Source: Oceanisphaera profunda (lineage in GTDB: Bacteria > Pseudomonadota > Gammaproteobacteria > Enterobacterales > Aeromonadaceae). Taken from it: DNA of 64,000 nucleotides. The notes under the pieces were generated by a model. That model saw only the letters and a list, made by a program, of their open reading frames with translations. It made no database searches and had not been told where the DNA came from. The DNA lies in assembly GCF_002157895.1 (NCBI RefSeq), contig NZ_CP021377.1:2852001-2916000 (forward strand), written 5' to 3'. The translations under genes were made by a program, and so were the position numbers. Numbering within the stretch: position 1 is the first letter of the stretch; each line of letters opens with the position of its first letter. Positions 1 through 64,000 of the stretch are shown here, in pieces.

Positions 1-1310
1 TCAGTGACCTGGGCCAAGAAGTCAGCATTACTACCATTAGCGAACCCAATGGGGTGGTATCTGTGATGTTAGGCGGGCGCGATACGCTAGTTAGTGGCAG
101 CCGCGCCTTTAGCTTAGAGGCCAGGCTTGGTAACCCAGATCCGCAACAAACTGAGTTGTATTTAACCGCACCCGATCAAGCCAAGCAGGCGACCAAGCTT
201 ACTGCCAGTGACTTAGGCGGCAAACTCGGTGCCACGGCCAAGTTTAGAGACACGGTGCTGGCGCCCACCTTAAGCGATATTGGGCGCACCGCCATTGGCT
301 TGGCTGATGCCTTTAACCAAGTACAGCGCCAAGGGTTAGACTTAACCGGCGTGCCCGGTGCCGATTTATTTACCGATATTAATAGCGACAGTGCCCGAAT
401 CGGTCGCTTCTTTACCGACAACAGCAATGTTAGCGGCGAAGTGACCATTACTGATACCAGCAAGTTAACCGGCAGTGAATATCGATTGGATTATAAAGAC
501 GATAAGTACTTTATTACCGACTTAGCAGGTGGCGAGCCTCAAGAAATCATGCCCGATGACGACGGCAAGCTGAACGTGGACGGCTTTTCAGTGAGCATCA
601 GCGGCACACCTGTTAATGGCGATAGTATGCTGATCCGTCCTACGCGCAATGGCGCAGCAGATATCGGCGTGAGTTTGAAAAAGCCGGAAGGGCTGGCCGC
701 AGCGAGCCAATTTACCACCACCGCTAATGATCAAAACAGCGGTAATGCCAGCGTTAGCGCACAGATCACGAACCATGCAGGCACTAATTTACCAACTAAG
801 AATGATCCTTTAGTAGTGAGCTTTAATGCAGCAGGTGAGTATCAAGTGGTTAAAAAAAGTGATCCCACTATCATTATTCAAGACGGGACGCTGGATCCAC
901 AAGATCCGGTAATTACGCTGGATGGCCTGACGATTAATGTCTCGGGCCAAGCAGGCACGGCAGACAGCTTTGAAGTCGCCACCGCCAGTGGCGCCGGTAA
1001 TAACGTTAACGCGCAGGCGTTTGGCGATATAAAACAGCAAAAGATGTTTAACGGTGGCAAAAACACCATTGGCGATAGCATTAATCAAACTTTGGTCGGC
1101 ATTGGCGGCAAAACGCACAGCCAAAAAATAAAGGCTGACTCCGCTACGGCCGCACTTGCTCAGTCACACAACCGCATGCAGTCGGTGTCGGGGGTGAACT
1201 TGGATGAAGAAGCCGCCAATTTATTACGTTTTCAGCAAGCCTATATGGCCTCAAGTCGCGTTATTACTGTGGCTAACGAAATGTTCAACTCATTGCTGCA
1301 AATTCGCTAA
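1..1310 (+). CDS. flgK: Flagellar hook-associated protein 1 (FlgK), 5' end outside window
   Basis: FlgK is the first hook-filament junction protein, assembled on the hook tip outside the cell. The reading frame is open from base 3 to the window edge, so the gene starts upstream; an internal GTG at 54 is not the start. About 435 C-terminal residues are present. The C-terminal segment (RFQQAYMASSRVITVANEMF) is the hydrophobic-heptad helix shared by FlgK, FlgL and flagellins, which forms the inner D0 tube. The middle (roughly residues 100-330 of the visible part) is beta-rich and acidic, as expected for the exposed D2/D3 domains. flgL follows after 9 bases with its own Shine-Dalgarno (aaggag overlapping the flgK stop), so the two are cotranscribed, as in other polar flagellar systems. 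Confidence 0.95.
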   Translation, partial: SDLGQEVSITTISEPNGVVSVMLGGRDTLVSGSRAFSLEARLGNPDPQQTELYLTAPDQAKQATKLTASDLGGKLGATAKFRDTVLAPTLSDIGRTAIGLADAFNQVQRQGLDLTGVPGADLFTDINSDSARIGRFFTDNSNVSGEVTITDTSKLTGSEYRLDYKDDKYFITDLAGGEPQEIMPDDDGKLNVDGFSVSISGTPVNGDSMLIRPTRNGAADIGVSLKKPEGLAAASQFTTTANDQNSGNASVSAQITNHAGTNLPTKNDPLVVSFNAAGEYQVVKKSDPTIIIQDGTLDPQDPVITLDGLTINVSGQAGTADSFEVATASGAGNNVNAQAFGDIKQQKMFNGGKNTIGDSINQTLVGIGGKTHSQKIKADSATAALAQSHNRMQSVSGVNLDEEAANLLRFQQAYMASSRVITVANEMFNSLLQIR

Positions 1311-1319
1311 GGAGCCATT

Positions 1320-2570
1320 GTGCGTATCTCAACTAATCAGTTTTATCAAAACAGCTTGCAGCACATTACCAATAAAAGTAATCAGGCTAATCAGCAGCTC
1401 GATAAATTATCGTCTGGCGTGCGCGTACAAACTGCCGCCGATGATCCGGTAGCGGCTAATGGCATTATGAGTTACAAGCAAGAGCTGAATAATATTGCTC
1501 GTTATCAAAATAATATTAATATGGGTGAAAATCGCCTACGCCGCGAAGAAAGCATTCTCACTAGCGCAGAAAATCTTAGCCAACAAGCCAAAGAGCTGAT
1601 GCTAAAAGCCAATAATGGCGCATACACGGCTCAAGAAAAGGCAGCGCTAAGCAGCGAGCTCACCAGTCGCATTGACGAACTGCTGGACTTAGCCAATAGC
1701 CGAGATGAATTTGGTGATTATATTTTTGCCGGTTTTCAAACCGACGCCGCGCCTTTTTCTCGCCAAGCTAACGGCGATGTGGTCTATCAAGGTGATAGCG
1801 GTCAGCGCGAATTAGCCATTAGCGATAATGTAAAAGTAGGGCTTAATCACGACGGTAATTTAGTGTTTGGCCAAGTGCCTAATCCTAAAGGTGACTTTAC
1901 TGTCAACTACAACTTGCAAGACGGCGTGCGTGAGCAAGGCCTAGTAGTTGAACGGGCGGTAATTAGCGATGCCAACAATGTGCCAGCAGGCCAGCCGTAT
2001 GCGATTAATTTTAGCGATAACGCAGGTGTTACTGAAGTATTAATAACTGACGTTGATGGCAATGCGCTGTTAGATAAAAATGGCGATGCAATGACGCCGC
2101 AGCCTTATACCGCTGGGCAACCTATCAACGCCGGTGGTGTTAGCGTTACGCTAACGGGGGAAGCCAAAGCTGGTGATGTAATCACGCTAACAGGCAACCC
2201 AGCAAGTGATCAGGGCCAAGATACCTTTGATGTATTTGCGGCATTAAATCGCGCCAAAGAGTGGCTAGACGGTGATGGCAACACTGCCAGTGAGCAAAGC
2301 GAATTTGCCGACATTTTAGACGAGCTGGACGCCGTGGGTGGTCACTTTACCCGTATTCGTGCCGACACCGGTATTCGCATGCAACGGCTAGACAGCCAGC
2401 GAGAAACCCATGCCGACATGACATTAACGCTCGATAAAGTACGCGGTGGCATGGAAGACTTAGACTACGCCCAAGCCATCGGCGACCTCAACCAAACCAT
2501 GGTCGCCCTGCAAGCCAGCCAAAGCGTATTCGGCAAACTACAAGGCATGAGTTTGTTTAATTATATCTAA
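1320..2570 (+). CDS. flgL: Flagellar hook-associated protein 3 (FlgL)
   Basis: FlgL is the second junction protein between hook and filament. The 416-residue product begins MRISTNQFYQNSLQHI and ends with a flagellin-like C-terminal helix (GDLNQTMVALQASQSVFGKL), with a variable, beta-rich middle of about 200 residues that makes it longer than enterobacterial FlgL (about 317). The N-terminal part (NQQLDKLSSGVRVQTAADDP) is the standard flagellin/FlgL D0-D1 signature. The start is a GTG at 1320, chosen because aaggag at 1309-1314 is correctly spaced and no upstream ATG exists in frame. A hairpin plus T-run at 2627-2657 probably ends the flgKL transcript. Confidence 0.95.
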   Translation: MRISTNQFYQNSLQHITNKSNQANQQLDKLSSGVRVQTAADDPVAANGIMSYKQELNNIARYQNNINMGENRLRREESILTSAENLSQQAKELMLKANNGAYTAQEKAALSSELTSRIDELLDLANSRDEFGDYIFAGFQTDAAPFSRQANGDVVYQGDSGQRELAISDNVKVGLNHDGNLVFGQVPNPKGDFTVNYNLQDGVREQGLVVERAVISDANNVPAGQPYAINFSDNAGVTEVLITDVDGNALLDKNGDAMTPQPYTAGQPINAGGVSVTLTGEAKAGDVITLTGNPASDQGQDTFDVFAALNRAKEWLDGDGNTASEQSEFADILDELDAVGGHFTRIRADTGIRMQRLDSQRETHADMTLTLDKVRGGMEDLDYAQAIGDLNQTMVALQASQSVFGKLQGMSLFNYI

Positions 2571-2626
2571 CAGATAGCGCCGAGCACCAAGCGCCCGGCG
2601 CCCAGCTAAAAATAGATACCAAGCCT

Positions 2627-2657
2627 AAAACACCGCTCTCACAAAGAGCGGTGTTTT
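2627..2657 (+). terminator. Rho-independent terminator after flgL
   Basis: A perfect 13-bp stem, aaaacaccgctct (2627-2639) pairing with agagcggtgtttt (2645-2657), closes a 5-base loop and ends in a T-run. It lies 57 bases past the flgL stop. The A/T-rich stem ends would allow function on either strand. Confidence 0.8.
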
Positions 2658-2863
2658 ATCTAGGGCCTTCGCCCGTGAAGGGGGAAGCGTGAGGTGTGAG
2701 GAGTAAAAGAAAACCCAAACACCTATCCTGGTAGAGGCCGCTTCAGCCGGCCGGTTTTGTGCAGCAAAACGTCGTTGTGAAAAGTAAAGCGTGAGGTGCG
2801 AGGGGAAGACATAGCGCCCAGCACCAAGCGCCCGGCGCCCAGCTAAAAATAGATACCAAGCCT

Positions 2864-2896
2864 AAAACACCGCTCCCACAAAGAGCGGTGTTTTTT
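2864..2896 (+). terminator. Second copy of the post-flgL terminator
   Basis: A 12-bp stem (2864-2875 with 2883-2894) followed by six or more T residues. It belongs to the duplicated segment 2811-2896 that repeats 2575-2657, so it arose by duplication; the loop has diverged from the first copy. Confidence 0.7.
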
Positions 2897-3691
2897 TAAC
2901 TTATGGCGCACAGCGATGTTTTAGGCCGTAATCCTGACGCACGTCAGGATCTCGCTTAAAGCCGTCATCCTGACACATGTCAGGATCTCGCACTTATGCC
3001 GTCATCCTGACGCAGGTCAGGATCTCGCTTTAGGCTTTAATACTAAGAGCGAGATACCGTGGCGAGCACGGTATGACGGCCGTAGGGGCGGTGTCTGTGT
3101 ATTTAAGCCGTCTTCCTGACGCACGTCAGGATCTCGCACTTATGCCGTCATCCTGATGACCATCAGGATCTGGTTTTGGGTTTTAGTACTAAGAGCGAGA
3201 TACCGTGGCGAGCACGGTATGACGGCATAGTCTCGTTCCCATGCTCCGCGTGGGAATGGCCATTGGCCGCTCCGCGGTCGGTGTCGGGTTATGTAGATAC
3301 TCTGTTGTGATGCGTCCTTATTCCATTCATTGCGAGCGCAGCGCGGCAATCCATGCAACAGCGGCGCGGTACATAAACATGGATTGCCGCGTCGTTGCAC
3401 TCCTCGGGATGACAAGGGGTTTGGCTCTGGCCTTTTGTAGGGTTGAATTCATTCGACCGCTTTTAAGTTCAGCTTTAGCTTGGTGCTGAGCACTCGGAGC
3501 TGTCCCTGTGCTTTCATTCAACATTGCTCTCTAGCTCAGCACTGTTCGAGCAACAGCCCCACCTCAACGATAGCGACGCCATCGCCCCTTTGCGGTAATG
3601 CACTCCTTTTAAAATTTCTAACAGCTACATTTAACGAGGCCCCCCTTACCTTGGCTCTCTTAGTTGGAATTTTTACAAGAGGAAATTCAAT

Positions 3692-4210
3692 ATGTTTATC
3701 ACCAAGAGCAACAAAAAGAATCAGTGGCAGATATCAGGCTATGTATCTAAAACCTTCATTAAGCATGGTCAATACGGCCCGTTTGGCATGTTCGTGGTGG
3801 CCATTGATGATGGTTACTATTCTAAAAAAGAGCAAAAATTTATCGAACGCACCCAGTTTATTGCCGTCGATGTAGGAAAATTGAAGGATTTGCCGCCGCT
3901 CGCGATTGGTGATTACCTCGACTTAGAAGGTAAGTTCGAAATTGAACAGTGGGAAGATAAAGAAACAGGAAAACCACGTACCGAAGTCAAACTAAAGGCC
4001 ATGAAACTTAATACTCACATCCCTGCCGGTATTTGTCAGCTACTCAAGGAGCAGGGTTACATCAAACCTCCTCAGCAGGGCGCTAAAGCTCCACAGCCAG
4101 GAGGGCAGCAGTCACAAAAACAGGGTGGAAATCAAAGCGCAGCTTCGCCGCAGGCACCTCCACCGCAATATGGTGGCTATAACCAACAGCGAGGCGGTAA
4201 TTCAACATAA
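3692..4210 (+). CDS. Single-stranded DNA-binding-like protein (OB-fold)
   Basis: The 172-residue product looks like a divergent SSB. Residues 1-115 follow the SSB pattern of beta strands and an OB-fold core (WQISGYVSKTF, GPFGMFVVAIDDGYY, TQFIAVDVG, LAIGDYLDLEGKFEIEQWED, PRTEVKLKAMKL). The tail from about residue 125 is low-complexity Gln/Gly/Pro, as in SSB linkers, but the usual acidic tip (DDDIPF-like) is absent and the protein ends GGNST. Such tip-less SSBs occur on phages, plasmids and integrative elements, so this is probably an accessory copy rather than the chromosomal ssb. gagga precedes the ATG at proper spacing. No replication or transfer gene is adjacent. Function is inferred from pattern only. 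Confidence 0.6.
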   Translation: MFITKSNKKNQWQISGYVSKTFIKHGQYGPFGMFVVAIDDGYYSKKEQKFIERTQFIAVDVGKLKDLPPLAIGDYLDLEGKFEIEQWEDKETGKPRTEVKLKAMKLNTHIPAGICQLLKEQGYIKPPQQGAKAPQPGGQQSQKQGGNQSAASPQAPPPQYGGYNQQRGGNST

Positions 4211-4859
4211 AATCAAGGACGCTAAGTAGACTGTGCAAGGTAGCGCAGCCCTTGAGCGGCCGTCCTGACACACGTCAAGATCTCGCCGAAAGCCGTCATC
4301 CTGACGCACGTCAGGATCTTGTTTTGGGTTTTAGTACTAAGAGCGAGATACCGTGGCGAGCACGGTATGACGGCAGTAGGGCTGTGTCTGCTGTGTTTTT
4401 AGCCGTCATCCTGACGCCGGTTAGGATCTGATGTGGTGTTTTGTAGGCGAACACTTGTTCTCGCATTTCGCCGTAGGCGGAAATATTTAAGTCACTTCAG
4501 AATCTAGTCCTTAAAACAGAGGAGCAAGACGGCATAGAAGGGTGTTTTTTGTAGCTGCCACTTTAGTCGGCAGGCCAGCGTAGCTGGATGATTTTTATTC
4601 ATGCTCAGCAGAAGCCGCAGCCAAAGCACAAGGCGATAGAATATCGGTGTTTGTCTGCCATTCGTACTTTCAATTTTCTTTGCGAAAGTCAGGAGCGAGT
4701 ACGGCTTGTTTTTGACCTTGTAGGTGCAAATTTATTCAGCACGGTTTGGAACTTAGCTATCCACAGCTGTTATGGTGGACTGCTTTATAGCGGTTTTATG
4801 AGGGGATTTTTATGATAACGATTTAACGTGGATGGCTCGATAGCCTTATAAACTGTGTA
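4211..4859. repeat. Repeat-filled intergenic region
   Basis: Contains a complete palindromic element at 4292-4374, a half copy at about 4400-4430, a GTAGGCGAAC-type hairpin near 4444, and a two-hairpin repeat at 4545-4596 (stem CTGCC/GGCAG, then CCAGC-GTA-GCTGG). The part 4600-4859 shows no gene I can support; the 75-codon frame at 4588 has no family features. Confidence 0.65.
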
Positions 4860-5123
4860 TCATTGATAAATATCTCTACGATGACCAATCGTAACAGCTA
4901 CAATAACTAACTCCGTATCTCTGATTTCACAAATGACTCTATAATCACCCACTCTATAACGCCAATATTCACGCAGGTTACCGGTTAACGCTTTCCCTGT
5001 AGTTCGAGGGTCGGCTAGCACCATTATCCGTCGTAGATACTTAGTAATTCGCTGTGCTTCAGTATGGCCTATTTTAGCCAACTGCTTTTTAGCGGAACTG
5101 GTAAGTTCAACTGTCCAAACCAA
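4860..5123 (-). CDS. RelE/ParE-superfamily toxin (StbE-like)
   Basis: A small toxin of the RelE/ParE fold, which in this superfamily either cleaves ribosome-bound mRNA or poisons gyrase. The core reads TSSAKKQLAKIG, then GKALTGNLREYWRYRVGDYR and IGHRRDIYQ at the C-terminus, the usual order of helices, beta sheet and basic C-terminal strand. The reading frame is open to an ATG at 5141, but that would overlap the antitoxin by 35 bases; a TTG at 5123 (product LVWTVELTSS, 87 residues) lies 7 bases after a ggag on the minus strand and fits family N-termini better. The gene follows the antitoxin with a short overlap, the standard arrangement. Which activity it has cannot be told from sequence. Confidence 0.8.
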   Translation of the reverse strand: MVWTVELTSSAKKQLAKIGHTEAQRITKYLRRIMVLADPRTTGKALTGNLREYWRYRVGDYRVICEIRDTELVIVAVTIGHRRDIYQ

Positions 5124-5334
5124 GTTCACGCTCCACATCATCTAAAGAATAAAGCTCTTCTTTACCTTGGCGAACTCGCTCCATCACGCTGTCGGCTAAG
5201 TAGTAATCTTCCAAGTCATCAAGCCCATTTTCTATAAGCTCACGCAAGTAGAATGACTTTGAACGTCCAGTTTCTAATGCTAACTGGTTAAGACGTAACT
5301 CAATGTCTTTAGGCAACCTAATTGAAGTTGACAT
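5107..5334 (-). CDS. Ribbon-helix-helix antitoxin (RelB/StbD-like)
   Basis: The 75-residue product begins MSTSIRLPKDIELRLNQLA, a ribbon-helix-helix DNA-binding strand and helix, followed by TGRSKSFYLRELI (second helix) and an acidic tail (SLDDVERELGLDS) that would wrap and neutralise the toxin encoded next. The start at 5334 is preferred over the ATG at 5340 because ggggag ends immediately before 5340 but sits 6 bases before 5334. A near-perfect 22-bp palindrome lies just upstream and is the likely autoregulatory operator. Together with the downstream gene this forms a complete type II toxin-antitoxin pair. Confidence 0.82.
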   Translation of the reverse strand: MSTSIRLPKDIELRLNQLALETGRSKSFYLRELIENGLDDLEDYYLADSVMERVRQGKEELYSLDDVERELGLDS

Positions 5335-5347
5335 CACCATCTCCCCG

Positions 5348-5369
5348 TTTGTATTTCATGTAATACAAA
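5348..5369 (-). promoter_or_regulatory. Palindromic operator of the toxin-antitoxin pair
   Basis: TTTGTATT (5348-5355) mirrors AATACAAA (5362-5369) around a short centre; 20 of 22 positions are symmetric. It lies 13 bases upstream of the antitoxin start, where ribbon-helix-helix antitoxins normally bind. A TACTAT-like -10 sequence lies next to it on the minus strand. Operator function is inferred from symmetry and position. Confidence 0.55.
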
Positions 5370-6307
5370 TAGTACATTAGTTACTTCTACTGAGCCAGTC
5401 TGTATGATTATTCGTCACCATGCACATTGCTAATGATGAAAATAAACTCTGGTTTTCGGCTCTTTTAGCCGAGGTACGGCAAGATGTTGCATGGTACGGT
5501 GTTTTTTGTTTAGCCGTCATCCTGACGCACGTCAGGATCTCGTATTAGTTTTTTGCCCTATGCCGTCATCCTGACGTACGTCAGGATCTTGTTTTGTAGG
5601 CGAACGCTTGCTCTCGCATTACTTAAAGCCCTAAACACCTTTGCAACGGAATCCACAGAACCCGCAGAAAAATAGGGATCAGATCTGAAAGAGATCTTGA
5701 TGGATAAGTATTTAACAACGGGTGGCTCGCCTGCCCCGTTAGATGCTTTAAACCCAGATCTGCCACGGAATACACGGAACCCACGGAAAAATTAAGACGG
5801 GATGAAGGGCGAAAAATGATCTTGATGATACCTGATTACCCACAAAGCTCAGCCATGTTCCAGAGAGCTAAACACCAATTAATTCAATATGTTACATGGA
5901 GGTTCCGCCTCTTCGGTAAAGAATGTGAGGCCCAGTTTGGTATTTTGACCTTGTAGGGGCACGTCTCAGCGGCCCGGTTTGGTGTTTTGGTTTAAATCTA
6001 AACCTCAGTAACAGCCAGCAGAGCTGGCCTGCCGAAGTCCTCTTTATTAAAGAGACGGGGCAGCTACAAAGAACAAACCGAAACAGGGTGCATTATGGCT
6101 GAGGTTCATACGTAATCAGGTGGTACTAAGAGCGAGATACCGTGGCGAGCACGGTATGACGGCAGTAGGGCGAGGTCTGTTGTATGTCTAGCCGTCATCC
6201 TGACGCACGTCAGGATCTCGCTTGGTTTTTAGGGATAAGAGTAGATATCCAAGCTGATCCGACACTGTGACAGAAGTATTTTTTGTAGATACTCAATTCA
6301 GGTCGGC
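5370..6307. repeat. Repeat-filled intergenic region
   Basis: Holds palindromic half-elements near 5514-5541 and 5562-5590, CCACGGAATACACGG-type repeats near 5642 and 5762, the 290-bp MITE-like element at 5831-6120, then a right half-element at 6123-6163 and a left half-element at 6190-6222. No gene supported. Confidence 0.7.
5831..6120. mobile_element. 290-bp MITE-like element, copy A
   Basis: Begins CCTGATTAC and ends GTAATCAGG; the outer 26 bases form an imperfect terminal inverted repeat (21 of 26 match, including CTCAGCCAT inside). It has no coding capacity. A second copy of exactly the same length lies at 62211-62500 in opposite orientation, and one end recurs at 29362-29423. I see no clear target duplication. 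Internally it carries hairpin modules of the two-hairpin repeat family, some of which differ from those in copy B. Confidence 0.7.
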
Positions 6308-7468
6308 TCACTTTGGCGCAAGGCATGATAGCAAATGCATGAGTATCTGCTGCTTATCAGCCATCACTTCTGTAGTTAGTGCTTGCTGTATTTGTGCTGC
6401 TACTAGCCCCATCGCCTGCTCGCACTCATCATATAAAGCATTCGCCTGTGCTTGAGTTAATTCACAATGCTGTACGCCAAAAGTTAGCAAATGCTTACGC
6501 GACCACCATTTACGGCTACCCATTAAAGTCAATGCAGACACATCATTTTTAATATAAGCCGTAGTGCTAACCACATCAAAAGCGGGTGCTAGCCAGATGT
6601 TATGAATGTTTTCATACAGTAGGCCAAAGTTTTTTAAATGTGCATCACCATTTTGTAAGTGATTATTCAGCACCATCATCTTAAAAAACTGCTGCAGTGC
6701 TGCGATTTTGTGTTGTGGAGAAACAAAACTGGTGATGCTTTTAGCTAACTGTTCATAGCTACCCTCGTACTTTTGCTTGCGACTTTTGGCGGCTAATACG
6801 CACATATCCTCAAATCCTAGCCATTGCCCAGTCGATGTAAAATCAAAGCGTTTCATAATAAAAAGAGCGCTATCGTCGGACAAATAAAATTCAGGCACAG
6901 TAATGCCTGCGGCTTTTAATACCCGCATACACCAATATTCATTCAGTGCTAACTGTGGATAATCTGGGCCCCAGGCCTTAACAATGTAATCCTCCATGCG
7001 CAACGTGGCTTTATCTTGGATCTGTGCCAACACCTTGGGCTGCACACCACTTACAGGCGAGTGCAAAGCAAAGCGTACTACCAACTCATCAAATAGCCCG
7101 GCAGTAGGGGACAGTAAGTCTGTAAGCTCCAAGGGCTGAACGGCTTCAATATCTACTTGATAATGCACCCGCCCGCGTACGCTAGGCGCTAACAACTTAA
7201 GCAAGCTCAAGTCATCAGCACCGCTGAGCTTGGCAAAGTGACGTTGCAACACCGATAGTAAATAACCCTCGGGCAAATGCATCTCAAAAAGTGGGGGTAA
7301 TGCGGAATGTGAATAATCTCGGCTGCGCACGGGCATGGTTAACGAGACAAAATTTTGCACAGTCATATCAGGTTCATAACGAAATACAAACTCGCCTTGC
7401 TCACTAAACAGCTCACCGGCAGCTTGCCCTGCTATCCATACTGACAAAGGATTATTATTAACGGCCAT
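6308..7468 (-). CDS. hipA: HipA-family serine/threonine kinase toxin
   Basis: HipA kinases phosphorylate a tRNA synthetase (GltX in E. coli), halting translation and promoting persistence. The 386-residue product has the N-terminal HipA domain (LSVWIAGQAAGELF), the autophosphorylation loop PVSGVQPK with Ser140, the catalytic NGDAHLKNFG (Asp275, Asn280) and the metal-binding APAFDVV (Asp298), so all key residues are present. It is shorter than E. coli HipA (440). Start: the ATG at 7468 has gagga upstream and matches HipA N-termini; an ATG at 7507 would place 13 extra residues inside hipB. It overlaps hipB by 11 bases, indicating translational coupling. Confidence 0.9.
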   Translation of the reverse strand: MAVNNNPLSVWIAGQAAGELFSEQGEFVFRYEPDMTVQNFVSLTMPVRSRDYSHSALPPLFEMHLPEGYLLSVLQRHFAKLSGADDLSLLKLLAPSVRGRVHYQVDIEAVQPLELTDLLSPTAGLFDELVVRFALHSPVSGVQPKVLAQIQDKATLRMEDYIVKAWGPDYPQLALNEYWCMRVLKAAGITVPEFYLSDDSALFIMKRFDFTSTGQWLGFEDMCVLAAKSRKQKYEGSYEQLAKSITSFVSPQHKIAALQQFFKMMVLNNHLQNGDAHLKNFGLLYENIHNIWLAPAFDVVSTTAYIKNDVSALTLMGSRKWWSRKHLLTFGVQHCELTQAQANALYDECEQAMGLVAAQIQQALTTEVMADKQQILMHLLSCLAPK

Positions 7469-7700
7469 CGCGTAGTTCCTCGAAAGTAGGGAAGGGCGAT
7501 TTTTCACGAAGTGATATTTCAGAGCCCAAATAATCTAGCATTTTCATCACCTTTCTCAGGCCTACGTCTCCCGAACGGCCCAGTTCAAATGCATTCAAAG
7601 TGGTGCGTGAAATGGCCAAATGATCAGCCATCTGTTGCTGTGATACTTTCTGCTGCAGGCGCAGCTCACGGACTGCTTGGCCCAATTCTAAATACGTCAT
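7458..7700 (-). CDS. hipB: HipB-like XRE-family antitoxin/repressor
   Basis: A short XRE helix-turn-helix protein: VSQQQMADHLAISRTTLNAFELGRSGDVGLRKVMKMLDYLG is the Cro/C1-type HTH followed by the dimer helices. In HipBA systems this protein both neutralises HipA and represses the operon. Start: ATG at 7700 (MTYLELGQAV, 80 residues) fits HipB N-termini; an in-frame ATG at 7721 would add MWSILYI and cannot be excluded. The 14-bp arms of an inverted repeat flank the promoter region and may be its operator. hipA follows with an 11-base overlap. Confidence 0.88.
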   Translation of the reverse strand: MTYLELGQAVRELRLQQKVSQQQMADHLAISRTTLNAFELGRSGDVGLRKVMKMLDYLGSEISLREKSPFPTFEELRDGR

Positions 7701-7702
7701 AA

Positions 7703-7760
7703 TGTACAGAATACTCCACATATATTCATTTACACTGGGTATTGTAGAGTATTTTGTACA
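7703..7760 (-). promoter_or_regulatory. Probable HipB operator: two 14-bp inverted arms
   Basis: TGTACAGAATACTC (7703-7716) and GAGTATTTTGTACA (7747-7760) are reverse complements at 13 of 14 positions, separated by 30 bases spanning the expected hipBA promoter. Each arm is itself partly symmetric (GTA-N5-TAC), so it may hold two HipB dimers, analogous to the multiple operators in E. coli hipBA. Inference from symmetry and position. Confidence 0.55.
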
Positions 7761-8355
7761 GTTGTGAGAGGGGTTTTATCATTTGTTAAGCACATCAAAC
7801 TGTTTTTCGCTGTCATCCTGACGCACGTCAGGATCTCGCTTTGGTGTTTTGGTACTAAGAGCGAGATACCGTGGCCGTCATGCTGAACTTGATTCAGTAA
7901 CGGTATGACGGCCGTAGGGCTGTGTCTGCTGTATGTCTAGCCGTCATCCTGACGAAAGTCAGGATCTGATTTGGTGTTTTGGTACTAAGAGCGAGATACC
8001 GTGGCCGTCATGCTGAACTTGATTCAGTACCGGTATGACGGCAGTAGGGCTGTGTCTGCTGTATGTCTAGCCGTCATCCTGACGAAAGTCAGGATCTCGC
8101 TGTTAGTGTTGGTGACTTCAGCTTGGTGCTTGGCGCAGGACGCTGGTTTTTCATTCAACATTCAACATTCAACATTCAACATTCAACATTCAACATTCAA
8201 CACTCAACACTCAACATCGCTCTTCCCCCTAAAGCTCTCCGCTTTGCTGCCGATACTCATTTGTAACTAGAGGGCAGAACACCGGTCGGTGGGCGGTTGA
8301 GCACTTGCATTTAGGCAGCTGGTTAAGCAAGCAGCAAAAAAACCAAAAAAAACCT
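7761..8355. repeat. Nested palindromic repeats and a heptamer array upstream of fliC
   Basis: Contains palindromic elements at about 7808-7916, 7941-8042 and a half copy at 8064-8100. In the first two, the hairpin that is normally accgtg-gcgag-cacggt is interrupted by a second hairpin sequence (ctgaacttgattcag), a nested arrangement. It is followed by nine tandem heptamers at 8153-8215 (seven ATTCAAC, two ACTCAAC). No gene supported. Confidence 0.7.
8153..8215 (+). repeat. Tandem heptamer array (ATTCAAC)7(ACTCAAC)2
   Basis: Nine uninterrupted 7-base units counted directly. The same unit recurs at 18551-18599 and in degenerate form near 13846-13925, 29094-29160, 29309-29352 and 30444-30475. 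It is too short and unspaced to be a CRISPR array. Confidence 0.9.
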
Positions 8356-8382
8356 TAAAGTTCTTAACCCCCACGCCGATAC
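8356..8382 (+). promoter_or_regulatory. Sigma28 (FliA) promoter of fliC
   Basis: TAAAGTTC (8356-8363), an 11-base spacer, then GCCGATAC (8375-8382): a near-perfect match to the FliA consensus TAAAGTTT-N11-GCCGATAA. It lies about 100 bases before the flagellin start, leaving a long 5' leader. FliA is encoded in this window at 42822-43544. Confidence 0.9.
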
Positions 8383-8482
8383 CTTAATTAACAACGAAGC
8401 AGCTTCATCTTAAAGCTCAGCTTCATTACCAACACCGCATACCGGCATGGCGCCGGAACAAATCTCAACGGAGAGTTTAATT

Positions 8483-10465
8483 ATGGCGATTACTGTTAAC
8501 TCCAACGTCTCGGCCTTGACTGCCCAGCGTAACTTAAGCAAATCTGGCGCAGCCCTGACTACTTCTATGGAGCGTTTGTCTTCCGGTAGTAAAATTAACT
8601 CTGCCAAAGATGATGCGGCCGGTCTGCAAATTTCTAACCGTTTGAACTCGCAAATCAAGGGTCTAAACGTAGCCATGAAAAACGCCAGTGACGGTATCTC
8701 AATGGCGCAAACTGCAGAAGGTGCGATGCAAGAGTCCACCAACATGCTACAGCGGATGCGTGAGCTGGCATTGCAGTCTACTAACGGCTCCAACTCCGAT
8801 GCTGACCGTCAGTCGCTGCAAGAAGAATTTAACTCACTGTCCGGTGAATTGACCCGTATTGCTAAGACTACCAGCTTTGGTGGCCGTAACTTGCTGGATG
8901 GCTCGTTTGGCAGCACCGCGTTTCAGGTTGGCGCTAATGCCAATCAGACAGTGACATTTGGTCTGGGAGATGTGAGTTCTTCGGCATTAAAAGGCAGCTA
9001 TAGCAATGCAAGTGCAGATGGTGCTGCAACCGATTTATCGGCCAAAGTGGTGGGTAATACAGGAGCAATAAGTGGCGATGCAAAGGTAGCAGGAACAGCT
9101 GCGTTTAAGACTCATGTGTTCTCTAGCGCTGATGCTGGTGACCTCAGTCTTGTGGGCGAGGATATAGCTGTTGTCGCAGGCGATACTATTCATGATGTTG
9201 TAAACAAAATCAATAGTAATACGACAGTTGCCAATGCATTAACGGCCTCTGTGAATGATGTCGGCCAACTGGCATTGGCATACAAGGGCAATTACACTAT
9301 AGGAGCCGGTACTTCTGCAACCACAACTGCTTTGGGCCTGACTGCTGGCGCTCAGACGGGAGACGTTACTGGTACAGCAGGGCTCGACGGTAAGTTAGGA
9401 GCGGCCGGTGCCGGTACGCTTATTATCGGCTCGTCAGCCATCGCTCTTGAAAGTAGTGATTCTTTGGATGACATGTTATCCAAGATTAATGCTCAGAGCT
9501 CCAATACTGGTGTGACAGCCTCAGCTGATAAGGATGGCAAACTCCTTCTGAACTCGAAAGGTGATTTCAACATTTCCGCCGCTAGTACTCCCGGCACACT
9601 CACTACGCTGGGTATGGCTGCGGGGGATAAGACTGCCACTACCGGTTTGGTAAGTGAGAAAAAAATAACACTTAATGACACAGATTTTACCTTTGCAGCA
9701 GGCAGCACTCTCAATGATGTCGTTACAATGATTAATAATAATGGCGGTACGGCTGGCTCAGGAACAACAGCTACGGGGGTTACCGCAAGTGCGGATAATG
9801 GTCGATTAGTATTGACTTCCGCAGATGGAAAAAATATTGAGCTTGAAGATAAGACAGGAGGCTCTTTGCAAGCTTTGGGCCTGTCCGCCGGTGAAACCAA
9901 GGCTAAGTTGGCTGAAGCCACTTCTATTACCTTGAACGGCACCGAAATTAAGTTCAACAAAGACGATGACCTGGATGCGATTATCAGCAGCATCAATACC
10001 GCCAGTACTGGAGCGACCGCCAGCAAGAATGATGACGGTATCCTGAAGCTGCATTCTGAAAAAGACATTATCGTCGCCGATGGCGCTAAGGGTACTGGCT
10101 TGGCTTCCCTTGGTCTGACTGCCGCGACCACCAAGACTGTCACTCAGGAAGCCACTGTTAGCAACCTGAATATCGATAGCGTCGATGGCTCGCAAACGGC
10201 GATTCAGGTGTTGGATGGTGCTATCAGCCAAATCGATGGCGAGCGTTCCAAGCTGGGTGCAACACAAAACCGCTTTAACAGCACCATCAATAACTTGGCA
10301 AACGTGAGTGAAAACGCCGCTGCCGGTATGGCGCGCATTATGGATGTGGATTTTGCCCAAGAAACCGTTAACCTGACCAAGCAGCAGATTCTGCAGCAGG
10401 CCGGTACGTCAATCTTGGCGCAAGCCAAGCAAATCCCACAAGCCGCATTGTCGCTCTTGGGTTAA
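8483..10465 (+). CDS. fliC: Flagellin, 660 residues, with enlarged central domain
   Basis: The filament subunit. Residues 1 to about 165 are the conserved D0/D1 ([38 protein letters not shown]) and about 565-660 the C-terminal D1/D0 ([20 protein letters not shown] ending ALSLLG). Between them are four consecutive modules of about 75-83 residues (roughly 219-294, 310-385, 393-475, 480-555) sharing a pattern of strand, L-DVV/DML-xxIN helix, TASAD strand and a TTLG-LTAG end, resembling Flagellin_IN repeats. Typical polar flagellins in relatives are under 400 residues. Start at 8483 is set by ggagag seven bases upstream; an ATG at 8447 would add 12 atypical residues. It is the only flagellin gene in the window. 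Confidence 0.95.
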
Positions 10466-10489
10466 TCTGAGCTTATAAATAACTAAATT

Positions 10490-10510
10490 ACCGGGGGCTA
10501 AGCCCCCGGT
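10490..10510 (+). terminator. Probable terminator after fliC
   Basis: Nine paired bases, ACCGGGGGC (10490-10498) with GCCCCCGGT (10502-10510), around a TAA loop, 25 bases after the fliC stop. The following tract (actgttta) is weak in T, so efficiency is uncertain. Confidence 0.6.
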
Positions 10511-10775
10511 ACTGTTTAGCTTAATAACGTTATAAGACCTTTTCGCCACGGAATACACGGAAGAACACGGAAAAAGATCAAAAAAGACAAATTCTTAATG
10601 GTAAAACCTTATAAAAATTATATTTTTACTATTATCTTATTGCTTTAATTCCGTGCGTTTCCGTGTATTCCGTGGCAAATATGTTTAGAGGTTAAGTACT
10701 GCAGTTAGCGTGACTTTATTAAGCTAAACGGCGTCTTGTTTGTTAATCTGTATGGCTCTAGCTTGAGGATACATT
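10511..10775. repeat. Inverted pair of CCACGGAATACACGG-type repeats
   Basis: A ccacggaatacacggaa repeat near 10546 and its reverse complement ending near 10675 face each other across about 80 bases of A/T-rich DNA, giving a potential long hairpin between fliC and flaG. I find no recognisable promoter for flaG here. Confidence 0.6.
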
Positions 10776-11189
10776 ATGGATACATTGCCCCTACCACCTA
10801 AAGCCCCTATGCTGGCGTCGGACTTGCTGACCAAACAGCCAGCCGTAACCACGCAGCCGGCAGGCAGCACTGCCACGCAAACTGCACAAGCGGTGCTGGC
10901 GCTGGATAAAAGCGCCGCACAGACCAATGCCAATGCAGAGCCTAAGTCGAATGCCGAGCCACTTAATGGCGAGCAGTTAGCGGAGCTGGCCGAGCAAATG
11001 GACTCGTTTGTGGGTAGCTTTAGTCAGAGCCTTAAATTTCGAGTAGATGAAGACTCGGGTCGCCAGATAGTGAGCGTGGTGGATAAAAAAAGCGGTGATG
11101 TTATTCGGCAAATTCCCACTGAAGAATTATTAGACGTGATCGCGCGCTTGGCTGAAGCCAGTGGTGGGTTAATTGATGTTCAGGCCTAA
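10776..11189 (+). CDS. flaG: FlaG family flagellar protein
   Basis: A 137-residue protein whose C-terminal 80 residues (LKFRVDEDSGRQIVSVVDKK and IRQIPTEELLDVIARLAE) form the FlaG domain; the N-terminal half is Ala/Thr/Gln-rich and probably unstructured. FlaG proteins influence filament length in Vibrio, Pseudomonas and Campylobacter by an unclear mechanism. Position between flagellin and fliD is standard. gagga precedes the ATG. It ends 41 bases before the fliD start. Confidence 0.9.
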   Translation: MDTLPLPPKAPMLASDLLTKQPAVTTQPAGSTATQTAQAVLALDKSAAQTNANAEPKSNAEPLNGEQLAELAEQMDSFVGSFSQSLKFRVDEDSGRQIVSVVDKKSGDVIRQIPTEELLDVIARLAEASGGLIDVQA

Positions 11190-11230
11190 CTTAAAAACTT
11201 TAGTTGGGTCAAACCACAGGAGATAACATT

Positions 11231-12607
11231 GTGGGCGACTTAAAATTACCAGGTGTGGGATCAGGCTTCCCTATTCAGACTTTTGTGGATGCGACCGTTA
11301 ATGCGGAAAAAGCACCCAAAGAAGCACTGTTTAACCGCCGTGGCACCGATATCAATGTTAAGTTGTCGTCTTATGCGTCACTGGGCGTGGTGCTGGATGA
11401 TTTTAAAAAGTCGCTGACCAAGCTGGGCGGGGCCGAGGCTTTTCAGAAACGCTCGGTTAGTTTCAGCGAAAGCGGCTTCATTTCTGCCAAGGCCGATCAG
11501 AACGCGGTGGCTGGCAGTTACACGCTGGTGGTAGATAAGCTGGCTCAGGCGCACAAGGTCAGTAGCCAGAGCATAGATAAAGAAACCAAGCTGGGTGCCG
11601 GTAGCCTAGATATCAAGGTAGGGGAGCAATCCTTTACGGTCGCCATTGAAGAAGGCAAGAGCACCCTAGCCGAAGTGGCCCAAGCCATTAACAGTGCCGA
11701 GGGTAACAAGGGCGTGAAGGCCACAGTGGTGAACGATGATGAGGGCGCTCGGCTGGTGCTGTTTTCTGAAAAAACCGGTACCGATCACCAGCTGGAAATT
11801 GACGTGCGTGGTGATGCCGATGGCCTTTCACGTTTGCTGGACACAGAAGGCAATCTGACCGAGGTGCAGGCGGCGCAGAACGCTGAAATTACCATAGACG
11901 GTGCTAAAGTAACTAGCCAGAGCAATGAAATAAAAGACGCCGTTAATGGCGTGACTCTGACTGTTGATAAGGTTAATACCGAGGAAAAGCCCAGCACTCG
12001 TCTGACTATTGGTTACGATAAGGGCGCGGTGGAGTCCAATGTTAAAAGCTTTGTTGAGGCTTTCAACAAGGTAGTATCTACCGTTAATAAGTTGACCAAA
12101 TATGATGCTGAAACTAAGCAAGCTGGCCCGCTGAATGGCGACACTAGCACCCGTAGCTTAATGTCCCAGCTGCGACGCATGCTGAGTGAGCCGGTAGAAG
12201 GTGCCCAAGCCCCGCTACAGAACCTTGCCGATTTGGGTGTTACAACCAACAAAGATGGCACCATAGCTTTAGACGAGACTCGGCTGAAAAAGCAGACCAG
12301 CGACAACTTCGAGAAAGTGGGTGCTCTGTTTGCGAGTGACAAGGGGTTATCGAAGCAGTTGAGCACTATGGTGGATGAGTTTGGCGGCAAGAATGGCATA
12401 TTCTCTCAGCGTACCGAGTCCCTTAATGGCCAGATGACGAAGTTGGGCAAAGAAAAAGAGTCTTTTAGTACTTATATTGAGCAATATGAAAAGCGGGTCT
12501 ATAAGCAGTTTTCTGCCATGGATATCGTAGTGGCACAAATGAACCAACAACTTAGCTCAGTGATCAGTGCCTTTGAAAATATGCCCACTTTTGGTAATAA
12601 GAAATGA
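11231..12607 (+). CDS. fliD: Flagellar filament cap protein FliD (HAP2)
   Basis: FliD forms the cap on the filament tip that folds exported flagellin. The 458-residue product has the N-terminal FliD domain (GSGFPIQTFVDATVNAEKAP), a Flagellin_IN-like segment around residues 140-200, and the C-terminal coiled-coil domain ending MDIVVAQMNQQLSSVISAFE, the classic cap-interaction helix. Start: GTG at 11231 with aggag at 11218-11222; a TTG at 11204 gives an unusual extension and overlaps the ribosome site. fliT-like begins within the stop (ATGA overlap). Confidence 0.93.
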   Translation: MGDLKLPGVGSGFPIQTFVDATVNAEKAPKEALFNRRGTDINVKLSSYASLGVVLDDFKKSLTKLGGAEAFQKRSVSFSESGFISAKADQNAVAGSYTLVVDKLAQAHKVSSQSIDKETKLGAGSLDIKVGEQSFTVAIEEGKSTLAEVAQAINSAEGNKGVKATVVNDDEGARLVLFSEKTGTDHQLEIDVRGDADGLSRLLDTEGNLTEVQAAQNAEITIDGAKVTSQSNEIKDAVNGVTLTVDKVNTEEKPSTRLTIGYDKGAVESNVKSFVEAFNKVVSTVNKLTKYDAETKQAGPLNGDTSTRSLMSQLRRMLSEPVEGAQAPLQNLADLGVTTNKDGTIALDETRLKKQTSDNFEKVGALFASDKGLSKQLSTMVDEFGGKNGIFSQRTESLNGQMTKLGKEKESFSTYIEQYEKRVYKQFSAMDIVVAQMNQQLSSVISAFENMPTFGNKK

Positions 12608-12900
12608 GCCTACTCGAGCAGCTAAAACAGGTAGATGAGTCGCTGTTAGCGGAGTTTGCTAGCCCTGAATCATTACAGGCCGACACGGTTGAACAGCGCT
12701 TAGCAGAACGGGCGCGATTATTGCAGCTGCTGATGGACACTGAAATGCTTGATGCCGAGCAGGTAAGTGAGCTGATTGAGCGCTCTAGGTTGTTAACACA
12801 ACAGGCAGAACAAAGCCGCACGGTATTGGCAGAAAAATTAGCAAGTTTACAAAAAGGTCGGCGCTCGGTGCGGGCCTATGGTGATGTTAAAAAAAATTAA
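12604..12900 (+). CDS. fliT: FliT-like export chaperone (FlaI equivalent)
   Basis: A 98-residue, largely helical protein (heptad-like leucines throughout, LLEQLKQVDESLLAEF, RARLLQLLMDTEML). Position between fliD and fliS, with a 4-base ATGA overlap with fliD, matches FliT/FlaI, the chaperone of FliD. FliT sequences diverge strongly, so the call rests on size, helicity and position. The C-terminus is basic (KGRRSVRAYGDVKKN). Confidence 0.7.
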   Translation: MSLLEQLKQVDESLLAEFASPESLQADTVEQRLAERARLLQLLMDTEMLDAEQVSELIERSRLLTQQAEQSRTVLAEKLASLQKGRRSVRAYGDVKKN

Positions 12901-12913
12901 TCAGGAGAAAACC

Positions 12914-13309
12914 ATGCGCGGCTCCCTTAAAGCCTATAGATCAGTTGCGATAGACAGCCAGCGAGATATCGCCAGCCCCTACCGCGTAGTACAAATGTTA
13001 TTGGCGGGTGCCCTAGAGCGACTGGCCAAGGCGCGCACCGCCATTGAGCAGGAAAAGTTTAGCCAGCGCGGCGAGCTAATTGGTAAAACCATCGCTATTG
13101 TTCAACAACTGCAAGCCTCGCTAGACCTAGAAGCGGGTGGCGAAGTAGCGGCTAACCTAGAGAGTTTGTACGACTTTATGGTGCGCGAGATGATGTTGGC
13201 CAACAGCGAAAGCAACAGCGAACGCCTAGAAGGCGTGAGCCGTTTGTTACGCGAAATTAAAGAAAGCTGGGATGCCATCCCCGCCGAGCAACAAGCCGTA
13301 CCTGCGTAA
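12914..13309 (+). CDS. fliS: Flagellin export chaperone FliS
   Basis: FliS binds the C-terminal helix of flagellin in the cytoplasm to prevent early polymerisation and delivers it to the export gate. The 131-residue product shows family features: KAYRSVAIDSQRDIASPYRVVQMLLAGALERLAKA, then DLEAGGEVAANLESLYDFMV. Start: ATG at 12914 (MRGSLKAYRS) with aggaga at 12903-12908; the frame is open from 12878 but that start lies in the fliT end. Last gene of the fliC-region cluster, followed by a terminator. Confidence 0.93.
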   Translation: MRGSLKAYRSVAIDSQRDIASPYRVVQMLLAGALERLAKARTAIEQEKFSQRGELIGKTIAIVQQLQASLDLEAGGEVAANLESLYDFMVREMMLANSESNSERLEGVSRLLREIKESWDAIPAEQQAVPA

Positions 13310-13331
13310 GGTTATTGCTTGTTGACTAAAG

Positions 13332-13369
13332 AACCGAGTATTGGCTTAGTCCTGTACTCGGTTTTTTTA
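13332..13369 (+). terminator. Rho-independent terminator after fliS
   Basis: AACCGAGTA (13332-13340) pairs with TACTCGGTT (13355-13363), followed by a run of T. It lies 23 bases after the fliS stop and closes the flaG-fliS cluster. Confidence 0.85.
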
Positions 13370-14140
13370 TGTCTAAAAATAAAAGACATTTTCGCAACGG
13401 AATCCGCAGACCCCACGGAAAAATTAAGATGAGATAAGGGCGAAAAATGATCTTGTTGAGGTTAAAACAGCCGTCTTCCTGACGCACGTCAGGATCTGAT
13501 TTTGGGTTTTAGTGCTAAGAGCGAGATACAGTGGCGGGCTCGGTATGACGGCATAGAGATAGCGCCGGTCCAGCGTAGCTGGATAGGTTACACACAAACC
13601 TGAAACAAAACCGTGGCGAAGTCCTCTTCACCGAAGAGACGGCCACCTACAAGAGATGCAGTACCCTGTAGCTGCCAATTTATTCGGCAGTCCAGCGTAG
13701 CTGGATGGTTTTCAAGATTTTCGCCTGCGGCGAAATGCGAGAGCAAGCGTTCGCCTACAAAACACCGATCTTGTAGCCCGCAACTTGTTCGCGGGTCCTG
13801 CGAAGCAGGATGGTTTTCAGGTTTACACCTACAAAGCCACAGTGTTGAGTTGTGAGTGTTGAATGTAGAGTGAAAAGCTTAACTCAACACTTAAAACTTA
13901 AAACTAAAAACTAAAAACTCAACACCCACCCCGGAGTTCCGCCTGGGTTGTAATGCGAGAGCAAGCGTTCGCCTACAAAACACCGATCTTGTAGCCTGAG
14001 CTACTTTTTTAGATCTTACCCCATTAAATTTTTCAGATTTGATCTCTATTTTTCCGTGCTTTTCCGTGACTCTCGTAACAAGGAAGCGTTGCAAAAGGGT
14101 TTTGGTGTAGTTGGTTGGAATACGGCTAAGTGAGTTATTC
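13370..14140. repeat. Repeat mosaic between fliS and the abi gene
   Basis: Contains a CCACGGAATACACGG-type repeat near 13393, a complete palindromic element at 13472-13552, a GAAGTCCTCTT-tipped hairpin at 13611-13653, two-hairpin repeats at 13666-13712 and 13771-13817, GGCGAACGCTTG-type hairpins (minus orientation) near 13725-13768 and 13945-13980, and degenerate heptamers at 13846-13925. No gene supported; the 80-codon frame at 13613 is repeat translation. Confidence 0.75.
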
Positions 14141-15076
14141 TTATTGCCAGATTGACCGCGCTTGCCAATCGGCTGGAAAGCCCATGCGATTAATGTCTAT
14201 CTGATGTGTATCGAGTAGACTTTTTAAGCGTTGCTTCCAATGATGATCACCGCTTATCACGTCCATTAAATATCCCAACATAACCAAGGTGTTGTAAATT
14301 TTGCGCAGCCGTCTGTCACTATCCGGTAGAGTAAATAAGCCGTTAATTAACGCTTCTTCACCATGACGTGGCAGCATTGTTGTTTTGGTAAAATCTCGAT
14401 TCCACAAACGGGAATGATGTGCGCTTAGGTTCCGAACTAACGATAGGTGTTCACAAAATGAGGTAAGCGTTTTTTCATCCAGCCCATAACTTTTGCTGAT
14501 TATCTGCCTGTCGGCGCGCAATTTGATATTACTCAGCCAGCGCGAGAGTTGCCCCATGGTAAGCAGTTCGACGCAAGCCCAAATTGGAGGTAAAGGTTCT
14601 TGGTACTTTTGCGCTAAATGTTTAATAAACTCTTCACGACTTCGTTTTACGTCACCGCTTAATTTCCCCAAACTATTAGCGTACTCCAGCAAGTCACCAA
14701 ATAGTTCAGGCTTTAGATGCGGGTGCGCTGTGTTATATCTATGACTAAGCTGGTAAGCAATTTGGGTCCGCAACGAAACTTCAAAACGTTCAATAGCATC
14801 AAGTACCAGTAGCCTTAATTCCCGGTCAAAAACATAAAGGTTTAAAATATCATCAAAACTAGTGCCAACTATAAATTGGTGCGTGGCGTGGTCTTGCTCG
14901 AAAGGCAAACAATAAGCGGCAAAACGATAGTAGTTAAGCTGCGTTAAATAGAACTGCGCTTTAACAATATCGGTGATCTCTAAACCACGCTGTAGCAGTA
15001 AGCTTACCTGGTCAGGAAATAACGTTGGCGATTTAGTAAAGGCAACTTTAGCGGATGATCTTGGCTGGCGGCTCAT
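14141..15076 (-). CDS. Abi_2/AbiF-type HEPN abortive infection protein
   Basis: The 311-residue product belongs to the AbiD/AbiF (Abi_2) family. Family segments include [28 protein letters not shown] and [13 protein letters not shown]. The signature RNLSAHH (Arg215, His220) is the HEPN RX4-6H RNase motif, so the protein probably cuts RNA on phage infection or another trigger. Start: ATG at 15076 has gaggg six bases upstream; an ATG at 15100 lies inside the structured leader and lacks a ribosome site. The gene is on the strand opposite to the flagellar genes, between fliS and flrA, with no other defence gene beside it. Members of this family are known to occur with a structured RNA upstream, and one is visible here. 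Confidence 0.88.
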
Positions 15077-15087
15077 CTTACGCCCTC

Positions 15088-15165
15088 GCAGGTTCTGCAT
15101 GGCCCAGAAACGAGTAACCCCTCACAGGGCGCTGATCTGACGGGTAGCGGGAGGGGTGTTGTTAC
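15088..15165 (-). ncRNA. Candidate AbiF-type structured leader RNA
   Basis: On the minus strand GTAAC-aacac-CCCTC (15165-15151) pairs with GAGGG-GTTAC (15123-15114), enclosing a smaller CGCT/AGCG helix (15149-15146 with 15133-15130). A second small hairpin, GCAG-AAC-CTGC (15098-15088), abuts the abi ribosome site. A promoter ends at the expected distance so that transcription would begin at or near the first paired base. An AbiF RNA motif upstream of Abi_2 genes has been described; whether this sequence fits that covariance model is untested. It could also be an ordinary leader. Confidence 0.55.
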
Positions 15166-15169
15166 TTCA

Positions 15170-15197
15170 ATAATAACCCCAAGCTTGTAAAAGTCAA
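15170..15197 (-). promoter_or_regulatory. Sigma70-type promoter of the abi leader
   Basis: On the minus strand TTGACT (15197-15192), a 16-base spacer, then TATTAT (15175-15170). Start of transcription would fall near 15162-15165, the beginning of the structured leader. Confidence 0.6.
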
Positions 15198-15711
15198 TAT
15201 GAGTCACTCCTGTCATCTATGGTGATCGGGCGTCATATGCCGGAACTTCACAGAAAGGTGCCTGAGCGAGTCTGGGGGAGTTAGACCTATTATCGGAGCT
15301 GTTCAATACGCCTACAAAACACTAGCCCTTCGCGAGCGGTAAGCTGTCAGCTTTAAGCTGTCAGATAAAAACCAAATCCCGCTGAGATGGGAGTGCCAGC
15401 TAAAGCGTCACCCTACATAAAACCGTTTTCGCTCTTACCATCAAGATCTCTTTCAGATTTGATCTCTATTGTTCCGTGTTTTTCCGTGTATTCCGTGGCA
15501 AAAATATCTTTAGGTTTGATCTAGGTCAATCTTAGGTGGTTTGAGCGCCTAGCCTGGCTCGAGTTTTTTTGACGCTTGTGTCAGAATTACGGCAGTTACT
15601 TGCATACCGCCCCCTTGGTGATGCTATGCTGTGCCCTGAAATGGGGTTAAGCAGTATTACAAAGCCTCTTGAATTTTGAATAACAGATTGAATTGTAAGG
15701 ATATAATTCCT
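15198..15711. repeat. Intergenic region between abi and flrA
   Basis: Divergent intergenic region. Holds a CCACGGAATACACGG-type repeat in reverse orientation near 15465-15500 preceded by a tttcagatttgatctcta tract also seen near 14034 and 35923, and short two-hairpin remnants near 15310-15420. The flrA promoter is expected between 15560 and 15690 but I cannot identify it with confidence. Confidence 0.5.
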
Positions 15712-17169
15712 ATGAGCTTTAACGGCTGCGTCTTGATTATGGATCACCACCAAGAACGACGCTTGCGGCTGGAAGCCATACTGTCTTTTATGCAGGTAGA
15801 ATGGCGCAGTGGCAGTCGGGCAGAAGATCAAACCTGGTTACAAAGTCAGCCACAAAATTTGACGGTTTTAGCCGGGGACACGGACGTTTCTTTAGCACAG
15901 TTATTAGAAACCTTCCCTCATCACGCCTTTATTAGCTTGGTCGATACTGATTGTCGGCACGCTAACTTACTCGGCTGCCTTAATTCGCTAACGTATGACG
16001 AACTCACCTCACTGCTGTTGCAAGCACAGCACTGGCAACCGGTATTGGCGACTGCTGAGCAAGACTGCCGACTGCATGAGTTATTAATTGGCGACAGTAG
16101 CGCCATGAGCGAGGTAAAAAGCCTGATCCGCCAAGTGGCCAACAAGCCAGCTAACGTCTTGTTGTTGGGTGAGTCTGGCACCGGTAAAGAAGTGATCGCC
16201 CGCGCTATTCATGAATTATCGTTACAAGCCAAAGGGCCGTTTGTGCCCATTAACTGCGGGGCTATTCCTGCCGAGCTATTAGAAAGCGAGCTGTTTGGCC
16301 ATGAAAAAGGCGCCTTTACCGGCGCCGTATCGGCCCGTAAAGGGCGCTTTGAGCTGGCCGAAGGCGGTACGCTGTTTTTAGACGAAATTGGCGATATGCC
16401 ATTGTCGATGCAAGTAAAATTGCTGCGGGTATTGCAAGAACGCACCTTTGAGCGGGTGGGCGGCACGCGTTCTATTAGCGCGAAAGTGCGGGTAATAGCA
16501 GCCACGCATCGTGATTTAGAGCAGATGATTGTTGAGCAGCGCTTTCGTGAAGACTTGTACTATCGCCTAAATGTATTCCCGATTGAAGCGCCGGCCCTGA
16601 GCCAGCGCCAAGACGATATTCCGCTGTTGCTCAATGAGTTGATTGCGCGCCACCGACTAACCCATAACGCGCAGTTATCGTTTGCTCGCGATGCGATTGA
16701 GTCGCTGAAAAAATGGCATTGGCCGGGTAACGTGCGCGAATTGTCTAACTTGGTAGAGCGCATGTTTATTTTGTGCCCTAACCAAACAGTGCAGTTAGCT
16801 GATTTGCCCATTAAATATCGGGTACTGAGCGATGAACAGCTATTAACTCACCCCTTTGAGGAGCTGGACGAGCGCGATGCCTTGTCAGCCATATTTCAAT
16901 CTGACGATGACGGCGTAAGCGAAAACGAAGCGGACTTCTTTGATTTTCAAGCCACGGACGACTTTGAAGAAGAAGCGGACTTTATGGCACCTACCTTGTC
17001 TGTTGAAGGTGTGAATTTAAAAGACATGCTGGCTAACATCGAAATGGACATGATTGCCCAGTCGTTAGAAGTGAACGATGGTGTGGTTGCGAGAGCCGCC
17101 GAACACCTAGGCATGCGCCGCACCACCTTGGTAGAGAAAATGAAGAAGTACGGGATTAGTAGGGAATAA
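15712..17169 (+). CDS. flrA: Flagellar master regulator FlrA/FleQ (sigma54 activator)
   Basis: Top-level activator of polar flagellar genes. The 485-residue product has an N-terminal FleQ-type receiver-like domain (1 to about 120), then the AAA+ sigma54 domain with Walker A GESGTGKE (153-160), the sigma54-contact loop GAFTGA (200-205) and Walker B LFLDEIGD (Asp224/Glu225), and a C-terminal Fis-type helix-turn-helix (VVARAAEHLGMRRTTLVEKM). FleQ/FlrA proteins are often controlled by c-di-GMP and by FlhG/FleN, which is present here. Start: ATG at 15712 with aagga at 15697; an upstream in-frame ATG at 15676 adds 12 residues without a ribosome site. Immediately downstream is an IS3-family insertion, separating it from flrBC. 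Confidence 0.93.
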   Translation: MSFNGCVLIMDHHQERRLRLEAILSFMQVEWRSGSRAEDQTWLQSQPQNLTVLAGDTDVSLAQLLETFPHHAFISLVDTDCRHANLLGCLNSLTYDELTSLLLQAQHWQPVLATAEQDCRLHELLIGDSSAMSEVKSLIRQVANKPANVLLLGESGTGKEVIARAIHELSLQAKGPFVPINCGAIPAELLESELFGHEKGAFTGAVSARKGRFELAEGGTLFLDEIGDMPLSMQVKLLRVLQERTFERVGGTRSISAKVRVIAATHRDLEQMIVEQRFREDLYYRLNVFPIEAPALSQRQDDIPLLLNELIARHRLTHNAQLSFARDAIESLKKWHWPGNVRELSNLVERMFILCPNQTVQLADLPIKYRVLSDEQLLTHPFEELDERDALSAIFQSDDDGVSENEADFFDFQATDDFEEEADFMAPTLSVEGVNLKDMLANIEMDMIAQSLEVNDGVVARAAEHLGMRRTTLVEKMKKYGISRE

Positions 17170-17319
17170 AAGAAGCGCCGAGCGCCCGGCGCCAAGCACC
17201 AAGCTAAACACTAAATCTAAACCTGTTTTTTGCCACGGAATACACGGACAAGCCGCAAGTGTTGAGTTAAGTTGGAATGGCCCCGAATAAGTAGACACTT
17301 CTTCAGAGTGAGGAAGTGT

Positions 17320-17643
17320 ATGCAATACCGAACCAAACGTAAATTTAGTAATGAATTTAAGCGGGAAGCCGTTAAACTCTCTGTTTCATCACCTAAAACA
17401 TTAGCTGAAATCTCCAGTGAGCTGGGGGTGCATCCGAACGTATTAAGCCGTTGGCGTCGAGAGTGGATAATGGACAAACCAGATTCGAAACAGGATAAGC
17501 CCGTTAAAAATGAAGGGCCAGATAAAAGCCTGCGTCAGTTAGAGCAAGAGAATAAGCGTCTTAAGAAAAAGCTAGAGCGCGCTGAACTGGAGCTCGATAT
17601 CTTAAAAAAGCTGGAAGAGTACGCTACCAAGACACGGCGATAA
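17320..17643 (+). CDS. IS3-family OrfA (copy 1)
   Basis: A 107-residue DNA-binding subunit: FSNEFKREAVKLS and VHPNVLSRWRREW form the HTH, followed by a leucine-zipper region (LRQLEQENKRLKKKLERAEL). Start at ATG 17320 (MQYRTKRKF). The A6G heptamer at 17604-17610 (reading TTA AAA AAG) is a classic -1 slippery site; slippage continues as RYQDTAIKFAFIDRYRSMSW into orfB, giving the OrfAB transposase. Confidence 0.92.
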   Translation: MQYRTKRKFSNEFKREAVKLSVSSPKTLAEISSELGVHPNVLSRWRREWIMDKPDSKQDKPVKNEGPDKSLRQLEQENKRLKKKLERAELELDILKKLEEYATKTRR

Positions 17644-17672
17644 AATTTGCCTTCATCGACCGGTATCGCAGC

Positions 17673-18512
17673 ATGAGCTGGACGGTACTGGTGATGTGTC
17701 GCGTACTCCAGGTATCTCGTGCGGGTTATTATTGTTGGAAGCAGCGCCAACGAGAGCCTTCGGTTCAGGCGGAGCGTCATCGCAGTCTGCTCGCCTTTTT
17801 ATTGGCTGAAGCTGAACAGCAACATGGTATTGCGGGTTATCGGAAATTGTGGCGCGAAGCGGTTGACCAAGGCTTTGCTTGTGGTAAGAATCAAGTGCAA
17901 CGCCTATTACAGAGTGTGGGCTACCGTTCTTGTGTCGCGCCAAAGCCCGGGCATCGTAAACATAAGCCAGGCATCGCTGCGACGCCGAATCTGTTAAACC
18001 GACAGTTTACGGTTGCAGAAGAGAACCGTGTTTGGGTGTCAGATATAACTCAAATACGCTGTGAAGAAGGCTGGCTCTATCTGGCGGTGATAATCGATCT
18101 TGCTACCAGACAGATAGTGGGCAAGGCTCAAGGGCCGGTTAATAGTGCTGAATTAGTGATTAAGGCCTTAAAGCAGGCTTGGAAGAAGCAGAAGCCTGAT
18201 GGCCGTGAGCTGATGTTCCACTCAGACCAGGGCAGCCAATATCATTGTCTGGCGACCATGACGTGGTTGAATAAACGTAAAGTGACTATCAGCATGTCTC
18301 GCCGGGGAAACTGCTGGGATAATGCGTGTTCAGAAAGCTTTTTTGCTTTACTGAAAAAGGAATGGACCCGCCGTTTAGGGCTGTTAACTCGTAAAGAGAT
18401 GGCAGAAGAAATACACTTCTACATCACGCAGTATTACCACAAAGTAAGACAACACACTGCGCTGGGAGGATTAACCCCCAACGCATATGCGCAGCAACTT
18501 AATGCTGCTTAA
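17673..18512 (+). CDS. IS3-family transposase OrfB (copy 1)
   Basis: Catalytic part of the transposase, with an rve-type integrase core. The DDE triad is visible as WVSDITQIR, FHSDQGSQY and SESFFALLKKE. The N-terminal region (CRVLQVSRAGYYCW, HGIAGYRKLW) is the HTH_21-type segment of IS3 OrfB. The frame lies at -1 to orfA and is open upstream of the ATG through the slippery site, so the functional product is probably the OrfAB fusion. Intact. Confidence 0.93.
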   Translation: MSWTVLVMCRVLQVSRAGYYCWKQRQREPSVQAERHRSLLAFLLAEAEQQHGIAGYRKLWREAVDQGFACGKNQVQRLLQSVGYRSCVAPKPGHRKHKPGIAATPNLLNRQFTVAEENRVWVSDITQIRCEEGWLYLAVIIDLATRQIVGKAQGPVNSAELVIKALKQAWKKQKPDGRELMFHSDQGSQYHCLATMTWLNKRKVTISMSRRGNCWDNACSESFFALLKKEWTRRLGLLTRKEMAEEIHFYITQYYHKVRQHTALGGLTPNAYAQQLNAA

Positions 18513-18542
18513 ACTGGTGTCTACTTTAGTCGGGCCATTCCA

Positions 18543-19075
18543 CGTTTTTCACTCAACACTCAACACTCAACACTCAACATTCAACATTCAACATTCAACA
18601 TTCACAATTCAACACTGTGGCTTTGTAGGTGTAAACTTGAAACCATCCTGCTTCGCAGGACCCGCGAACAAGTTGCGGGCTACAAGAGCCTGTGGTTGTA
18701 GGCGAACGCTTGCTCTCGCATTACGCCGAAGGCGTAACCTATTGATAGTCCGACACCTAAATCTAAAGCTACTTTGCTAGGCAAAACCGGCCGGCGGTCG
18801 CGGCCTCAAGTTATATCAATCCCAGTAAAAAGGCACCGCACTTGTAGTCCCACGCTTTAGGAATTGATGCTCACCATTTCAGCCTACTGCGAATATTCAC
18901 TGGATATTCGATTAAACTGGAATGATTCGTCACGGCGAGACGAGCTCCCCCCTGCGAAGCTGGATGATCTAAAATATTCCCGCTGAGACGGGAGTGCCAG
19001 CTAAAGCGGCACACTACAAAAGACAGTGTCTCTTTACCTCCTCACGCCTCACTCTTTACCCCTCACGGGGCAGGC
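18543..19075. repeat. Repeat mosaic between IS copy 1 and flrB
   Basis: Seven tandem heptamers at 18551-18599 (four ACTCAAC, three ATTCAAC), a two-hairpin repeat in minus orientation at 18619-18686, and a GGCGAACGCTTG-type hairpin near 18696-18740. 18780-19075 holds degenerate pieces only. No gene supported. Confidence 0.7.
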
Positions 19076-19091
19076 TGGCATGCTTATTGTA
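19076..19091 (+). promoter_or_regulatory. Possible sigma54 promoter of flrB
   Basis: TGGCATGCTTATTGTA has GG and the -12 dinucleotide spaced by 10 bases as required, but reads GT instead of GC at -12. FlrA-dependent, sigma54-driven flrBC transcription is known in Vibrio cholerae, which makes a promoter here plausible. Confidence 0.45.
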
Positions 19092-19125
19092 TGAACAGTT
19101 TATCACCCCCTGATTGTGCCCCCTT

Positions 19126-20205
19126 ATGCTTAATGACACGATAGTGCCTAATGAGTCGACAGCTGTGCTGCCGGAAACCTTGAGTATGGCCGCCTTAGTT
19201 AATGCCATACCCAGTGGCGTGGTGTGGCTGGATGGCCGTGGGCGGGTGGCGTTAGTGAATCCGGCGGCGCAAAGACTCTTGGCTGCATCGTTGGGTGAGC
19301 CGTTACAAAATAAGCCGCTATTAGGCGAAGCTTGGTCGGCAGTAATTGAGCGGGTGTTTGCGCCGCAGCCGGACGATGGACTGCAAGTTTCGCTTAAAGA
19401 TGGTCGGCGTATTCAGTTGGCTATTTCTCATATTGAAGGCCAGCCTGGCCAGTTAATTCAGCTTACCGACCTTACGCCCACTCGTGCTTGGGTAGCGCAG
19501 CAAAGCCATGCCCAACGCTTAGCGGCACTGGGGCAGATGGCCGCCACACTGGCACACCAAATTCGCACGCCTTTATCTGCCGCCATGCTTTATGGTGCCA
19601 ATTTAGCGTCCCCGCAGTTAACAGAAAGCCAGCGGGTGCAGTTTCAGCAGCGCTTAATCGACCGGCTTAATGATATTGAGCGTCAAATAAGCGACATCTT
19701 ATTATTCGCTAAACCCGAGCAAGCGCCATTAGCAGATACTTTGGCGCTAAGTGAGTTATTGCCTGAATGCGTAGAGGCTGCAACAGCTTTGTTAGCCGCT
19801 CAAGGCGCGACCTTAACGCTTGTTCAGCAAGACATTACCTCAAGCCAAGTGTTGGGTAATCGCCACGCCCTAAAAGGCATAGTACTGAACTTATTAGAAA
19901 ACGCCGTTGATGCAGGAGCGACTGAGTTGCGCCTTGAGTTGTTAATGGCAGGCAATGAGCTAGAAATTCGACTGCAAGATAACGGTAAAGGCATGGCGCC
20001 AAGCGTGCTGAAAAATATCTTCACGCCGTTTTTTACCACCCGCAGCCAAGGCACGGGTTTAGGGTTGGCGGCAGTGAGCGCAGTAATGCGCGCCCATCAA
20101 GGACGAGTATCCGTGCAATCGGTGTTAGGTGAAGGCAGCTGTTTCAGTTTGTGGTTACCGAAAATTGAAAATAAGCAGCGAACTAAAAGACAAAGCACCC
20201 TGTAG
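19126..20205 (+). CDS. flrB: Flagellar sensor histidine kinase FlrB/FleS
   Basis: Cytosolic histidine kinase that phosphorylates FlrC. The 359-residue product has an N-terminal PAS-like domain (ALVNAIPSGVVWLDGRGRVA), a dimerisation domain with H-box LAHQIRTPL (His144), and an ATPase domain with N-box LLENAVDAGA, G1 DNGKGMAPS and G2 TGLGLAAV. No membrane segments. Start: ATG at 19126; the frame is open from a TTG at 19114, and neither has a strong ribosome site. flrB and flrC normally abut or overlap, but here 224 bases of repeat separate them. Confidence 0.9.
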   Translation: MLNDTIVPNESTAVLPETLSMAALVNAIPSGVVWLDGRGRVALVNPAAQRLLAASLGEPLQNKPLLGEAWSAVIERVFAPQPDDGLQVSLKDGRRIQLAISHIEGQPGQLIQLTDLTPTRAWVAQQSHAQRLAALGQMAATLAHQIRTPLSAAMLYGANLASPQLTESQRVQFQQRLIDRLNDIERQISDILLFAKPEQAPLADTLALSELLPECVEAATALLAAQGATLTLVQQDITSSQVLGNRHALKGIVLNLLENAVDAGATELRLELLMAGNELEIRLQDNGKGMAPSVLKNIFTPFFTTRSQGTGLGLAAVSAVMRAHQGRVSVQSVLGEGSCFSLWLPKIENKQRTKRQSTL

Positions 20206-20429
20206 CCGCCAATTCATTCGGCGGGCCAGCGTAGCTGGATGTTTTTAAACAGCAAGCCAAACCGTGCCGAATAAATTGGCACACTACAAAAGAAAAACTT
20301 TTATCATTATGATTTTTGCTCCTCGTCCGTGTATTCCGTGGCAAAAATAGATTTATGTTTGGCTCTGTATTGAGTGTTATCTCGTCCGCTTTACACTTCA
20401 CCCTTTACAGAATTAAGGAACCATATTTC
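20206..20429. repeat. Repeats inserted between flrB and flrC
   Basis: A two-hairpin repeat at 20201-20246 (CCGCC/GGCGG then CCAGC-GTA-GCTGG), a TGCC-gaataaatt-GGCA hairpin at 20267-20284 and a reverse CCACGGAATACACGG-type repeat near 20325-20343 fill a junction that is close to zero length in relatives. Confidence 0.7.
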
Positions 20430-21863
20430 ATGACTCATGAAGTGCAGCCAGATGTGGTTGATATCTTATTAGTAGAAGACGATGCGGGCTTGCAGCAGGC
20501 GCTGCAGGATACGCTATTGCTGGCGGGCTTTTCGTGCGCGCCCGTAGACAATGCGGAAGATGCCATCATTTGGTTGCAACATCATGCAGCGAAACTAGTG
20601 ATCACAGACGTGCAAATGGCGGGTATGGATGGCCTTGGGCTATTAGATTGGATTAATCGCCGTATTCCGGGTTTACCGGTGTTGGTGATGACGGCCTATG
20701 CCCAAGTGTCGGGTGCGGTGGCGGCCATTCGTGCTGGTGCCGTGGATTATTTAGCCAAGCCGTTTACGCCGGATACTTTGTTAAGCGTGGTGTCGCGCCA
20801 TATAACTCAGCCGGTACTGGATGATGGTAATCCGGTAGTGGGGGACGCCAGCAGTATTCAATTGTTGCAGTTGGCCACCCGCGTAGCGGAGTCAGGGGCC
20901 AGTGTGATGATCAGCGGGCCTAGCGGTACTGGTAAAGAAGTGCTGGCGCGTTTTATTCATCAAAAGTCCGATCGGGCTAATGCTGCGTTTGTTGCGATAA
21001 ATTGTGCGGCGATTCCCGATAATATGTTAGAAGCCACTTTATTTGGGTATGAAAAAGGTGCCTTTACCGGTGCCGTGCAAGGTAATCCCGGTAAGTTTGA
21101 ACAGGCCAATGGCGGCACCATACTGCTGGACGAAATTACCGAGATGGACTTAAACCTGCAGGCTAAGTTATTGCGGGTGCTGCAAGAGCGCGAAGTGGAG
21201 CGCTTAGGTGGGCGCAAAACCATTGCACTGGATGTGCGAGTATTAGCGACCAGTAACCGCGACTTGCGTCAAGCGGTGGCGGATGGCCGTTTTCGAGAAG
21301 ACTTATTTTATCGCTTAAATGTGTTCCCGCTGCATTGGCCAGCCTTGGCCGAGCGGCCCGACGATATAGTGCCGTTAGCCGAGTTTTTATTGCAGCGTTA
21401 CGCCAAAGAGCTAGGTCGTGGCCAGTTGCAATTAGGTGAGTCTGCCAAAGCTAGATTGTTGACATGGCAGTGGCCGGGCAACGTGCGCGAGCTGGGTAAC
21501 GTTATTCAGCGCGCTTTAATTTTGGCGCAAAGCACGGTGATTGAAGCACAAGATATTTTGTTAGATGAGTTGTTAGCGCCTGCGGCTGTACCTTTGAGTG
21601 TAAACCCCAGTATGCCGGTTGCAGAGTTAGCGATTGCTGAGGCGGCTAGTTGTTATGCGGCCAATGAGTCTGCGGGCGAAGTGAATAAAGCGACGGCTAC
21701 AGATTTGAGCCAAGAGTTAGCCAGCCAAGAGCAGCAAATTATTTGGCAGACGCTGCAAGAGCATGGTGGCAGTCGCCAACAGGTTGCCGAACAGTTAGGC
21801 ATTAGCCCACGCACTCTGCGTTATAAGCTGGCGCGCATGCGCGAAGCGGGAATGGAGGTTTAG
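20430..21863 (+). CDS. flrC: Flagellar two-component regulator FlrC/FleR
   Basis: Sigma54-dependent response regulator for class III flagellar genes. The 477-residue product has a receiver domain with Asp17/Asp18 and the phosphoacceptor Asp60 (VITDVQMAGMDG), an AAA+ domain with GPSGTGKE, GAFTGA and TILLDEITE, and a C-terminal Fis-type HTH (GGSRQQVAEQLGISPRTLRY). Start: ATG at 20430 with aagga at 20415; the frame is open further upstream, but that part translates repeats. Bracketed with flrB by two direct IS copies. Confidence 0.93.
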   Translation: MTHEVQPDVVDILLVEDDAGLQQALQDTLLLAGFSCAPVDNAEDAIIWLQHHAAKLVITDVQMAGMDGLGLLDWINRRIPGLPVLVMTAYAQVSGAVAAIRAGAVDYLAKPFTPDTLLSVVSRHITQPVLDDGNPVVGDASSIQLLQLATRVAESGASVMISGPSGTGKEVLARFIHQKSDRANAAFVAINCAAIPDNMLEATLFGYEKGAFTGAVQGNPGKFEQANGGTILLDEITEMDLNLQAKLLRVLQEREVERLGGRKTIALDVRVLATSNRDLRQAVADGRFREDLFYRLNVFPLHWPALAERPDDIVPLAEFLLQRYAKELGRGQLQLGESAKARLLTWQWPGNVRELGNVIQRALILAQSTVIEAQDILLDELLAPAAVPLSVNPSMPVAELAIAEAASCYAANESAGEVNKATATDLSQELASQEQQIIWQTLQEHGGSRQQVAEQLGISPRTLRYKLARMREAGMEV

Positions 21864-22311
21864 CAAACCAGCGCCGAGCTTTAAAAACTTTCTTTGCCAC
21901 GGAATACACGGAACAACACAGAAAAATAATGTGAAGGGGAAAAGATAGCGCCTAGCATAACAACCTCGGGATCTTGCACGTAGCACTAAAGCCAAGGGCG
22001 AGATCCTGACGTGCGTCAGGAAGACGGCTTAAAACACAAACACCGTATGTTGTTGGTTTTGTATCTCTTTGCCGTCTTGCCGGGCTTGACCCGGTATCTC
22101 GCACTTAGTACTAAAGCCAAGGGCGAGATCCTGACATGCGTCAGGAAGACGGCTTAAAGCACAAACACCGCTCTGGTCCTGTGCCGTCTTGCCGATACTG
22201 AATCAAGTTCAGCATGACGGCCACGGTATCTCGCACTTAGTACAAAAGCTAACAGCGAGATCCTGACGTGCGTCAGGAAGACGGCTTAAAACACAAGCAC
22301 CGTTCTGGTCT
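21864..22311. repeat. Palindromic elements (minus orientation) between flrC and IS copy 2
   Basis: A CCACGGAATACACGG-type repeat near 21896, then at about 21975-22290 at least three units of the palindromic element family in reverse orientation (gcgagatcctgacgtgcg ... agacggc). IS copy 2 is inserted directly after. No gene supported. Confidence 0.7.
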
Positions 22312-22358
22312 TGGAATGGCCCCGAATAAGTAGACACTTCTTCAGAGTGAGGAAGTGT

Positions 22359-22682
22359 ATGCAATACCGAACCAAACGTAAATTTAGTAATGAATTTAAG
22401 CGGGAAGCCGTTAAACTCTCTGTTTCATCACCTAAAACATTAGCTGACATCTCCAGTGAGCTGGGGGTGCATCCGAACGTATTAAGCCGTTGGCGTCGAG
22501 AGTGGATAATGGACAAACCAGATTCGAAACAGGATAAGCCCGTTAAAAATGAAGGGCCAGATAAAAGCCTTCGTCAGTTAGAGCAAGAGAATAAGCGTCT
22601 TAAGAAAAAGCTAGAGCGCGCTGAACTGGAGCTCGATATCTTAAAAAAGCTGGAAGAGTACGCTACCAAGACACGGCGATAA
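22359..22682 (+). CDS. IS3-family OrfA (copy 2)
   Basis: 107 residues, identical to the copy 1 OrfA except for one Glu-to-Asp change (LADISSELG). Retains the HTH, leucine-zipper region and the A6G slippery heptamer at 22643-22649. Confidence 0.92.
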   Translation: MQYRTKRKFSNEFKREAVKLSVSSPKTLADISSELGVHPNVLSRWRREWIMDKPDSKQDKPVKNEGPDKSLRQLEQENKRLKKKLERAELELDILKKLEEYATKTRR

Positions 22683-22711
22683 AATTTGCCTTCATCGACC
22701 GGTATCGCAGC

Positions 22712-23551
22712 ATGAGCTGGACGGTACTGGTGATGTGTCGCGTACTCCAGGTATCTCGTGCGGGTTTTTATTGTTGGAAGCAGCGCCAACGAGAGCCTTC
22801 GGTTCAGGCGGAGCGTCATCGCAGTTTGCTCGCCTTTTTATTGGCTGAAGCTGAACAGCAACATGGTATTGCGGGTTATCGGAAATTGTGGCGCGAAGCG
22901 GTTGACCAAGGCTTTGCTTGTGGTAAGAATCAAGTGCAACGCCTATTACAGAGTGTGGGCTACCGTTCTTGTGTCGCGCCTAAGCCTGGGCATCGTAAAC
23001 ATAAGCCAGGCATCGCTGCGACGCCGAATCTGTTAAACCGACAGTTTACGGTTGCAGAAGAGAACCGTGTTTGGGTGTCAGATATAACTCAAATACGCTG
23101 TGAAGAAGGCTGGCTCTATCTGGCGGTGATAATCGATCTTGCTACCAGACAGGTAGTGGGCAAGGCTCAAGGGCCGGTTAATAGTGCTGAATTAGTGATT
23201 AAGGCCTTAAAGCAGGCTTGGAAGAAGCAGAAGCCTGATGGCCGAGAGCTGATGTTCCACTCAGACCAGGGCAGCCAATATCATTGTATGGCGACCATGA
23301 CGTGGTTGAATAAACGTAAAGTGACTATCAGCATGTCTCGCCGGGGAAACTGCTGGGATAATGCGTGTTCAGAAAGCTTTTTTGCTTTACTGAAAAAGGA
23401 ATGGACCCGTCGTTTAGGGCTGTTAACTCGTAAAGAGATGGCAGAAGAAATACACTTCTACATCACGCAGTATTACCACAAAGTAAGACAACACACTGCG
23501 CTGGGAGGATTAACCCCCAACGCATATGCGCAGCAACTTAATGCTGCTTAA
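22712..23551 (+). CDS. IS3-family transposase OrfB (copy 2)
   Basis: Intact DDE transposase, almost identical to copy 1 OrfB; changes are Tyr to Phe (SRAGFYCW), Ile to Val (RQVVGK) and Leu to Met (YHCMATM). Catalytic motifs SDITQ, HSDQGSQY and ESFFALLKKE are retained, so the element could still be active. Confidence 0.93.
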   Translation: MSWTVLVMCRVLQVSRAGFYCWKQRQREPSVQAERHRSLLAFLLAEAEQQHGIAGYRKLWREAVDQGFACGKNQVQRLLQSVGYRSCVAPKPGHRKHKPGIAATPNLLNRQFTVAEENRVWVSDITQIRCEEGWLYLAVIIDLATRQVVGKAQGPVNSAELVIKALKQAWKKQKPDGRELMFHSDQGSQYHCMATMTWLNKRKVTISMSRRGNCWDNACSESFFALLKKEWTRRLGLLTRKEMAEEIHFYITQYYHKVRQHTALGGLTPNAYAQQLNAA

Positions 23552-23695
23552 ACTGGTGTCTACTTTAGTCGGGCCATTCCATCTTTTCATCTTACACCTC
23601 ACGCTTAACACCTTACTCCTCACGGTACTGTGCTGTGTTTTCTACCTCGTTGACTATATACTGGCCGCTTGCGTAAATTCTTCACCTGCATCAGG

Positions 23696-23712
23696 TGGCA
23701 CTAAGATTGCAT
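23696..23712 (+). promoter_or_regulatory. Sigma54 promoter of the fliE operon
   Basis: TGGCACTAAGATTGCAT matches the -24/-12 consensus TGGCAC-N5-TTGCA exactly, with 10 bases between GG and GC. It lies 55 bases before the fliE ATG and drives fliEFGHI, presumably with FlrC. Confidence 0.9.
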
Positions 23713-23766
23713 GCACTATTTACATGTGATGATTATCTTCCCCAATTAATTCAGGAGCCAAGGCAG

Positions 23767-24081
23767 ATGGATATTCAAGCGACCGGCTTATTATCAGAAA
23801 TGCAGGCCATGCGCAGTGAGCTGCAACCGCTGGCGGCGCCCAATACTGCTGTGCCACAACAGGACTTTGCCGCCTTGCTTAGCCAAGCGGTGAATAGCGT
23901 GAATGGCTTACAAAAAAGTACCGATGACTTGCGCACCCGTTTCGAGCTGGGTGATGACTCTGTGAGCTTAGAAAGTGTGATGATCTCGGCGCAAAAATCC
24001 AGCCTTGCGTTTGATGCAACAGTTCAGGTGCGTAACAAAGTGGTAGAAGCCTATAAAACCATCATGAATATGCCGGTATGA
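23767..24081 (+). CDS. fliE: Flagellar hook-basal body protein FliE
   Basis: FliE links the MS ring to the rod. The 104-residue product has the family C-terminus (SVSLESVMISAQKSSLAFDATVQVRNKVVEAYKTIMNM). Start: ATG at 23767 (MDIQATGLL) with aggag and aagg upstream; an upstream in-frame start would include the sigma54 promoter. First gene of its operon. Confidence 0.93.
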   Translation: MDIQATGLLSEMQAMRSELQPLAAPNTAVPQQDFAALLSQAVNSVNGLQKSTDDLRTRFELGDDSVSLESVMISAQKSSLAFDATVQVRNKVVEAYKTIMNMPV

Positions 24082-24092
24082 GGGCGTGATTG

Positions 24093-25802
24093 GTGGCTGA
24101 TAATCAGTTGGCGAATACCGACAAGTCTGCACTTGCTACCCGCGAGACGAGCTCATTAGAGGCGGACGAGCAAAAAAGCACGCCTTTTGCTTTGCTCGGC
24201 AACACCGACATTTTACGTCAAGTTATTATTGTGCTGGCACTGGCCATTTGTTTGGCGCTGGCGGTATTTCTGTTGCTGTGGGGCAAAGAACCCGAGATGC
24301 GTCCTTTGGGCATGTACAACAATCAAGAACTGATTGAAACTCTTGATTATTTAGATACCCAAAAAGTCGATTATAAGATTGAAGGCAATACGGTACTGGT
24401 GCGCGCCGACCGTTTTTCAGACATACAACTCAATTTACGTCGTTCAGGCCTGCAACAAGCACCGCCTGAGGGCGACTCTATTCTTTTATCTGACCCCGGT
24501 TTTGGTATTAGCCAACGCTTAGAGCGTGAGCGCTTAAATCTGAGCCGTGAGCGTCAATTATCACGCGTGATTGAGCAATTTAACAGCGTGAGCAAGGCGC
24601 AAGTGCTGTTGGCCATTCCGCGTGAAAACGTGTTTGTACGAGATAAGCGCCAACCCAGCGCCACTGTGTTAGTGAACTTGCGCCGTGGCAGTACGCTGCG
24701 CCAAGAAGAAGTGGACGCCATTGTGGATACGGTGGCCTCTGCAGTATCAGAGATGACCCCGGATAAGGTAACGGTCACCGATCAAAACGGTCGGCTGTTA
24801 AATTCTGGCTCTCAAGATCCGCTGTCGGCGCGCAGCCGTCGAGAATTTGAACTACAGCAAAAACAAGAACGTGAGTATCGTCAAAAAATCGACGCTATCT
24901 TGAGCCCAGTATTAGGCTTAGGCAATTATACGGCGGAGGTGGACGTACGCCTCGATTTTACTCGCACCGAACAAACCGTTAAATCTTATAATCCAGACTT
25001 GCCCGCTGTACGCTCCGAGATGGTGATGGAAGACAGTTCATCTGGCTTAGGTGCGTTGGGTATTCCTGGCGCCTTAACCAATCAGCCACCGGGCGAGTCG
25101 GATATACCGGAAGATGCCAACGGCTTAGCCGCCCAAGAGCAGCGCCGTAACGATCGCTCGCGCAAAGAGGCGACCCGTAATTTTGAGCTCGACACCACCA
25201 TTAGCCATAGCCAAAGCTCAACCGGTGATGTGCGCCGCTTAACGGTGTCGGTGGCGGTGGATCATAAAAATGTGATTGGCGAAGACGGCACTGTAACAAG
25301 GGTCGCTTTAGGGCCAGAGGAGCTGACGCGTATCGACCGCTTATTGCGTGGCGGTTTAGGCTTTGATGTGAGCCGTGGGGACGCCATTGAAGTGGTGGCC
25401 GTGCCCTTTAACCGCCCAGTAATGGATGACATTACGGGTACGCCGTTTTATGAAAAAGCGTGGTTTTTACATTTAATGCGCATTATCGGTGCGGTAATTG
25501 TGCTGGTGGTGTTACTGCTGATGTTAGTACGGCCCATGTTACGCCGTTTGTTGGGGGGCGAAGAGCTGCCCGATCAAGTGGATTTAGATAGTCAAAATGC
25601 ACTGTTAGGCAGTGACGACCTTACTTTGCTCGCTCAGCAGGCAGAAAAAGACGAAGGCATGTTTGGTATTCGCGAAGGGCGGTTGCAGTTGCCCGATTTG
25701 AATAAAGATGAAGACGTGCTGTTAGCTATCAGGTCGTTGGTGTCAAATGAACCAGATTTAGCGGCGCAAGTGATACGAGATTGGGTGAAAGCCGATGAGT
25801 AA
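24093..25802 (+). CDS. fliF: MS-ring protein FliF
   Basis: FliF forms the membrane MS/RBM ring that anchors the rotor. The roughly 570-residue product has two membrane segments (IIVLALAICLALAVFLLLW near residues 50-68 and MRIIGAVIVLVVLLLMLVRP near 465-485) flanking the periplasmic ring-building motifs (KVDYKIEGNTVLVRADRF; RQLSRVIEQFNSVSKAQVLL). The acidic C-terminus (LNKDEDVLLAIRSLVSNEPD) is the FliG-binding segment. Start is GTG at 24093, eight bases after aggg; a TTG at 24090 is the alternative. The last bases overlap fliG. Confidence 0.93.
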   Translation: MADNQLANTDKSALATRETSSLEADEQKSTPFALLGNTDILRQVIIVLALAICLALAVFLLLWGKEPEMRPLGMYNNQELIETLDYLDTQKVDYKIEGNTVLVRADRFSDIQLNLRRSGLQQAPPEGDSILLSDPGFGISQRLERERLNLSRERQLSRVIEQFNSVSKAQVLLAIPRENVFVRDKRQPSATVLVNLRRGSTLRQEEVDAIVDTVASAVSEMTPDKVTVTDQNGRLLNSGSQDPLSARSRREFELQQKQEREYRQKIDAILSPVLGLGNYTAEVDVRLDFTRTEQTVKSYNPDLPAVRSEMVMEDSSSGLGALGIPGALTNQPPGESDIPEDANGLAAQEQRRNDRSRKEATRNFELDTTISHSQSSTGDVRRLTVSVAVDHKNVIGEDGTVTRVALGPEELTRIDRLLRGGLGFDVSRGDAIEVVAVPFNRPVMDDITGTPFYEKAWFLHLMRIIGAVIVLVVLLLMLVRPMLRRLLGGEELPDQVDLDSQNALLGSDDLTLLAQQAEKDEGMFGIREGRLQLPDLNKDEDVLLAIRSLVSNEPDLAAQVIRDWVKADE

Positions 25803-26841
25803 TACCGAACAGCTAATGGTGACGGAAGATCAGCGCAAGGTGCTCGAGAAAATGACCGGCACTGAAAAAGCGGCTTTGCTGATGCTGAGCTTGCGCGAAG
25901 AAGACGCGGCACAGATTTTTCGCCACTTAGATCCTAAGCAAGTGCAGCGCCTTGGTATGAAAATGGCGGCAGTAGGAGATTTTGGGCCAGACAGGGTTGG
26001 CGCAGTACACCGATTATTTATTGAAGATATTCAGCGTTTCACCAAAATTGGTGTCGGCAGCCAAGACTTTGTGCGTAATGCATTAGTGGCAGCGCTGGGT
26101 GAAGATAAAGCTGGGCGCTTGGTAGATCAAATCTCGGCCGGTGCGGGCTCGCGCGGCCTAGACTCGCTGAAATGGATGGATGCCCGCCAAGTGGCGGGTA
26201 TTATTTTGAACGAGCATCCGCAAATTCAAACCATAGTATTGTCATATTTAGACCCTGAGCAAGCGGCGGAAATTTTGCAGCTGTTTGCTGAGCCGGTGCG
26301 CCTAGATTTAGTGATGCGTATTGCTGAGCTTGAAGAAGTGCAGCCCGCGGCACTGCAAGAGCTAAACGACATTATGGAAAAACAGTTTGCCGGCCAAAGT
26401 GGTGCCAAGGCGGCGAAAATGGGCGGCTTGAAGGCCGCAGCGAGCATTATGAACTATCTGGATACTTCGGTTGAAGGCACCTTAATGGATGCCATTCGTG
26501 ACGAAGACGAAGAAATGAGCATGAAGATCCAGGATTTGATGTTTGTCTTTGAGAATTTAATTGACGTAGACGATCGCGGCGTGCAAATGCTGCTGCGTGA
26601 AGTGAACGGTGAGTTGCTACAGCGCGCGCTAAAAGGCGCGGATGATCAGCTGAAAGAGAAATTTTTACGTAATATGTCTAAGCGGGCGGCAGAATTACTG
26701 CAAGACGACTTAGAAGCGATGGGGCCGGTACGGGTCAGTGATGTGGAATTAGCGCAGAAAGACATTTTGGCAGCAGCACGACGCTTGGCCGACAGTGGCG
26801 AGCTGATGCTGTCTAAAGGCGGCGGAGACGACTTTGTATGA
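25795..26841 (+). CDS. fliG: Flagellar motor switch protein FliG
   Basis: C-ring protein that contacts the stators. The 348-residue product has the N-terminal FliF-binding domain (MTGTEKAALLMLSL), the middle domain with the EHPQ motif (NEHPQIQTIVLSYL, about residue 140) and the C-terminal torque domain with charged residues (MFVFENLIDVDDRGVQMLLREV). Starts inside the end of fliF (ATGAGTAA overlap) and overlaps fliH by ATGA. Confidence 0.95.
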   Translation: MSNTEQLMVTEDQRKVLEKMTGTEKAALLMLSLREEDAAQIFRHLDPKQVQRLGMKMAAVGDFGPDRVGAVHRLFIEDIQRFTKIGVGSQDFVRNALVAALGEDKAGRLVDQISAGAGSRGLDSLKWMDARQVAGIILNEHPQIQTIVLSYLDPEQAAEILQLFAEPVRLDLVMRIAELEEVQPAALQELNDIMEKQFAGQSGAKAAKMGGLKAAASIMNYLDTSVEGTLMDAIRDEDEEMSMKIQDLMFVFENLIDVDDRGVQMLLREVNGELLQRALKGADDQLKEKFLRNMSKRAAELLQDDLEAMGPVRVSDVELAQKDILAAARRLADSGELMLSKGGGDDFV

Positions 26842-27725
26842 GTCGGCATCCTTACGGCGCAAAACCTGGGCGCATCCCTGCTGGGCGCAACTCTGAATTA
26901 AGCAGAGAATTTGGCAGCGAGTTAGATGCAGAGCTAGCAGCAGGGCCAGATTCAGACAGCTGGCCTTGGCCTGACTTATCGGAGCCTAAGGTTAAACAAT
27001 CTCAGCCTGAGCCCACGCAAGCTCTGAATATTAAGCGTCGGGCCATTGTGGAGGAGGTTGAACCTGAATATGACCTTAAGCCTGAGCCGTTAACCGCTGA
27101 AACTTTAGAGGCTATTCGCCAAGCCGCCTATGAAGAAGGTTTTGAGCAGGGCAAGCAAGAGGGCATGACCGCTGGCCATGAAGAAGGCCGCTTAACTGGC
27201 ATGCAGCAAGGCCATGATACGGGTTTGCAACAAGGGCTAGAGCAAGGCTTGAATGAGGGCCGCGAACAAGTTGCAGCTCAAGTGCAGCAGTGGCAGCAAC
27301 TCATCGGTCAGCTACAAGCGCCGTTGGCGCAGATTGATAAAGTGGTGGAGCAAAGTGTGGTGACGCTGGCTCAAGAGTTGGCGCGCAATTTATTGAAAAT
27401 AGAAGCTACCACGTCTCCGCAACTGTTATTGGCGACGGTGCAAGAGGCTATGTCTGCCTTGCCCGGTGCCGATAATCACGGTGATAGCACCAAAATCACC
27501 TTGTATTTACACCCAGAAGATTTGGCTGTTATTGAACAGCATTTTGATCAACAAAGCCGTGAACAGCGCCATTGGCAGTTGATCAGTGAACCTGCCCAAG
27601 CTCGGGGTGATCTACGAGTAAAAACTGCAATGTCAGAGCTAAATGTGAGTTTGGCACTGCGCATTGATGAACTGATGGCAAATTTTCTTAAAGCTAATTG
27701 GTCACGTTTTCATGCCGCAGAGTAG
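26838..27725 (+). CDS. fliH: Flagellar export regulator FliH
   Basis: FliH binds the ATPase FliI and docks it at the export gate. The 295-residue product has a charged N-terminus, a Gly/Gln-rich helical repeat around residues 95-145 ([19 protein letters not shown], the GxxxG-type FliH repeats), and a conserved C-terminal domain ([17 protein letters not shown]). Starts in the fliG stop (ATGA) and overlaps fliI by 14 bases. Confidence 0.92.
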
Positions 27726-29058
27726 AACATCACTTCTTCATCGATTGCATGCCTACCAAACCAAAGGCTTAGTACCCGCCATGGCCGCCAGTGGCAAACT
27801 TACCCGGGTGGTGGGCTTAACGTTGGAAGCCGTAGGTTGTACCGCCGCCGTGGGCAGTCTGTGTAAAATTCAAACGTTGTTTGGCGACATGGACGCCGAA
27901 GTGGTGGGCTTTTCTGACGATAAGCTGTTTTTAATGCCCAGCGAGTCGCTAAAAGGCGTGATCCCCGGCGCGCGCGTGACTCCTGTGGGCCAAGGCGAAG
28001 GGGTGCCGGTGGGCATGGAATTACTGGGCCGAGTGATAGACGGAATCGGCCAACCGTTAGACGGCTTAGGCCCAATTGTGACCAGCAAAACTGCTGATTT
28101 TACTGCTCCACGGTTAAACCCCATGGCCCGCAAACCCATTCGTGAGGTGATGGACGTGGGTGTGCGCGCCATTAACGCACTGATCACCGTCGGCCAAGGC
28201 CAGCGTATGGGCTTATTTGCGGGCTCTGGCGTGGGTAAAAGTGTGCTCATGGGCATGATGACCCGCGGTGCTAAAGCCGACGTAGTAGTAGTGGGTTTAA
28301 TTGGCGAGCGGGGCCGAGAAGTAAAAGAATTTATCGATGAAATATTAGGGGATGAAGGGCGTGCACGCTCAGTGGTGGTAGCGGCACCTGCGGATTCGTC
28401 GCCCTTAATGCGTCTTAAGGGCTGTGAAACGGCGCTGACTTTGGCTGAATATTTTCGTGACCAAAATTTAAACGTACTGCTGCTGATGGACTCCTTAACC
28501 CGTTACGCCCAAGCCCAGCGTGAAATCGCGCTGGCCGTGGGTGAGCCGCCTGCCAGTAAGGGGTATCCGCCATCGGTGTTTGCCCGCCTGCCGGCACTGG
28601 TAGAGCGCGCCGGTAACGGCGCCGAAGGGCAGGGCAGCATTACCGCCTTTTTTACGGTATTAACCGAAGGCGATGACTTACAAGATCCGATTGCTGATGC
28701 CTCGCGGGCCATCTTAGATGGCCACATTGTTTTGTCTCGTCAATTGGCGGACAGCGGTCATTATCCGGCTATCGACATTGAGAAATCCATCAGCCGCGTG
28801 ATGACGGCAGTCACCACCCAAGAGCATCAACAGCAAGCGCGAGCGGTAAAGCAAGCCTATGCGCTGTATCAGCAAAATCACGACTTGATTAACTTGGGCG
28901 CTTATCAGTCGGGCGCCGATCCGCGCATTGATATGGCCATTCAGATCCGCCCGCGCTTAGAGCACTTTTTAACCCAAAGCATGACAGATGCCATTACCAT
29001 GCCCGCCTGTTTAGCTGAGCTTGAAGTTATAAGCAAACCGCTAATGCGAGCTAACTAA
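27712..29058 (+). CDS. fliI: Flagellar export ATPase FliI
   Basis: F1-beta-like ATPase of the flagellar type III export system. The 448-residue product has Walker A GSGVGKS (171-177), the [11 protein letters not shown] segment, Walker [18 protein letters not shown] and the [16 protein letters not shown] motif. Overlaps fliH by 14 bases. fliJ, normally the next overlapping gene, is displaced by 577 bases of repeats. Confidence 0.96.
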
Positions 29059-29635
29059 TAGAGAGGGAGGGTAAAGGCGGAACTCACGGGCGAGTGTTGT
29101 GTTTTTAGTTATAAGTGTTGAGTTAAGTGCTTTCACTCAGCATTCAATACTCACAACTCAGCACTGTGGCTTTGTAGGTGTAAACCTGAAAACCATCCTG
29201 CTTCGCAGGACCCGCGAACAAGTTGCGGGCTACAAGAGACCTGTGGCTTTGTAGGCGAACGCTTGCTCTCGCATTACGCCGCAGGCGGAACTTACGGGCG
29301 AGTGTTGGGTTTGAGTGTTGAGTTAAGCTTTTCATCCAACATTCAACACTGTGGCTTTACCGGCAGCTACAAAGAACAGACCAAAACAGGGTGCATTATG
29401 GTTGAAGTTCATACGTAATCAGGTATTGGTAAGAGCCAGCAAAGACGTTAGAGGATGGTAATTAGGTTGTCCTCTTCACGCTTCACCCTTAACAGATTTT
29501 ATTCAGATCTGATCACTCTTTTTCCGTGTTCTTCCGTGTTCTTCCGTGTATTCCGTGGCAAAAAGGGATTTAGGTTTGGTGTTATGTTTCCGCTTCACTC
29601 TCTACATTTCACTCAGTTGGGCGAGACCCTAAGCC
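29059..29635. repeat. Repeats inserted between fliI and fliJ
   Basis: Degenerate heptamers at 29094-29160 and 29309-29352; a two-hairpin repeat in minus orientation at 29170-29237; a GGCGAACGCTTG-type hairpin at 29250-29290; one end of the 290-bp MITE-like element at 29362-29423; reverse CCACGGAATACACGG-type repeats with a duplicated ttccgtgttc unit at 29519-29562. No gene or clear promoter for fliJ. Confidence 0.75.
29362..29423. mobile_element. Truncated copy of the 290-bp MITE-like element
   Basis: Matches the last 62 bases of copy A (5831-6120) with a few changes, ending GTAATCAGG. The other end is absent. Confidence 0.65.
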
Positions 29636-30076
29636 ATGAGCAGAGCATTACATTTGTTATTAAATCAGCTGGATATTCAAGAGCGTAAAGCATCGGCTGA
29701 GTTAGGTGCGGCGCAGTTGCAATTACAACAACTGGCACAACAGCAACAGACCTTGAGTGAATATCAGCGCAATTACAGTGAAGAGTTTCAAAATCGTGGG
29801 CGCGAAGGCTTAAGCGCTAATCAATTTAGTCACTTTCAGGGGTTTATTAATAAGCTAGAAGTCGCTCAAGAGCAGCAGCAAGATGGGCTTAAAAATGCCC
29901 GTGAGCAGATGGAAAAAAGCCGCACCGCCTGGATGGCGGTACGCGCGCGCAAGCAAGCCATTGAAACCCTGCTGGAGCGGGAAGCCGAGCGCAAACAAAT
30001 TGAAAGTAACCGTCAAGAGCAGAAGATGCTCGATAACCTCGCTATTTACCGATTTTACAATCAAAAAAAACGCTAA
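29636..30076 (+). CDS. fliJ: Flagellar export chaperone-like protein FliJ
   Basis: FliJ is a coiled-coil stalk protein that couples the FliI ATPase to the export gate. The 146-residue product is almost wholly helical and Gln/Glu/Arg-rich (LQLQQLAQQQQTLSEYQRNY; KQAIETLLEREAERKQIESN), the expected antiparallel coiled coil. Start ATG at 29636 follows a weak ribosome site. Isolated between repeats from both fliI and fliK. Confidence 0.88.
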   Translation: MSRALHLLLNQLDIQERKASAELGAAQLQLQQLAQQQQTLSEYQRNYSEEFQNRGREGLSANQFSHFQGFINKLEVAQEQQQDGLKNAREQMEKSRTAWMAVRARKQAIETLLEREAERKQIESNRQEQKMLDNLAIYRFYNQKKR

Positions 30077-30500
30077 CAGCCAGCGCCCTAGCGTAGCTGG
30101 ATGGTTTTAGATCCAAACCTAAACCGTGCCTCATACTCTTTGCCTACGAGATGCCACAAAAGGCACAAAATAAACCGGCCCGAATAAATTGGGCCCTACA
30201 AAAGACGGGTGTCCTGTAGCCGCCCCTTGTTTGTAGATAGAGAGTTTCGGCGGGCCAGCGTAGCTGGATAGTTTAAAGCTCACATCAAGAACCAAACCGT
30301 GCCGAATAAATTGGCACACTACAAAAGACACAGAGCAAACCGTGGCGAAGTTCTTTTCACCGAAGAGGCGGCCACCTTGTATGTTTAAGTGTTGCTGCGC
30401 AAAATCGGCCTCTACAAAAACCAAAAAATCGCTCCTGTTTTCATTCAACATTAAAAACTAAGCATTCAACATTGTTGCAGCGTAGCGCTGCCTTTACATC
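30077..30500. repeat. Repeats inserted between fliJ and fliK
   Basis: Hairpins of the two-hairpin family at 30177-30205 (GGCCC-gaataaattg-GGCCC type), 30211-30272 (a CCGCC/GGCGG stem with an unusually long tip), 30298-30325 (TGCC-gaataaatt-GGCA) and 30345-30380 (GAAGTTCTTTT-tipped), then degenerate heptamers at 30444-30475. No gene supported. Confidence 0.7.
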
Positions 30501-30501
30501 T

Positions 30502-30518
30502 TGGTTCGCTTCTTGCAT
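30502..30518 (+). promoter_or_regulatory. Sigma54 promoter of the fliK operon
   Basis: TGGTTCGCTTCTTGCAT, with GG at 30503-30504 and GC at 30515-30516 separated by 10 bases. Lies about 100 bases before fliK and would drive fliKLMNOPQ. Confidence 0.8.
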
Positions 30519-30614
30519 CGATCTGGTATTAATCTTGGGTTGCTAGGCTATGGCGCCGAGGTGGAGCATTTTAGGCTGGTGATTTAGCCGCAGATTTATG
30601 GGGAACACTTCATC

Positions 30615-32000
30615 ATGACTATGAACATAATGTCTGTAAGCGTTAATGCACGCCAAAGTAGTGGTGGCGGGAAGACGGATACTGCTGCTGAACATGGCGC
30701 AGAGTTATTTGCTGAAGTATTTACCCAAGAGTCAGACACACAGTCGGCAGAAAATGTAACTGCTAAGCCAAATACCGATGAGTATGACAAGCCGCGAGAG
30801 CAGGATGAGCAGAGTGAAGACTTGCTCTATGCAGCAGCGAATACGCAAGTGCCGTCGGATCTTGGTTCTGAAATAAAATATCCGTCAAACGTAGCATTGG
30901 CATCTAAGGCTGAGCGGGCTCAAGCAGCGCCTATTTCTCCTCCGGTGACAGACCCTGATGCAGCAGCCGAACTAGAGAGTGATGCTGTTAATGGATCACA
31001 GCGGCAAGGCGGCAGAGCTTTGCCGCCGGAGATGGAGCGGGTATCTAAGAACGACAATGAGTTGATGCTGTTGTCTGAGTCGCTCGCTAAGCTAAATAAA
31101 ATGTCCACTGCACCGCTTGCTCAGTCTCATCAGACCATGAATATAAGTATTAATGCCGAGCAGTCTAGCGCCGCCCAGCGGTTGGTTGAGTCGGCGAACA
31201 TCCCATTATCTGATCCTGACTCTGAAATTGAGCCCAAAAACCGAGCGGTTACCTCAGAGATGAAACCGCTAACGGATATGGAGTCATCTGAATGGATGGC
31301 ACAAATTGAGCATGGGCGTCGTTGGGCTCAAACAAGTGCTGGAGATGCCCAAGCCAATTCAACGGTTGAGGCCGAAGAGGCCGGTGTTTTATTGTTTAAT
31401 CGTGACAACCCAGTGCTTAGCACCTTACCAGAGCGCGCCGCTACATTAGATAAAGCGCTAACGTTACATGGCTCTGCCGAGCAAAATGCCAAGCAGCTGG
31501 CGCAGCAAGCGCAAGTGGTGGTCAGCCAAAACTTACAAGAAGCAGACATTAAGCTGAATCCGTCTGAGTTTGGCGCCATGCGTATTCAAATTCGCATGGA
31601 GCAGGGCGAAGTACAGGTACAGTTTGTGGCTAGTCACCCGCAAGCGCGAGAATTACTTGAGCAAGCCATGCCGCGTTTAAGAGAAATGCTGCAGCAGCAA
31701 GGTATGAACTTACACCAAGGGCAACAACATACGGGCCAGCAAGGGCAAGGCCAGCAATCGGGTCAACAGCAAACAGCGCAAGCGAATGCCAACTTTTTGT
31801 CTCAACAAGGTTTTGGTCAAAGTGAACATGGCCAATCTGCACAGCAGCAGGCAGATCAGCAAGATAGCCACCCAGCAGGACAAGAAAGTGAGTGGCGCAG
31901 TTATTCCGCCGCCGGTGACGAGCTACAACAGCAGGTCGTAGATAAGCGCACCCCCGCACTTTATGGTGCGGATGACGTCAGAATAGACTTTTTTGCTTAA
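30615..32000 (+). CDS. fliK: Flagellar hook-length control protein FliK
   Basis: FliK is the secreted molecular ruler that sets hook length and switches export specificity. The 461-residue product has a long, variable N-terminus rich in Ala/Glu/Ser/Gln, and the conserved C-terminal switch domain (ADIKLNPSEFGAMRIQIRME, VASHPQARELLEQAMPRLRE at about 320-380). A Gln/Gly-rich stretch (HQGQQHTGQQGQGQQSGQQQ) follows. Start ATG at 30615 has ggggaa upstream. First gene after the sigma54 promoter. Confidence 0.9.
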   Translation: MTMNIMSVSVNARQSSGGGKTDTAAEHGAELFAEVFTQESDTQSAENVTAKPNTDEYDKPREQDEQSEDLLYAAANTQVPSDLGSEIKYPSNVALASKAERAQAAPISPPVTDPDAAAELESDAVNGSQRQGGRALPPEMERVSKNDNELMLLSESLAKLNKMSTAPLAQSHQTMNISINAEQSSAAQRLVESANIPLSDPDSEIEPKNRAVTSEMKPLTDMESSEWMAQIEHGRRWAQTSAGDAQANSTVEAEEAGVLLFNRDNPVLSTLPERAATLDKALTLHGSAEQNAKQLAQQAQVVVSQNLQEADIKLNPSEFGAMRIQIRMEQGEVQVQFVASHPQARELLEQAMPRLREMLQQQGMNLHQGQQHTGQQGQGQQSGQQQTAQANANFLSQQGFGQSEHGQSAQQQADQQDSHPAGQESEWRSYSAAGDELQQQVVDKRTPALYGADDVRIDFFA

Positions 32001-32048
32001 GTGAAACGAGTACACTAGGGCTCGATAAATAAGGTACATAAGGTAATC

Positions 32049-32522
32049 ATGGCCGACAATCTCACTATGCCTAAAATGGCATGGTACAAACGTAAACTTA
32101 TTTTAATCATACTGGCGCTGATCATCGTAACAGTGGTTGTCGCCGCAGTAGGCTTTTTAAAATTCTCAAGTGAGCCAGTGGCCATTGAACCTGAAGTGGA
32201 TAATACAACGCTGTATGTGGGGATGTCTCAACCTTTTATTTTCGCTGTAGTGGCGGGGCGGCGTGAGCGTTTAGTGCAGATAGAAGTGCAACTAATGGTG
32301 CGCGGCGCTCAAGGCCAAGTGTTGGCTCAGCGTCATCTTCCGTTATTAGAAAGCACCTTATTAACCGTATTTAGTGGGCAAACAGCCGATAACTATTTAA
32401 CGGCGGAAGGAAAAATTACCGTAAAGCAAGAAGCATTAGATGAACTGAATGCAGTGCTTACCGACCAAGTGGGTAGTCCTTTGGTTGAAAAAGTGTTGTT
32501 TACCAATATCGTAATGCAATAG
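32049..32522 (+). CDS. fliL: Flagellar basal body-associated protein FliL
   Basis: FliL surrounds and activates stator units at the basal body. The 157-residue product has a cytoplasmic N-terminus, one membrane helix (LILIILALIIVTVVVAAVGF, residues 16-36) and a periplasmic stomatin-like domain (LVQIEVQLMVRGAQGQVLAQ). Seven bases separate it from fliM. Confidence 0.92.
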   Translation: MADNLTMPKMAWYKRKLILIILALIIVTVVVAAVGFLKFSSEPVAIEPEVDNTTLYVGMSQPFIFAVVAGRRERLVQIEVQLMVRGAQGQVLAQRHLPLLESTLLTVFSGQTADNYLTAEGKITVKQEALDELNAVLTDQVGSPLVEKVLFTNIVMQ

Positions 32523-32529
32523 GTGAATC

Positions 32530-33588
32530 GTGAGCGATCTATTATCTCAGGATGAAATTGATGCCCTGTTACACGGGGTAGATGATGTAGAAGATGATCC
32601 GACCAGCAATGTTGGCGGCATCTCCATGTTTGACTTTTCCTCTCAAGATCGCATCGTGCGTGGGCGCATGCCGACTCTTGAGATGGTTAATGAACGTTTC
32701 GCCCGCCATATGCGCATTAGTTTATTTAATATGATGCGCCGCGCCGCCGAAGTGTCGGTAAATGGCGTGCAAATGATTAAGTTTGGCGAGTACGTGCATT
32801 CACTATTTTTGCCCACCAGTTTAAATATGGTGCGCTTTCGGCCGTTAAAAGGCATAGGTCTGGTGACCATGGAAGCGCGTTTGGTGTTTATTTTGGTGGA
32901 CAACTTTTTTGGTGGCGACGGTCGTCATGCCAAAATTGAAGGCCGTGAATTTACGCCCACCGAGCGGCGCGTGATTCAATTGCTGCTCAAATTAGTGTTT
33001 GAAGATTATAAAGAAGCTTGGGCACCGGTCATGGATGTGGAGTTTGAGTATTTAGACTCAGAAGTGAACCCCACCATGGCCAATATCGTTAGCCCCACCG
33101 AAGTAGTAGTGGTGAGCTCGTTTCATATTGAGCTGGACGGCGGCGGCGGTGATTTTCACGTCACCTTACCCTACGGCATGTTGGAGCCCATTCGTGAGCT
33201 GCTGGATGCGGGGGTGCAAAGTGATAAAGGCGAAAATGACCTGCGTTGGAGCAAGGCGCTGCGCGATGAAATTCTCGATGTGAAAGTGGATATGTCGGTG
33301 CGGCTGTTAGAAAAAGAGCTGAGCCTTGGCAATATTATGGAGCTTCAAACTGGCGATATTATTCCCATCGATATGCCCGAGCATTTGTTAGTGTCCGTAG
33401 AAGGCTTGCCGACATTTCGTGGCCAATTAGGGCGCTCGCACGATAAAATGGCGGTGAGAATTAGTGAAAAGATCAAGAAGCCAGACACCATTAAAAACGA
33501 ACTCAATCAGGTAACGCGCCGCGGTATTCGCATTGACGGTGAAGCCGAATTAGCAGAATTAGAAAGAACGATCGAGGATGCATCATGA
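32530..33588 (+). CDS. fliM: Flagellar motor switch protein FliM
   Basis: C-ring protein that binds phospho-CheY. The 352-residue product starts with the CheY-binding peptide MSDLLSQDEIDALLHGVDD, followed by the middle domain (with GGDG motif) and a C-terminal SpoA domain (LGNIMELQTGDIIPIDMPEH). Start is a GTG. Overlaps fliN by ATGA. Confidence 0.95.
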   Translation: MSDLLSQDEIDALLHGVDDVEDDPTSNVGGISMFDFSSQDRIVRGRMPTLEMVNERFARHMRISLFNMMRRAAEVSVNGVQMIKFGEYVHSLFLPTSLNMVRFRPLKGIGLVTMEARLVFILVDNFFGGDGRHAKIEGREFTPTERRVIQLLLKLVFEDYKEAWAPVMDVEFEYLDSEVNPTMANIVSPTEVVVVSSFHIELDGGGGDFHVTLPYGMLEPIRELLDAGVQSDKGENDLRWSKALRDEILDVKVDMSVRLLEKELSLGNIMELQTGDIIPIDMPEHLLVSVEGLPTFRGQLGRSHDKMAVRISEKIKKPDTIKNELNQVTRRGIRIDGEAELAELERTIEDAS

Positions 33589-34007
33589 GTGATGAACAAA
33601 ACGAGATAGATGACGTTTGGGGCGAAGCCATGGCCGAGCAGAGCGTTAAAGAAAGCCAGCCGAAACAAGATGATGCACACTCGGTCAAGCCCGTAGAGCT
33701 GGATGACTTTCATCAGGATAATAATACGCCGTTGTCTGGCGACGAAAGACGCAAACTGGACGCCATCTTAGATATTCCGGTGACCATTTCGATGGAAGTA
33801 GGCCGCACTCAGATCAGCATTCGTAATCTGTTGCAGCTTAACCAAGGCTCGGTAGTTGAGCTGGACCGTTTAGCGGGTGAGCCGCTGGATGTGATGGTTA
33901 ACGGCACATTGATCGCTCACGGCGAAGTGGTGGTGGTGAACGACAAGTTTGGTATTCGACTGACCGATGTGATCAGCCAAACCGAACGTATTAAAAAGCT
34001 TAAATAA
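33585..34007 (+). CDS. fliN: Flagellar motor switch protein FliN
   Basis: C-ring base protein. The 140-residue product has an acidic N-terminus and a C-terminal SpoA domain (LDIPVTISMEVGRTQISIRN, LNQGSVVELDRLAGEPLDVM). Overlaps fliM at its start, and its final base is shared with the fliO start codon. Confidence 0.95.
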   Translation: MSDEQNEIDDVWGEAMAEQSVKESQPKQDDAHSVKPVELDDFHQDNNTPLSGDERRKLDAILDIPVTISMEVGRTQISIRNLLQLNQGSVVELDRLAGEPLDVMVNGTLIAHGEVVVVNDKFGIRLTDVISQTERIKKLK

Positions 34008-34381
34008 TGCGCGTATTTCTTATCTTATTACTGCTGCCTACTGCAGTGCTGGCGGAAGGGCCAGAAATTAAGTGGGACTCATGGGCCTTATCTTCCTTGT
34101 TAGTGATTGGCGTTATCTTAGTGCTGGGCTGGATCTTGCGCCGTTTGCGCGGTGCGGCATTATTGGGCGGCAGTCGCCAGATGAAAATAGTGGCTTCATT
34201 GGCACTCGGCCAGCGGGAGCGGGCGATAGTAGTGCAAGTGGGCGAAGAGCAATGGTTGCTGGGCGTTACTGCGCAACAGATCTCTCACTTGGGCAAATTA
34301 GAACAGCCGTTGGCAGTTGAACAGGCGAAAAGTTTCTTGACGAAACGTAATCCTGAGCCGCTCACCAAGGAAGGGCAATGA
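34007..34381 (+). CDS. fliO: Flagellar export assembly protein FliO
   Basis: FliO assists assembly of the FliP ring. The 124-residue product has a signal-like N-terminus ([13 protein letters not shown]), one membrane helix ([17 protein letters not shown]), and a cytoplasmic domain ([20 protein letters not shown]). Small, divergent family; call supported by position between fliN and fliP with overlaps at both ends. Confidence 0.88.
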
Positions 34382-35190
34382 GCAGCACGATGAACCTTGG
34401 GTTAGCGTCTGGTTTGAGTGGCGGGGTTACTCGCCTTAAACGGAGCTGGCCAGTCTTACTGCTGATAATGCTACTTATGTTATTGGCCACCCCTGCTATG
34501 GCTCAGCAAGGCATGTCGGCGGTAACCGTGACTACCAATGCGGATGGTAGCCAAGAATACAGTCTGACCTTGCAAGTGTTAGCACTGATGACGGCGCTGT
34601 CGTTCTTGCCGGCGATCGTCATTATGATGACGTCTTTCACGCGGATCATTATCGTACTGTCAATTTTACGTCAGGCAATGGGCTTACAACAAAGTCCTAA
34701 TAACCAAGTGTTGATTGGTATTAGTTTATTTTTGTCATTTTTTATTATGTCGCCGGTGTTAGATAAGGTGAACGAAACGGCCTTGCAGCCTTACTTAGCA
34801 GAAGAGATCACCTCGAAAGAGGCGTTGTCGTTTGCTGAGTTACCGATCCGCGATTTCATGTTGTCGCAAACGCGGGTTAAGGATTTGGAAACCTTCCTTA
34901 ATATCGCCAATATTCAAGTAGATAACGAAGCAGAAGTGCCGCTGCGCGTTATCATCCCTGCTTTTGTAACCAGTGAGCTAAAAACTGCCTTTCAGATTGG
35001 TTTTATGCTGTTTTTGCCTTTCTTGGTGATCGATTTAGTAGTGGCCAGTATTTTGATGGCCATGGGTATGATGATGCTGTCACCGATGATTATTTCATTG
35101 CCCTTTAAACTGATGCTATTTGTGCTGGTGGATGGCTGGAGCCTAATTATGGGGACACTGGCCAACAGCTTTGGCTTAGGAGCCGGATAA
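34378..35190 (+). CDS. fliP: Flagellar export gate protein FliP
   Basis: Core export-gate subunit. The 270-residue product has an extended N-terminus, a cleavable signal ([16 protein letters not shown]), and four membrane segments around the conserved [20 protein letters not shown] and the C-terminal [20 protein letters not shown]. Longer than E. coli FliP (245) because of about 20 extra N-terminal residues; an internal start is possible. fliQ follows directly after the stop. Confidence 0.94.
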
Positions 35191-35460
35191 ATGAGCCCAG
35201 AAGTATTCGTCGATATCTTTCGCAGCGCCCTGTGGCTAGTAACGGTATTGGTGTCGGCGGTGATCTTACCCAGCCTGGCCATCGGTTTAACGGTGGCGGT
35301 ATTTCAGGCCGCCACTTCTATTAACGAACAAACCTTAAGCTTCTTACCGCGCTTATTGGTCACCCTAGGCGGGCTGGCCGTAGGTGCCCACTGGGGCTTT
35401 GGCATGTTAATGGACTTCTTCTACGAGATAATCGAACAAATACCGCAGGTGATAGGTTAG
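35191..35460 (+). CDS. fliQ: Flagellar export gate protein FliQ
   Basis: The 89-residue product has two membrane helices (ALWLVTVLVSAVILPSLAIG, LLVTLGGLAVGAHWGFGMLM) and the family motif FQAATSINEQTLSFLPR. It starts immediately after the fliP stop. fliR, normally next to it, is separated here by 582 bases of repeats. Confidence 0.94.
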   Translation: MSPEVFVDIFRSALWLVTVLVSAVILPSLAIGLTVAVFQAATSINEQTLSFLPRLLVTLGGLAVGAHWGFGMLMDFFYEIIEQIPQVIG

Positions 35461-36042
35461 TCGAAAGGCGTGAAGGGTGAAGCATAAGGAGGTGAGGGGG
35501 TGAAGAGTAAAGCGGACGAGATAACACCTAAACCTTAAAAAATGGCGGCGGCGTTTTTGCTTATGCCGTCATCCTGACGCAGGTCAGGATCTTGTTTGGC
35601 TTTAGTGCCAAGAGCGAGATACCGGAGCGAGTCCGGTAAGACGGCCAAGAAGAGCGGTGTTTTTGTTTATGCCGTCATCCTGCTGCACGTTAGGATCTTG
35701 TTTTGGTTTAGTAGGCGAACACTTGTTCTCGCATTGCAACCCAGGCGGAACGGTTTAAACGTTCAGCTTCAAAACCCAATATTTTTTTGCAACGGAACCC
35801 ACGGAAGAACGCGGAAAAATCAAGCTGATACAAGCTCGAAAAGAGCCAAGAGATTTTCTTGGTAAGACCAATACCAATCCTAATCGATGATTTGGTTAAG
35901 CTATTACTAATTAAATATCTTTCAGATTTGATCTCTATTTTTCCGTGGGTTCAGTGGATTCCGTTGCAGAGAGTCTTTGAATGTTGTGTCTTTCGTCTGC
36001 TTGAACGTCGTCATTACGCTTCACCATAGTTAAAGGAACCGC
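35461..36042. repeat. Repeats inserted between fliQ and fliR
   Basis: A complete palindromic element at 35565-35645 in which the right hairpin reads ACCGGA-gcgag-TCCGGT, a compensated variant of ACCGTG-gcgag-CACGGT; a half copy at 35670-35700; a GGCGAACACTTG-type hairpin near 35711-35750; CCACGGAATACACGG-type repeats near 35790 and, reversed, at 35925-35970. No promoter for fliR recognised. Confidence 0.75.
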
Positions 36043-36831
36043 GTGAATTTTTCCACTGATCAAATATTGCTGTGGCTGGCTAGCTACTTATGGCCGCTGT
36101 GCCGGATCGCCGGCATGATGATGACCATGGTGATGTTTGGTGCCAACCTCACGCCTATGTTTAACCGCCTGTTGCTGGCGGTGGCCATTACCATAGCGGT
36201 CGCTCCTGTATTGCCGGTGATGCCGGATGTGGCGCTGTTCTCTATTGGTGGCTTTTTGATCACCGCCCAGCAGGTGCTGATTGGCGCGGCAATTGGCTTA
36301 CTCTCGCAGTTTTTAGTGCAATCTTTCGTGACCGGCGGCCAAGTGATTGCCATGCAAACCAGTTTGGGTTTTGCCTCCATGGTAGATCCACTTAACGGCC
36401 AGTCTACGCCGGTAGTCGGTCAGCTGTATTTGATGTTGGGCACCTTGCTGTTTTTAGCGCTCAATGGCCATTTGGTGATGATTGAAGCCATAGTGATGAG
36501 CTTTGAAACGTTGCCCGTGTCTATGAGTGGTATTAGCGTGGCCAGTTGGCAGCAATTGGCTGGGCTGCTGACGATGCTGTTTTATGCTGCGGTGGCCATG
36601 TCGTTGTCAGCAATCGTGGCTATGCTTTTGATTAACTTCACTTTTGGCATTATGACCCGTGCCGCACCCCAGCTGAATATTTTTAGTATTGGTTTTGCGG
36701 TGAGCATGGTGTGTGGCTTATTTATTTTATGGCTGACGCTAGGTGGCTTCTTGGGCCACTTTGAAAACCAGTGGCAGCGCATCCAATTGGTGATCTGCGA
36801 TACCTTGCTGCTTACCTGCGAAGGAGGCTAA
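36043..36831 (+). CDS. fliR: Flagellar export gate protein FliR
   Basis: Completes the FliP5Q4R1 gate. The 262-residue product has six membrane segments and the signature QMDxxLGF-like stretch (AMQTSLGFASMVDPLNGQST). Start is GTG at 36043 with aagga at 36033-36037. flhB begins directly after its stop codon. Confidence 0.93.
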   Translation: MNFSTDQILLWLASYLWPLCRIAGMMMTMVMFGANLTPMFNRLLLAVAITIAVAPVLPVMPDVALFSIGGFLITAQQVLIGAAIGLLSQFLVQSFVTGGQVIAMQTSLGFASMVDPLNGQSTPVVGQLYLMLGTLLFLALNGHLVMIEAIVMSFETLPVSMSGISVASWQQLAGLLTMLFYAAVAMSLSAIVAMLLINFTFGIMTRAAPQLNIFSIGFAVSMVCGLFILWLTLGGFLGHFENQWQRIQLVICDTLLLTCEGG

Positions 36832-37977
36832 ATGGCAGAGTCCGATGGTCAGGAAAAAACGGAACTCCCTACGGAGCAACGGCTGCGCCAAGCCCGAGAA
36901 AAAGGTCAAATTCCCCGCTCTAAAGAGCTAGGCACGGCGGCGGTATTATTGAGCGGTGCTTTTGGCTTAATCATGGTGGGTGATGCGCTGACCGTGGCGC
37001 TGTTTAAAGTTTTTAAAGCTAACTTTTCTGTAGAACGGGCGGTGTTGTTCGATCCTGACTCTATGATGCCGGCCTTTCGGGACTCCATATTGGCCCTAAC
37101 GTGGCCCTTGCTCGGGCTGTTCGCCATTGTGTTGGTGGCGGCGCTAGTGGGCAACAGCTTGCTGGGCGGCATTAACTTTAGCACCCAAGCCATGATGCCC
37201 AAGCTTAATAAAATGAGCCCAGCTAAAGGCTTAAAGCGCATGTTTGGTGTGCAAGCTATGGTGGAACTGCTCAAATCAATTGCCAAGGTAGTGTTTATCG
37301 CCACGCTCGCCGTTTCGGTATTGTGGGGGCAATTCGATAATATTTTACGCCTCAGCAATGAAAGCTTACCCGCCGCCATGGTGGAGGCCACGGATCTGGT
37401 GTTAAACATGGGACTAGTACTGTGTTTAGCGCTGTTGCCAATTGTGGCCATAGACGTGCCGTTTCAAATTTGGAACCACACGCGCCAATTGAAGATGACG
37501 CTGCAAGAAATCAAAGACGAATATAAAAACAGTGAAGGTAAGCCAGAAGTAAAAGGGCGTATCCGACGTATGCAGCAAGAAATGGCCAACCGACGCATGA
37601 TGGCCGATGTGCCCGATGCAGACGTAGTAGTGGTGAATCCGACCCATTTCTCAGTGGCTCTGCGCTACGATAAATTTACCCCAGGTGCGGCTCCTAAAGT
37701 GGTGGCTAAAGGGCTTGATGAAGTGGCATTAAAAATTCGCGAAATTGCCCGTGAATACGAAATACCGGTGATTTCGTCGCCAGCGCTGACACGGGCCATT
37801 TATTTCTCCACTAAGGTGGATGGCGAAATTCCTGATGGCCTGTTTGTGGCGGTCGCCCAAGTATTAGCTTACGTGTTTCAGTTAAATAACTGGCGCAAAG
37901 GCCAAGGCCGTAAACCCACCGCCCTAAAAGACGACCTGCCGATCCCCGACGAATATAAAGCGGACAGGCCTTTGTAA
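36832..37977 (+). CDS. flhB: Flagellar export switch protein FlhB
   Basis: FlhB controls substrate specificity of export through autocleavage. The 381-residue product starts with the family motif EKTELPTEQRLRQAREKGQ, has four membrane segments, and carries the cleavage site NPTH (269-272). The C-terminal domain ends KADRPL. ATG follows the fliR TAA with no gap. Confidence 0.96.
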   Translation: MAESDGQEKTELPTEQRLRQAREKGQIPRSKELGTAAVLLSGAFGLIMVGDALTVALFKVFKANFSVERAVLFDPDSMMPAFRDSILALTWPLLGLFAIVLVAALVGNSLLGGINFSTQAMMPKLNKMSPAKGLKRMFGVQAMVELLKSIAKVVFIATLAVSVLWGQFDNILRLSNESLPAAMVEATDLVLNMGLVLCLALLPIVAIDVPFQIWNHTRQLKMTLQEIKDEYKNSEGKPEVKGRIRRMQQEMANRRMMADVPDADVVVVNPTHFSVALRYDKFTPGAAPKVVAKGLDEVALKIREIAREYEIPVISSPALTRAIYFSTKVDGEIPDGLFVAVAQVLAYVFQLNNWRKGQGRKPTALKDDLPIPDEYKADRPL

Positions 37978-38245
37978 AGGCAGCGGTAAGCGCCTTTTTT
38001 GCCGTCATCCTGATGCCCATCAGGATCTTGTCTTAAACCATCCAGCTGCGCAGGCCCGGCTAAAGGCTTTGTAGGCGGCAATTTATTCGCCGCGGTTTTA
38101 TGTTAGCTTTAAAAACCGCCAGCTGCGCTGGCCCGGCGAAGTCCTCTTTACCAAAGAGACGGCCGGCTACGCGTACGGCGTTTTTTTGTTTGGCTCAATT
38201 CTTGCATGTTTATAGCTATCTCTCTTTAGTGACAAGTTAGTGGTA
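37978..38245. repeat. Repeats and promoter region between flhB and flhA
   Basis: A half palindromic element at 37998-38031 with a CCTGATG-ccc-ATCAGG variant, a GGCGGC-aatttattc-GCCGC hairpin near 38070-38092, and a two-hairpin unit in minus orientation at about 38112-38170 whose main stem is tipped by the GAAGTCCTCTT sequence. A sigma54 promoter follows. Confidence 0.7.
38191..38207 (+). promoter_or_regulatory. Sigma54 promoter of the flhA operon
   Basis: TGGCTCAATTCTTGCAT, with GG and GC spaced by 10 bases. It lies 39 bases before the flhA start and would drive flhA-flhF-flhG-fliA. Confidence 0.85.
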
Positions 38246-40348
38246 ATGGCATTTAAGGACAAAGTTCAACAGCTCGGGCCTTGGTCTACTTGGTTTAGCA
38301 AGGGCATAGGTACGCCATTATTGGTGTTGGCCGCACTGGGCATGGTGGTGTTACCCATACCTGCGCTGCTGCTCGATGTGCTGTTCTCCTTTAATATTTC
38401 TCTCGCCTTGGTCATCTTATTGGTGGCGGTATATAGCAAACGTCCGCTGGACTTTGCCGCTTTCCCGACTGTGTTATTGGTGGCAACCTTGCTGCGGCTG
38501 GCGCTCAACGTGGCCTCAACCCGAGTGGTGCTGCTAGAAGGGCACATGGGCGAGGGGGCGGCGGGTAACGTTATTGAAGCCTTTGGTAATGTGGTGATCG
38601 GCGGCAACTATGCGGTTGGTTTAATCGTGTTTTTGATTTTGATGATCATCAACTTTGCGGTGGTAACCAAGGGTGCGGGCCGTATTGCCGAAGTGAGCGC
38701 GCGCTTTACGCTGGACGCCATGCCCGGTAAACAAATGGCGATAGATGCAGACTTAAACGCCGGCTTAATTAACCAAGATGAAGCCAGAAGTCGCCGCGCT
38801 GAAGTCACCCAAGAAGCGGACTTTTACGGCTCCATGGACGGTGCCTCTAAGTTCGTAAAAGGTGATGCCATTGCCGGCATTATGATCTTGTTTATCAATA
38901 TTATTGGCGGCTTTATTATCGGCATGGCCCAGCATGGGCTGTCGTTTAGTGAAGCGGCAAAAATTTATACCTTGCTCACTATCGGTGATGGTTTAGTGGC
39001 GCAAATCCCCTCTTTAATGCTCTCTATTGCCGCCGCCATTATCGTTACCCGCCAAAATAACAGCGAAGACATGGGTGAAGCCATGTTGGGCCAGCTGTTT
39101 GATAAACCCAAGGCATTGTCGATTGCCGCGGGCATCTTGATCATTATGGGGCTAGTGCCCGGCATGCCGCATTTTGCGTTTCTGCTGTTAGGCGGTTTAT
39201 CGGCCTTTGCCGCTTGGTGGACCACTAAGCGCAATACCCGTGTGGCCCAAGAGTTAGTTGAACAAGAGCTCGCGCCCCCCGCACCCAGCACAGACGTCAA
39301 AGAGCTGGGCTGGGACGATGTGGCCCAAGTGGACACCATTGGTTTAGAGGTGGGTTATCGGTTAATCAGCCTGGTGGATCAAGCCCAAGGGGGCGAATTG
39401 TTGAGCCGCATTAAAGGCGTGCGTAAGAAGCTCTCTCAAGAGTTGGGCTTTTTAATCCCTGCCGTGCATATTCGCGACAATCTAGAGCTTGGCCCCAACC
39501 AATATCAAATTACCATGATGGGTGTCAGCTCAGGCTCGGCGGAGATTTATCCTGAACGAGAGCTGGCCATTAACCCGGGCCAAGTGTTTGGTCCGGTGCA
39601 AGGCATAGACACCCGAGATCCGGCCTTTGACTTAGAAGCCACTTGGATTGCTAAAGACCAAATAGAGCAAGCGCAAAGCTTGGGCTATACGGTGGTGGAT
39701 GCGGCAACTGTGGTGGCCACCCACTTAAGTCAGTTGCTGACTAACCATGCCTCGGTATTGCTGGGCCATGAAGAAGTACAAAATTTGATTGATCAAGTGG
39801 GGCGCAATCAACCTAAGCTGGTGGAAGGCTTAGTGCCCAATGTGATGAGCTTAGGCTTGGTGACTAAAGTGTTGCAAAGCTTGCTTCATGAAGGGGTGAC
39901 CATTCGTGATATGCGCACCATTTTACAGACCTTAACCGAGTACTCGACCAAGAGTCAGGATCCGGAAGTTTTAACGGCGGCCTGTCGTATTGCGCTGCGC
40001 CGTTTTATGGTGCAAGAGATAGCGGGCATCGAGCGGGAATTGCCGGTGATCACCTTGGCGCCGGAGTTGGAACAAATCTTGCAGAACTCATTACAAGCAG
40101 GCGGCGCTCAGGGCAGCGGCATAGAGCCAGGTTTAGCCGAGCGCATGCAACAATCTTTGGCACAGGCCGCAGCAAATCAAGAGATGGAAGGGCAGCCAGC
40201 CATATTACTGACCTCGGGCATGTTGCGCACCACCTTGGCGCGCTTTGTTAAACACACCATTCCCAGTTTGCGGGTGCTCTCGTATCAGGAAGTACCTGAT
40301 GACCGGCAAATCCGCATTGTGGCGTCGGTGGGTGGCCAGCAACAGTAG
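38246..40348 (+). CDS. flhA: Flagellar export gate protein FlhA
   Basis: The nonameric export gate with a large cytoplasmic ring. The 700-residue product has eight membrane segments in the first 330 residues, the FHIPEP signature region (NFAVVTKGAGRIAEVSARFT, LDAMPGKQMAIDADLNAGL) and a C-terminal chaperone-docking domain. Start taken as ATG at 38246 (MAFKDKVQQ); a GTG at 38240 is also in frame. Confidence 0.95.
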   Translation: MAFKDKVQQLGPWSTWFSKGIGTPLLVLAALGMVVLPIPALLLDVLFSFNISLALVILLVAVYSKRPLDFAAFPTVLLVATLLRLALNVASTRVVLLEGHMGEGAAGNVIEAFGNVVIGGNYAVGLIVFLILMIINFAVVTKGAGRIAEVSARFTLDAMPGKQMAIDADLNAGLINQDEARSRRAEVTQEADFYGSMDGASKFVKGDAIAGIMILFINIIGGFIIGMAQHGLSFSEAAKIYTLLTIGDGLVAQIPSLMLSIAAAIIVTRQNNSEDMGEAMLGQLFDKPKALSIAAGILIIMGLVPGMPHFAFLLLGGLSAFAAWWTTKRNTRVAQELVEQELAPPAPSTDVKELGWDDVAQVDTIGLEVGYRLISLVDQAQGGELLSRIKGVRKKLSQELGFLIPAVHIRDNLELGPNQYQITMMGVSSGSAEIYPERELAINPGQVFGPVQGIDTRDPAFDLEATWIAKDQIEQAQSLGYTVVDAATVVATHLSQLLTNHASVLLGHEEVQNLIDQVGRNQPKLVEGLVPNVMSLGLVTKVLQSLLHEGVTIRDMRTILQTLTEYSTKSQDPEVLTAACRIALRRFMVQEIAGIERELPVITLAPELEQILQNSLQAGGAQGSGIEPGLAERMQQSLAQAAANQEMEGQPAILLTSGMLRTTLARFVKHTIPSLRVLSYQEVPDDRQIRIVASVGGQQQ

Positions 40349-40407
40349 AAAGCCAACAAGAGCAGAGTGGACAGTGACGCGGTGGCCAGTTACAGGGTGA
40401 AAGCTAA

Positions 40408-41961
40408 ATGAAAATAAAACGTTTTTTTGCAAAAGATATGCGCTCTGCCTTGGCCGAAGTAAAAGAGGTACTGGGCAATGATGCGGTGATCATGTCCAAT
40501 AAAAAAGTCTCCGGCGGCATTGAGATAGTGGCGGCGGTGGACGACGACGAAGTTCCTGTTACGCCACTGCAACGACCTTTGCATGACGACAATGTCAAAA
40601 TATCGTCACATGCGCGTCAATTTGTGCCCCCTTTGAACGATCAGCAACAAGCGGAAACCTTGCAGTCGTTGTTAATGCGCGGCCGCCAAGTGCCGTCACC
40701 ACAAACCTTAGCCGAGCAAGTGGACTGGAATGATCCGCGATTGGCCACCGAATCTGTACTCACGGCGGGCCTGCGAGCCGGGCGTGATGAAAGGCGTTAT
40801 GCGGAGCGCGAGACTACACGTGGCGCTGGGCGTGAGCCATTAGATAATCCGCTAGCCGATCGCCGCGCGCTAGACAGTCAAGCCGCCGGTTATGGTCGAC
40901 GTGAGGGCCGAGGTGCAGAACGAGCTGAAGGCCGCCGCGAGCCAACCTTGAGTCAGCCCCTCTCTTCTGCTCAGCCGCAGTTGCACGACAGTCGCGAATA
41001 CAAGCGCAAAGAATCTGCCAAAGACAAAGAACTGCAGGGCATGCGCCAAGAAATTGCCAGTATTCGCCGCTTACTCGAACACCAAGTATCAGGGTTGATG
41101 TGGCAAGAAGTGGAACGTCGTGAACCGGTGCGCGCCTTGGTGATTAAGCAATTGAATGAGCTGGGCTTTAGCGATGGTTTTGCCGATCAGTTAGCCATGC
41201 GCATTAACGAGCAAGCACCGGCCCATGAGGCTTGGAGCCAGATTGAAACTGCGCTGAATCAGCAATTGCTAACCGGTGAAGATGAAATTTTACGCCAAGG
41301 CGGTGCCGTGGCACTGCTGGGGCCCACTGGTGTGGGTAAAACCACCACCATTGCTAAGCTGGCGGCCCGCTTTGCCGCCCGTTATGGCGCCGACCAAATT
41401 GCTTTGATCACCACTGATCACTATCGCATTGGTGCCCACGAACAGTTGCAGACCTATGGCCGCATTATGGGCGTGGTAGTGAAGCAGGCGCGTACTTATC
41501 AAGAATTGGCGCAAACCTTGTATCAACTGCGCCATCGACGCTTGGTGTTAATTGACACCGCGGGCATGGGCCAGCGCGATTTACGCTTGAACGAGCAACT
41601 CGACACCCTAGTGGGTGATAAGCAGATCAAAATTCGTAACTATTTAGTGTTGCCCGCTACGGCACAGCGGCGGGTATTGCAGGAGGCGGTGGATCATTTT
41701 CGTCGCATTCCGCTCGCGGGCTGCATTCTCACCAAGTTAGATGAGAGTTTGTCGTTGGGCGATGTGTTAGATATCAGCATTCAAAATAGCTTGCCTATTA
41801 GCTACATCACAGACGGGCAGCGGGTGCCAGAAGACTTGCGGTTGGCCAACGGACAAGAGTTGGTCAAGCAGGCATTGGGCAACGTAGAACAGCGTCGAGA
41901 AGAACCCTATTATTGGGAATCTTCAGAATCCGATGAAGAGGATGGCCGTTTTTATGAATAA
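40408..41961 (+). CDS. flhF: Polar flagellar placement GTPase FlhF
   Basis: SRP-like GTPase that recruits the first flagellar components to the cell pole. The 517-residue product has an N-terminal B domain (MKIKRFFAKDMRSALAEV), a long Arg/Glu-rich linker (about 120-210) and the NG GTPase domain with P-loop GPTGVGKT (305-312), LITTDHYRIGA and DTAGMGQRD. The C-terminus is acidic. Overlaps flhG by 8 bases. Presence of FlhF with FlhG indicates a single polar flagellum. Confidence 0.95.
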   Translation: MKIKRFFAKDMRSALAEVKEVLGNDAVIMSNKKVSGGIEIVAAVDDDEVPVTPLQRPLHDDNVKISSHARQFVPPLNDQQQAETLQSLLMRGRQVPSPQTLAEQVDWNDPRLATESVLTAGLRAGRDERRYAERETTRGAGREPLDNPLADRRALDSQAAGYGRREGRGAERAEGRREPTLSQPLSSAQPQLHDSREYKRKESAKDKELQGMRQEIASIRRLLEHQVSGLMWQEVERREPVRALVIKQLNELGFSDGFADQLAMRINEQAPAHEAWSQIETALNQQLLTGEDEILRQGGAVALLGPTGVGKTTTIAKLAARFAARYGADQIALITTDHYRIGAHEQLQTYGRIMGVVVKQARTYQELAQTLYQLRHRRLVLIDTAGMGQRDLRLNEQLDTLVGDKQIKIRNYLVLPATAQRRVLQEAVDHFRRIPLAGCILTKLDESLSLGDVLDISIQNSLPISYITDGQRVPEDLRLANGQELVKQALGNVEQRREEPYYWESSESDEEDGRFYE

Positions 41962-42838
41962 TTGGTTTCAAGACCAAGCAAGTGGACTGCGGCTTATGCA
42001 AAAAACCAGCAGAGTACAGGTTATTTCAGTCACCGGCGGCAAAGGTGGCGTGGGCAAAACTAATATCACGCTGAATATGGCCTCGGCCATGGCAGCTCAG
42101 GGCAAAAAGGTGATGGTGTTGGATGCGGACTTAGGTCTGGCCAACGTCGATGTGTTGCTGGGTATTCGGGTGACGCGTAATTTGTCACACGTATTGCGCG
42201 GCGAATGCAGCCTTGATGAGGTATTAGTCGAAGGCCCGCAAGGCATGATGATTATTCCGGCTACCTCGGGCAATCAGTCAATGACTGAATTGTCGCCGCT
42301 GGAGCATGTGAGTTTAATACGCGCCTTTAGCGAAATGAAAACGCCCATCGATATTTTATTAGTCGATACGGCAGCCGGTATCTCGGACATGGTATTGAGC
42401 TTTTCTCGCGCCGCCCAAGAGGTGATGGTAATAGTGTGCGATGAGCCCACCTCCATTACCGACGCCTATGCCTTGATCAAAATATTATCCCGGGATTACG
42501 GGGTATTTCGTTTTAAGATCGTCGCTAACATGGTGCGCAGTCAGCGCGAAGGCCAAGAGTTGTTTGCCAAGCTTACCCGCGTCACCGACAGATTCTTGGA
42601 TGCGGCACTGGAGTTGGTGGCCTGTGTGCCCTTTGATGGCAACTTACGGTTAGCGGTGCGCCGCCAAACTTTGGTGGTTAATCAATATCCTACTTCGCCG
42701 TCGGCCATGGCCATTAAGCAGTTGGCCAGTAAAGCCATCAGTTGGCCAGCCCCCGAGCGAGCCGGAGGCCATTTGCAATTTTTCATCGAAAATCTATTAA
42801 AACCGCCGGTGGCAGAGACAGATGTCAGGAGCGAATAA
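41954..42838 (+). CDS. flhG: Flagellar number regulator FlhG/FleN
   Basis: MinD-like ATPase that limits flagellar number by antagonising FlrA and FlhF. The 294-residue product has an N-terminal FlhF-activating peptide (MNNWFQDQASGLRLMQ), deviant Walker A GKGGVGKT (29-36), the DADLGLANVDVLLG motif and a C-terminal amphipathic membrane-targeting region. Start: ATG at 41954 overlapping the flhF stop; an ATG at 41942 is possible. Overlaps fliA by 17 bases. Confidence 0.94.
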   Translation: MNNWFQDQASGLRLMQKTSRVQVISVTGGKGGVGKTNITLNMASAMAAQGKKVMVLDADLGLANVDVLLGIRVTRNLSHVLRGECSLDEVLVEGPQGMMIIPATSGNQSMTELSPLEHVSLIRAFSEMKTPIDILLVDTAAGISDMVLSFSRAAQEVMVIVCDEPTSITDAYALIKILSRDYGVFRFKIVANMVRSQREGQELFAKLTRVTDRFLDAALELVACVPFDGNLRLAVRRQTLVVNQYPTSPSAMAIKQLASKAISWPAPERAGGHLQFFIENLLKPPVAETDVRSE

Positions 42839-43544
42839 AGCGCTGGTGTACGCCAGACAACAAGGCAACCAATTGGTGGAGCGCCATGCGGGCTTAGTGA
42901 GGCGCATTGCGCACCATTTATTGGCGCGTTTGCCAGATAGCGTGCTGTTGGACGATTTGATCCAATCGGGCATGGTGGGCTTATTGGAAGCGACCCGTAA
43001 TTTTGACGCCAGTAAAGGGGCGAGCTTTGAAACCTTTGCCGGCATTCGTATTCGCGGTGCCATGCTGGATGAAATTCGCCGTGGCGACTGGGTGCCCCGT
43101 TCGGTACATAAAAACAGTCGCGAAGTGGCCGCCGCCATTAATACCGTGCAGCGCCGTGAAGGGCGCAATGCCACTGACCGCGAAGTGGCCGACGAGCTGG
43201 GCGTAAGCATGGAGGTGTACAATGCCATGTTGCTCGATACCAGCAATGGCAAAATCTTAGAAATGGATGAATTTGAAACCGGCATCGATGGCAAAGTAGA
43301 GCTGAGCCAACATGTGGGCAATCCGTTTGAAGACATGGCCAAACAGCGCTTCCAACAAGCCTTATCGCAACACATTAAGACCTTGCCTGAACGAGAAGCT
43401 TTGGTATTGTCTTTGTATTATGATGAAGAGCTTAATTTAAAAGACATTGGTCAAATACTTGAGGTGAGCGAGTCTCGGGTCAGTCAAATACATAGTCAAG
43501 CCATGCACCGTTTACGGGCCAAATTACAAGTTTGGCAAGGCTAG
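42822..43544 (+). CDS. fliA: Flagellar sigma factor FliA (sigma28)
   Basis: Sigma28 for late flagellar and chemotaxis genes. The 240-residue product has region 2 (LVRRIAHHLLARLPDSVLLDDLIQ; FAGIRIRGAMLDEIRRGDWV), region 3 and region 4 (LPEREALVLSLYYDEELNL and a HTH in LEVSESRVSQIHSQAM). Start ATG at 42822 lies inside flhG. The fliC promoter at 8356-8382 matches its consensus. FlgM, its anti-sigma factor, is not in the window. Confidence 0.96.
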   Translation: MSGANKALVYARQQGNQLVERHAGLVRRIAHHLLARLPDSVLLDDLIQSGMVGLLEATRNFDASKGASFETFAGIRIRGAMLDEIRRGDWVPRSVHKNSREVAAAINTVQRREGRNATDREVADELGVSMEVYNAMLLDTSNGKILEMDEFETGIDGKVELSQHVGNPFEDMAKQRFQQALSQHIKTLPEREALVLSLYYDEELNLKDIGQILEVSESRVSQIHSQAMHRLRAKLQVWQG

Positions 43545-44255
43545 AAAGCAGCGCCCAGCACTAAGTATCCAGCTAAAGACGAGATAAGAACGAAAAGTGC
43601 CTAATATGGTGCCCCGCTACGCTCGCAACGACAACATTCCGTCATTGCGAGGAGTGTAACGACGCGGCAATCTCTGAATATGTAGTGCGCGCTGTAGTAT
43701 GGAGTATGGATTGCCGCGCTACGCTCGCAAAGACAACACTCCGTTATTGCGAGGAGTGCAACGACGCGGCAATCTCTGATTATGAAAGGTGGGTGATAAT
43801 CCACATCTGTTATGCAGTATTACTTATGTTGAGCGTTGTTTGTTTGTTAAATGACCATTATCAAGACTAAATCACCATTTAAATATGCTAATCACTCAAT
43901 ATACGATTTAAGTTAAGGTTTACTGGGTCGATATAGTTAATATATTAGGGTCTATTGATCTTTCGAGATGGTTTTTGCAGCAATTGATGGAAGCTTTATA
44001 CAAGGCAGAGCTTATGCCATGTAGTGACTCTCCATAAATAGGCGATAACGCAGTAGAAAGTCTCCACAAGTGCTGCCCTTCGGGTTCGGTTAAACGCGTT
44101 TTTCTTTTTGTTGAGAGATGCTTGCTTAGAATGACTAAGCTACTCACCTCTCGCCGCAATAAAAACGCGTTTAACTCGAACAAAATTTAACCGCGAAAGG
44201 TCAACAGACCCTAGCCATGTTCAGCACTTAGAGTAGCTGAAGAAGGAGAAATTGC
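43545..44255. repeat. Repeats and a MITE-like element between fliA and cheY
   Basis: Two copies (about 43623-43685 and 43705-43780) of a palindromic repeat with attgcgaggagtg and acgacgcggcaatctctga, separated by their inverse form, followed by the 268-bp MITE-like element. No promoter for cheYZAB recognised; readthrough from fliA or a promoter in the 40 bases before cheY remains possible. Confidence 0.7.
43946..44213. mobile_element. 268-bp MITE-like element
   Basis: The first 20 bases (TAGGGTCTATTGATCTTTCG) and the reverse complement of the last 20 agree at 17 of 20 positions. TA at both ends may be a target duplication. The right part contains an internal inverted repeat, GTTAAACGCGTTTTT with AAAAACGCGTTTAAC, enclosing a smaller CTTAG/CTAAG hairpin. 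The only open frame (87 codons, minus) has no family features. It resembles a non-autonomous transposon; no related transposase is in the window. Confidence 0.7.
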
Positions 44256-44639
44256 TTGGACAAAAATATGAAAATCCTGATCGTGGATGATTTTTCTACG
44301 ATGCGTCGGATTATTAAAAACCTATTACGCGACCTTGGGTTTAATAATACCTTTGAAGCGGATGATGGCCTTACTGCATTACCCATGCTTAAAAACAGTG
44401 ACTTTGACTTTGTGGTGACCGACTGGAATATGCCGGGCATGCAAGGCATCGATCTATTGAAAGCCATTCGTGCCGACGAGAAACTCAAGCACATGCCGGT
44501 ATTAATGGTGACGGCAGAAGCTAAGCGTGAGCAAATTATTGCTGCCGCCCAAGCGGGAGTAAATGGGTATGTGGTTAAGCCTTTTACTGCGGGCACTCTG
44601 AAAGAGAAACTCGAGAAGGTTTTCGAGCGCATTGGATAA
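44256..44639 (+). CDS. cheY: Chemotaxis response regulator CheY
   Basis: Phospho-CheY binds FliM to reverse the motor. The 127-residue single receiver domain has acidic pair Asp11/Asp12, phosphoacceptor Asp56 ([12 protein letters not shown]), the switch Thr in [10 protein letters not shown] and the conserved Lys in VVKPFTAGT. Start: the TTG at 44256 (product [12 protein letters not shown]) is 7-8 bases after aaggaga and matches the longer N-terminus of Vibrio CheY; an ATG at 44268 would shorten it by four residues. Confidence 0.95.
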
Positions 44640-44652
44640 AAAAGGCAGCTAG

Positions 44653-45402
44653 ATGGCACTCAATAAAAGTACGGTCAGCCTAGAACAAGCACGCATTTTA
44701 GTCGCTATGTTAGAGCGAGGCGATCAAGACGGCGCCGATCGCTATCTCACTAGCGTGTGCATGCCCCAAGCCAAAGATTTGGTGGAGCAAGTAGGGCAGT
44801 TAACGCGCCAATTACATGACTCATTACAAGAGTTCCGTAACGATCCGCGCTTGCCTGAGCTGGCAGAAAGTGAAATACCCGATGCCCGCGAGCGCTTAAG
44901 TTATGTTATCGACATGACGGATAAAGCCGCGAACCGCACCATGGATGCGGTAGAAGCGAGCCTGCCGATTGCCGATCGCTTAACTCATAATATTGGCAGT
45001 GTAATGCCGGGCTGGCGCGATTTAATGGGGCGTCAGTTAGAGCTCAATAAATTTAAAAATTTGTGTTTTGAACTCGATGGTTTCTTAGTGAACTCGGAAA
45101 AAGACGCAGGTCAGTTAAAAGAATTGCTCACCGAAATTTTGATGGCTCAAGATTATCAAGATTTAACCGGTCAGATGATCCGGCGCGTGATTAACTTGGT
45201 CCAAGAAGTGGAAGCCAAGTTAGTGGCTATTTTAACGGTATTCGGTCGCTTGCCCGGTATGGAAGATGTTCAACCTGAGCCTGCAAAAGCGAAGGTGGCG
45301 GACATTATTGCCGAAGGTCCAATCATGAATAAAGAACATCGTGATGATGTGGTCTCAGATCAGGACGGCGTAGACGATTTGCTATCCAGTTTGGGATTCT
45401 AA
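44653..45402 (+). CDS. cheZ: CheY phosphatase CheZ
   Basis: CheZ dephosphorylates CheY. The 249-residue product has the long helical hairpin with the active segment LMAQDYQDLTGQMIRRVINL (catalytic Asp/Gln) and the C-terminal CheY-tethering peptide (VDDLLSSLGF). Located 13 bases after cheY and 9 before cheA. Confidence 0.94.
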   Translation: MALNKSTVSLEQARILVAMLERGDQDGADRYLTSVCMPQAKDLVEQVGQLTRQLHDSLQEFRNDPRLPELAESEIPDARERLSYVIDMTDKAANRTMDAVEASLPIADRLTHNIGSVMPGWRDLMGRQLELNKFKNLCFELDGFLVNSEKDAGQLKELLTEILMAQDYQDLTGQMIRRVINLVQEVEAKLVAILTVFGRLPGMEDVQPEPAKAKVADIIAEGPIMNKEHRDDVVSDQDGVDDLLSSLGF

Positions 45403-45411
45403 GGAGAGAAC

Positions 45412-47559
45412 ATGGGCTTTGAGGTAGACGAGGATATTCTTCAGGACTTTCTGGTTGAAGCATCAGAAATTCTAGAGCAACTGTCTGAGCAATTGGTGAC
45501 ACTAGAGCGCCAACCCGACGATAAAGACTTGCTGAATGCGATTTTTCGCGGCTTTCATACCGTTAAAGGTGGCGCCGGTTTTATGTCGCTGACGGCGCTT
45601 GTAGATACCTGCCACAAAGCCGAGAACGTGTTCGACATTTTGCGCAATGGTCAACGCCAGGTGACGTCTGAACTGATGGACGTGATTTTGCGCGCCTTGG
45701 ATGCGGTCAACCTGATGTTTAGCGAACTGCAAAATCGTGAAGAGCTGACACCCGCTGAGCCTGAATTGCTCGACGAGCTGGAGCGTTATTGCCGACCGGC
45801 CAGCGCCGATGAAGTGGTCGCTCCTGTGGTTGCAGAGCCATTAGTTTCAGAACAAGTGGTCGCCGCTCAAGCTGCCGCCGCTGAACCCGCGGAGGGCATT
45901 GCCGGCCTTGACCAAGCTCAGTATCAGCAAATGTTAAATGAGCTGGGTCCGACTCCTCAGCCCGCTCCGAGTGCCGCGCCTGCAATTGATCTTAATGGTA
46001 CGGACGACATTAGCGACGATGAATTTGAAGCATTATTAGATCAGTTGCACGGTGCCGGTAAACACAGCGGTATTCCGGCCACTGAAGTGAATGAACCTGC
46101 CAACAGCGAAGCCATTGTTGCTGCTAGCTCAGCCGCGACTGACAGCATGATTGATGACGATGAGTTTGAAGCTCTGCTGGATCAATTGCACGGCTCTGGT
46201 AAAGGTCCGACCTTTACGACGGATGCAGAGAATGAGGTAGAGAGTGAGGCACAAAGAGCTGTAAATGTGGAGCAAGCTGAGCCGCAAGCCAGTGTGGCCG
46301 CGCCAAGCATGCCAGCACCTGCAGTGAGTGCTCCAGCTAAGCCAGAAGAAAAGCCTGCCGCCAAGGCTGCGGCCGCACACAGCCCAGCGGCTGATACCAC
46401 GGTGCGGGTAGACACCAAAATTCTCGATAACATCATGAACATGGTGGGTGAGCTGGTATTGGTGCGTAACCGCCTGCTGAGCTTAGAAGCCAATCATGAT
46501 GATGAAAATATTTCTAAAACCGTGGCCAATCTTGACTCGGTCACTGGTGATTTGCAGGGTGCGGTGATGAAAACCCGCATGCAGCCGATCAAAAAAGTCT
46601 TTGGCCGCTTTCCACGAGTGGTACGTGATATTGCCCGCACCATGAAAAAAGAAATTAATCTGGAAATGGTTGGCGAAGACACGGACTTGGATAAGAACCT
46701 AGTGGAAGCACTGGCGGATCCTTTGGTGCACTTGGTGCGAAATTCTTGCGACCACGGCATTGAAATGCCCGAGTTGCGTGAGGCGGCCGGCAAGCCGCGC
46801 ATGGGGACCATTCGTTTAACCGCGTCTCAAGAAGGCGACCATATCTTACTGGGTATCGAAGATGACGGTGCCGGCATGGATCCAGAAAAGCTAAAGAGCA
46901 TCGCCATTAATCGCGGTATTTTAGATACCGATGCCGCGGCGCGTATGTCCGACAACGAAGCCTATAACCTGATTTTTGCACCGGGCTTTTCGACCAAGGT
47001 CGAAATCACCGATGTCTCTGGCCGTGGCGTAGGCATGGACGTAGTAAAAACCGGCATTACCTCGGTGAATGGTTCTATTTATATCGACTCGGCACTGGGT
47101 AAAGGCACTACGTTACAAATTAAAGTGCCGCTGACCTTGGCCATTTTGCCGACACTGATGGTGTTAGTGGGCCAGCAAACCTTTGCTTTGCCGCTAACCA
47201 ACGTCGATGAAATTTTTCACCTCGACTTAACCCGCACCAGCATGGTGGACGGTCAGCTGACGATAGTGGTGCGTAATCACGCTATCCCCTTGTTTTACTT
47301 ACAAGACTGGCTATTAAAAGGCGAGCGACGTGCGCGTCAAGACCGCGGGCATGTGGTGATTGTCGCGGTGGGCAATCAGCAAGTGGGCTTTGTAGTCGAC
47401 GGTCTGATTGGCCAAGAAGAAGTGGTGATTAAGCCGCTGGACCAACTGTTACACGGCACGCCAGGCATGGCGGGGGCCACCATTACCAGTGACGGTGGCA
47501 TTGCCCTGATTTTAGATCTCGCAGGCCTTATCAAAGCTTACGCACGGCGCTACGTCTAA
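45412..47559 (+). CDS. cheA: Chemotaxis histidine kinase CheA
   Basis: Kinase of the chemoreceptor array. The 715-residue product has an HPt domain with His49 (FRGFHTVKGGAGF), a long linker, dimerisation domain (LVLVRNRLLSLEAN), ATPase domain (LVRNSCDHGIEMP, GIEDDGAGMDPEK, SGRGVGMDVVKTG) and a C-terminal CheW-like domain. In the linker the motif DDEFEALLDQLHG occurs twice (about residues 202-216 and 245-260) separated by Ala/Ser-rich sequence, replacing a folded P2 domain; these short motifs probably bind CheY or CheB. Confidence 0.95.
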   Translation: MGFEVDEDILQDFLVEASEILEQLSEQLVTLERQPDDKDLLNAIFRGFHTVKGGAGFMSLTALVDTCHKAENVFDILRNGQRQVTSELMDVILRALDAVNLMFSELQNREELTPAEPELLDELERYCRPASADEVVAPVVAEPLVSEQVVAAQAAAAEPAEGIAGLDQAQYQQMLNELGPTPQPAPSAAPAIDLNGTDDISDDEFEALLDQLHGAGKHSGIPATEVNEPANSEAIVAASSAATDSMIDDDEFEALLDQLHGSGKGPTFTTDAENEVESEAQRAVNVEQAEPQASVAAPSMPAPAVSAPAKPEEKPAAKAAAAHSPAADTTVRVDTKILDNIMNMVGELVLVRNRLLSLEANHDDENISKTVANLDSVTGDLQGAVMKTRMQPIKKVFGRFPRVVRDIARTMKKEINLEMVGEDTDLDKNLVEALADPLVHLVRNSCDHGIEMPELREAAGKPRMGTIRLTASQEGDHILLGIEDDGAGMDPEKLKSIAINRGILDTDAAARMSDNEAYNLIFAPGFSTKVEITDVSGRGVGMDVVKTGITSVNGSIYIDSALGKGTTLQIKVPLTLAILPTLMVLVGQQTFALPLTNVDEIFHLDLTRTSMVDGQLTIVVRNHAIPLFYLQDWLLKGERRARQDRGHVVIVAVGNQQVGFVVDGLIGQEEVVIKPLDQLLHGTPGMAGATITSDGGIALILDLAGLIKAYARRYV

Positions 47560-47585
47560 ATAATAAAAACAAGCATGAGGTATGA

Positions 47586-48797
47586 ATGGCTATTCGGGTG
47601 TTAGTGGTTGATGATTCAAGTTTTTTTCGCCGCCGTGTCAGTGAGATCTTAGAACAAGATCCCATGCTCACCGTGGTGGACACGGCCGTTAATGGTCTTG
47701 AAGCCGTTGAAAAAGCCCGCGCCGGACGCTTTGATGTGATCACCATGGACATTGAAATGCCGGTCATGGATGGCATTAGTGCGGTGCGTGAAATTATGAA
47801 AGCGACACCTACGCCGGTGTTGATGTTTTCATCGCTCACCCATGATGGCGCCCAAGCCACGCTGGATGCGCTGGACGCCGGTGCCATGGATTTTTTGCCT
47901 AAACGCTTTGAAGATATTGCACGCAGCAAAGAAGAAGCCATGTTATTGCTGCAGCAAAGAGTGAAAGCCATTGCTCGTCGGCGCAGTTTTATCGCGCCCA
48001 GAGTTGAGGCTAGAGCGACCACCAGTACCGCGCCAGCTGCGCGCTCGACATTGGCTTCGGCGGGCTTAGCGGCTAGACCCCGCATGGGCAGTGCGCTTGC
48101 TACCAGTGGTCGTACTGTAAGCAACACACTTACTCGCAGCACGCTTGCTAGCACTGCTGCGCCTGCGGCTGTAAGTGGAGCTGCGCCGGTTGAGCGTAAA
48201 ACGGTGCCTAGGCGCACCGGAAAAAGTTATCAGTTGCTGGCTATCGGCACTTCTACCGGCGGACCGGTGGCACTACAAAAAGTGCTGACTGCCTTGCCGG
48301 CCAATTTCCCCCATCCGATCCTGTTAATCCAGCATATGCCGGGCACCTTTACTACCGCTTTTGCCGCACGCTTAAACACCTTGTGTCAGATAACAGTAAA
48401 AGAAGCCGAAGATGGCGATGCATTGCGCCCGGGCTGTGCGTATTTAGCGCCCGGTGGTAAACAAATGTTGCTGGAAGGGCGTCCGGGTGCGGCGCGGCTG
48501 CGCATTATAGATGGCAACGATAAGGTGAATTACAAACCTTGCGTGGATATTACTTTTGCTTCTGCGGCCAAAATTTATGGTGGCAAGGTGCTGGCGGTGG
48601 TGTTAACCGGCATGGGGGCGGACGGTCGTGAAGGTGCGCGATTGTTAAAAGATCAAGGTGCCAGCATTTGGGCCCAAGACGAAGAAACCTGCGTGGTGTA
48701 CGGCATGCCCCAAGCGGTCGCCAAAGCGGGCTTGGCATCTGAGTCACTGCCGTTACCCTTGATTGGTGAAGCCATTCTTAATGAGATGAGCAGCTAA
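47586..48797 (+). CDS. cheB: Chemoreceptor methylesterase CheB
   Basis: Removes methyl groups from chemoreceptors to reset adaptation. The 403-residue product has a receiver domain with Asp55 ([13 protein letters not shown]), an Ala/Thr/Ser/Arg-rich linker (about 140-205) longer than in E. coli, and a methylesterase domain with the Ser motif [19 protein letters not shown] and the catalytic Asp region [13 protein letters not shown]. Starts after tgagg. Its partner CheR is not in the window. Confidence 0.95.
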
Positions 48798-48798
48798 C

Positions 48799-49542
48799 AT
48801 GGCGTTTTCCGGGCTGTTACTGGCGCTGATTTCTATTGTGGTGGCGCAATGGTGGCACGGGGGCAATTTATGGGGGCTGCTGGATGGGCCCGCGTTATTG
48901 ATTGTGCTGGGCGGCACCTTAGGCGCCGTGTTACTGCAAACGCCTTGGCCGCAATGTAAGGCGGCGGTGCTGGCCTTGAAAGGCTTGTTTAATGCCAAGC
49001 CATGGCCTTTTTATGAGCAAGCTTCGCGGCTGTTGCATTGGTCTCATCAGGCGCGCCAAGAAGGTTTTTTAGCTTTGGAGTCGAAAGCGGAGTTGACGAC
49101 GATTGATGACTTTACTCGCCAAGGCTTGCAATGGGTAGTAGACGGCACCGAGCCCCAAGCATTAGAACAATTACTGGATAACGAACTCAGTCGCATCGAA
49201 GAACAAAAAGAGCTGGAAGCCCAAGTCTATGAAGCCATGGGCGGCTATAGCCCCACTATCGGTATTATTGGTGCCGTGTTGGGCTTGATCCAAGCCATGT
49301 CGAACTTAGATGATCCCAGCCAATTGGGCACAGGCATAGCGGTGGCTTTTGTGGCCACCTTATATGGTGTGGGCTTGGCCAACTTATTATTGCTGCCGTT
49401 GGCGAATCGTTTGCGCTCTGTGTACCGCTTAGAGTTGCGTTATCGGGAGCTGACCGCCATTGGTTTATTGGCCATTGCACGCGGCGAGAGTAGTTTGAGC
49501 GTGAGCCGCCAATTGGCGCAATATCAAGGTCAGCGCCAATGA
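48799..49542 (+). CDS. motC: Flagellar stator protein MotC (MotA family)
   Basis: MotA/PomA-type stator subunit. The 247-residue product has four membrane segments: two at the N-terminus (LLLALISIVVAQWW; LLIVLGGTLGAVLLQ) and two in AMGGYSPTIGIIGAVLGLIQ and GIAVAFVATLYGVGLANLLL, with the conserved Pro of the first C-terminal pair (YSPTIGI). A charged cytoplasmic loop lies between. The order cheB-motC-motD-parC is that of Pseudomonas motCD. Overlaps motD by ATGA. Confidence 0.92.
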   Translation: MAFSGLLLALISIVVAQWWHGGNLWGLLDGPALLIVLGGTLGAVLLQTPWPQCKAAVLALKGLFNAKPWPFYEQASRLLHWSHQARQEGFLALESKAELTTIDDFTRQGLQWVVDGTEPQALEQLLDNELSRIEEQKELEAQVYEAMGGYSPTIGIIGAVLGLIQAMSNLDDPSQLGTGIAVAFVATLYGVGLANLLLLPLANRLRSVYRLELRYRELTAIGLLAIARGESSLSVSRQLAQYQGQRQ

Positions 49543-50474
49543 GGCGTCGCTCGCTGGCTACGCGGGCGGGGGGCGGCCATTACGCCACGGGGGCGGATCG
49601 CTGGTTGGTGTCCTATGCGGATTACATGACCTTGGCCTTTGCGCTATTTGTGGTCTTGTATGCGCTGCATGCCAATAAAACCGAATTACAACAACCGCTG
49701 CTCGATGGTATGGAGCAAGCCTTTGTGCGCTTAAGCGGTGAGGCCAAACCGGCACAAGCGGCCAATTCCATGGTCAGTAACACCGATGAATTAGAGGCAC
49801 AAGGCACCGGCAATCCGTTAACGGCAGAGGATATCAGCTTAGCCAGCGTCAAGGCACAGCTGGAGTTAAGACTGGGGCCTTTGCTAGAGAAAAATATGTT
49901 GGCCTTAGAGCAAGAAGGTGACTGGCTGACTTTAAGCTTTGATGGTCGCTTAGTGTTTGCCAGTGGCAGTGCGCTGCTCAGTGGTAATGCGGACACCATT
50001 TTAAACGCGGCCTTGCCCGTTTTGGCTGAGGTGAATCATTTTATTCGGGTGCGCGGCTATGCGGACAATCTGCCGGTGAGCAATGAGTTATATGCCTCTA
50101 ATTGGCAGCTCTCGGCCGAGCGGGCGCGAGTCGTGTTGGAATGGTTGCAGCGTCACGGCATCGCCGCCCCGCGTTTAAGCTTGGAGGCGTTTGGGGAATT
50201 TCGGCCGCAACAAAGCCAATTACTCGATGATGCTCTTACTAACTCAAATCGAGCAAACAACAGACGCGTAGAAATTGCGATTGCTACGCAAACATGGCTT
50301 GCGCCCACGGCCTTGCCATCTCGACCTTTGGGCACAGAGCCGAGTGCTGAACCGGACTCTGGTCAAGGTTTGGGCCAAGGTTCAGGACAAAAATCAGAGC
50401 TTAGAGTATATGAGTTACCCAATGGTGGTATTCGTATTGGTACTAGTGCGACACAAGATGGGATAACACAGTGA
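49539..50474 (+). CDS. motD: Flagellar stator protein MotD (MotB family)
   Basis: Ion-channel and peptidoglycan-anchor subunit. The 311-residue product has one N-terminal membrane helix with the ion-binding Asp28 (SYADYMTLAFALFVVLYAL), a plug/linker segment, and a C-terminal OmpA domain (FASGSALLSG, VRGYADNLPVSNELYASNWQ, LSAERARVVLEWL). The C-terminus is Gly/Gln/Ser-rich. The last bases overlap the next gene. Other stator genes (pomAB/motAB) may lie outside the window. Confidence 0.92.
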   Translation: MRRRSLATRAGGGHYATGADRWLVSYADYMTLAFALFVVLYALHANKTELQQPLLDGMEQAFVRLSGEAKPAQAANSMVSNTDELEAQGTGNPLTAEDISLASVKAQLELRLGPLLEKNMLALEQEGDWLTLSFDGRLVFASGSALLSGNADTILNAALPVLAEVNHFIRVRGYADNLPVSNELYASNWQLSAERARVVLEWLQRHGIAAPRLSLEAFGEFRPQQSQLLDDALTNSNRANNRRVEIAIATQTWLAPTALPSRPLGTEPSAEPDSGQGLGQGSGQKSELRVYELPNGGIRIGTSATQDGITQ

Positions 50475-51256
50475 TTGTCTGGACAGTAGCAAATCAAAAA
50501 GGTGGCGTTGGCAAGACCACAAGCGTGGTGGCGTTGGCCGGTTTGCTGGCGCAGCGCAATAAACGGGTGTTGCTAATCGACACAGATCCGCACGGCTCAT
50601 TGACCTCCTATTTTAACTACGAAATGGACAGCCTGCCTTATAGCCTGTTCGATTTGTTTCAAGCGCCGAGGCCGACGCGGGAGCTGTTTTCTAAGGTGGC
50701 TTTGGTCACCCGCTTTGATGGTTTAACTTTATTGCCGGCTTCTATCTCGCTGGCCACATTAGAGCGTACTTCCAGCACCCGCGAGGGCATGGGGCTGGTG
50801 TTAAAGCGCTTATTGGTGGAAATAAAAGATGATTTTGATGTGGTGATCATCGACTGCCCGCCGGTGTTGGGCGTAATGATGGTCAATGCGTTGGCCGCCT
50901 GTGACCGCATTGTAGTGCCGGTACAAACCGAATTCTTAGCGCTCAAAGGATTAGAGCGCATGGTCAGCACCTTTAAGCTGATGCACAGAGCCAAGAAAGA
51001 GGGCTTTAAATATACGGTGGTGCCGACTATGTTCGACCAAAGAACTAAGGCCTCGGTACACAGTTTGGAAAGCTTACAGCAGGATTATGAGGGTAACTTA
51101 TGGCCGTCTTGTATTCCGGTGGACACCAAATTTCGTGATGCCAGCTTGCGCCATGAGCCGCCTTCTTATTACGTAAAAGGCAGTCGGGGGGTGTTCGCTT
51201 ATCAAGGCTTACTGCGCTATTTGTGGCAGCTTGATGGGGTGGAGACGGCCTTATGA
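50471..51256 (+). CDS. parC: Polar chemotaxis ParA-like ATPase ParC
   Basis: ParA/MinD-type ATPase that places chemotaxis arrays at the cell pole in Vibrio. The 261-residue product has deviant Walker A QKGGVGKTTS near the N-terminus, LLIDTDPHGSLTSYF and VVIIDCPPVLGVMMVNAL. Start is a GTG overlapping the motD stop. It is followed by a gene with the ParP architecture, which supports an array-segregation role rather than plasmid or chromosome partition. Confidence 0.88.
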   Translation: MIVWTVANQKGGVGKTTSVVALAGLLAQRNKRVLLIDTDPHGSLTSYFNYEMDSLPYSLFDLFQAPRPTRELFSKVALVTRFDGLTLLPASISLATLERTSSTREGMGLVLKRLLVEIKDDFDVVIIDCPPVLGVMMVNALAACDRIVVPVQTEFLALKGLERMVSTFKLMHRAKKEGFKYTVVPTMFDQRTKASVHSLESLQQDYEGNLWPSCIPVDTKFRDASLRHEPPSYYVKGSRGVFAYQGLLRYLWQLDGVETAL

Positions 51257-52251
51257 AACAGCCTTATGCCGATGTACTGGAAGATTATTTTGGTGCCCTG
51301 TTGGATGAGGGCACAAGGTTGGATGAACAAGCAAGCCCAGCGGTGGCGCTTGCGCCAGAACTTAAGCCTGAGCCTGAGCTTAAGCCGGCTTTAGCACTTG
51401 AGCCTCAAGTAACAGCCGCCCCCGCGCCTGTGTTGCCCTATGCAGAACCGACAGAGGCTGAACGTCGCTTAGCATTAGAGGCCTTGTTAGCACAGGTGGC
51501 CGAGCTTAAAGAAGAAGAGGCGGCGGCCAGCACTCTGGAACTGCCAACGCTCACGCAGCCACTCACGCAACAACAAGTATTGCCAGAGCCGTTAGCTGAG
51601 CCAGCGCCATCAGTAGAGCCTAAACCGTTAGTTGAAGAGGTGCAGCCCGAGCCTAAGGTTGAGCTCTTAACTGAGTCGTTAGCTGAACCAATGGCTGCGC
51701 CGGCCATCATTGCGCCTGAACCAGAGGTCGCGGTTGATCTTGAACTGGAAGCCCAATTAGCTGGCGAACAGGCATTGGCCGCCCAAGACGCCGCTTGGCG
51801 TAATATGGACACAGAGCACAGCTTTCAAGTGTTATTTTTTGAAGTAGCGGGCATGACCTTTGCCGTGCCGCTCACCCATTTGGGTGGTATTTATCAAGTG
51901 TCTAAGCTGACCAGCTTGTTTGGTAAGCCGCACTGGTTTGCGGGGGTACAAACCGAGCGAGATCGCCAAATTTATGCGGTAGACACGGCGCGCTGGGCCA
52001 TGCCCGGCCATACCGAGAAAGAAGAGTACGCATACCTAGTGACACTGGGCGAGAGCCAATGGGGTTTGGGGTGTCATCAGTTGAAAGGCACGGCGCTATT
52101 AACTCGAGATCAGGTAAAATGGCGGGCGACACCCGGTGCTCGACCTTGGTTGGCGGGCATGGTAAAAGAAAAAATGTGTGCCTTACTGCATGTAGACGCC
52201 TTGATTGCGCTACTGGAGCAGGGTAAGAATATTGACGGACAACAGGTCTGA
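51253..52251 (+). CDS. parP: ParP-like protein: Pro/Glu-rich linker plus CheW-like domain
   Basis: The 332-residue product begins with a conserved-looking head (MKQPYADVLEDYFGALLDE), then a long Pro/Glu/Ala-rich linker with repeated PEPELKP-type units (residues about 30-180), and ends in a CheW-like domain (FQVLFFEVAGMTFAVPLTHL; CALLHVDALIALLEQ). In Vibrio, ParP binds ParC through its N-terminal part and joins arrays through its CheW-like AIF domain. Overlaps parC by ATGA. Could be annotated simply as a CheW-domain protein. Confidence 0.82.
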   Translation: MKQPYADVLEDYFGALLDEGTRLDEQASPAVALAPELKPEPELKPALALEPQVTAAPAPVLPYAEPTEAERRLALEALLAQVAELKEEEAAASTLELPTLTQPLTQQQVLPEPLAEPAPSVEPKPLVEEVQPEPKVELLTESLAEPMAAPAIIAPEPEVAVDLELEAQLAGEQALAAQDAAWRNMDTEHSFQVLFFEVAGMTFAVPLTHLGGIYQVSKLTSLFGKPHWFAGVQTERDRQIYAVDTARWAMPGHTEKEEYAYLVTLGESQWGLGCHQLKGTALLTRDQVKWRATPGARPWLAGMVKEKMCALLHVDALIALLEQGKNIDGQQV

Positions 52252-52270
52252 GCAGGCATAAGGGTAATCT

Positions 52271-52759
52271 ATGAACAAGAATCGTAATGTAGCTGAAAGT
52301 CTTAGCGATGATGAAGTATTGCAGTGGGTCACCTTTTGTTTAGACAATGAGACCTATGGTATTAACGTAATGCAGGTACAAGAAGTGCTGCGTTACAGCG
52401 ACATAGCGCCGGTGCCGGGTGCCCCTAACTATGTGCTGGGCATCGTTAACTTGCGCGGCAACGTAGTGACGGTACTGGATACTCGCTTGCGCTTTGGTCT
52501 GCCCACGACCGAGGTTAGCGATAATACGCGGATCGTTATTATCGAAGCGGAAAAGCAAGTGATCGGCATTATGGTCGATAGCGTGGCTGAGGTGGTGTAC
52601 TTAAAATCATCAGAAATTGAAACCGCCCCTAACGTGGGCACCAGCGAAAGCGCCAAGTTTATTCAAGGCGTGTGCAACCGTGACGATCAGCTGTTGATCT
52701 TGGTCGACTTAGACAAGTTATTGTCTGATGACGAGTGGGACGAGTTGGGACAACTGTAA
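52271..52759 (+). CDS. cheW: Chemotaxis coupling protein CheW
   Basis: Couples receptors to CheA. The 162-residue product is a single CheW domain (WVTFCLDNETYGINVMQVQE, APNYVLGIVNLRGNVVTVLD, GIMVDSVAEVVYL). aaggg precedes the ATG. The stop codon overlaps the next start (TAATG). Confidence 0.95.
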   Translation: MNKNRNVAESLSDDEVLQWVTFCLDNETYGINVMQVQEVLRYSDIAPVPGAPNYVLGIVNLRGNVVTVLDTRLRFGLPTTEVSDNTRIVIIEAEKQVIGIMVDSVAEVVYLKSSEIETAPNVGTSESAKFIQGVCNRDDQLLILVDLDKLLSDDEWDELGQL

Positions 52760-53160
52760 TGTGGTTTGAGCCTGCTTTTATTCTGGCGGCGCTGGCCTTG
52801 GTAGTCGGCATTGTCGCCTTGTTTGTGGCCTGGTCTATGTGGCGACAAAGTCAGCGCAAGCTGGAGGCCATGAGTCGATTAATGCGCGAGCTCACCCGCA
52901 CCCGAGAAAGTTATCGCAAGCAAATAGAAGAATTGCAGGCGGCAAACATCGGCATGGGTAATAAAGTGGGTGAGCTGTATCGCCAACAAGATAAACTCAG
53001 CGAACAACAGCAAGAATTAGCGCTCAAAGATCCGCAAGGCAAGTTGTACAGTCGCGCCACGCGCATGGTGCAATTGGGCGCCGATATCGATGAAATCATG
53101 GCCGAGTGCGAAATGCCCCGAGCCGAAGCTGAACTGCTGATCACCTTACATCGGCAATAG
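52759..53160 (+). CDS. DUF2802 family protein
   Basis: The 133-residue product has one N-terminal membrane helix (FILAALALVVGIVALFVAWS), a coiled-coil (RTRESYRKQIEELQAANIGM) and a conserved C-terminal helix-turn-helix-like end (ATRMVQLGADIDEIMAECEM; AEAELLITLHRQ), the DUF2802 pattern. It sits between cheW and ccmA in many polar flagellates; function unknown, probably array or flagellum related. Start at 52759 shares the A of the cheW stop. Confidence 0.88.
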   Translation: MWFEPAFILAALALVVGIVALFVAWSMWRQSQRKLEAMSRLMRELTRTRESYRKQIEELQAANIGMGNKVGELYRQQDKLSEQQQELALKDPQGKLYSRATRMVQLGADIDEIMAECEMPRAEAELLITLHRQ

Positions 53161-54118
53161 TTTAAAAACAGCTGATAGCGCCGAGCGCCCAGCACCTAGC
53201 TTAAGACCAACACCGAGCCCTGCGCTCGGTGTTTTGCTTTGTGGCTAATGTGAATGGTGAGAGCAATGTTGAATGCTTAATTTTGAATTTTTAATTAAAT
53301 AAATAGAACGGCCCCGTTCGATAAATATAAACAGTGTAAAGCCGTGCCTCATACTCTTTACCTACAACATGCCACCTACAAAAGACGTACCTTGTAGCCC
53401 GCAACTTGTTTGCGGGGCCAGCGTAGCTGGATGGTCTTAAAATCTAAAAACCAAAACAAACCGTGGCTCATACTCTTTACCTACAACATGCCACCTACAA
53501 AAGACGTACCTCGTAGCCCGCAACTTGTTCGCGGGGCCAGCGTAGCTGGCGGGTTTAAAGATTTACGCCTGCGGCCTAATGCGAGAACAAGCTCCTGCGT
53601 GGAGGTGTGCTGTTCGGTCAACGCTCTGCGATCGGCTTGTGGCTTCCACGCCGTAGCGTGGGAAAAGGCCGTGGCTAAGGGTAGAACTTGTGCGCCAGAT
53701 CCTGCTGCGCAGGATTTCGCGGCTGAAGCATGGGACTACATTCGTGCAGTAAGTGAATATCCCTCCGTTGCTTCAAACGCGTATGTAGGCGCTGCCACAT
53801 CCCCACTCCGATGTTTCGTATACCGCCGTATTGTTATCTTCATGCGGTAGCTAATGTCGGTTCGTACACTAGAACCTGCGTTGCAGGTTTTAGCTGCGCG
53901 ATATCTTTGCTTCGCTGTTTTATGTGTTGCTCCATTTCCTTAAAGCTGGATTAAGATCAATGCATTAACAAGGTTATCGGTATCACGCTTCTTGCTTTAT
54001 CACGTGGTTTCTTTCTGCATATATCAGTGCTCTGTGCTAAACTGGCGGCCATTTTTAATGGTCTATGTTGTTGCTGGCGAAGCTCGCCACATACGGTTGC
54101 CACAAATGGTTGTCAATT
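53161..54118. repeat. Repeat mosaic between DUF2802 gene and ccmA
   Basis: After the terminator, two direct repeats of about 90 bp (53342-53431 and 53461-53550) each combine a GTGGC/GCCAC-type hairpin with tip tcatactctttacc and a two-hairpin unit (CCCGC/GCGGG then CCAGC-GTA-GCTGG). 53560-53860 holds further palindromic pieces (for example cctgctgcgcagg). The 146-codon frame at 53410 is repeat translation. The ccmA promoter is not identified. Confidence 0.7.
53209..53235 (+). terminator. Rho-independent terminator after the chemotaxis operon
   Basis: AACACCGAGC (53209-53218) pairs with GCTCGGTGTT (53224-53233), followed by TT; 48 bases after the DUF2802 stop. Confidence 0.75.
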
Positions 54119-54751
54119 ATGCTAGAAGCTAGAAGCTTAACCTGTGTCCGTGAGGAGCATACGCTGTTTAGCGAGCTATCGCTGAGCTTAGCGCCCGGTG
54201 ATCTGGTGCAGGTTGCAGGCCCAAATGGGGTAGGTAAAACCAGCTTATTGCGGTTGCTGGCGGGCTTGTCGCGCCCTTATGGCGGCGAGATTTATTGGCA
54301 GGGCAACAACATAGAGCAATATAGAGACGAGTATCACCAAGACTTGCTCTATCTGGGCCACCAAGCGGGCATTAAACATGAGCTGACTGCACTGGAAAAT
54401 TTAGCGTTCTTTCAGCGCATGCACCACAGCCAAAGTGACGCTAATTTGTGGGATGTCTTGGCGCAAGTGGGCTTAGCGGGTCTGGAAGATCAAACCGCGG
54501 GCCAGCTGTCGGCGGGACAAAAGCGCCGTGTAGCCTTGGCCAGATTGTGGCTGGGCGGCCCTAAGTTGTGGATTTTAGATGAGCCTTTTACCGCCATCGA
54601 CAAACAAGGGGTGAAGGTGCTGGAGCAATTGCTGTTGGATCATACCGCCGCAGGCGGCATGGTGCTGATCACTACCCACCAAGACTTGTCTTTGTCGGCA
54701 CAGCGTGCCCGTATCTTGCAGATGACACCCCATGAAGAGGAGCCCGCATGA
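54119..54751 (+). CDS. ccmA: Heme exporter ATP-binding protein CcmA
   Basis: ABC ATPase that releases holo-CcmE in system I cytochrome c maturation. The 210-residue product has Walker A GPNGVGKT (34-41), signature LSAGQKRRVALARL and Walker B LWILDEPFTAID. Start ATG at 54119 (MLEARSLTCV) matches family length; an ATG at 54065 adds 18 unrelated residues. Overlaps ccmB by ATGA. Confidence 0.95.
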   Translation: MLEARSLTCVREEHTLFSELSLSLAPGDLVQVAGPNGVGKTSLLRLLAGLSRPYGGEIYWQGNNIEQYRDEYHQDLLYLGHQAGIKHELTALENLAFFQRMHHSQSDANLWDVLAQVGLAGLEDQTAGQLSAGQKRRVALARLWLGGPKLWILDEPFTAIDKQGVKVLEQLLLDHTAAGGMVLITTHQDLSLSAQRARILQMTPHEEEPA

Positions 54752-55416
54752 GAGCCATGTTTAGCGGTGTGCTCCGCCGAGAGTTAACCTCGGCCTTGCG
54801 CCGGCGTGGGGACATCTTAAACCCCTTGTGGTTTTTTATTATCGTGATCACCTTGTTCCCACTCGGGATTGGCCCTGAGCCTGCGCAATTAGCGCGTATT
54901 GCGCCGGGTATTGTGTGGGTGGCGGCGCTGTTATCGTCGTTATTAGCGCTGGAGCGCTTATTTAGAGATGACTTTTTAGACGGCACCTTGGAACAATTAA
55001 TGCTGATGCCCTGTCCTTTACCGGTATTGGTGTTGGCTAAAGTGGTGGCGCACTGGTTTTTAACCGGTTTACCCTTGTTGCTGTTATCGCCCTTGGTGGC
55101 GGTGTTACTGAGCTTAGATATGGTGGCCTTTAAGGCGGTATTTTGGACGCTATTGTTGGGCACGCCGATCTTAAGCTTGCTGGGCGCCATCGGCGTGGCG
55201 CTGACAGTTGGCATTGGTAAGGGCGGGGTATTGTTGAGTTTATTGACGCTACCGCTGTATATTCCGGTGTTGATTTTTGCCACTTCGGCCATAGATGCGG
55301 CAAATTTTGGAGTGCCTTATGACGGACAATTGGCAATTTTAGCCGCCATGTTAGTGGGCAGTATTACCTTGGCACCATTTGCCATCGCCTCTGCCTTGAG
55401 AGTGAGCGTTAACTAG
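54748..55416 (+). CDS. ccmB: Heme exporter membrane protein CcmB
   Basis: Membrane subunit of the CcmAB transporter. The 222-residue product has six hydrophobic segments and the family motifs LRRRGDILNPLWFFIIVITL and LSLLTLPLYIPVLIFAT. Starts in the ccmA stop. A 213-base gap follows before ccmC. Confidence 0.95.
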   Translation: MRAMFSGVLRRELTSALRRRGDILNPLWFFIIVITLFPLGIGPEPAQLARIAPGIVWVAALLSSLLALERLFRDDFLDGTLEQLMLMPCPLPVLVLAKVVAHWFLTGLPLLLLSPLVAVLLSLDMVAFKAVFWTLLLGTPILSLLGAIGVALTVGIGKGGVLLSLLTLPLYIPVLIFATSAIDAANFGVPYDGQLAILAAMLVGSITLAPFAIASALRVSVN

Positions 55417-55458
55417 GCTGGGTTAAGGTGTTTTGCCCGGCCAATATACGATATCTTA

Positions 55459-55522
55459 TGCCTAAATATACAAGTGCCGACGTGTACAAGTGCCTAAATA
55501 TACAAGTGCCGACGTGTACAAG
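55459..55522 (+). repeat. 32-bp tandem duplication between ccmB and ccmC
   Basis: 55459-55490 is repeated exactly at 55491-55522 (unit starts tgcctaaatatac), followed by degenerate pieces to about 55575. It widens a junction that is normally short. Confidence 0.85.
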
Positions 55523-55629
55523 CGCCTAAAACGCACAATGTTTAAACGTACAGTGTCTACAAGCGCCAATGGTCTTAACGGCATAAGTCAGTGAACAATA
55601 ACTAATACTAAATAGGGTCTGTGAGCACT

Positions 55630-56376
55630 ATGTGGAAATGGTTACATCCTTACGCTAAACCTGAGCAGGCTTATCGGCTCGCAGGATTATGGCTACCTTG
55701 GTTTGCCGCGCTCAGTGTGGTGACATTCGCCGTTGGCTTGGTGTGGGGCTTGGCCTATGCGCCGGCGGATTATCAGCAAGGTGATGCCTTTCGCATTATC
55801 TATATTCACGTGCCTGCTGCTATTTTGTCGATGGGCGCTTATTCGTCCATGGCCATTGCCGCCTTCGTGGGCTTGGTCTGGCAGATCAAAACCTCGGATA
55901 TGGCGGTGGCTGCCATTGCGCCCGTGGGTGCGGTGTTTACCGCCATTGCCTTATTTACCGGTGCCGCTTGGGGCAAACCTATGTGGGGCGCTTGGTGGGT
56001 GTGGGATGCACGCTTAACCTCTGAGCTTATTTTGTTATTTTTATATTTAGGCGTGATTGCCTTATATAACGCCATTTCCGATAAAGTATTGGCGGGGCGC
56101 GCGGCGGGCATTTTGGCGTTGGTAGGGGTGATTAATTTACCCATCATTCACTACTCGGTAGAATGGTGGAATACCTTGCACCAAGGAGCCAGCATCACTA
56201 AGTTTGACCGGCCTTCCATTGCCAACGATATGTTGTGGCCGTTACTGCTGATGATAGTAGCCTTCAGTGCCTTCTTAGGTGCCGTGACTTTGATGCGCCT
56301 GCGCAATGAATTAATCCGACGCGAGTCGCATCGCCCTTGGGTGCTGCAGTTGGCGGAGAAAGAACATGAAATTTGA
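55630..56376 (+). CDS. ccmC: Heme trafficking protein CcmC
   Basis: Delivers heme to CcmE. The 248-residue product has six membrane segments and the WWD heme-handling domain (WGKPMWGAWWVWDARLTSEL) with flanking His in IIYIHVPAA and IHYSVEWWNTLH. Start taken at ATG 55630 (MWKWLHPYA), matching E. coli MWKTLH; a GTG at 55621 is in frame. Overlaps ccmD by 11 bases. Confidence 0.95.
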   Translation: MWKWLHPYAKPEQAYRLAGLWLPWFAALSVVTFAVGLVWGLAYAPADYQQGDAFRIIYIHVPAAILSMGAYSSMAIAAFVGLVWQIKTSDMAVAAIAPVGAVFTAIALFTGAAWGKPMWGAWWVWDARLTSELILLFLYLGVIALYNAISDKVLAGRAAGILALVGVINLPIIHYSVEWWNTLHQGASITKFDRPSIANDMLWPLLLMIVAFSAFLGAVTLMRLRNELIRRESHRPWVLQLAEKEHEI

Positions 56377-56572
56377 TACTTGGTCAGCATTTTGGGCCAT
56401 GGGCGGCTACGGCTTTTATGTGTGGCTGTCGTTTGGTTTCACCTTGGCCATATTGCTTGCAATTGTGTGGTCAACCTTGGCAACGAAAAAAAGCCTGCTG
56501 CGTGGCGTTAAACAAAAGCAGCAACGGGCAGAACGTCGTAAGGCCGCTCAGAAGTTGGAGAATACGTTATGA
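56366..56572 (+). CDS. ccmD: Heme exporter protein CcmD
   Basis: Small membrane protein that helps release holo-CcmE from CcmABC. The 68-residue product has one membrane helix ([20 protein letters not shown]) followed by a basic tail ([17 protein letters not shown]). Overlaps ccmC and ccmE. Confidence 0.92.
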
Positions 56573-57063
56573 ATCCTAGACGTAAGAAGCGCATGGCACT
56601 GCTGGTCTCAGTGGTGTTGGGGTTATCGCTGATGACCGGATTAGTACTGTACGGCCTGCAGCAAAATATCGACCTGTTTTATACCCCTACTGAATTAGTA
56701 CAAGGCAAAGGCGATACTAAGGTTAAACCCGAAGTGGGCCAGCGTTTGCGCATTGGCGGCATGGTCGTGCCAGGCTCGGTGAGCCGTGACCAAGAAAGCT
56801 TAAAAGTCAGCTTTGATTTGGTGGATGCGGGCGGTGAAGAGATTACCGTGGTGTTTGAAGGCATTTTGCCGGACTTATTTCGAGAAGGGCAGGGCATAGT
56901 GGCCCAAGGGCATTTAGCAGATGCCCGCACCATTACCGCCTTTGAAGTACTGGCCAAGCACGATGAAGAATACATGCCGCCGGAAGTGGCCGAGGCGCTC
57001 AAGGGAATTGAGCATGTGAAACCCGAGTATTCCCCAGAGCAAATCAAAGGAAGCCGTTCATGA
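56569..57063 (+). CDS. ccmE: Heme chaperone CcmE
   Basis: Periplasmic heme carrier anchored by an N-terminal helix ([20 protein letters not shown]). The 164-residue product has the covalent heme ligand His131 and Tyr135 in [13 protein letters not shown], and an OB-fold core ([14 protein letters not shown]). Overlaps ccmD and ccmF by ATGA. Confidence 0.96.
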
Positions 57064-59063
57064 GCTCCACCCTAGGTATTATTCCCGAATTAGGGCAATT
57101 TAGTATGATACTCGCGCTGGCCGCGAGTTTAATCCTAAGTATTTATCCGCTAATTGGCGCCTCTCGTGGTAACGCCAGCATGATGTTGCTAGCGCGCCCC
57201 TTGGCTTATGCCATGTTTGGCTTTTTGCTGTTTTCATTTGGCTGCTTAACTTGGGCCTTTATCGACCACGACTTTAGCGTTATTTATGTGGCCTCTAACT
57301 CCAACAGCTTACTCCCCCTGGAATATCGTATTTCTGCGGTGTGGGGTGCCCACGAAGGCTCCTTACTGCTGTGGGTACTGATCCTCGCGGGTTGGGCGGC
57401 AGCCGTGGCGCGTTTTAGTCGCACCTTGCCGCTGGATGCCGTGGCGCGGGTGTTAAGCGTAATGGGCATGATAGCTGTTGGCTTCTTGCTGTTTGTGATT
57501 GTCACCTCTAATCCCTTTGCGCGTACCTTGCCGTTTTTCCCGATCGATGGTCGTGACTTAAACCCCATGCTGCAAGACCCTGGACTAATCTTCCATCCGC
57601 CTATGTTGTATATGGGTTATGTGGGCTTGTCGGTGGCGTTTGCCTTCGCCATTGCCTCATTGATGACCGGTAAATTGGATGCGGCTTGGGCCCGTTGGTC
57701 ACGCCCGTGGACCATGGCAGCTTGGATATTTCTCACTGCAGGTATCGCACTGGGCTCATGGTGGGCGTATTACGAGCTAGGCTGGGGCGGCTGGTGGTTC
57801 TGGGATCCGGTAGAAAACGCTTCCTTTATGCCATGGTTGGCGGCCACCGCCTTGATCCACTCACTGGTGGTTACTGAAAAGCGCGCCACCTTTAAAGCGT
57901 GGACCGTATTGCTGGCCATTATGGCGTTCTCACTGAGCTTACTCGGTACTTTCTTGGTGCGCTCAGGCGTCTTGGTATCGGTACACGCCTTTGCCTCAGA
58001 TCCTACGCGTGGTTTGTTTATCTTAATCTTCTTTATGTTGGTGGTGGGCAGCTCCTTGTTGCTGTACGCCATTAAAGGCGCTCAAGTTAAAAGCCACGGT
58101 AAGCATGAATTAGCCAGTCGCGAAAGTATGTTGCTGGGTAACAACATCATGCTGATGGCCGGTCTATTTGTGGTGCTGGTGGGCACTATCTTGCCTTTGA
58201 TCCACAAAGAAATAGGCCTTGGTAGTATCTCCATTGGTGCACCTTTCTTTAACGGCATTTATGCTTGGCTGATTATTCCCTTTGCCCTGTTAATGGGTGC
58301 CGCACCGCTGTTTCGCTGGCGCCGCCAGAGCATGAAAGAGATCAATGGCAAATTAGTGTTGGCATTGGTGGCGGCCGCCGCCATTGGTGTGGCACTGCCT
58401 TGGTACTTTGCTGAAGAGTTTAAAGTGTGGGCGGCTATCGGCTTGAGCTTGGGCGCCTTTATTGTGATCACCAGTGTGCAAGAAACTTGGGTGCGCGCCA
58501 CCCACAGGCACAGCTTTGGCACCGGTATTCGCAAACTCGGCAACAGCCACTGGGCCATGTTCCTCGGCCACTTAGGCATGGCGGTGACCATTATTGGCAT
58601 CAGCTGTACTCAGCTGTATAGCATTGAAAAAGACGTGCGCATGGCCACTGGCGATAGCGTGACTTTCTCTGGTTATACCTTCACCTTTGAAGGCACCAAA
58701 CACGCAGACGGCGCTAACTATCAAGGCTTTAAGGGGGTGATTGCGGTCAGCAAAGACGGCAAAGTGCTGCCACCGCTTAAGCCTGAAAAACGCCTGTATT
58801 TAGTGCAGCGCATGCCGATGACTGAAGCAGCCATTAGCGCCGGTATTACCCGTGACTTGTATGCGGCATTGGGTGAAGAGTTAGACGATGGCTCTTGGGC
58901 AGTGCGTCTGTATTACAAACCCTTTATTCGTTGGATTTGGTTCGGTACTTTGTTTATGGTCATCGGTGGCATCATTGCCATTGTGGACAAACGCTATCGC
59001 ATTGGCGGTAAAACTTTTGCCAGTAAAACTATTACCGGTAAAAAAGAGCAGGAGGCGCTATGA
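57060..59063 (+). CDS. ccmF: Cytochrome c heme ligation protein CcmF
   Basis: Heme lyase core. The 667-residue product has about 15 membrane segments and the WWD domain ([20 protein letters not shown] at about 234-253). Also carries the conserved His regions [12 protein letters not shown] and [12 protein letters not shown]. Overlaps ccmG by ATGA. Confidence 0.96.
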
Positions 59064-59593
59064 ACCGCCGGGTATTAATTTTATCCATCCCGCTGATCAT
59101 TTTTTTGCTGGGCTGTGTGTTCTTGTTTAAGGGCTTGTTTTCCGACCCACGAAAATTAGAGTCGGTATTGCTGGACCAGCCCGTGCCGGAGTTTGCACTG
59201 ACCTCTTTGCAAAACCCTGCTCAAGAATACAGTCGCACTATTTTTACCGGCAAGCCGATGCTGCTTAACGTGTGGGCCACTTGGTGTCCTACGTGTCGGG
59301 CGGAACATGAGTTCTTAAATGAGCTACAGGCCAAGGAAGATATTTATATTGTCGGCATGAACTACAAGGATGAACGGTCTAAGGCTTTGCGCTGGTTAAA
59401 AAACCTCGGCAACCCTTATGCCATCGACTTGTATGATCCCGACGGCATGTTAGGGCTGGATTTGGGCGTGTACGGTGCGCCGGAAACCTTTCTTATCGAC
59501 AGTAAAGGCATTATTCGTTATCGCCACGTGGGTGATTTAAACGACCGAGTCTGGCAACAGACGGTAAAGCCAATTTTTGAGCAGATGGAGTAA
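59060..59593 (+). CDS. ccmG: Thiol-disulfide reductase CcmG (DsbE)
   Basis: Membrane-anchored thioredoxin-like protein that keeps apocytochrome cysteines reduced. The 177-residue product has an N-terminal anchor (LSIPLIIFLLGCVFLFKGLF), active site WCPTC (Cys76/Cys79) and the cis-Pro region GVYGAPETFLID. Confidence 0.95.
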   Translation: MNRRVLILSIPLIIFLLGCVFLFKGLFSDPRKLESVLLDQPVPEFALTSLQNPAQEYSRTIFTGKPMLLNVWATWCPTCRAEHEFLNELQAKEDIYIVGMNYKDERSKALRWLKNLGNPYAIDLYDPDGMLGLDLGVYGAPETFLIDSKGIIRYRHVGDLNDRVWQQTVKPIFEQME

Positions 59594-59597
59594 AGCC

Positions 59598-60065
59598 ATG
59601 CGTTTATGCTCTATGTTGATCGTATTAATGAGCCTGTGGGTTACGCCCGCCATGGCCGCGATTGATGTCTATGAATTTAGCTCGCCCGAGCAAGAAAAGG
59701 TGTTTCATCAGCTGACTCGCGAGCTGCGTTGCCCTAAATGTCAGAATCAAGACATCGCCGACTCGGATGCGGAGCTGGCCAAAGACTTGCGTGACAAAAC
59801 CTATGTGATGTTGCACGAAGGCAACAGCAAGCAAGATGTCATCGATTATATGGTGGCCCGCTATGGCAACTTTATTCTCTATAGGCCGCCTTTTATGGCG
59901 TCAACCATGATCTTGTGGTTTGGTCCTGTGATAGTGATCTTGCTGGGCATTTTCCTTGTCATTAGGCGCACGCGTAAGCAGCCACGTAACTTGGCCGATA
60001 ACGCGCTGAGTGCAGAGCAACAAGCGCGCTTAAATGAATTGCTGAAAAAAGACAAAGAGAATTAA
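59598..60065 (+). CDS. ccmH: Cytochrome c maturation protein CcmH (short form)
   Basis: Thiol-redox protein that presents apocytochrome c to CcmF. The 155-residue product has a signal peptide (MLIVLMSLWVTPAMA), the RCPKCQNQ active site (Cys45/Cys48) and a C-terminal membrane helix (ILWFGPVIVILLGIFLVI). It lacks the TPR region, which is encoded separately as ccmI. Start ATG at 59598 follows the ccmG stop. Confidence 0.94.
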   Translation: MRLCSMLIVLMSLWVTPAMAAIDVYEFSSPEQEKVFHQLTRELRCPKCQNQDIADSDAELAKDLRDKTYVMLHEGNSKQDVIDYMVARYGNFILYRPPFMASTMILWFGPVIVILLGIFLVIRRTRKQPRNLADNALSAEQQARLNELLKKDKEN

Positions 60066-60066
60066 T

Positions 60067-61278
60067 ATGATATTATTTTGGATTGGCAGCGCCTTGCTGA
60101 CGCTGATTTTGGCGCTGGTTATTATCTTGCCGCTCACCCGTGGGCGCGCTGAGTCTAGCCACAGCCGTAATCAGCTGAATACCGAGCTTTATAAGCAGCG
60201 CTTACAAGAGTTAGAAGACGATCGCGAGCAAGGCTTGCTGGAAGAGGGTGAATTAGCCACTCAAGAGTTACAAAAAAGCCTGCTGGACGATGTGGTCGTC
60301 GAACAGCCTCAGCACTATAAGCGCGGCATGTATTTGTGGTTGCCGGCGGTGCTGATAGTAGTATTGGTGGGGTATTTGGGTTATTTCCAGTTTGGTGCCT
60401 ATGACCGAGTATCAGAATGGCAGCACAACAGTGGCCGTTTAAGTGAACTGACGCAGAAAGTGTTGCTTGAGCCAGATGGCGATGTGACCGAACAAGATAT
60501 GATGGACTTGATCCAAGCGCTGCGCACTAAGTTGTATACCGATGGCGATGACTTTCGGGGTTGGTTGCTGCTGGGTCGCTTAACGCTGGAAATGCGCGAC
60601 GGTGAAACCGCCCGTGATGCCTTCGAGAAAGCCATGACTTTAACTGACGATCCAGAGCAAGTGATGGTGCCTTATGCAGAAGCCTTAGCCATTAGCGGTG
60701 AAGAACTGCGCGCCGAGAGCATGATCAAGCAAGCATTGGCTAAAGATCCGAATAACCTGGAAGCATGGTCGGTGTTTGCTTTTATGGCCATGCAGCAAAA
60801 TAATTTAACTGCCGCCATCGCCCGCTGGGAGCAAATTTTAAAGCGCATGGCACCGGATAATCCGCGTTACGCCATGATTGAACGCTCGGTCGACTATGCC
60901 AAAGAACGTTTAGCAGAAGATGATCAGGCGCCCATTACCGGGCCTCGTTACCAAGTGGAAGTGAATACCAGCACTAACACGCCGTATCATCCGGCTGCGG
61001 TATTATTTGTGTACGCCATGGATGCAGCGGGTGATGATGTGCCATTAGTGGCCCAGCGCATTGAGAACCCGTCGTTCCCGCTCACGCTGACTTTGTCTAA
61101 CAAGGACGCCATGCGCCCAGATGTTAATATGAACGGTCGTGATAACGTGATCATCAAGGCACGTTTAGCACCAAGCGGTAACGTGACCGATAAAACCGGC
61201 GCTTGGGAAGGGCGCAGTGGCGTACTGAGCACGGCGAAAGACCGAGAGTTGATGGTGGTGATTGACACCGAACTCTAA
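60067..61278 (+). CDS. ccmI: Cytochrome c maturation TPR protein CcmI
   Basis: Apocytochrome-binding chaperone. The 403-residue product has two N-terminal membrane helices (LLTLILALVIILPL; LWLPAVLIVVLVGYLGYFQF) with a cytoplasmic loop, TPR repeats (about 150-280, DFRGWLLLGRLTLEMRDGET and following) and a C-terminal beta domain. Ends the operon, followed by a terminator. Confidence 0.92.
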   Translation: MILFWIGSALLTLILALVIILPLTRGRAESSHSRNQLNTELYKQRLQELEDDREQGLLEEGELATQELQKSLLDDVVVEQPQHYKRGMYLWLPAVLIVVLVGYLGYFQFGAYDRVSEWQHNSGRLSELTQKVLLEPDGDVTEQDMMDLIQALRTKLYTDGDDFRGWLLLGRLTLEMRDGETARDAFEKAMTLTDDPEQVMVPYAEALAISGEELRAESMIKQALAKDPNNLEAWSVFAFMAMQQNNLTAAIARWEQILKRMAPDNPRYAMIERSVDYAKERLAEDDQAPITGPRYQVEVNTSTNTPYHPAAVLFVYAMDAAGDDVPLVAQRIENPSFPLTLTLSNKDAMRPDVNMNGRDNVIIKARLAPSGNVTDKTGAWEGRSGVLSTAKDRELMVVIDTEL

Positions 61279-61307
61279 TTGTTAGCCTTTGCAGGCTATT
61301 TACTGAT

Positions 61308-61332
61308 AAAACCGGCCCCTGTGGCCGGTTTT
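61308..61332 (+). terminator. Rho-independent terminator after the ccm operon
   Basis: AAAACCGGCC (61308-61317) pairs with GGCCGGTTTT (61323-61332) around a 5-base loop, 29 bases past ccmI. Confidence 0.8.
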
Positions 61333-61374
61333 GCACGATAATAAGATAACCACACCGCGATAAGGCAATCATAT

Positions 61375-62172
61375 ATGTGGCAAAAAATTCTAATCATCTC
61401 CAGTCTGCTGCTGGCAGGGTGTGCGGCTCAAGACTCAAACGGGGAAACGCAGCCGTTAGTCACCAAAGATGCTTTTAATGACTACAAGCCGATAGATGGT
61501 GCGACCTCCACGGCCGATGACGCTCGTGACCCCTTCGAGCCTGTTAACCGCTTGTCTTGGGTGATTAACTACGATGTGTTGGACCCCTATTTAGTGCGCC
61601 CAGCAGCCCATGCTTATGCGGGTTATGTAGCGGTGCCGATACGGGAAAGCGTGCAAAATGCGGTGCTTAATCTTGAAGAGCCCGCCAGCTTTGTAAACCA
61701 CCTGATCACCGGTGATGTACAAGGGGCGGGCACAAATCTGGTGCGCTTTGGCATTAACAGCACTGTGGGTGTGTTGGGCTTTTTTGATGTAGCAGAAAAA
61801 ATGACCTTGTCGCGTCGCAGCAAAGACTTTAGCCAAGTATTGGGGCAAATGGGCGTGGGCAATGGGCCATTTTTAATGGTCCCCCTCTACGGGCCCACCA
61901 CCTTGCGTGAGTTATCGGGCGATTTCGTTGATGGTTTATATTTCCCCTACGACTTGATGACCTTTGGCATGCGCGCCGGAAAATTTGTTCTCAATGGCTT
62001 GTATGAGCGCAGTGAGCTGATTGACCGTGAGCCTATTATTGATAATGCCCTCGACCCGTACGGCTTAACCAAAGATCTGTATTTACAGTATCAAGATGCC
62101 AAAATCGGCAAAGAGACCGTCACCGACTTGGATGAAGGCCTAGCAGACTTTATGGATGAGATAGACGGCTAA
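61375..62172 (+). CDS. mlaA: Phospholipid-retention lipoprotein MlaA (VacJ)
   Basis: Outer-membrane lipoprotein that removes misplaced phospholipids with OmpC/OmpF and the Mla pathway. The 265-residue product has a lipobox (LLLAGC, Cys16), the MlaA core (DPFEPVNRLSWVINYDVLDP; NLEEPASFVNHLITGDVQGA; VPLYGPTTLRELSGDFVD) and an acidic C-terminus. aagg precedes the ATG. Confidence 0.95.
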   Translation: MWQKILIISSLLLAGCAAQDSNGETQPLVTKDAFNDYKPIDGATSTADDARDPFEPVNRLSWVINYDVLDPYLVRPAAHAYAGYVAVPIRESVQNAVLNLEEPASFVNHLITGDVQGAGTNLVRFGINSTVGVLGFFDVAEKMTLSRRSKDFSQVLGQMGVGNGPFLMVPLYGPTTLRELSGDFVDGLYFPYDLMTFGMRAGKFVLNGLYERSELIDREPIIDNALDPYGLTKDLYLQYQDAKIGKETVTDLDEGLADFMDEIDG

Positions 62173-62982
62173 GCCAAAGCGGGTAGCTAAAAGTAAAACC
62201 CAAAGAGCCACCTGATTACGTATGAACCTCAGCCATAATGCACCCTGTTTCGGTTTGTTCTTTGTAGCTGTCCAATTTATTCGGCAGGCCAGCTCTGCTG
62301 GCTGTTACTGAGGTTTAGATTTAAACCAAAACACCAAACCGGGCCGAAGTCCTCTTCGCCGAAGAGACGGGCCCCTACAAGGTCAAAATACCAAACTGAG
62401 CCTCATATTCTTTACCGAAGAGCCGGCATCTCCCTGTAACCTATTAAATTCATTGGTGCTGAGTTCACTGAAACATGGCTGAGCTTTGTGGGTAATCAGG
62501 AAGCGCCATAAGAGTGTTGAGTTAAAGCTCAACACTCTTCATATCACATCCTACACGCTACACCTCAGCCCCCACACTCTTGGACTTGTACTAGTCCGCC
62601 GAGACATACCGCTCGCGCTCTATAAATGCCTTCATCAGCTTGTAATAAATGAGCCAGACTGTCGGATAGCTTCCCCTAGATTACGTATTTGGCTGGCATA
62701 ATTTTACCTATATTGTCCGACTGCGTTCCGCAGATCCTACTACCATTAAGCTGTTCTACAAAAATATGCACTAGTCAGCTATCTCTAACGCTGCACCACA
62801 GTCGGCAAGTTACTGCGTTTATTCATTACCTTGGAGAAAATCCAAGCAGCCAGCTCGGTGACCGCCGCCATAGATGACCATGTATAGATGCGAAGATGAA
62901 AAAGGGCCTCCTTGGGTTTTTGGGGCATATCTTGTGACTTATCAATGGTGAGCCAAGCCTGACTAAATATAAGGACATGTCG
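62173..62982. repeat. Intergenic region with MITE-like copy B
   Basis: Copy B of the 290-bp element (62211-62500), then a perfect hairpin AAGAGTGTTGAG/CTCAACACTCTT at 62510-62539 built from the heptamer unit. 62540-62970 shows no gene I can support; the small open frames there have no family features. Confidence 0.65.
62211..62500. mobile_element. 290-bp MITE-like element, copy B (inverted relative to copy A)
   Basis: Starts CCTGATTAC and ends GTAATCAGG; matches copy A (5831-6120) in reverse complement over its whole length. It keeps the GAAGTCCTCTT-tipped hairpin in one slot where copy A has lost it, and has a gaataaattg-type tip in another slot where copy A carries GAAGTCCTCTT. Confidence 0.75.
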
Positions 62983-63939
62983 ATGGATCAAATAGATATG
63001 AATGTTGGCCTGATATTCAGCAAATTAGATGGGTGGCTGGACGGTTTTTTCAAATTATTACCGAATATCCTAGTGGCACTGGTCGTGATGGTTTTGTTCT
63101 GGTTCTTAGGGCTGGGCCTCGGAAAGCTGGTAAGTCGAGTTGCGAACAAACGAGGGCGCAATAATTTAGGCAACGTGGGTGGGTCACTTATTCGGTGGGC
63201 GATTGCCGTAATCGGTATCATGCTGGCCGTCACCATCGTCGCCCCATCAATAACACCGGGTGATCTGTTTGCCGGTCTTGGGGTTAGCTCTGTTGCAATC
63301 GGTTTTGCGTTTAAAGATATATTGCAAAACATGCTGGCCGGTATTCTTATTCTTTTACGCCAACCGTTTGAGGTTGGCGATCAGATTGTATCGGGCGGGC
63401 ATGAGGGTACGGTTGAGAAGATTGAAACCCGCGCCACCATGATCACCACCTATGACGGACGTCGCGTCGTCATTCCAAACTCAGTTATTTATACCGCCAG
63501 CGTGGTTGTTAATACTGCGTTTGAGACGCGCCGCTCGGAATATGACATCGGCATTGGTTGTAACGACGATTGGGACGTAGCGCGAGGAATTATGGAAAAA
63601 GCCTGCGCTTCCGTTGAGGGCGTGAGCAGTGAATCTCCACCAGAAACGATTCCCATCTCGCTTGGCGACTTCGCCAATGTAGTGCGGCTGCGTTGGTGGA
63701 CAAAGTCGGACCGAGCGTCACAGATCCACACGTTTGGTGCGGTATTGCAGGCCGTCTACATTGCCTTAGATGAAGAAGGTATCGACATGCCTTATCCGAC
63801 ACAGGTTCATCTGTTCCATGATCAGACCGAGGAAGTTGATGGCGACCGCGCACGCCAGCGCGAAGGCTGGCCTGCTGGCCGTGGCGAAGTGCCAAAACCG
63901 CTGCGTGCTGTTAAAGAAGACAAACAGTCCAACACATAA
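62983..63939 (+). CDS. Small-conductance mechanosensitive channel, MscS family
   Basis: Osmotic safety valve. The 318-residue product has three N-terminal membrane segments (LLPNILVALVVMVLFWFLGL; IRWAIAVIGIMLAVTIVA), the pore-lining TM3 (LGVSSVAIGFAFKDILQNML), a beta domain (FEVGDQIVSGGHEGTVEKIE, TTYDGRRVVIPNS) and a C-terminal alpha-beta domain. The tail (about 290-318) is charged and longer than in MscS. Start: the ATG at 62983 is 7 bases after aagga; the ATG at 62977 is too close. Confidence 0.9.
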   Translation: MDQIDMNVGLIFSKLDGWLDGFFKLLPNILVALVVMVLFWFLGLGLGKLVSRVANKRGRNNLGNVGGSLIRWAIAVIGIMLAVTIVAPSITPGDLFAGLGVSSVAIGFAFKDILQNMLAGILILLRQPFEVGDQIVSGGHEGTVEKIETRATMITTYDGRRVVIPNSVIYTASVVVNTAFETRRSEYDIGIGCNDDWDVARGIMEKACASVEGVSSESPPETIPISLGDFANVVRLRWWTKSDRASQIHTFGAVLQAVYIALDEEGIDMPYPTQVHLFHDQTEEVDGDRARQREGWPAGRGEVPKPLRAVKEDKQSNT

Positions 63940-64000
63940 TCTGATGAGGGGCTGTTTAGTTTTTCCCCGTGATCCCGCCGCTAACGATAAAGGTGGTCAC

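What the first reader, a model, noticed from the sequence alone, without database searches (positions are those of the whole stretch)
4545..62303. Dispersed two-hairpin repeats with constant flanks and interchangeable hairpin tips
Seen at 4545-4596, 13666-13712, 13771-13817, 18619-18686 (minus), 20201-20246, 29170-29237 (minus), 30211-30272, 38112-38170 (minus), 53393-53438, 53512-53554 and inside 62211-62500. Each has a 5' flank TTGTAG, a first hairpin with a variable G/C stem, a second hairpin (CCAGC-GTA-GCTGG, CCTGC-GAA-GCAGG or CCAGC-TCT-GCTGG), and often a 3' flank ATGGTTTT. The first hairpin's tip comes from a small set: aatttattc, aacttgttc, gaagtcctctt..aagagac, tcatactctttacc. Stems change in a compensated way (CTGCC/GGCAG versus CCGCC/GGCGG versus CCCGC/GCGGG). 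Inference: tips are swapped as modules, by recombination or by an element-encoded process, while pairing is maintained.
Basis: partly seen in the sequence, partly recalled or inferred. Interest (0 to 1): 0.72.

Follow-up and report, generated by a model that had tools for sequence, protein, structure and literature searches.

The report
Mobile DNA hairpins with exchangeable tips
These repeats are a family of short mobile bacterial DNA hairpins (REP/REPIN elements) tied to a transposase gene elsewhere in the genome; the kind is known, but here some hairpin tips can be seen to have been exchanged while the paired stems were kept.

Summary
The repeats are GTAG-type REP units, many in inverted pairs (REPINs). 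A REP-associated tyrosine transposase (RAYT) gene lies elsewhere in the same genome, flanked by the same units with three tip types.

About 1.06 Mb of the 3.51 Mb genome holds 106 fully paired units (reversed control: 1). Stems covary: 99 of 106 are perfectly complementary, against about 12 when 3' arms are shuffled. Units carrying the second hairpin begin GTAG-C (55 of 55); the other main kind, followed by GGTTT, begins GTAG-G (36 of 36). Nearly all tips end in TTC.

Tip exchange was tested. Of 16 reliably matched orthologous units in a congener whose RAYT is 97% identical, 7 are identical in stem and tip, 6 carry smaller changes and 3 have a replaced tip. Copies of a ~290-bp MITE-like element that contains a REPIN show all four short/long tip combinations; on a weakly resolved flank tree the two tips change 7 and 6 times, the maximum possible.

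Compensated stems and coexisting loop types are published for REPs, so this is a known kind. Recurrent tip exchange, a one-sided second hairpin, and bulged REPs beside a RAYT with group-3 motifs make it a variant. What swaps the tips is inferred, not shown.

The parts
4551..4587 (+). two-hairpin REP unit (stem CTGCC, tip ACTTTAGTC, second hairpin CCAGCGTAGCTGG)
6015..6067 (-). two-hairpin unit with a long tip, inside the second window copy of the MITE-like element
5831..6123 (-). MITE-like ~290-bp element (ends CCTGATTAC/GTAATCAGG) with an internal REPIN; its right-arm tip is truncated
13613..13650 (-). single-hairpin unit, stem GTGGC, long tip
13668..13704 (+). two-hairpin unit, stem CTGCC, tip AATTTATTC
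13773..13809 (+). two-hairpin unit, stem CCCGC, tip AACTTGTTC
18647..18683 (-). two-hairpin unit, stem CCCGC, tip AACTTGTTC (identical orthologue in G014)
20202..20287 (+). REPIN: two-hairpin unit (CCGCC, AATTCATTC) on + and inverted single-hairpin unit (GTGCC, AATTTATTC) on -
29197..29233 (-). two-hairpin unit, stem CCCGC, tip AACTTGTTC
30177..30199 (-). single-hairpin unit, stem GGCCC, tip AATTTATTC
30216..30322 (+). REPIN: two-hairpin unit with AGAGAGTTTC-class tip on + and inverted GTGCC unit on -
38071..38170 (-). REPIN: single-hairpin unit (GCGGC, AATTTATTC) on +, two-hairpin unit (CCGGC, long tip) on -; the long tip is a different one at the orthologous G014 locus
53394..53498 (+). REPIN: two-hairpin unit (CCCGC, AACTTGTTT) on +, inverted unit (GTGGC, ..GGTAAAGAGTATGA tip) on -
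53513..53549 (+). two-hairpin unit, stem CCCGC, tip AACTTGTTC
62208..62500 (+). MITE-like ~290-bp element with internal REPIN (62264-62378: short left tip, long right tip)

Best explanation
The repeats are GTAG-type REP units, many paired as REPINs or BIMEs, and are most likely the non-autonomous partners of a RAYT encoded at G000:C1:86129-86575. In single-stranded DNA each unit is GTAG, a 5-bp lower stem, an unpaired base or TTC on the 3' side, and an upper hairpin or loop (the tip). One kind of unit carries an extra small hairpin next to its stem. The RAYT most likely reads GTAG and the foot or bulge of the folded strand, so selection keeps the lower stem paired and the TTC in place while tip sequence is tolerated. 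Tips have been replaced more than once at fixed positions while the stems mostly stayed, most likely by short-tract recombination or replication template switching between REP copies that share the stem and neighbouring sequence. Shown: element type, RAYT linkage, covariation, the two kinds of unit, tip replacement at orthologous and paralogous positions. Inferred: RAYT specificity, mobility, and the exchange mechanism.
For: RAYT: NCBIfam NF047646 equivalog, 152.5 bits against cut-off 80; PDB 4er8 TnpArep E 2.5e-7; flanked on both sides by these units with tips AACTTGTTC, AATTTATTC and CGTCTCTT... The congener G014 has a 97% identical RAYT, flanked likewise, and 193 pattern hits. Covariation: 99 of 106 perfect over 18 stems against a shuffled mean of 12. 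Within 9-nt tips of both genomes, positions 3 and 6 are T-A in 99, C-G in 45 and T-G in 1 of 145. TTC ends 46 of 49 tip-blind units here and 42 of 42 in G014. First stem base by kind: 55/55 and 36/36 here, 79/79 and 74/74 in G014. Tip exchange: 3 of 16 reliable orthologous pairs; all four tip combinations in MITE-like copies, tip changes 7 and 6 on the flank tree against 1-4 for seven flank SNPs. Literature: in E. coli the loop and upper-stem sequence are not read while GTAG, the bulge and two lower-stem bases are (PMC8266576, passages); complementary stem variants and several loop types within one REP family (PMC3733652; PMC2817692).
Against: Motifs place this RAYT in group 3 (subclass 2.5). 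For the two group-3 enzymes tested in PMC8266576 single loop positions matter and a stem mismatch harms cleavage; one of them, Mb, reads a TTTA loop like the core of the commonest tip here. So tip indifference cannot simply be carried over from E. coli, where removing the upper stem-loop altogether also abolished binding. Stem and tip are associated in the two-hairpin units. The flank tree is weakly resolved (2 of 17 inner branches well supported), and the SNPs it is compared with built it. Of the three replaced tips, 2848246 lies in a tandem array with a same-class neighbour and its G014 copy has one stem mismatch; 2890170 swaps one long tip for another (13 of 24 positions differ) with a changed 5' stem beside a repeated array. 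Only 2931647 is clean. 21 of 37 orthologous pairs had flanks too poor to use. No inner pairs are predicted for the two 9-nt tips folded.
Confidence: 0.76

Rival explanations
1. No exchange: each stem/tip combination is an old separate lineage of REPs that spread on its own, and orthologous differences come from independent insertion of different units.
For: Stem and tip are associated in two-hairpin units. At several loci whole units differ between species.
Against: At 2931647 and 2848246 the 5' stem and 35-nt flanks on both sides (0.91/0.94 and 0.94/0.94) stay while the tip is another class. MITE-like copies with flanks 96.9% identical carry different tips.
Confidence: 0.1
2. Tips change by ordinary homologous recombination or gene conversion among REPIN/MITE copies; nothing is special about the tip.
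For: Copies of ~290 bp are 81-99% identical in their flanks, which would allow recombination. At 2848246 the second hairpin and one stem base differ as well. Gene conversion of REPs appears as a 1988 review title in reference lists (not read).
Against: Tips change more often on the flank tree than each of seven flank SNPs, and left and right tips ~60 bp apart are nearly unlinked (r2 0.04), so tracts would have to be short.
Confidence: 0.45
3. The exchange is element-driven: RAYT cleavage and strand transfer, or polymerase template switching at the folded hairpin, replaces tips as cassettes.
For: Exchange mostly bounded by the stem. CT within 6 nt 5' of GTAG, the cleavage dinucleotide reported for RAYTs, in 43 of 49 and 35 of 42 units (cleavage data PMC8266576).
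Against: Reported RAYT cuts lie outside the hairpin, which would move whole units, not tips. The upstream CT is part of the repeat. No intermediate was seen.
Confidence: 0.3
4. The hairpins are mainly RNA devices (terminators or mRNA ends) kept for the host.
For: They lie between genes, and the five stretches folded (as DNA) were more stable than most shuffles (0 to 14 of 200 as stable).
Against: No Rfam match; the GTAG foot, RAYT linkage and species-specific abundance fit mobile REPs. Transcripts were not examined.
Confidence: 0.1

Closest known systems
GTAG REPs of Di Nocera et al. 2013 (PMC3733652; abstract, the first three of eight text parts, and passages seen)
   Same: GTAG next to a palindrome, inverted dimers, intergenic, alternative complementary stem bases, several loop lengths in one family (GTAG-3, GTAG-14), small hairpins at dimer-spacer ends, RAYT genes flanked by the repeats
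   Different: No listed family was matched by sequence here (its Figure 1 is not held). Here the kind with the second hairpin starts GTAG-C and the other GTAG-G, and tip exchange is seen at orthologous loci.
REPINs of Pseudomonas fluorescens SBW25 (PMC3116915; passages seen)
   Same: Two inverted REPs with a spacer that folds as one hairpin; compensatory changes noted; RAYT link
   Different: SBW25 REPINs are described as symmetrical with invariant 16-bp ends; here the two arms differ and stems and tips vary widely.
E. coli y/z1/z2 REPs with TnpAREP, group 2 (PMC8266576; passages seen)
   Same: GTAG, lower stem, bulge, upper stem-loop; types with different stem lengths and loops coexist
   Different: The RAYT here has group-3 motifs (DHLH, WQ, YIIANP), not those tabulated for subclass 2.2 (PMC6006769).
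REPs flanking RAYTs of some congeners
   Same: In L160, L162 and L169 the same AAT-TT-ATT (or TC) core, in GTAG-GGTCGAAT-TT-ATTCGACC
   Different: Perfect 8-bp palindromes, typical of group 3; here the core sits on a 5-bp stem with one unpaired C, or is replaced by a longer tip.

Membership tests
GTAG-type REP | GTAG directly 5' of a palindrome | tested here: met
   106 fully paired units in 1.064 Mb, reversed control 1
GTAG-type REP | many copies, extragenic | tested here: met
   116 copies of one tip pattern in the genome; 19 of 19 window units outside hand-picked main ORFs. Position relative to genes was checked in the window only
GTAG-type REP | cognate RAYT gene flanked by the same repeats | tested here: met
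REPIN/BIME | inverted doublets with GTAG ends outward that can fold together | tested here: met
   pairs at 20202/20287, 30216/30322, 38071/38170, 53394/53498, 62264/62378; one of them folded: 38066-38175 forms one branched hairpin, z -3.6
REPIN/BIME | mobilised by the RAYT | not testable with these tools
   needs a cleavage or copy-number experiment; two array extensions (123 and 106 bp) were seen in G014
RAYT group 3 (subclass 2.5) | motifs DH[LF]H, WQ, YI[VI]ANP | tested here: met
   PDHLHW, LWQ, YIIANP read by eye in the protein against the table in PMC6006769; no tree made
RAYT group 3 (subclass 2.5) | cognate REPs short and mostly perfect palindromes | tested here: not met
   5-bp stem, then an imperfect tip of 9-10 or 22-25 nt with an unpaired 3' base or TTC; perfect in some congeners. 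The paper's table says 'short, few long' for this subclass
RAYT group 2 (subclass 2.2) | motifs WE, YIHYNP | tested here: not met
   protein has WQ and YIIANP
Rfam RNA families | match at gathering score | tested here: not met
   0 matches in the window

The most novel reading that the evidence does not exclude
The hairpin tip is a swappable cassette: an element-linked process (RAYT strand transfer or template switching on the folded strand) replaces tips between REP copies much faster than stems or flanks change, and the RAYT, though of group 3 by its motifs, has adapted to read a bulge (TTC) instead of a loop, which frees the tip.
Probability: 0.2. Interest if true: 0.65.

Novelty: new variant of a known kind. 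Interest (0 to 1): 0.42.

Why it matters
REP elements are common small repeats in bacteria, yet how their hairpins diversify and how RAYTs read them is little known. Here two related species with near-identical RAYTs show tip exchange at fixed loci, so recognition (stem foot and bulge against tip) and exchange mechanism become directly testable. It also gives a natural contrast between perfect-palindrome REPs in congeners and bulged REPs in this lineage.

Tried and rejected
Rfam gave nothing. A tip-blind scan for single-hairpin units was useless: as many hits in reversed sequence (80 real against 106 control, fully paired), so single-hairpin counts rest on the tip-class script, whose classes allow mismatches and are thus partly built in; the TTC statement is therefore taken from the tip-blind list. 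A search for clean empty sites found two array extensions only. Of 37 orthologous pairs, 21 were dropped for poor 35-nt flanks. One pair labelled a tip-class change (144501) is a single-base change and is not counted as an exchange. At 2689773 another G014 unit matched the flanks better (1.89 against 1.74), so that pair is uncertain. 2684362 was flagged but is explained by a tandem duplication and is among the 21 dropped. For the MITE-like element 24 of 62 matching places were full length by my cut; 4 of the 24 were dropped from the tree as another subtype, and tip states were entered by hand; one truncated right tip (own_2857831m) was counted as long, where the script had called it short. 'Free combination' of stem and tip was rejected for two-hairpin units. 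No structure prediction and no RAYT tree were run.
Full report
What is there. The unit is GTAG, a 5-bp stem, a tip, the 3' stem, and then a second 13-nt hairpin such as CCAGCGTAGCTGG. Anchoring only on the second hairpin and GTAG, and leaving the tip open, gives 49 fully paired units in 864 kb against 2 in reversed sequence. Their tips are 9-10 nt (31 units) or 23-25 nt (18 units), and 46 of 49 end in TTC; in 400 kb of the congener G014, 42 of 42 do. The window also holds single-hairpin units in inverted orientation, giving the pairs 20202/20287, 30216/30322, 38071/38170, 53394/53498 and 62264/62378. Other window units stand without a recognised partner.

What it is. These are GTAG-type REP units, many arranged as REPINs. 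The genome has a RAYT gene at C1:86129-86575 (NCBIfam REP_Tyr_transpos, 152.5 bits, cut-off 80; nearest solved structure 4er8, TnpArep). It is flanked by the same units: on the plus strand CCCGC-aacttgttc, CCGCC-long tip, CCGCC-aatttattc and CCCGC-aacttgttc, on the minus strand GTGGC, GCAGC and GTGGC with aatttattc. A second RAYT (69% identical) is flanked by another GTAG repeat (GTAGGCGAACGCTTGCTCTCGC and variants) that also occurs in the window. A third is split in two frames.

Numbers. In 1.064 Mb of the genome (50 fetched stretches plus the window) a tip-class script found 106 fully paired units (reversed control 1), and in 0.98 Mb of G014 it found 164 (control 0). Of the 106, 99 are perfectly complementary over 18 different stems; dealing the 3' arms out at random gives 12 on average and at most 26 in 1000 trials. 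In G014 it is 157 of 164 over 23 stems, against 14.6 and at most 28. Units with the second hairpin begin GTAG-C in 55 of 55 and 79 of 79 cases; units followed by GGTTT begin GTAG-G in 36 of 36 and 74 of 74. Fifteen of the 106 and 11 of the 164 had neither mark, have mixed first bases, and are left out of that rule. In 9-nt tips of both genomes positions 3 and 6 are T-A (99), C-G (45) or T-G (1), which points to pairing inside the small tip. Long 24-nt tips keep their inner pairs in 21 to 27 of 27 distinct sequences per pair, with few changes on both sides. Folded alone as DNA, four of four units show the lower stem and the second hairpin; inner pairing of the tip is predicted for one long tip, not for two 9-nt tips nor for the tip at 30216. 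Folded as a whole, the REPIN at 38066-38175 forms one branched hairpin in which the two units' stems pair partly with each other instead.

Distribution. The tip pattern occurs in 31 of 41 genomes searched, but outside the genus almost always at the level of the reversed control; one genome of another family has 18 hits against 0. Within the genus 21 of 23 genomes, this one included, have at least one hit, from 1 to 193; the listed places (a capped list that did not reach G014) mostly bear the stem GGTCG, a perfect palindrome.

Do tips exchange? Stem and tip combine widely but not freely: for two-hairpin units mutual information is 0.72 bits (shuffled mean 0.33; 0 of 2000 as high), in G014 0.49 (0.22; 0 of 2000); for single-hairpin units the link is weak (0.55 against 0.38, 87 of 2000; G014 0.35 against 0.29, 305 of 2000). 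The congener G014 has a 97% identical RAYT, and syntenic blocks are mostly 90-96% identical. Of 37 aligned orthologous unit pairs, 16 have both 35-nt flanks at 0.75 or better: 7 are identical in stem and tip (one differs in the second hairpin), 5 differ by changes within the same kind of tip (one base in four, five bases at 144310), 1 by one stem base, and 3 have a replaced tip. The clearest is 2931647 (stem CCGTC/GACGG in both species, tips aagtgtatataaacagagagtttc and aacttgttc; the second hairpin differs by one base). At 2848246 (tips aatttattc and acttgtttttatgcagagggtttc, flanks 0.94 and 0.94) one 3' stem base and the second hairpin also differ, in a tandem array. The third, window 38133-38170, has one long tip for another (13 of 24 positions differ) and also differs in its 5' stem.

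A second test uses copies of a ~290-bp MITE-like element (ends CCTGATTAC and GTAATCAGG) that contains a REPIN; window copies lie at 62208-62500 and 5831-6123. Twenty-four of 62 matching places in the fetched stretches of both genomes were full length. Short and long tips occur in all four left/right combinations. On a tree of 229 flank columns from 20 copies (4 of another subtype dropped; by hand labels 10 long/long, 4 short/long, 3 long/short, 3 short/short) the left tip needs 7 changes and the right 6, the maxima possible; shuffled labels give 6.0 and 5.3 on average, and seven flank SNPs of like frequency need 1-4. The tree is weak (2 of 17 inner branches well supported) and was built from those SNPs, so this comparison is indicative.

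How it most likely works. In E. coli the RAYT needs GTAG, an unpaired bulge and two lower-stem bases, while loop and upper-stem sequence can be changed, though removing them abolishes binding (PMC8266576, passages). The same logic would explain this family: the conserved parts are GTAG, pairing of the lower stem and TTC; the varying part is the tip. The stem varies with compensation, so base identity there seems to matter little beyond the first base, which goes with the kind of unit. However, the RAYT motifs (DHLH, WQ, YIIANP) are those tabulated for group 3 (PMC6006769), whose REPs are mostly short perfect palindromes and whose tested members do read loop bases; RAYT-flanking REPs in four congener loci (L160, L161, L162, L169) are perfect palindromes. 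This lineage therefore seems to have moved from a perfect palindrome to a bulged one, after which tips could diversify. That step is inference. What exchanges the tips is open: short-tract gene conversion, template switching at the hairpin, or a RAYT reaction.

Known or new. Compensated stem variants, several loop formats in one family, dimers of units with different loops, and small hairpins in dimer spacers are all described (PMC3733652, three of eight text parts seen, and passages); preserved palindromes despite mutation and BIMEs at RAYT genes are in PMC2817692 (passages); switches of REP class at orthologous RAYTs are in PMC3686654 (passages). Searches for REP+RAYT+GTAG, REPIN+RAYT+loop+recombination, REP+gene conversion+BIME, REP+template switching, and RAYT or TnpAREP with three genus names listed no title on tip exchange between REP copies; only the passages named were read, and a 1988 review on REP gene conversion appears in reference lists but was not read. 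I file this as a new variant of a known kind.

Changes on checking: the joint confidence was lowered from 0.78 to 0.76, because only one of the three tip replacements is clean and the fold of a whole REPIN does not show the separate stems.

Noticed in passing
window 2908-8103, 13453-13511, 35548-38034: 17 copies in one family of GCCGTCATCCTGACG..CGTCAGGATCT, which fit the CGTC-tagged REP superfamily of PMC3733652 (CGTC, then an 8-bp stem starting AT and a 4-nt loop). Many stand near a second repeat, GAGCGAGATACCGTGGCGAGCACGGTATGACGGC.
   Followed up: partly
window 4438, 5591, 18693, 29246, 35706: A second GTAG repeat, TTGTAGGCGAACGCTTGCTCTCGCATT or close variants, like those that flank the second RAYT gene (L001); some lie next to units of this finding.
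   Followed up: partly
window 17272-18512 and 22311-23551: Two copies, 99% identical over the 300 nt compared, each with ORFs of 123 and 279 aa; they look like an IS3-type insertion sequence (recalled, not tested) near flagellar genes.
   Followed up: no
window 8132-8230, 18544-18614: Tandem runs of the heptamer ATTCAAC (CATTCAACATTCAACA..), the second beside a REP unit.
   Followed up: no
window 5640, 10542, 14031, 15451, 21893, 29501, 35786, 35920: Another dispersed repeat family, TTCCGTGTATTCCGTGGCAA / TTTGCCACGGAATACACGGAA.
   Followed up: no
G000:C1:997486-997937 (L171, L174): A third RAYT reading is split between two frames, so it is probably inactive.
   Followed up: no
L156, L158, L159, L163: RAYTs of other congeners have yet other GTAG hairpins nearby (for example GCGCCG-ctttagc-CGGCGC in L158), so REP class differs between species around related RAYTs.
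   Followed up: partly
window 6308-7507 (-): A HipA-like gene (Pfam HipA_C and Couple_hipA) lies between repeat-rich intergenic stretches.
   Followed up: no
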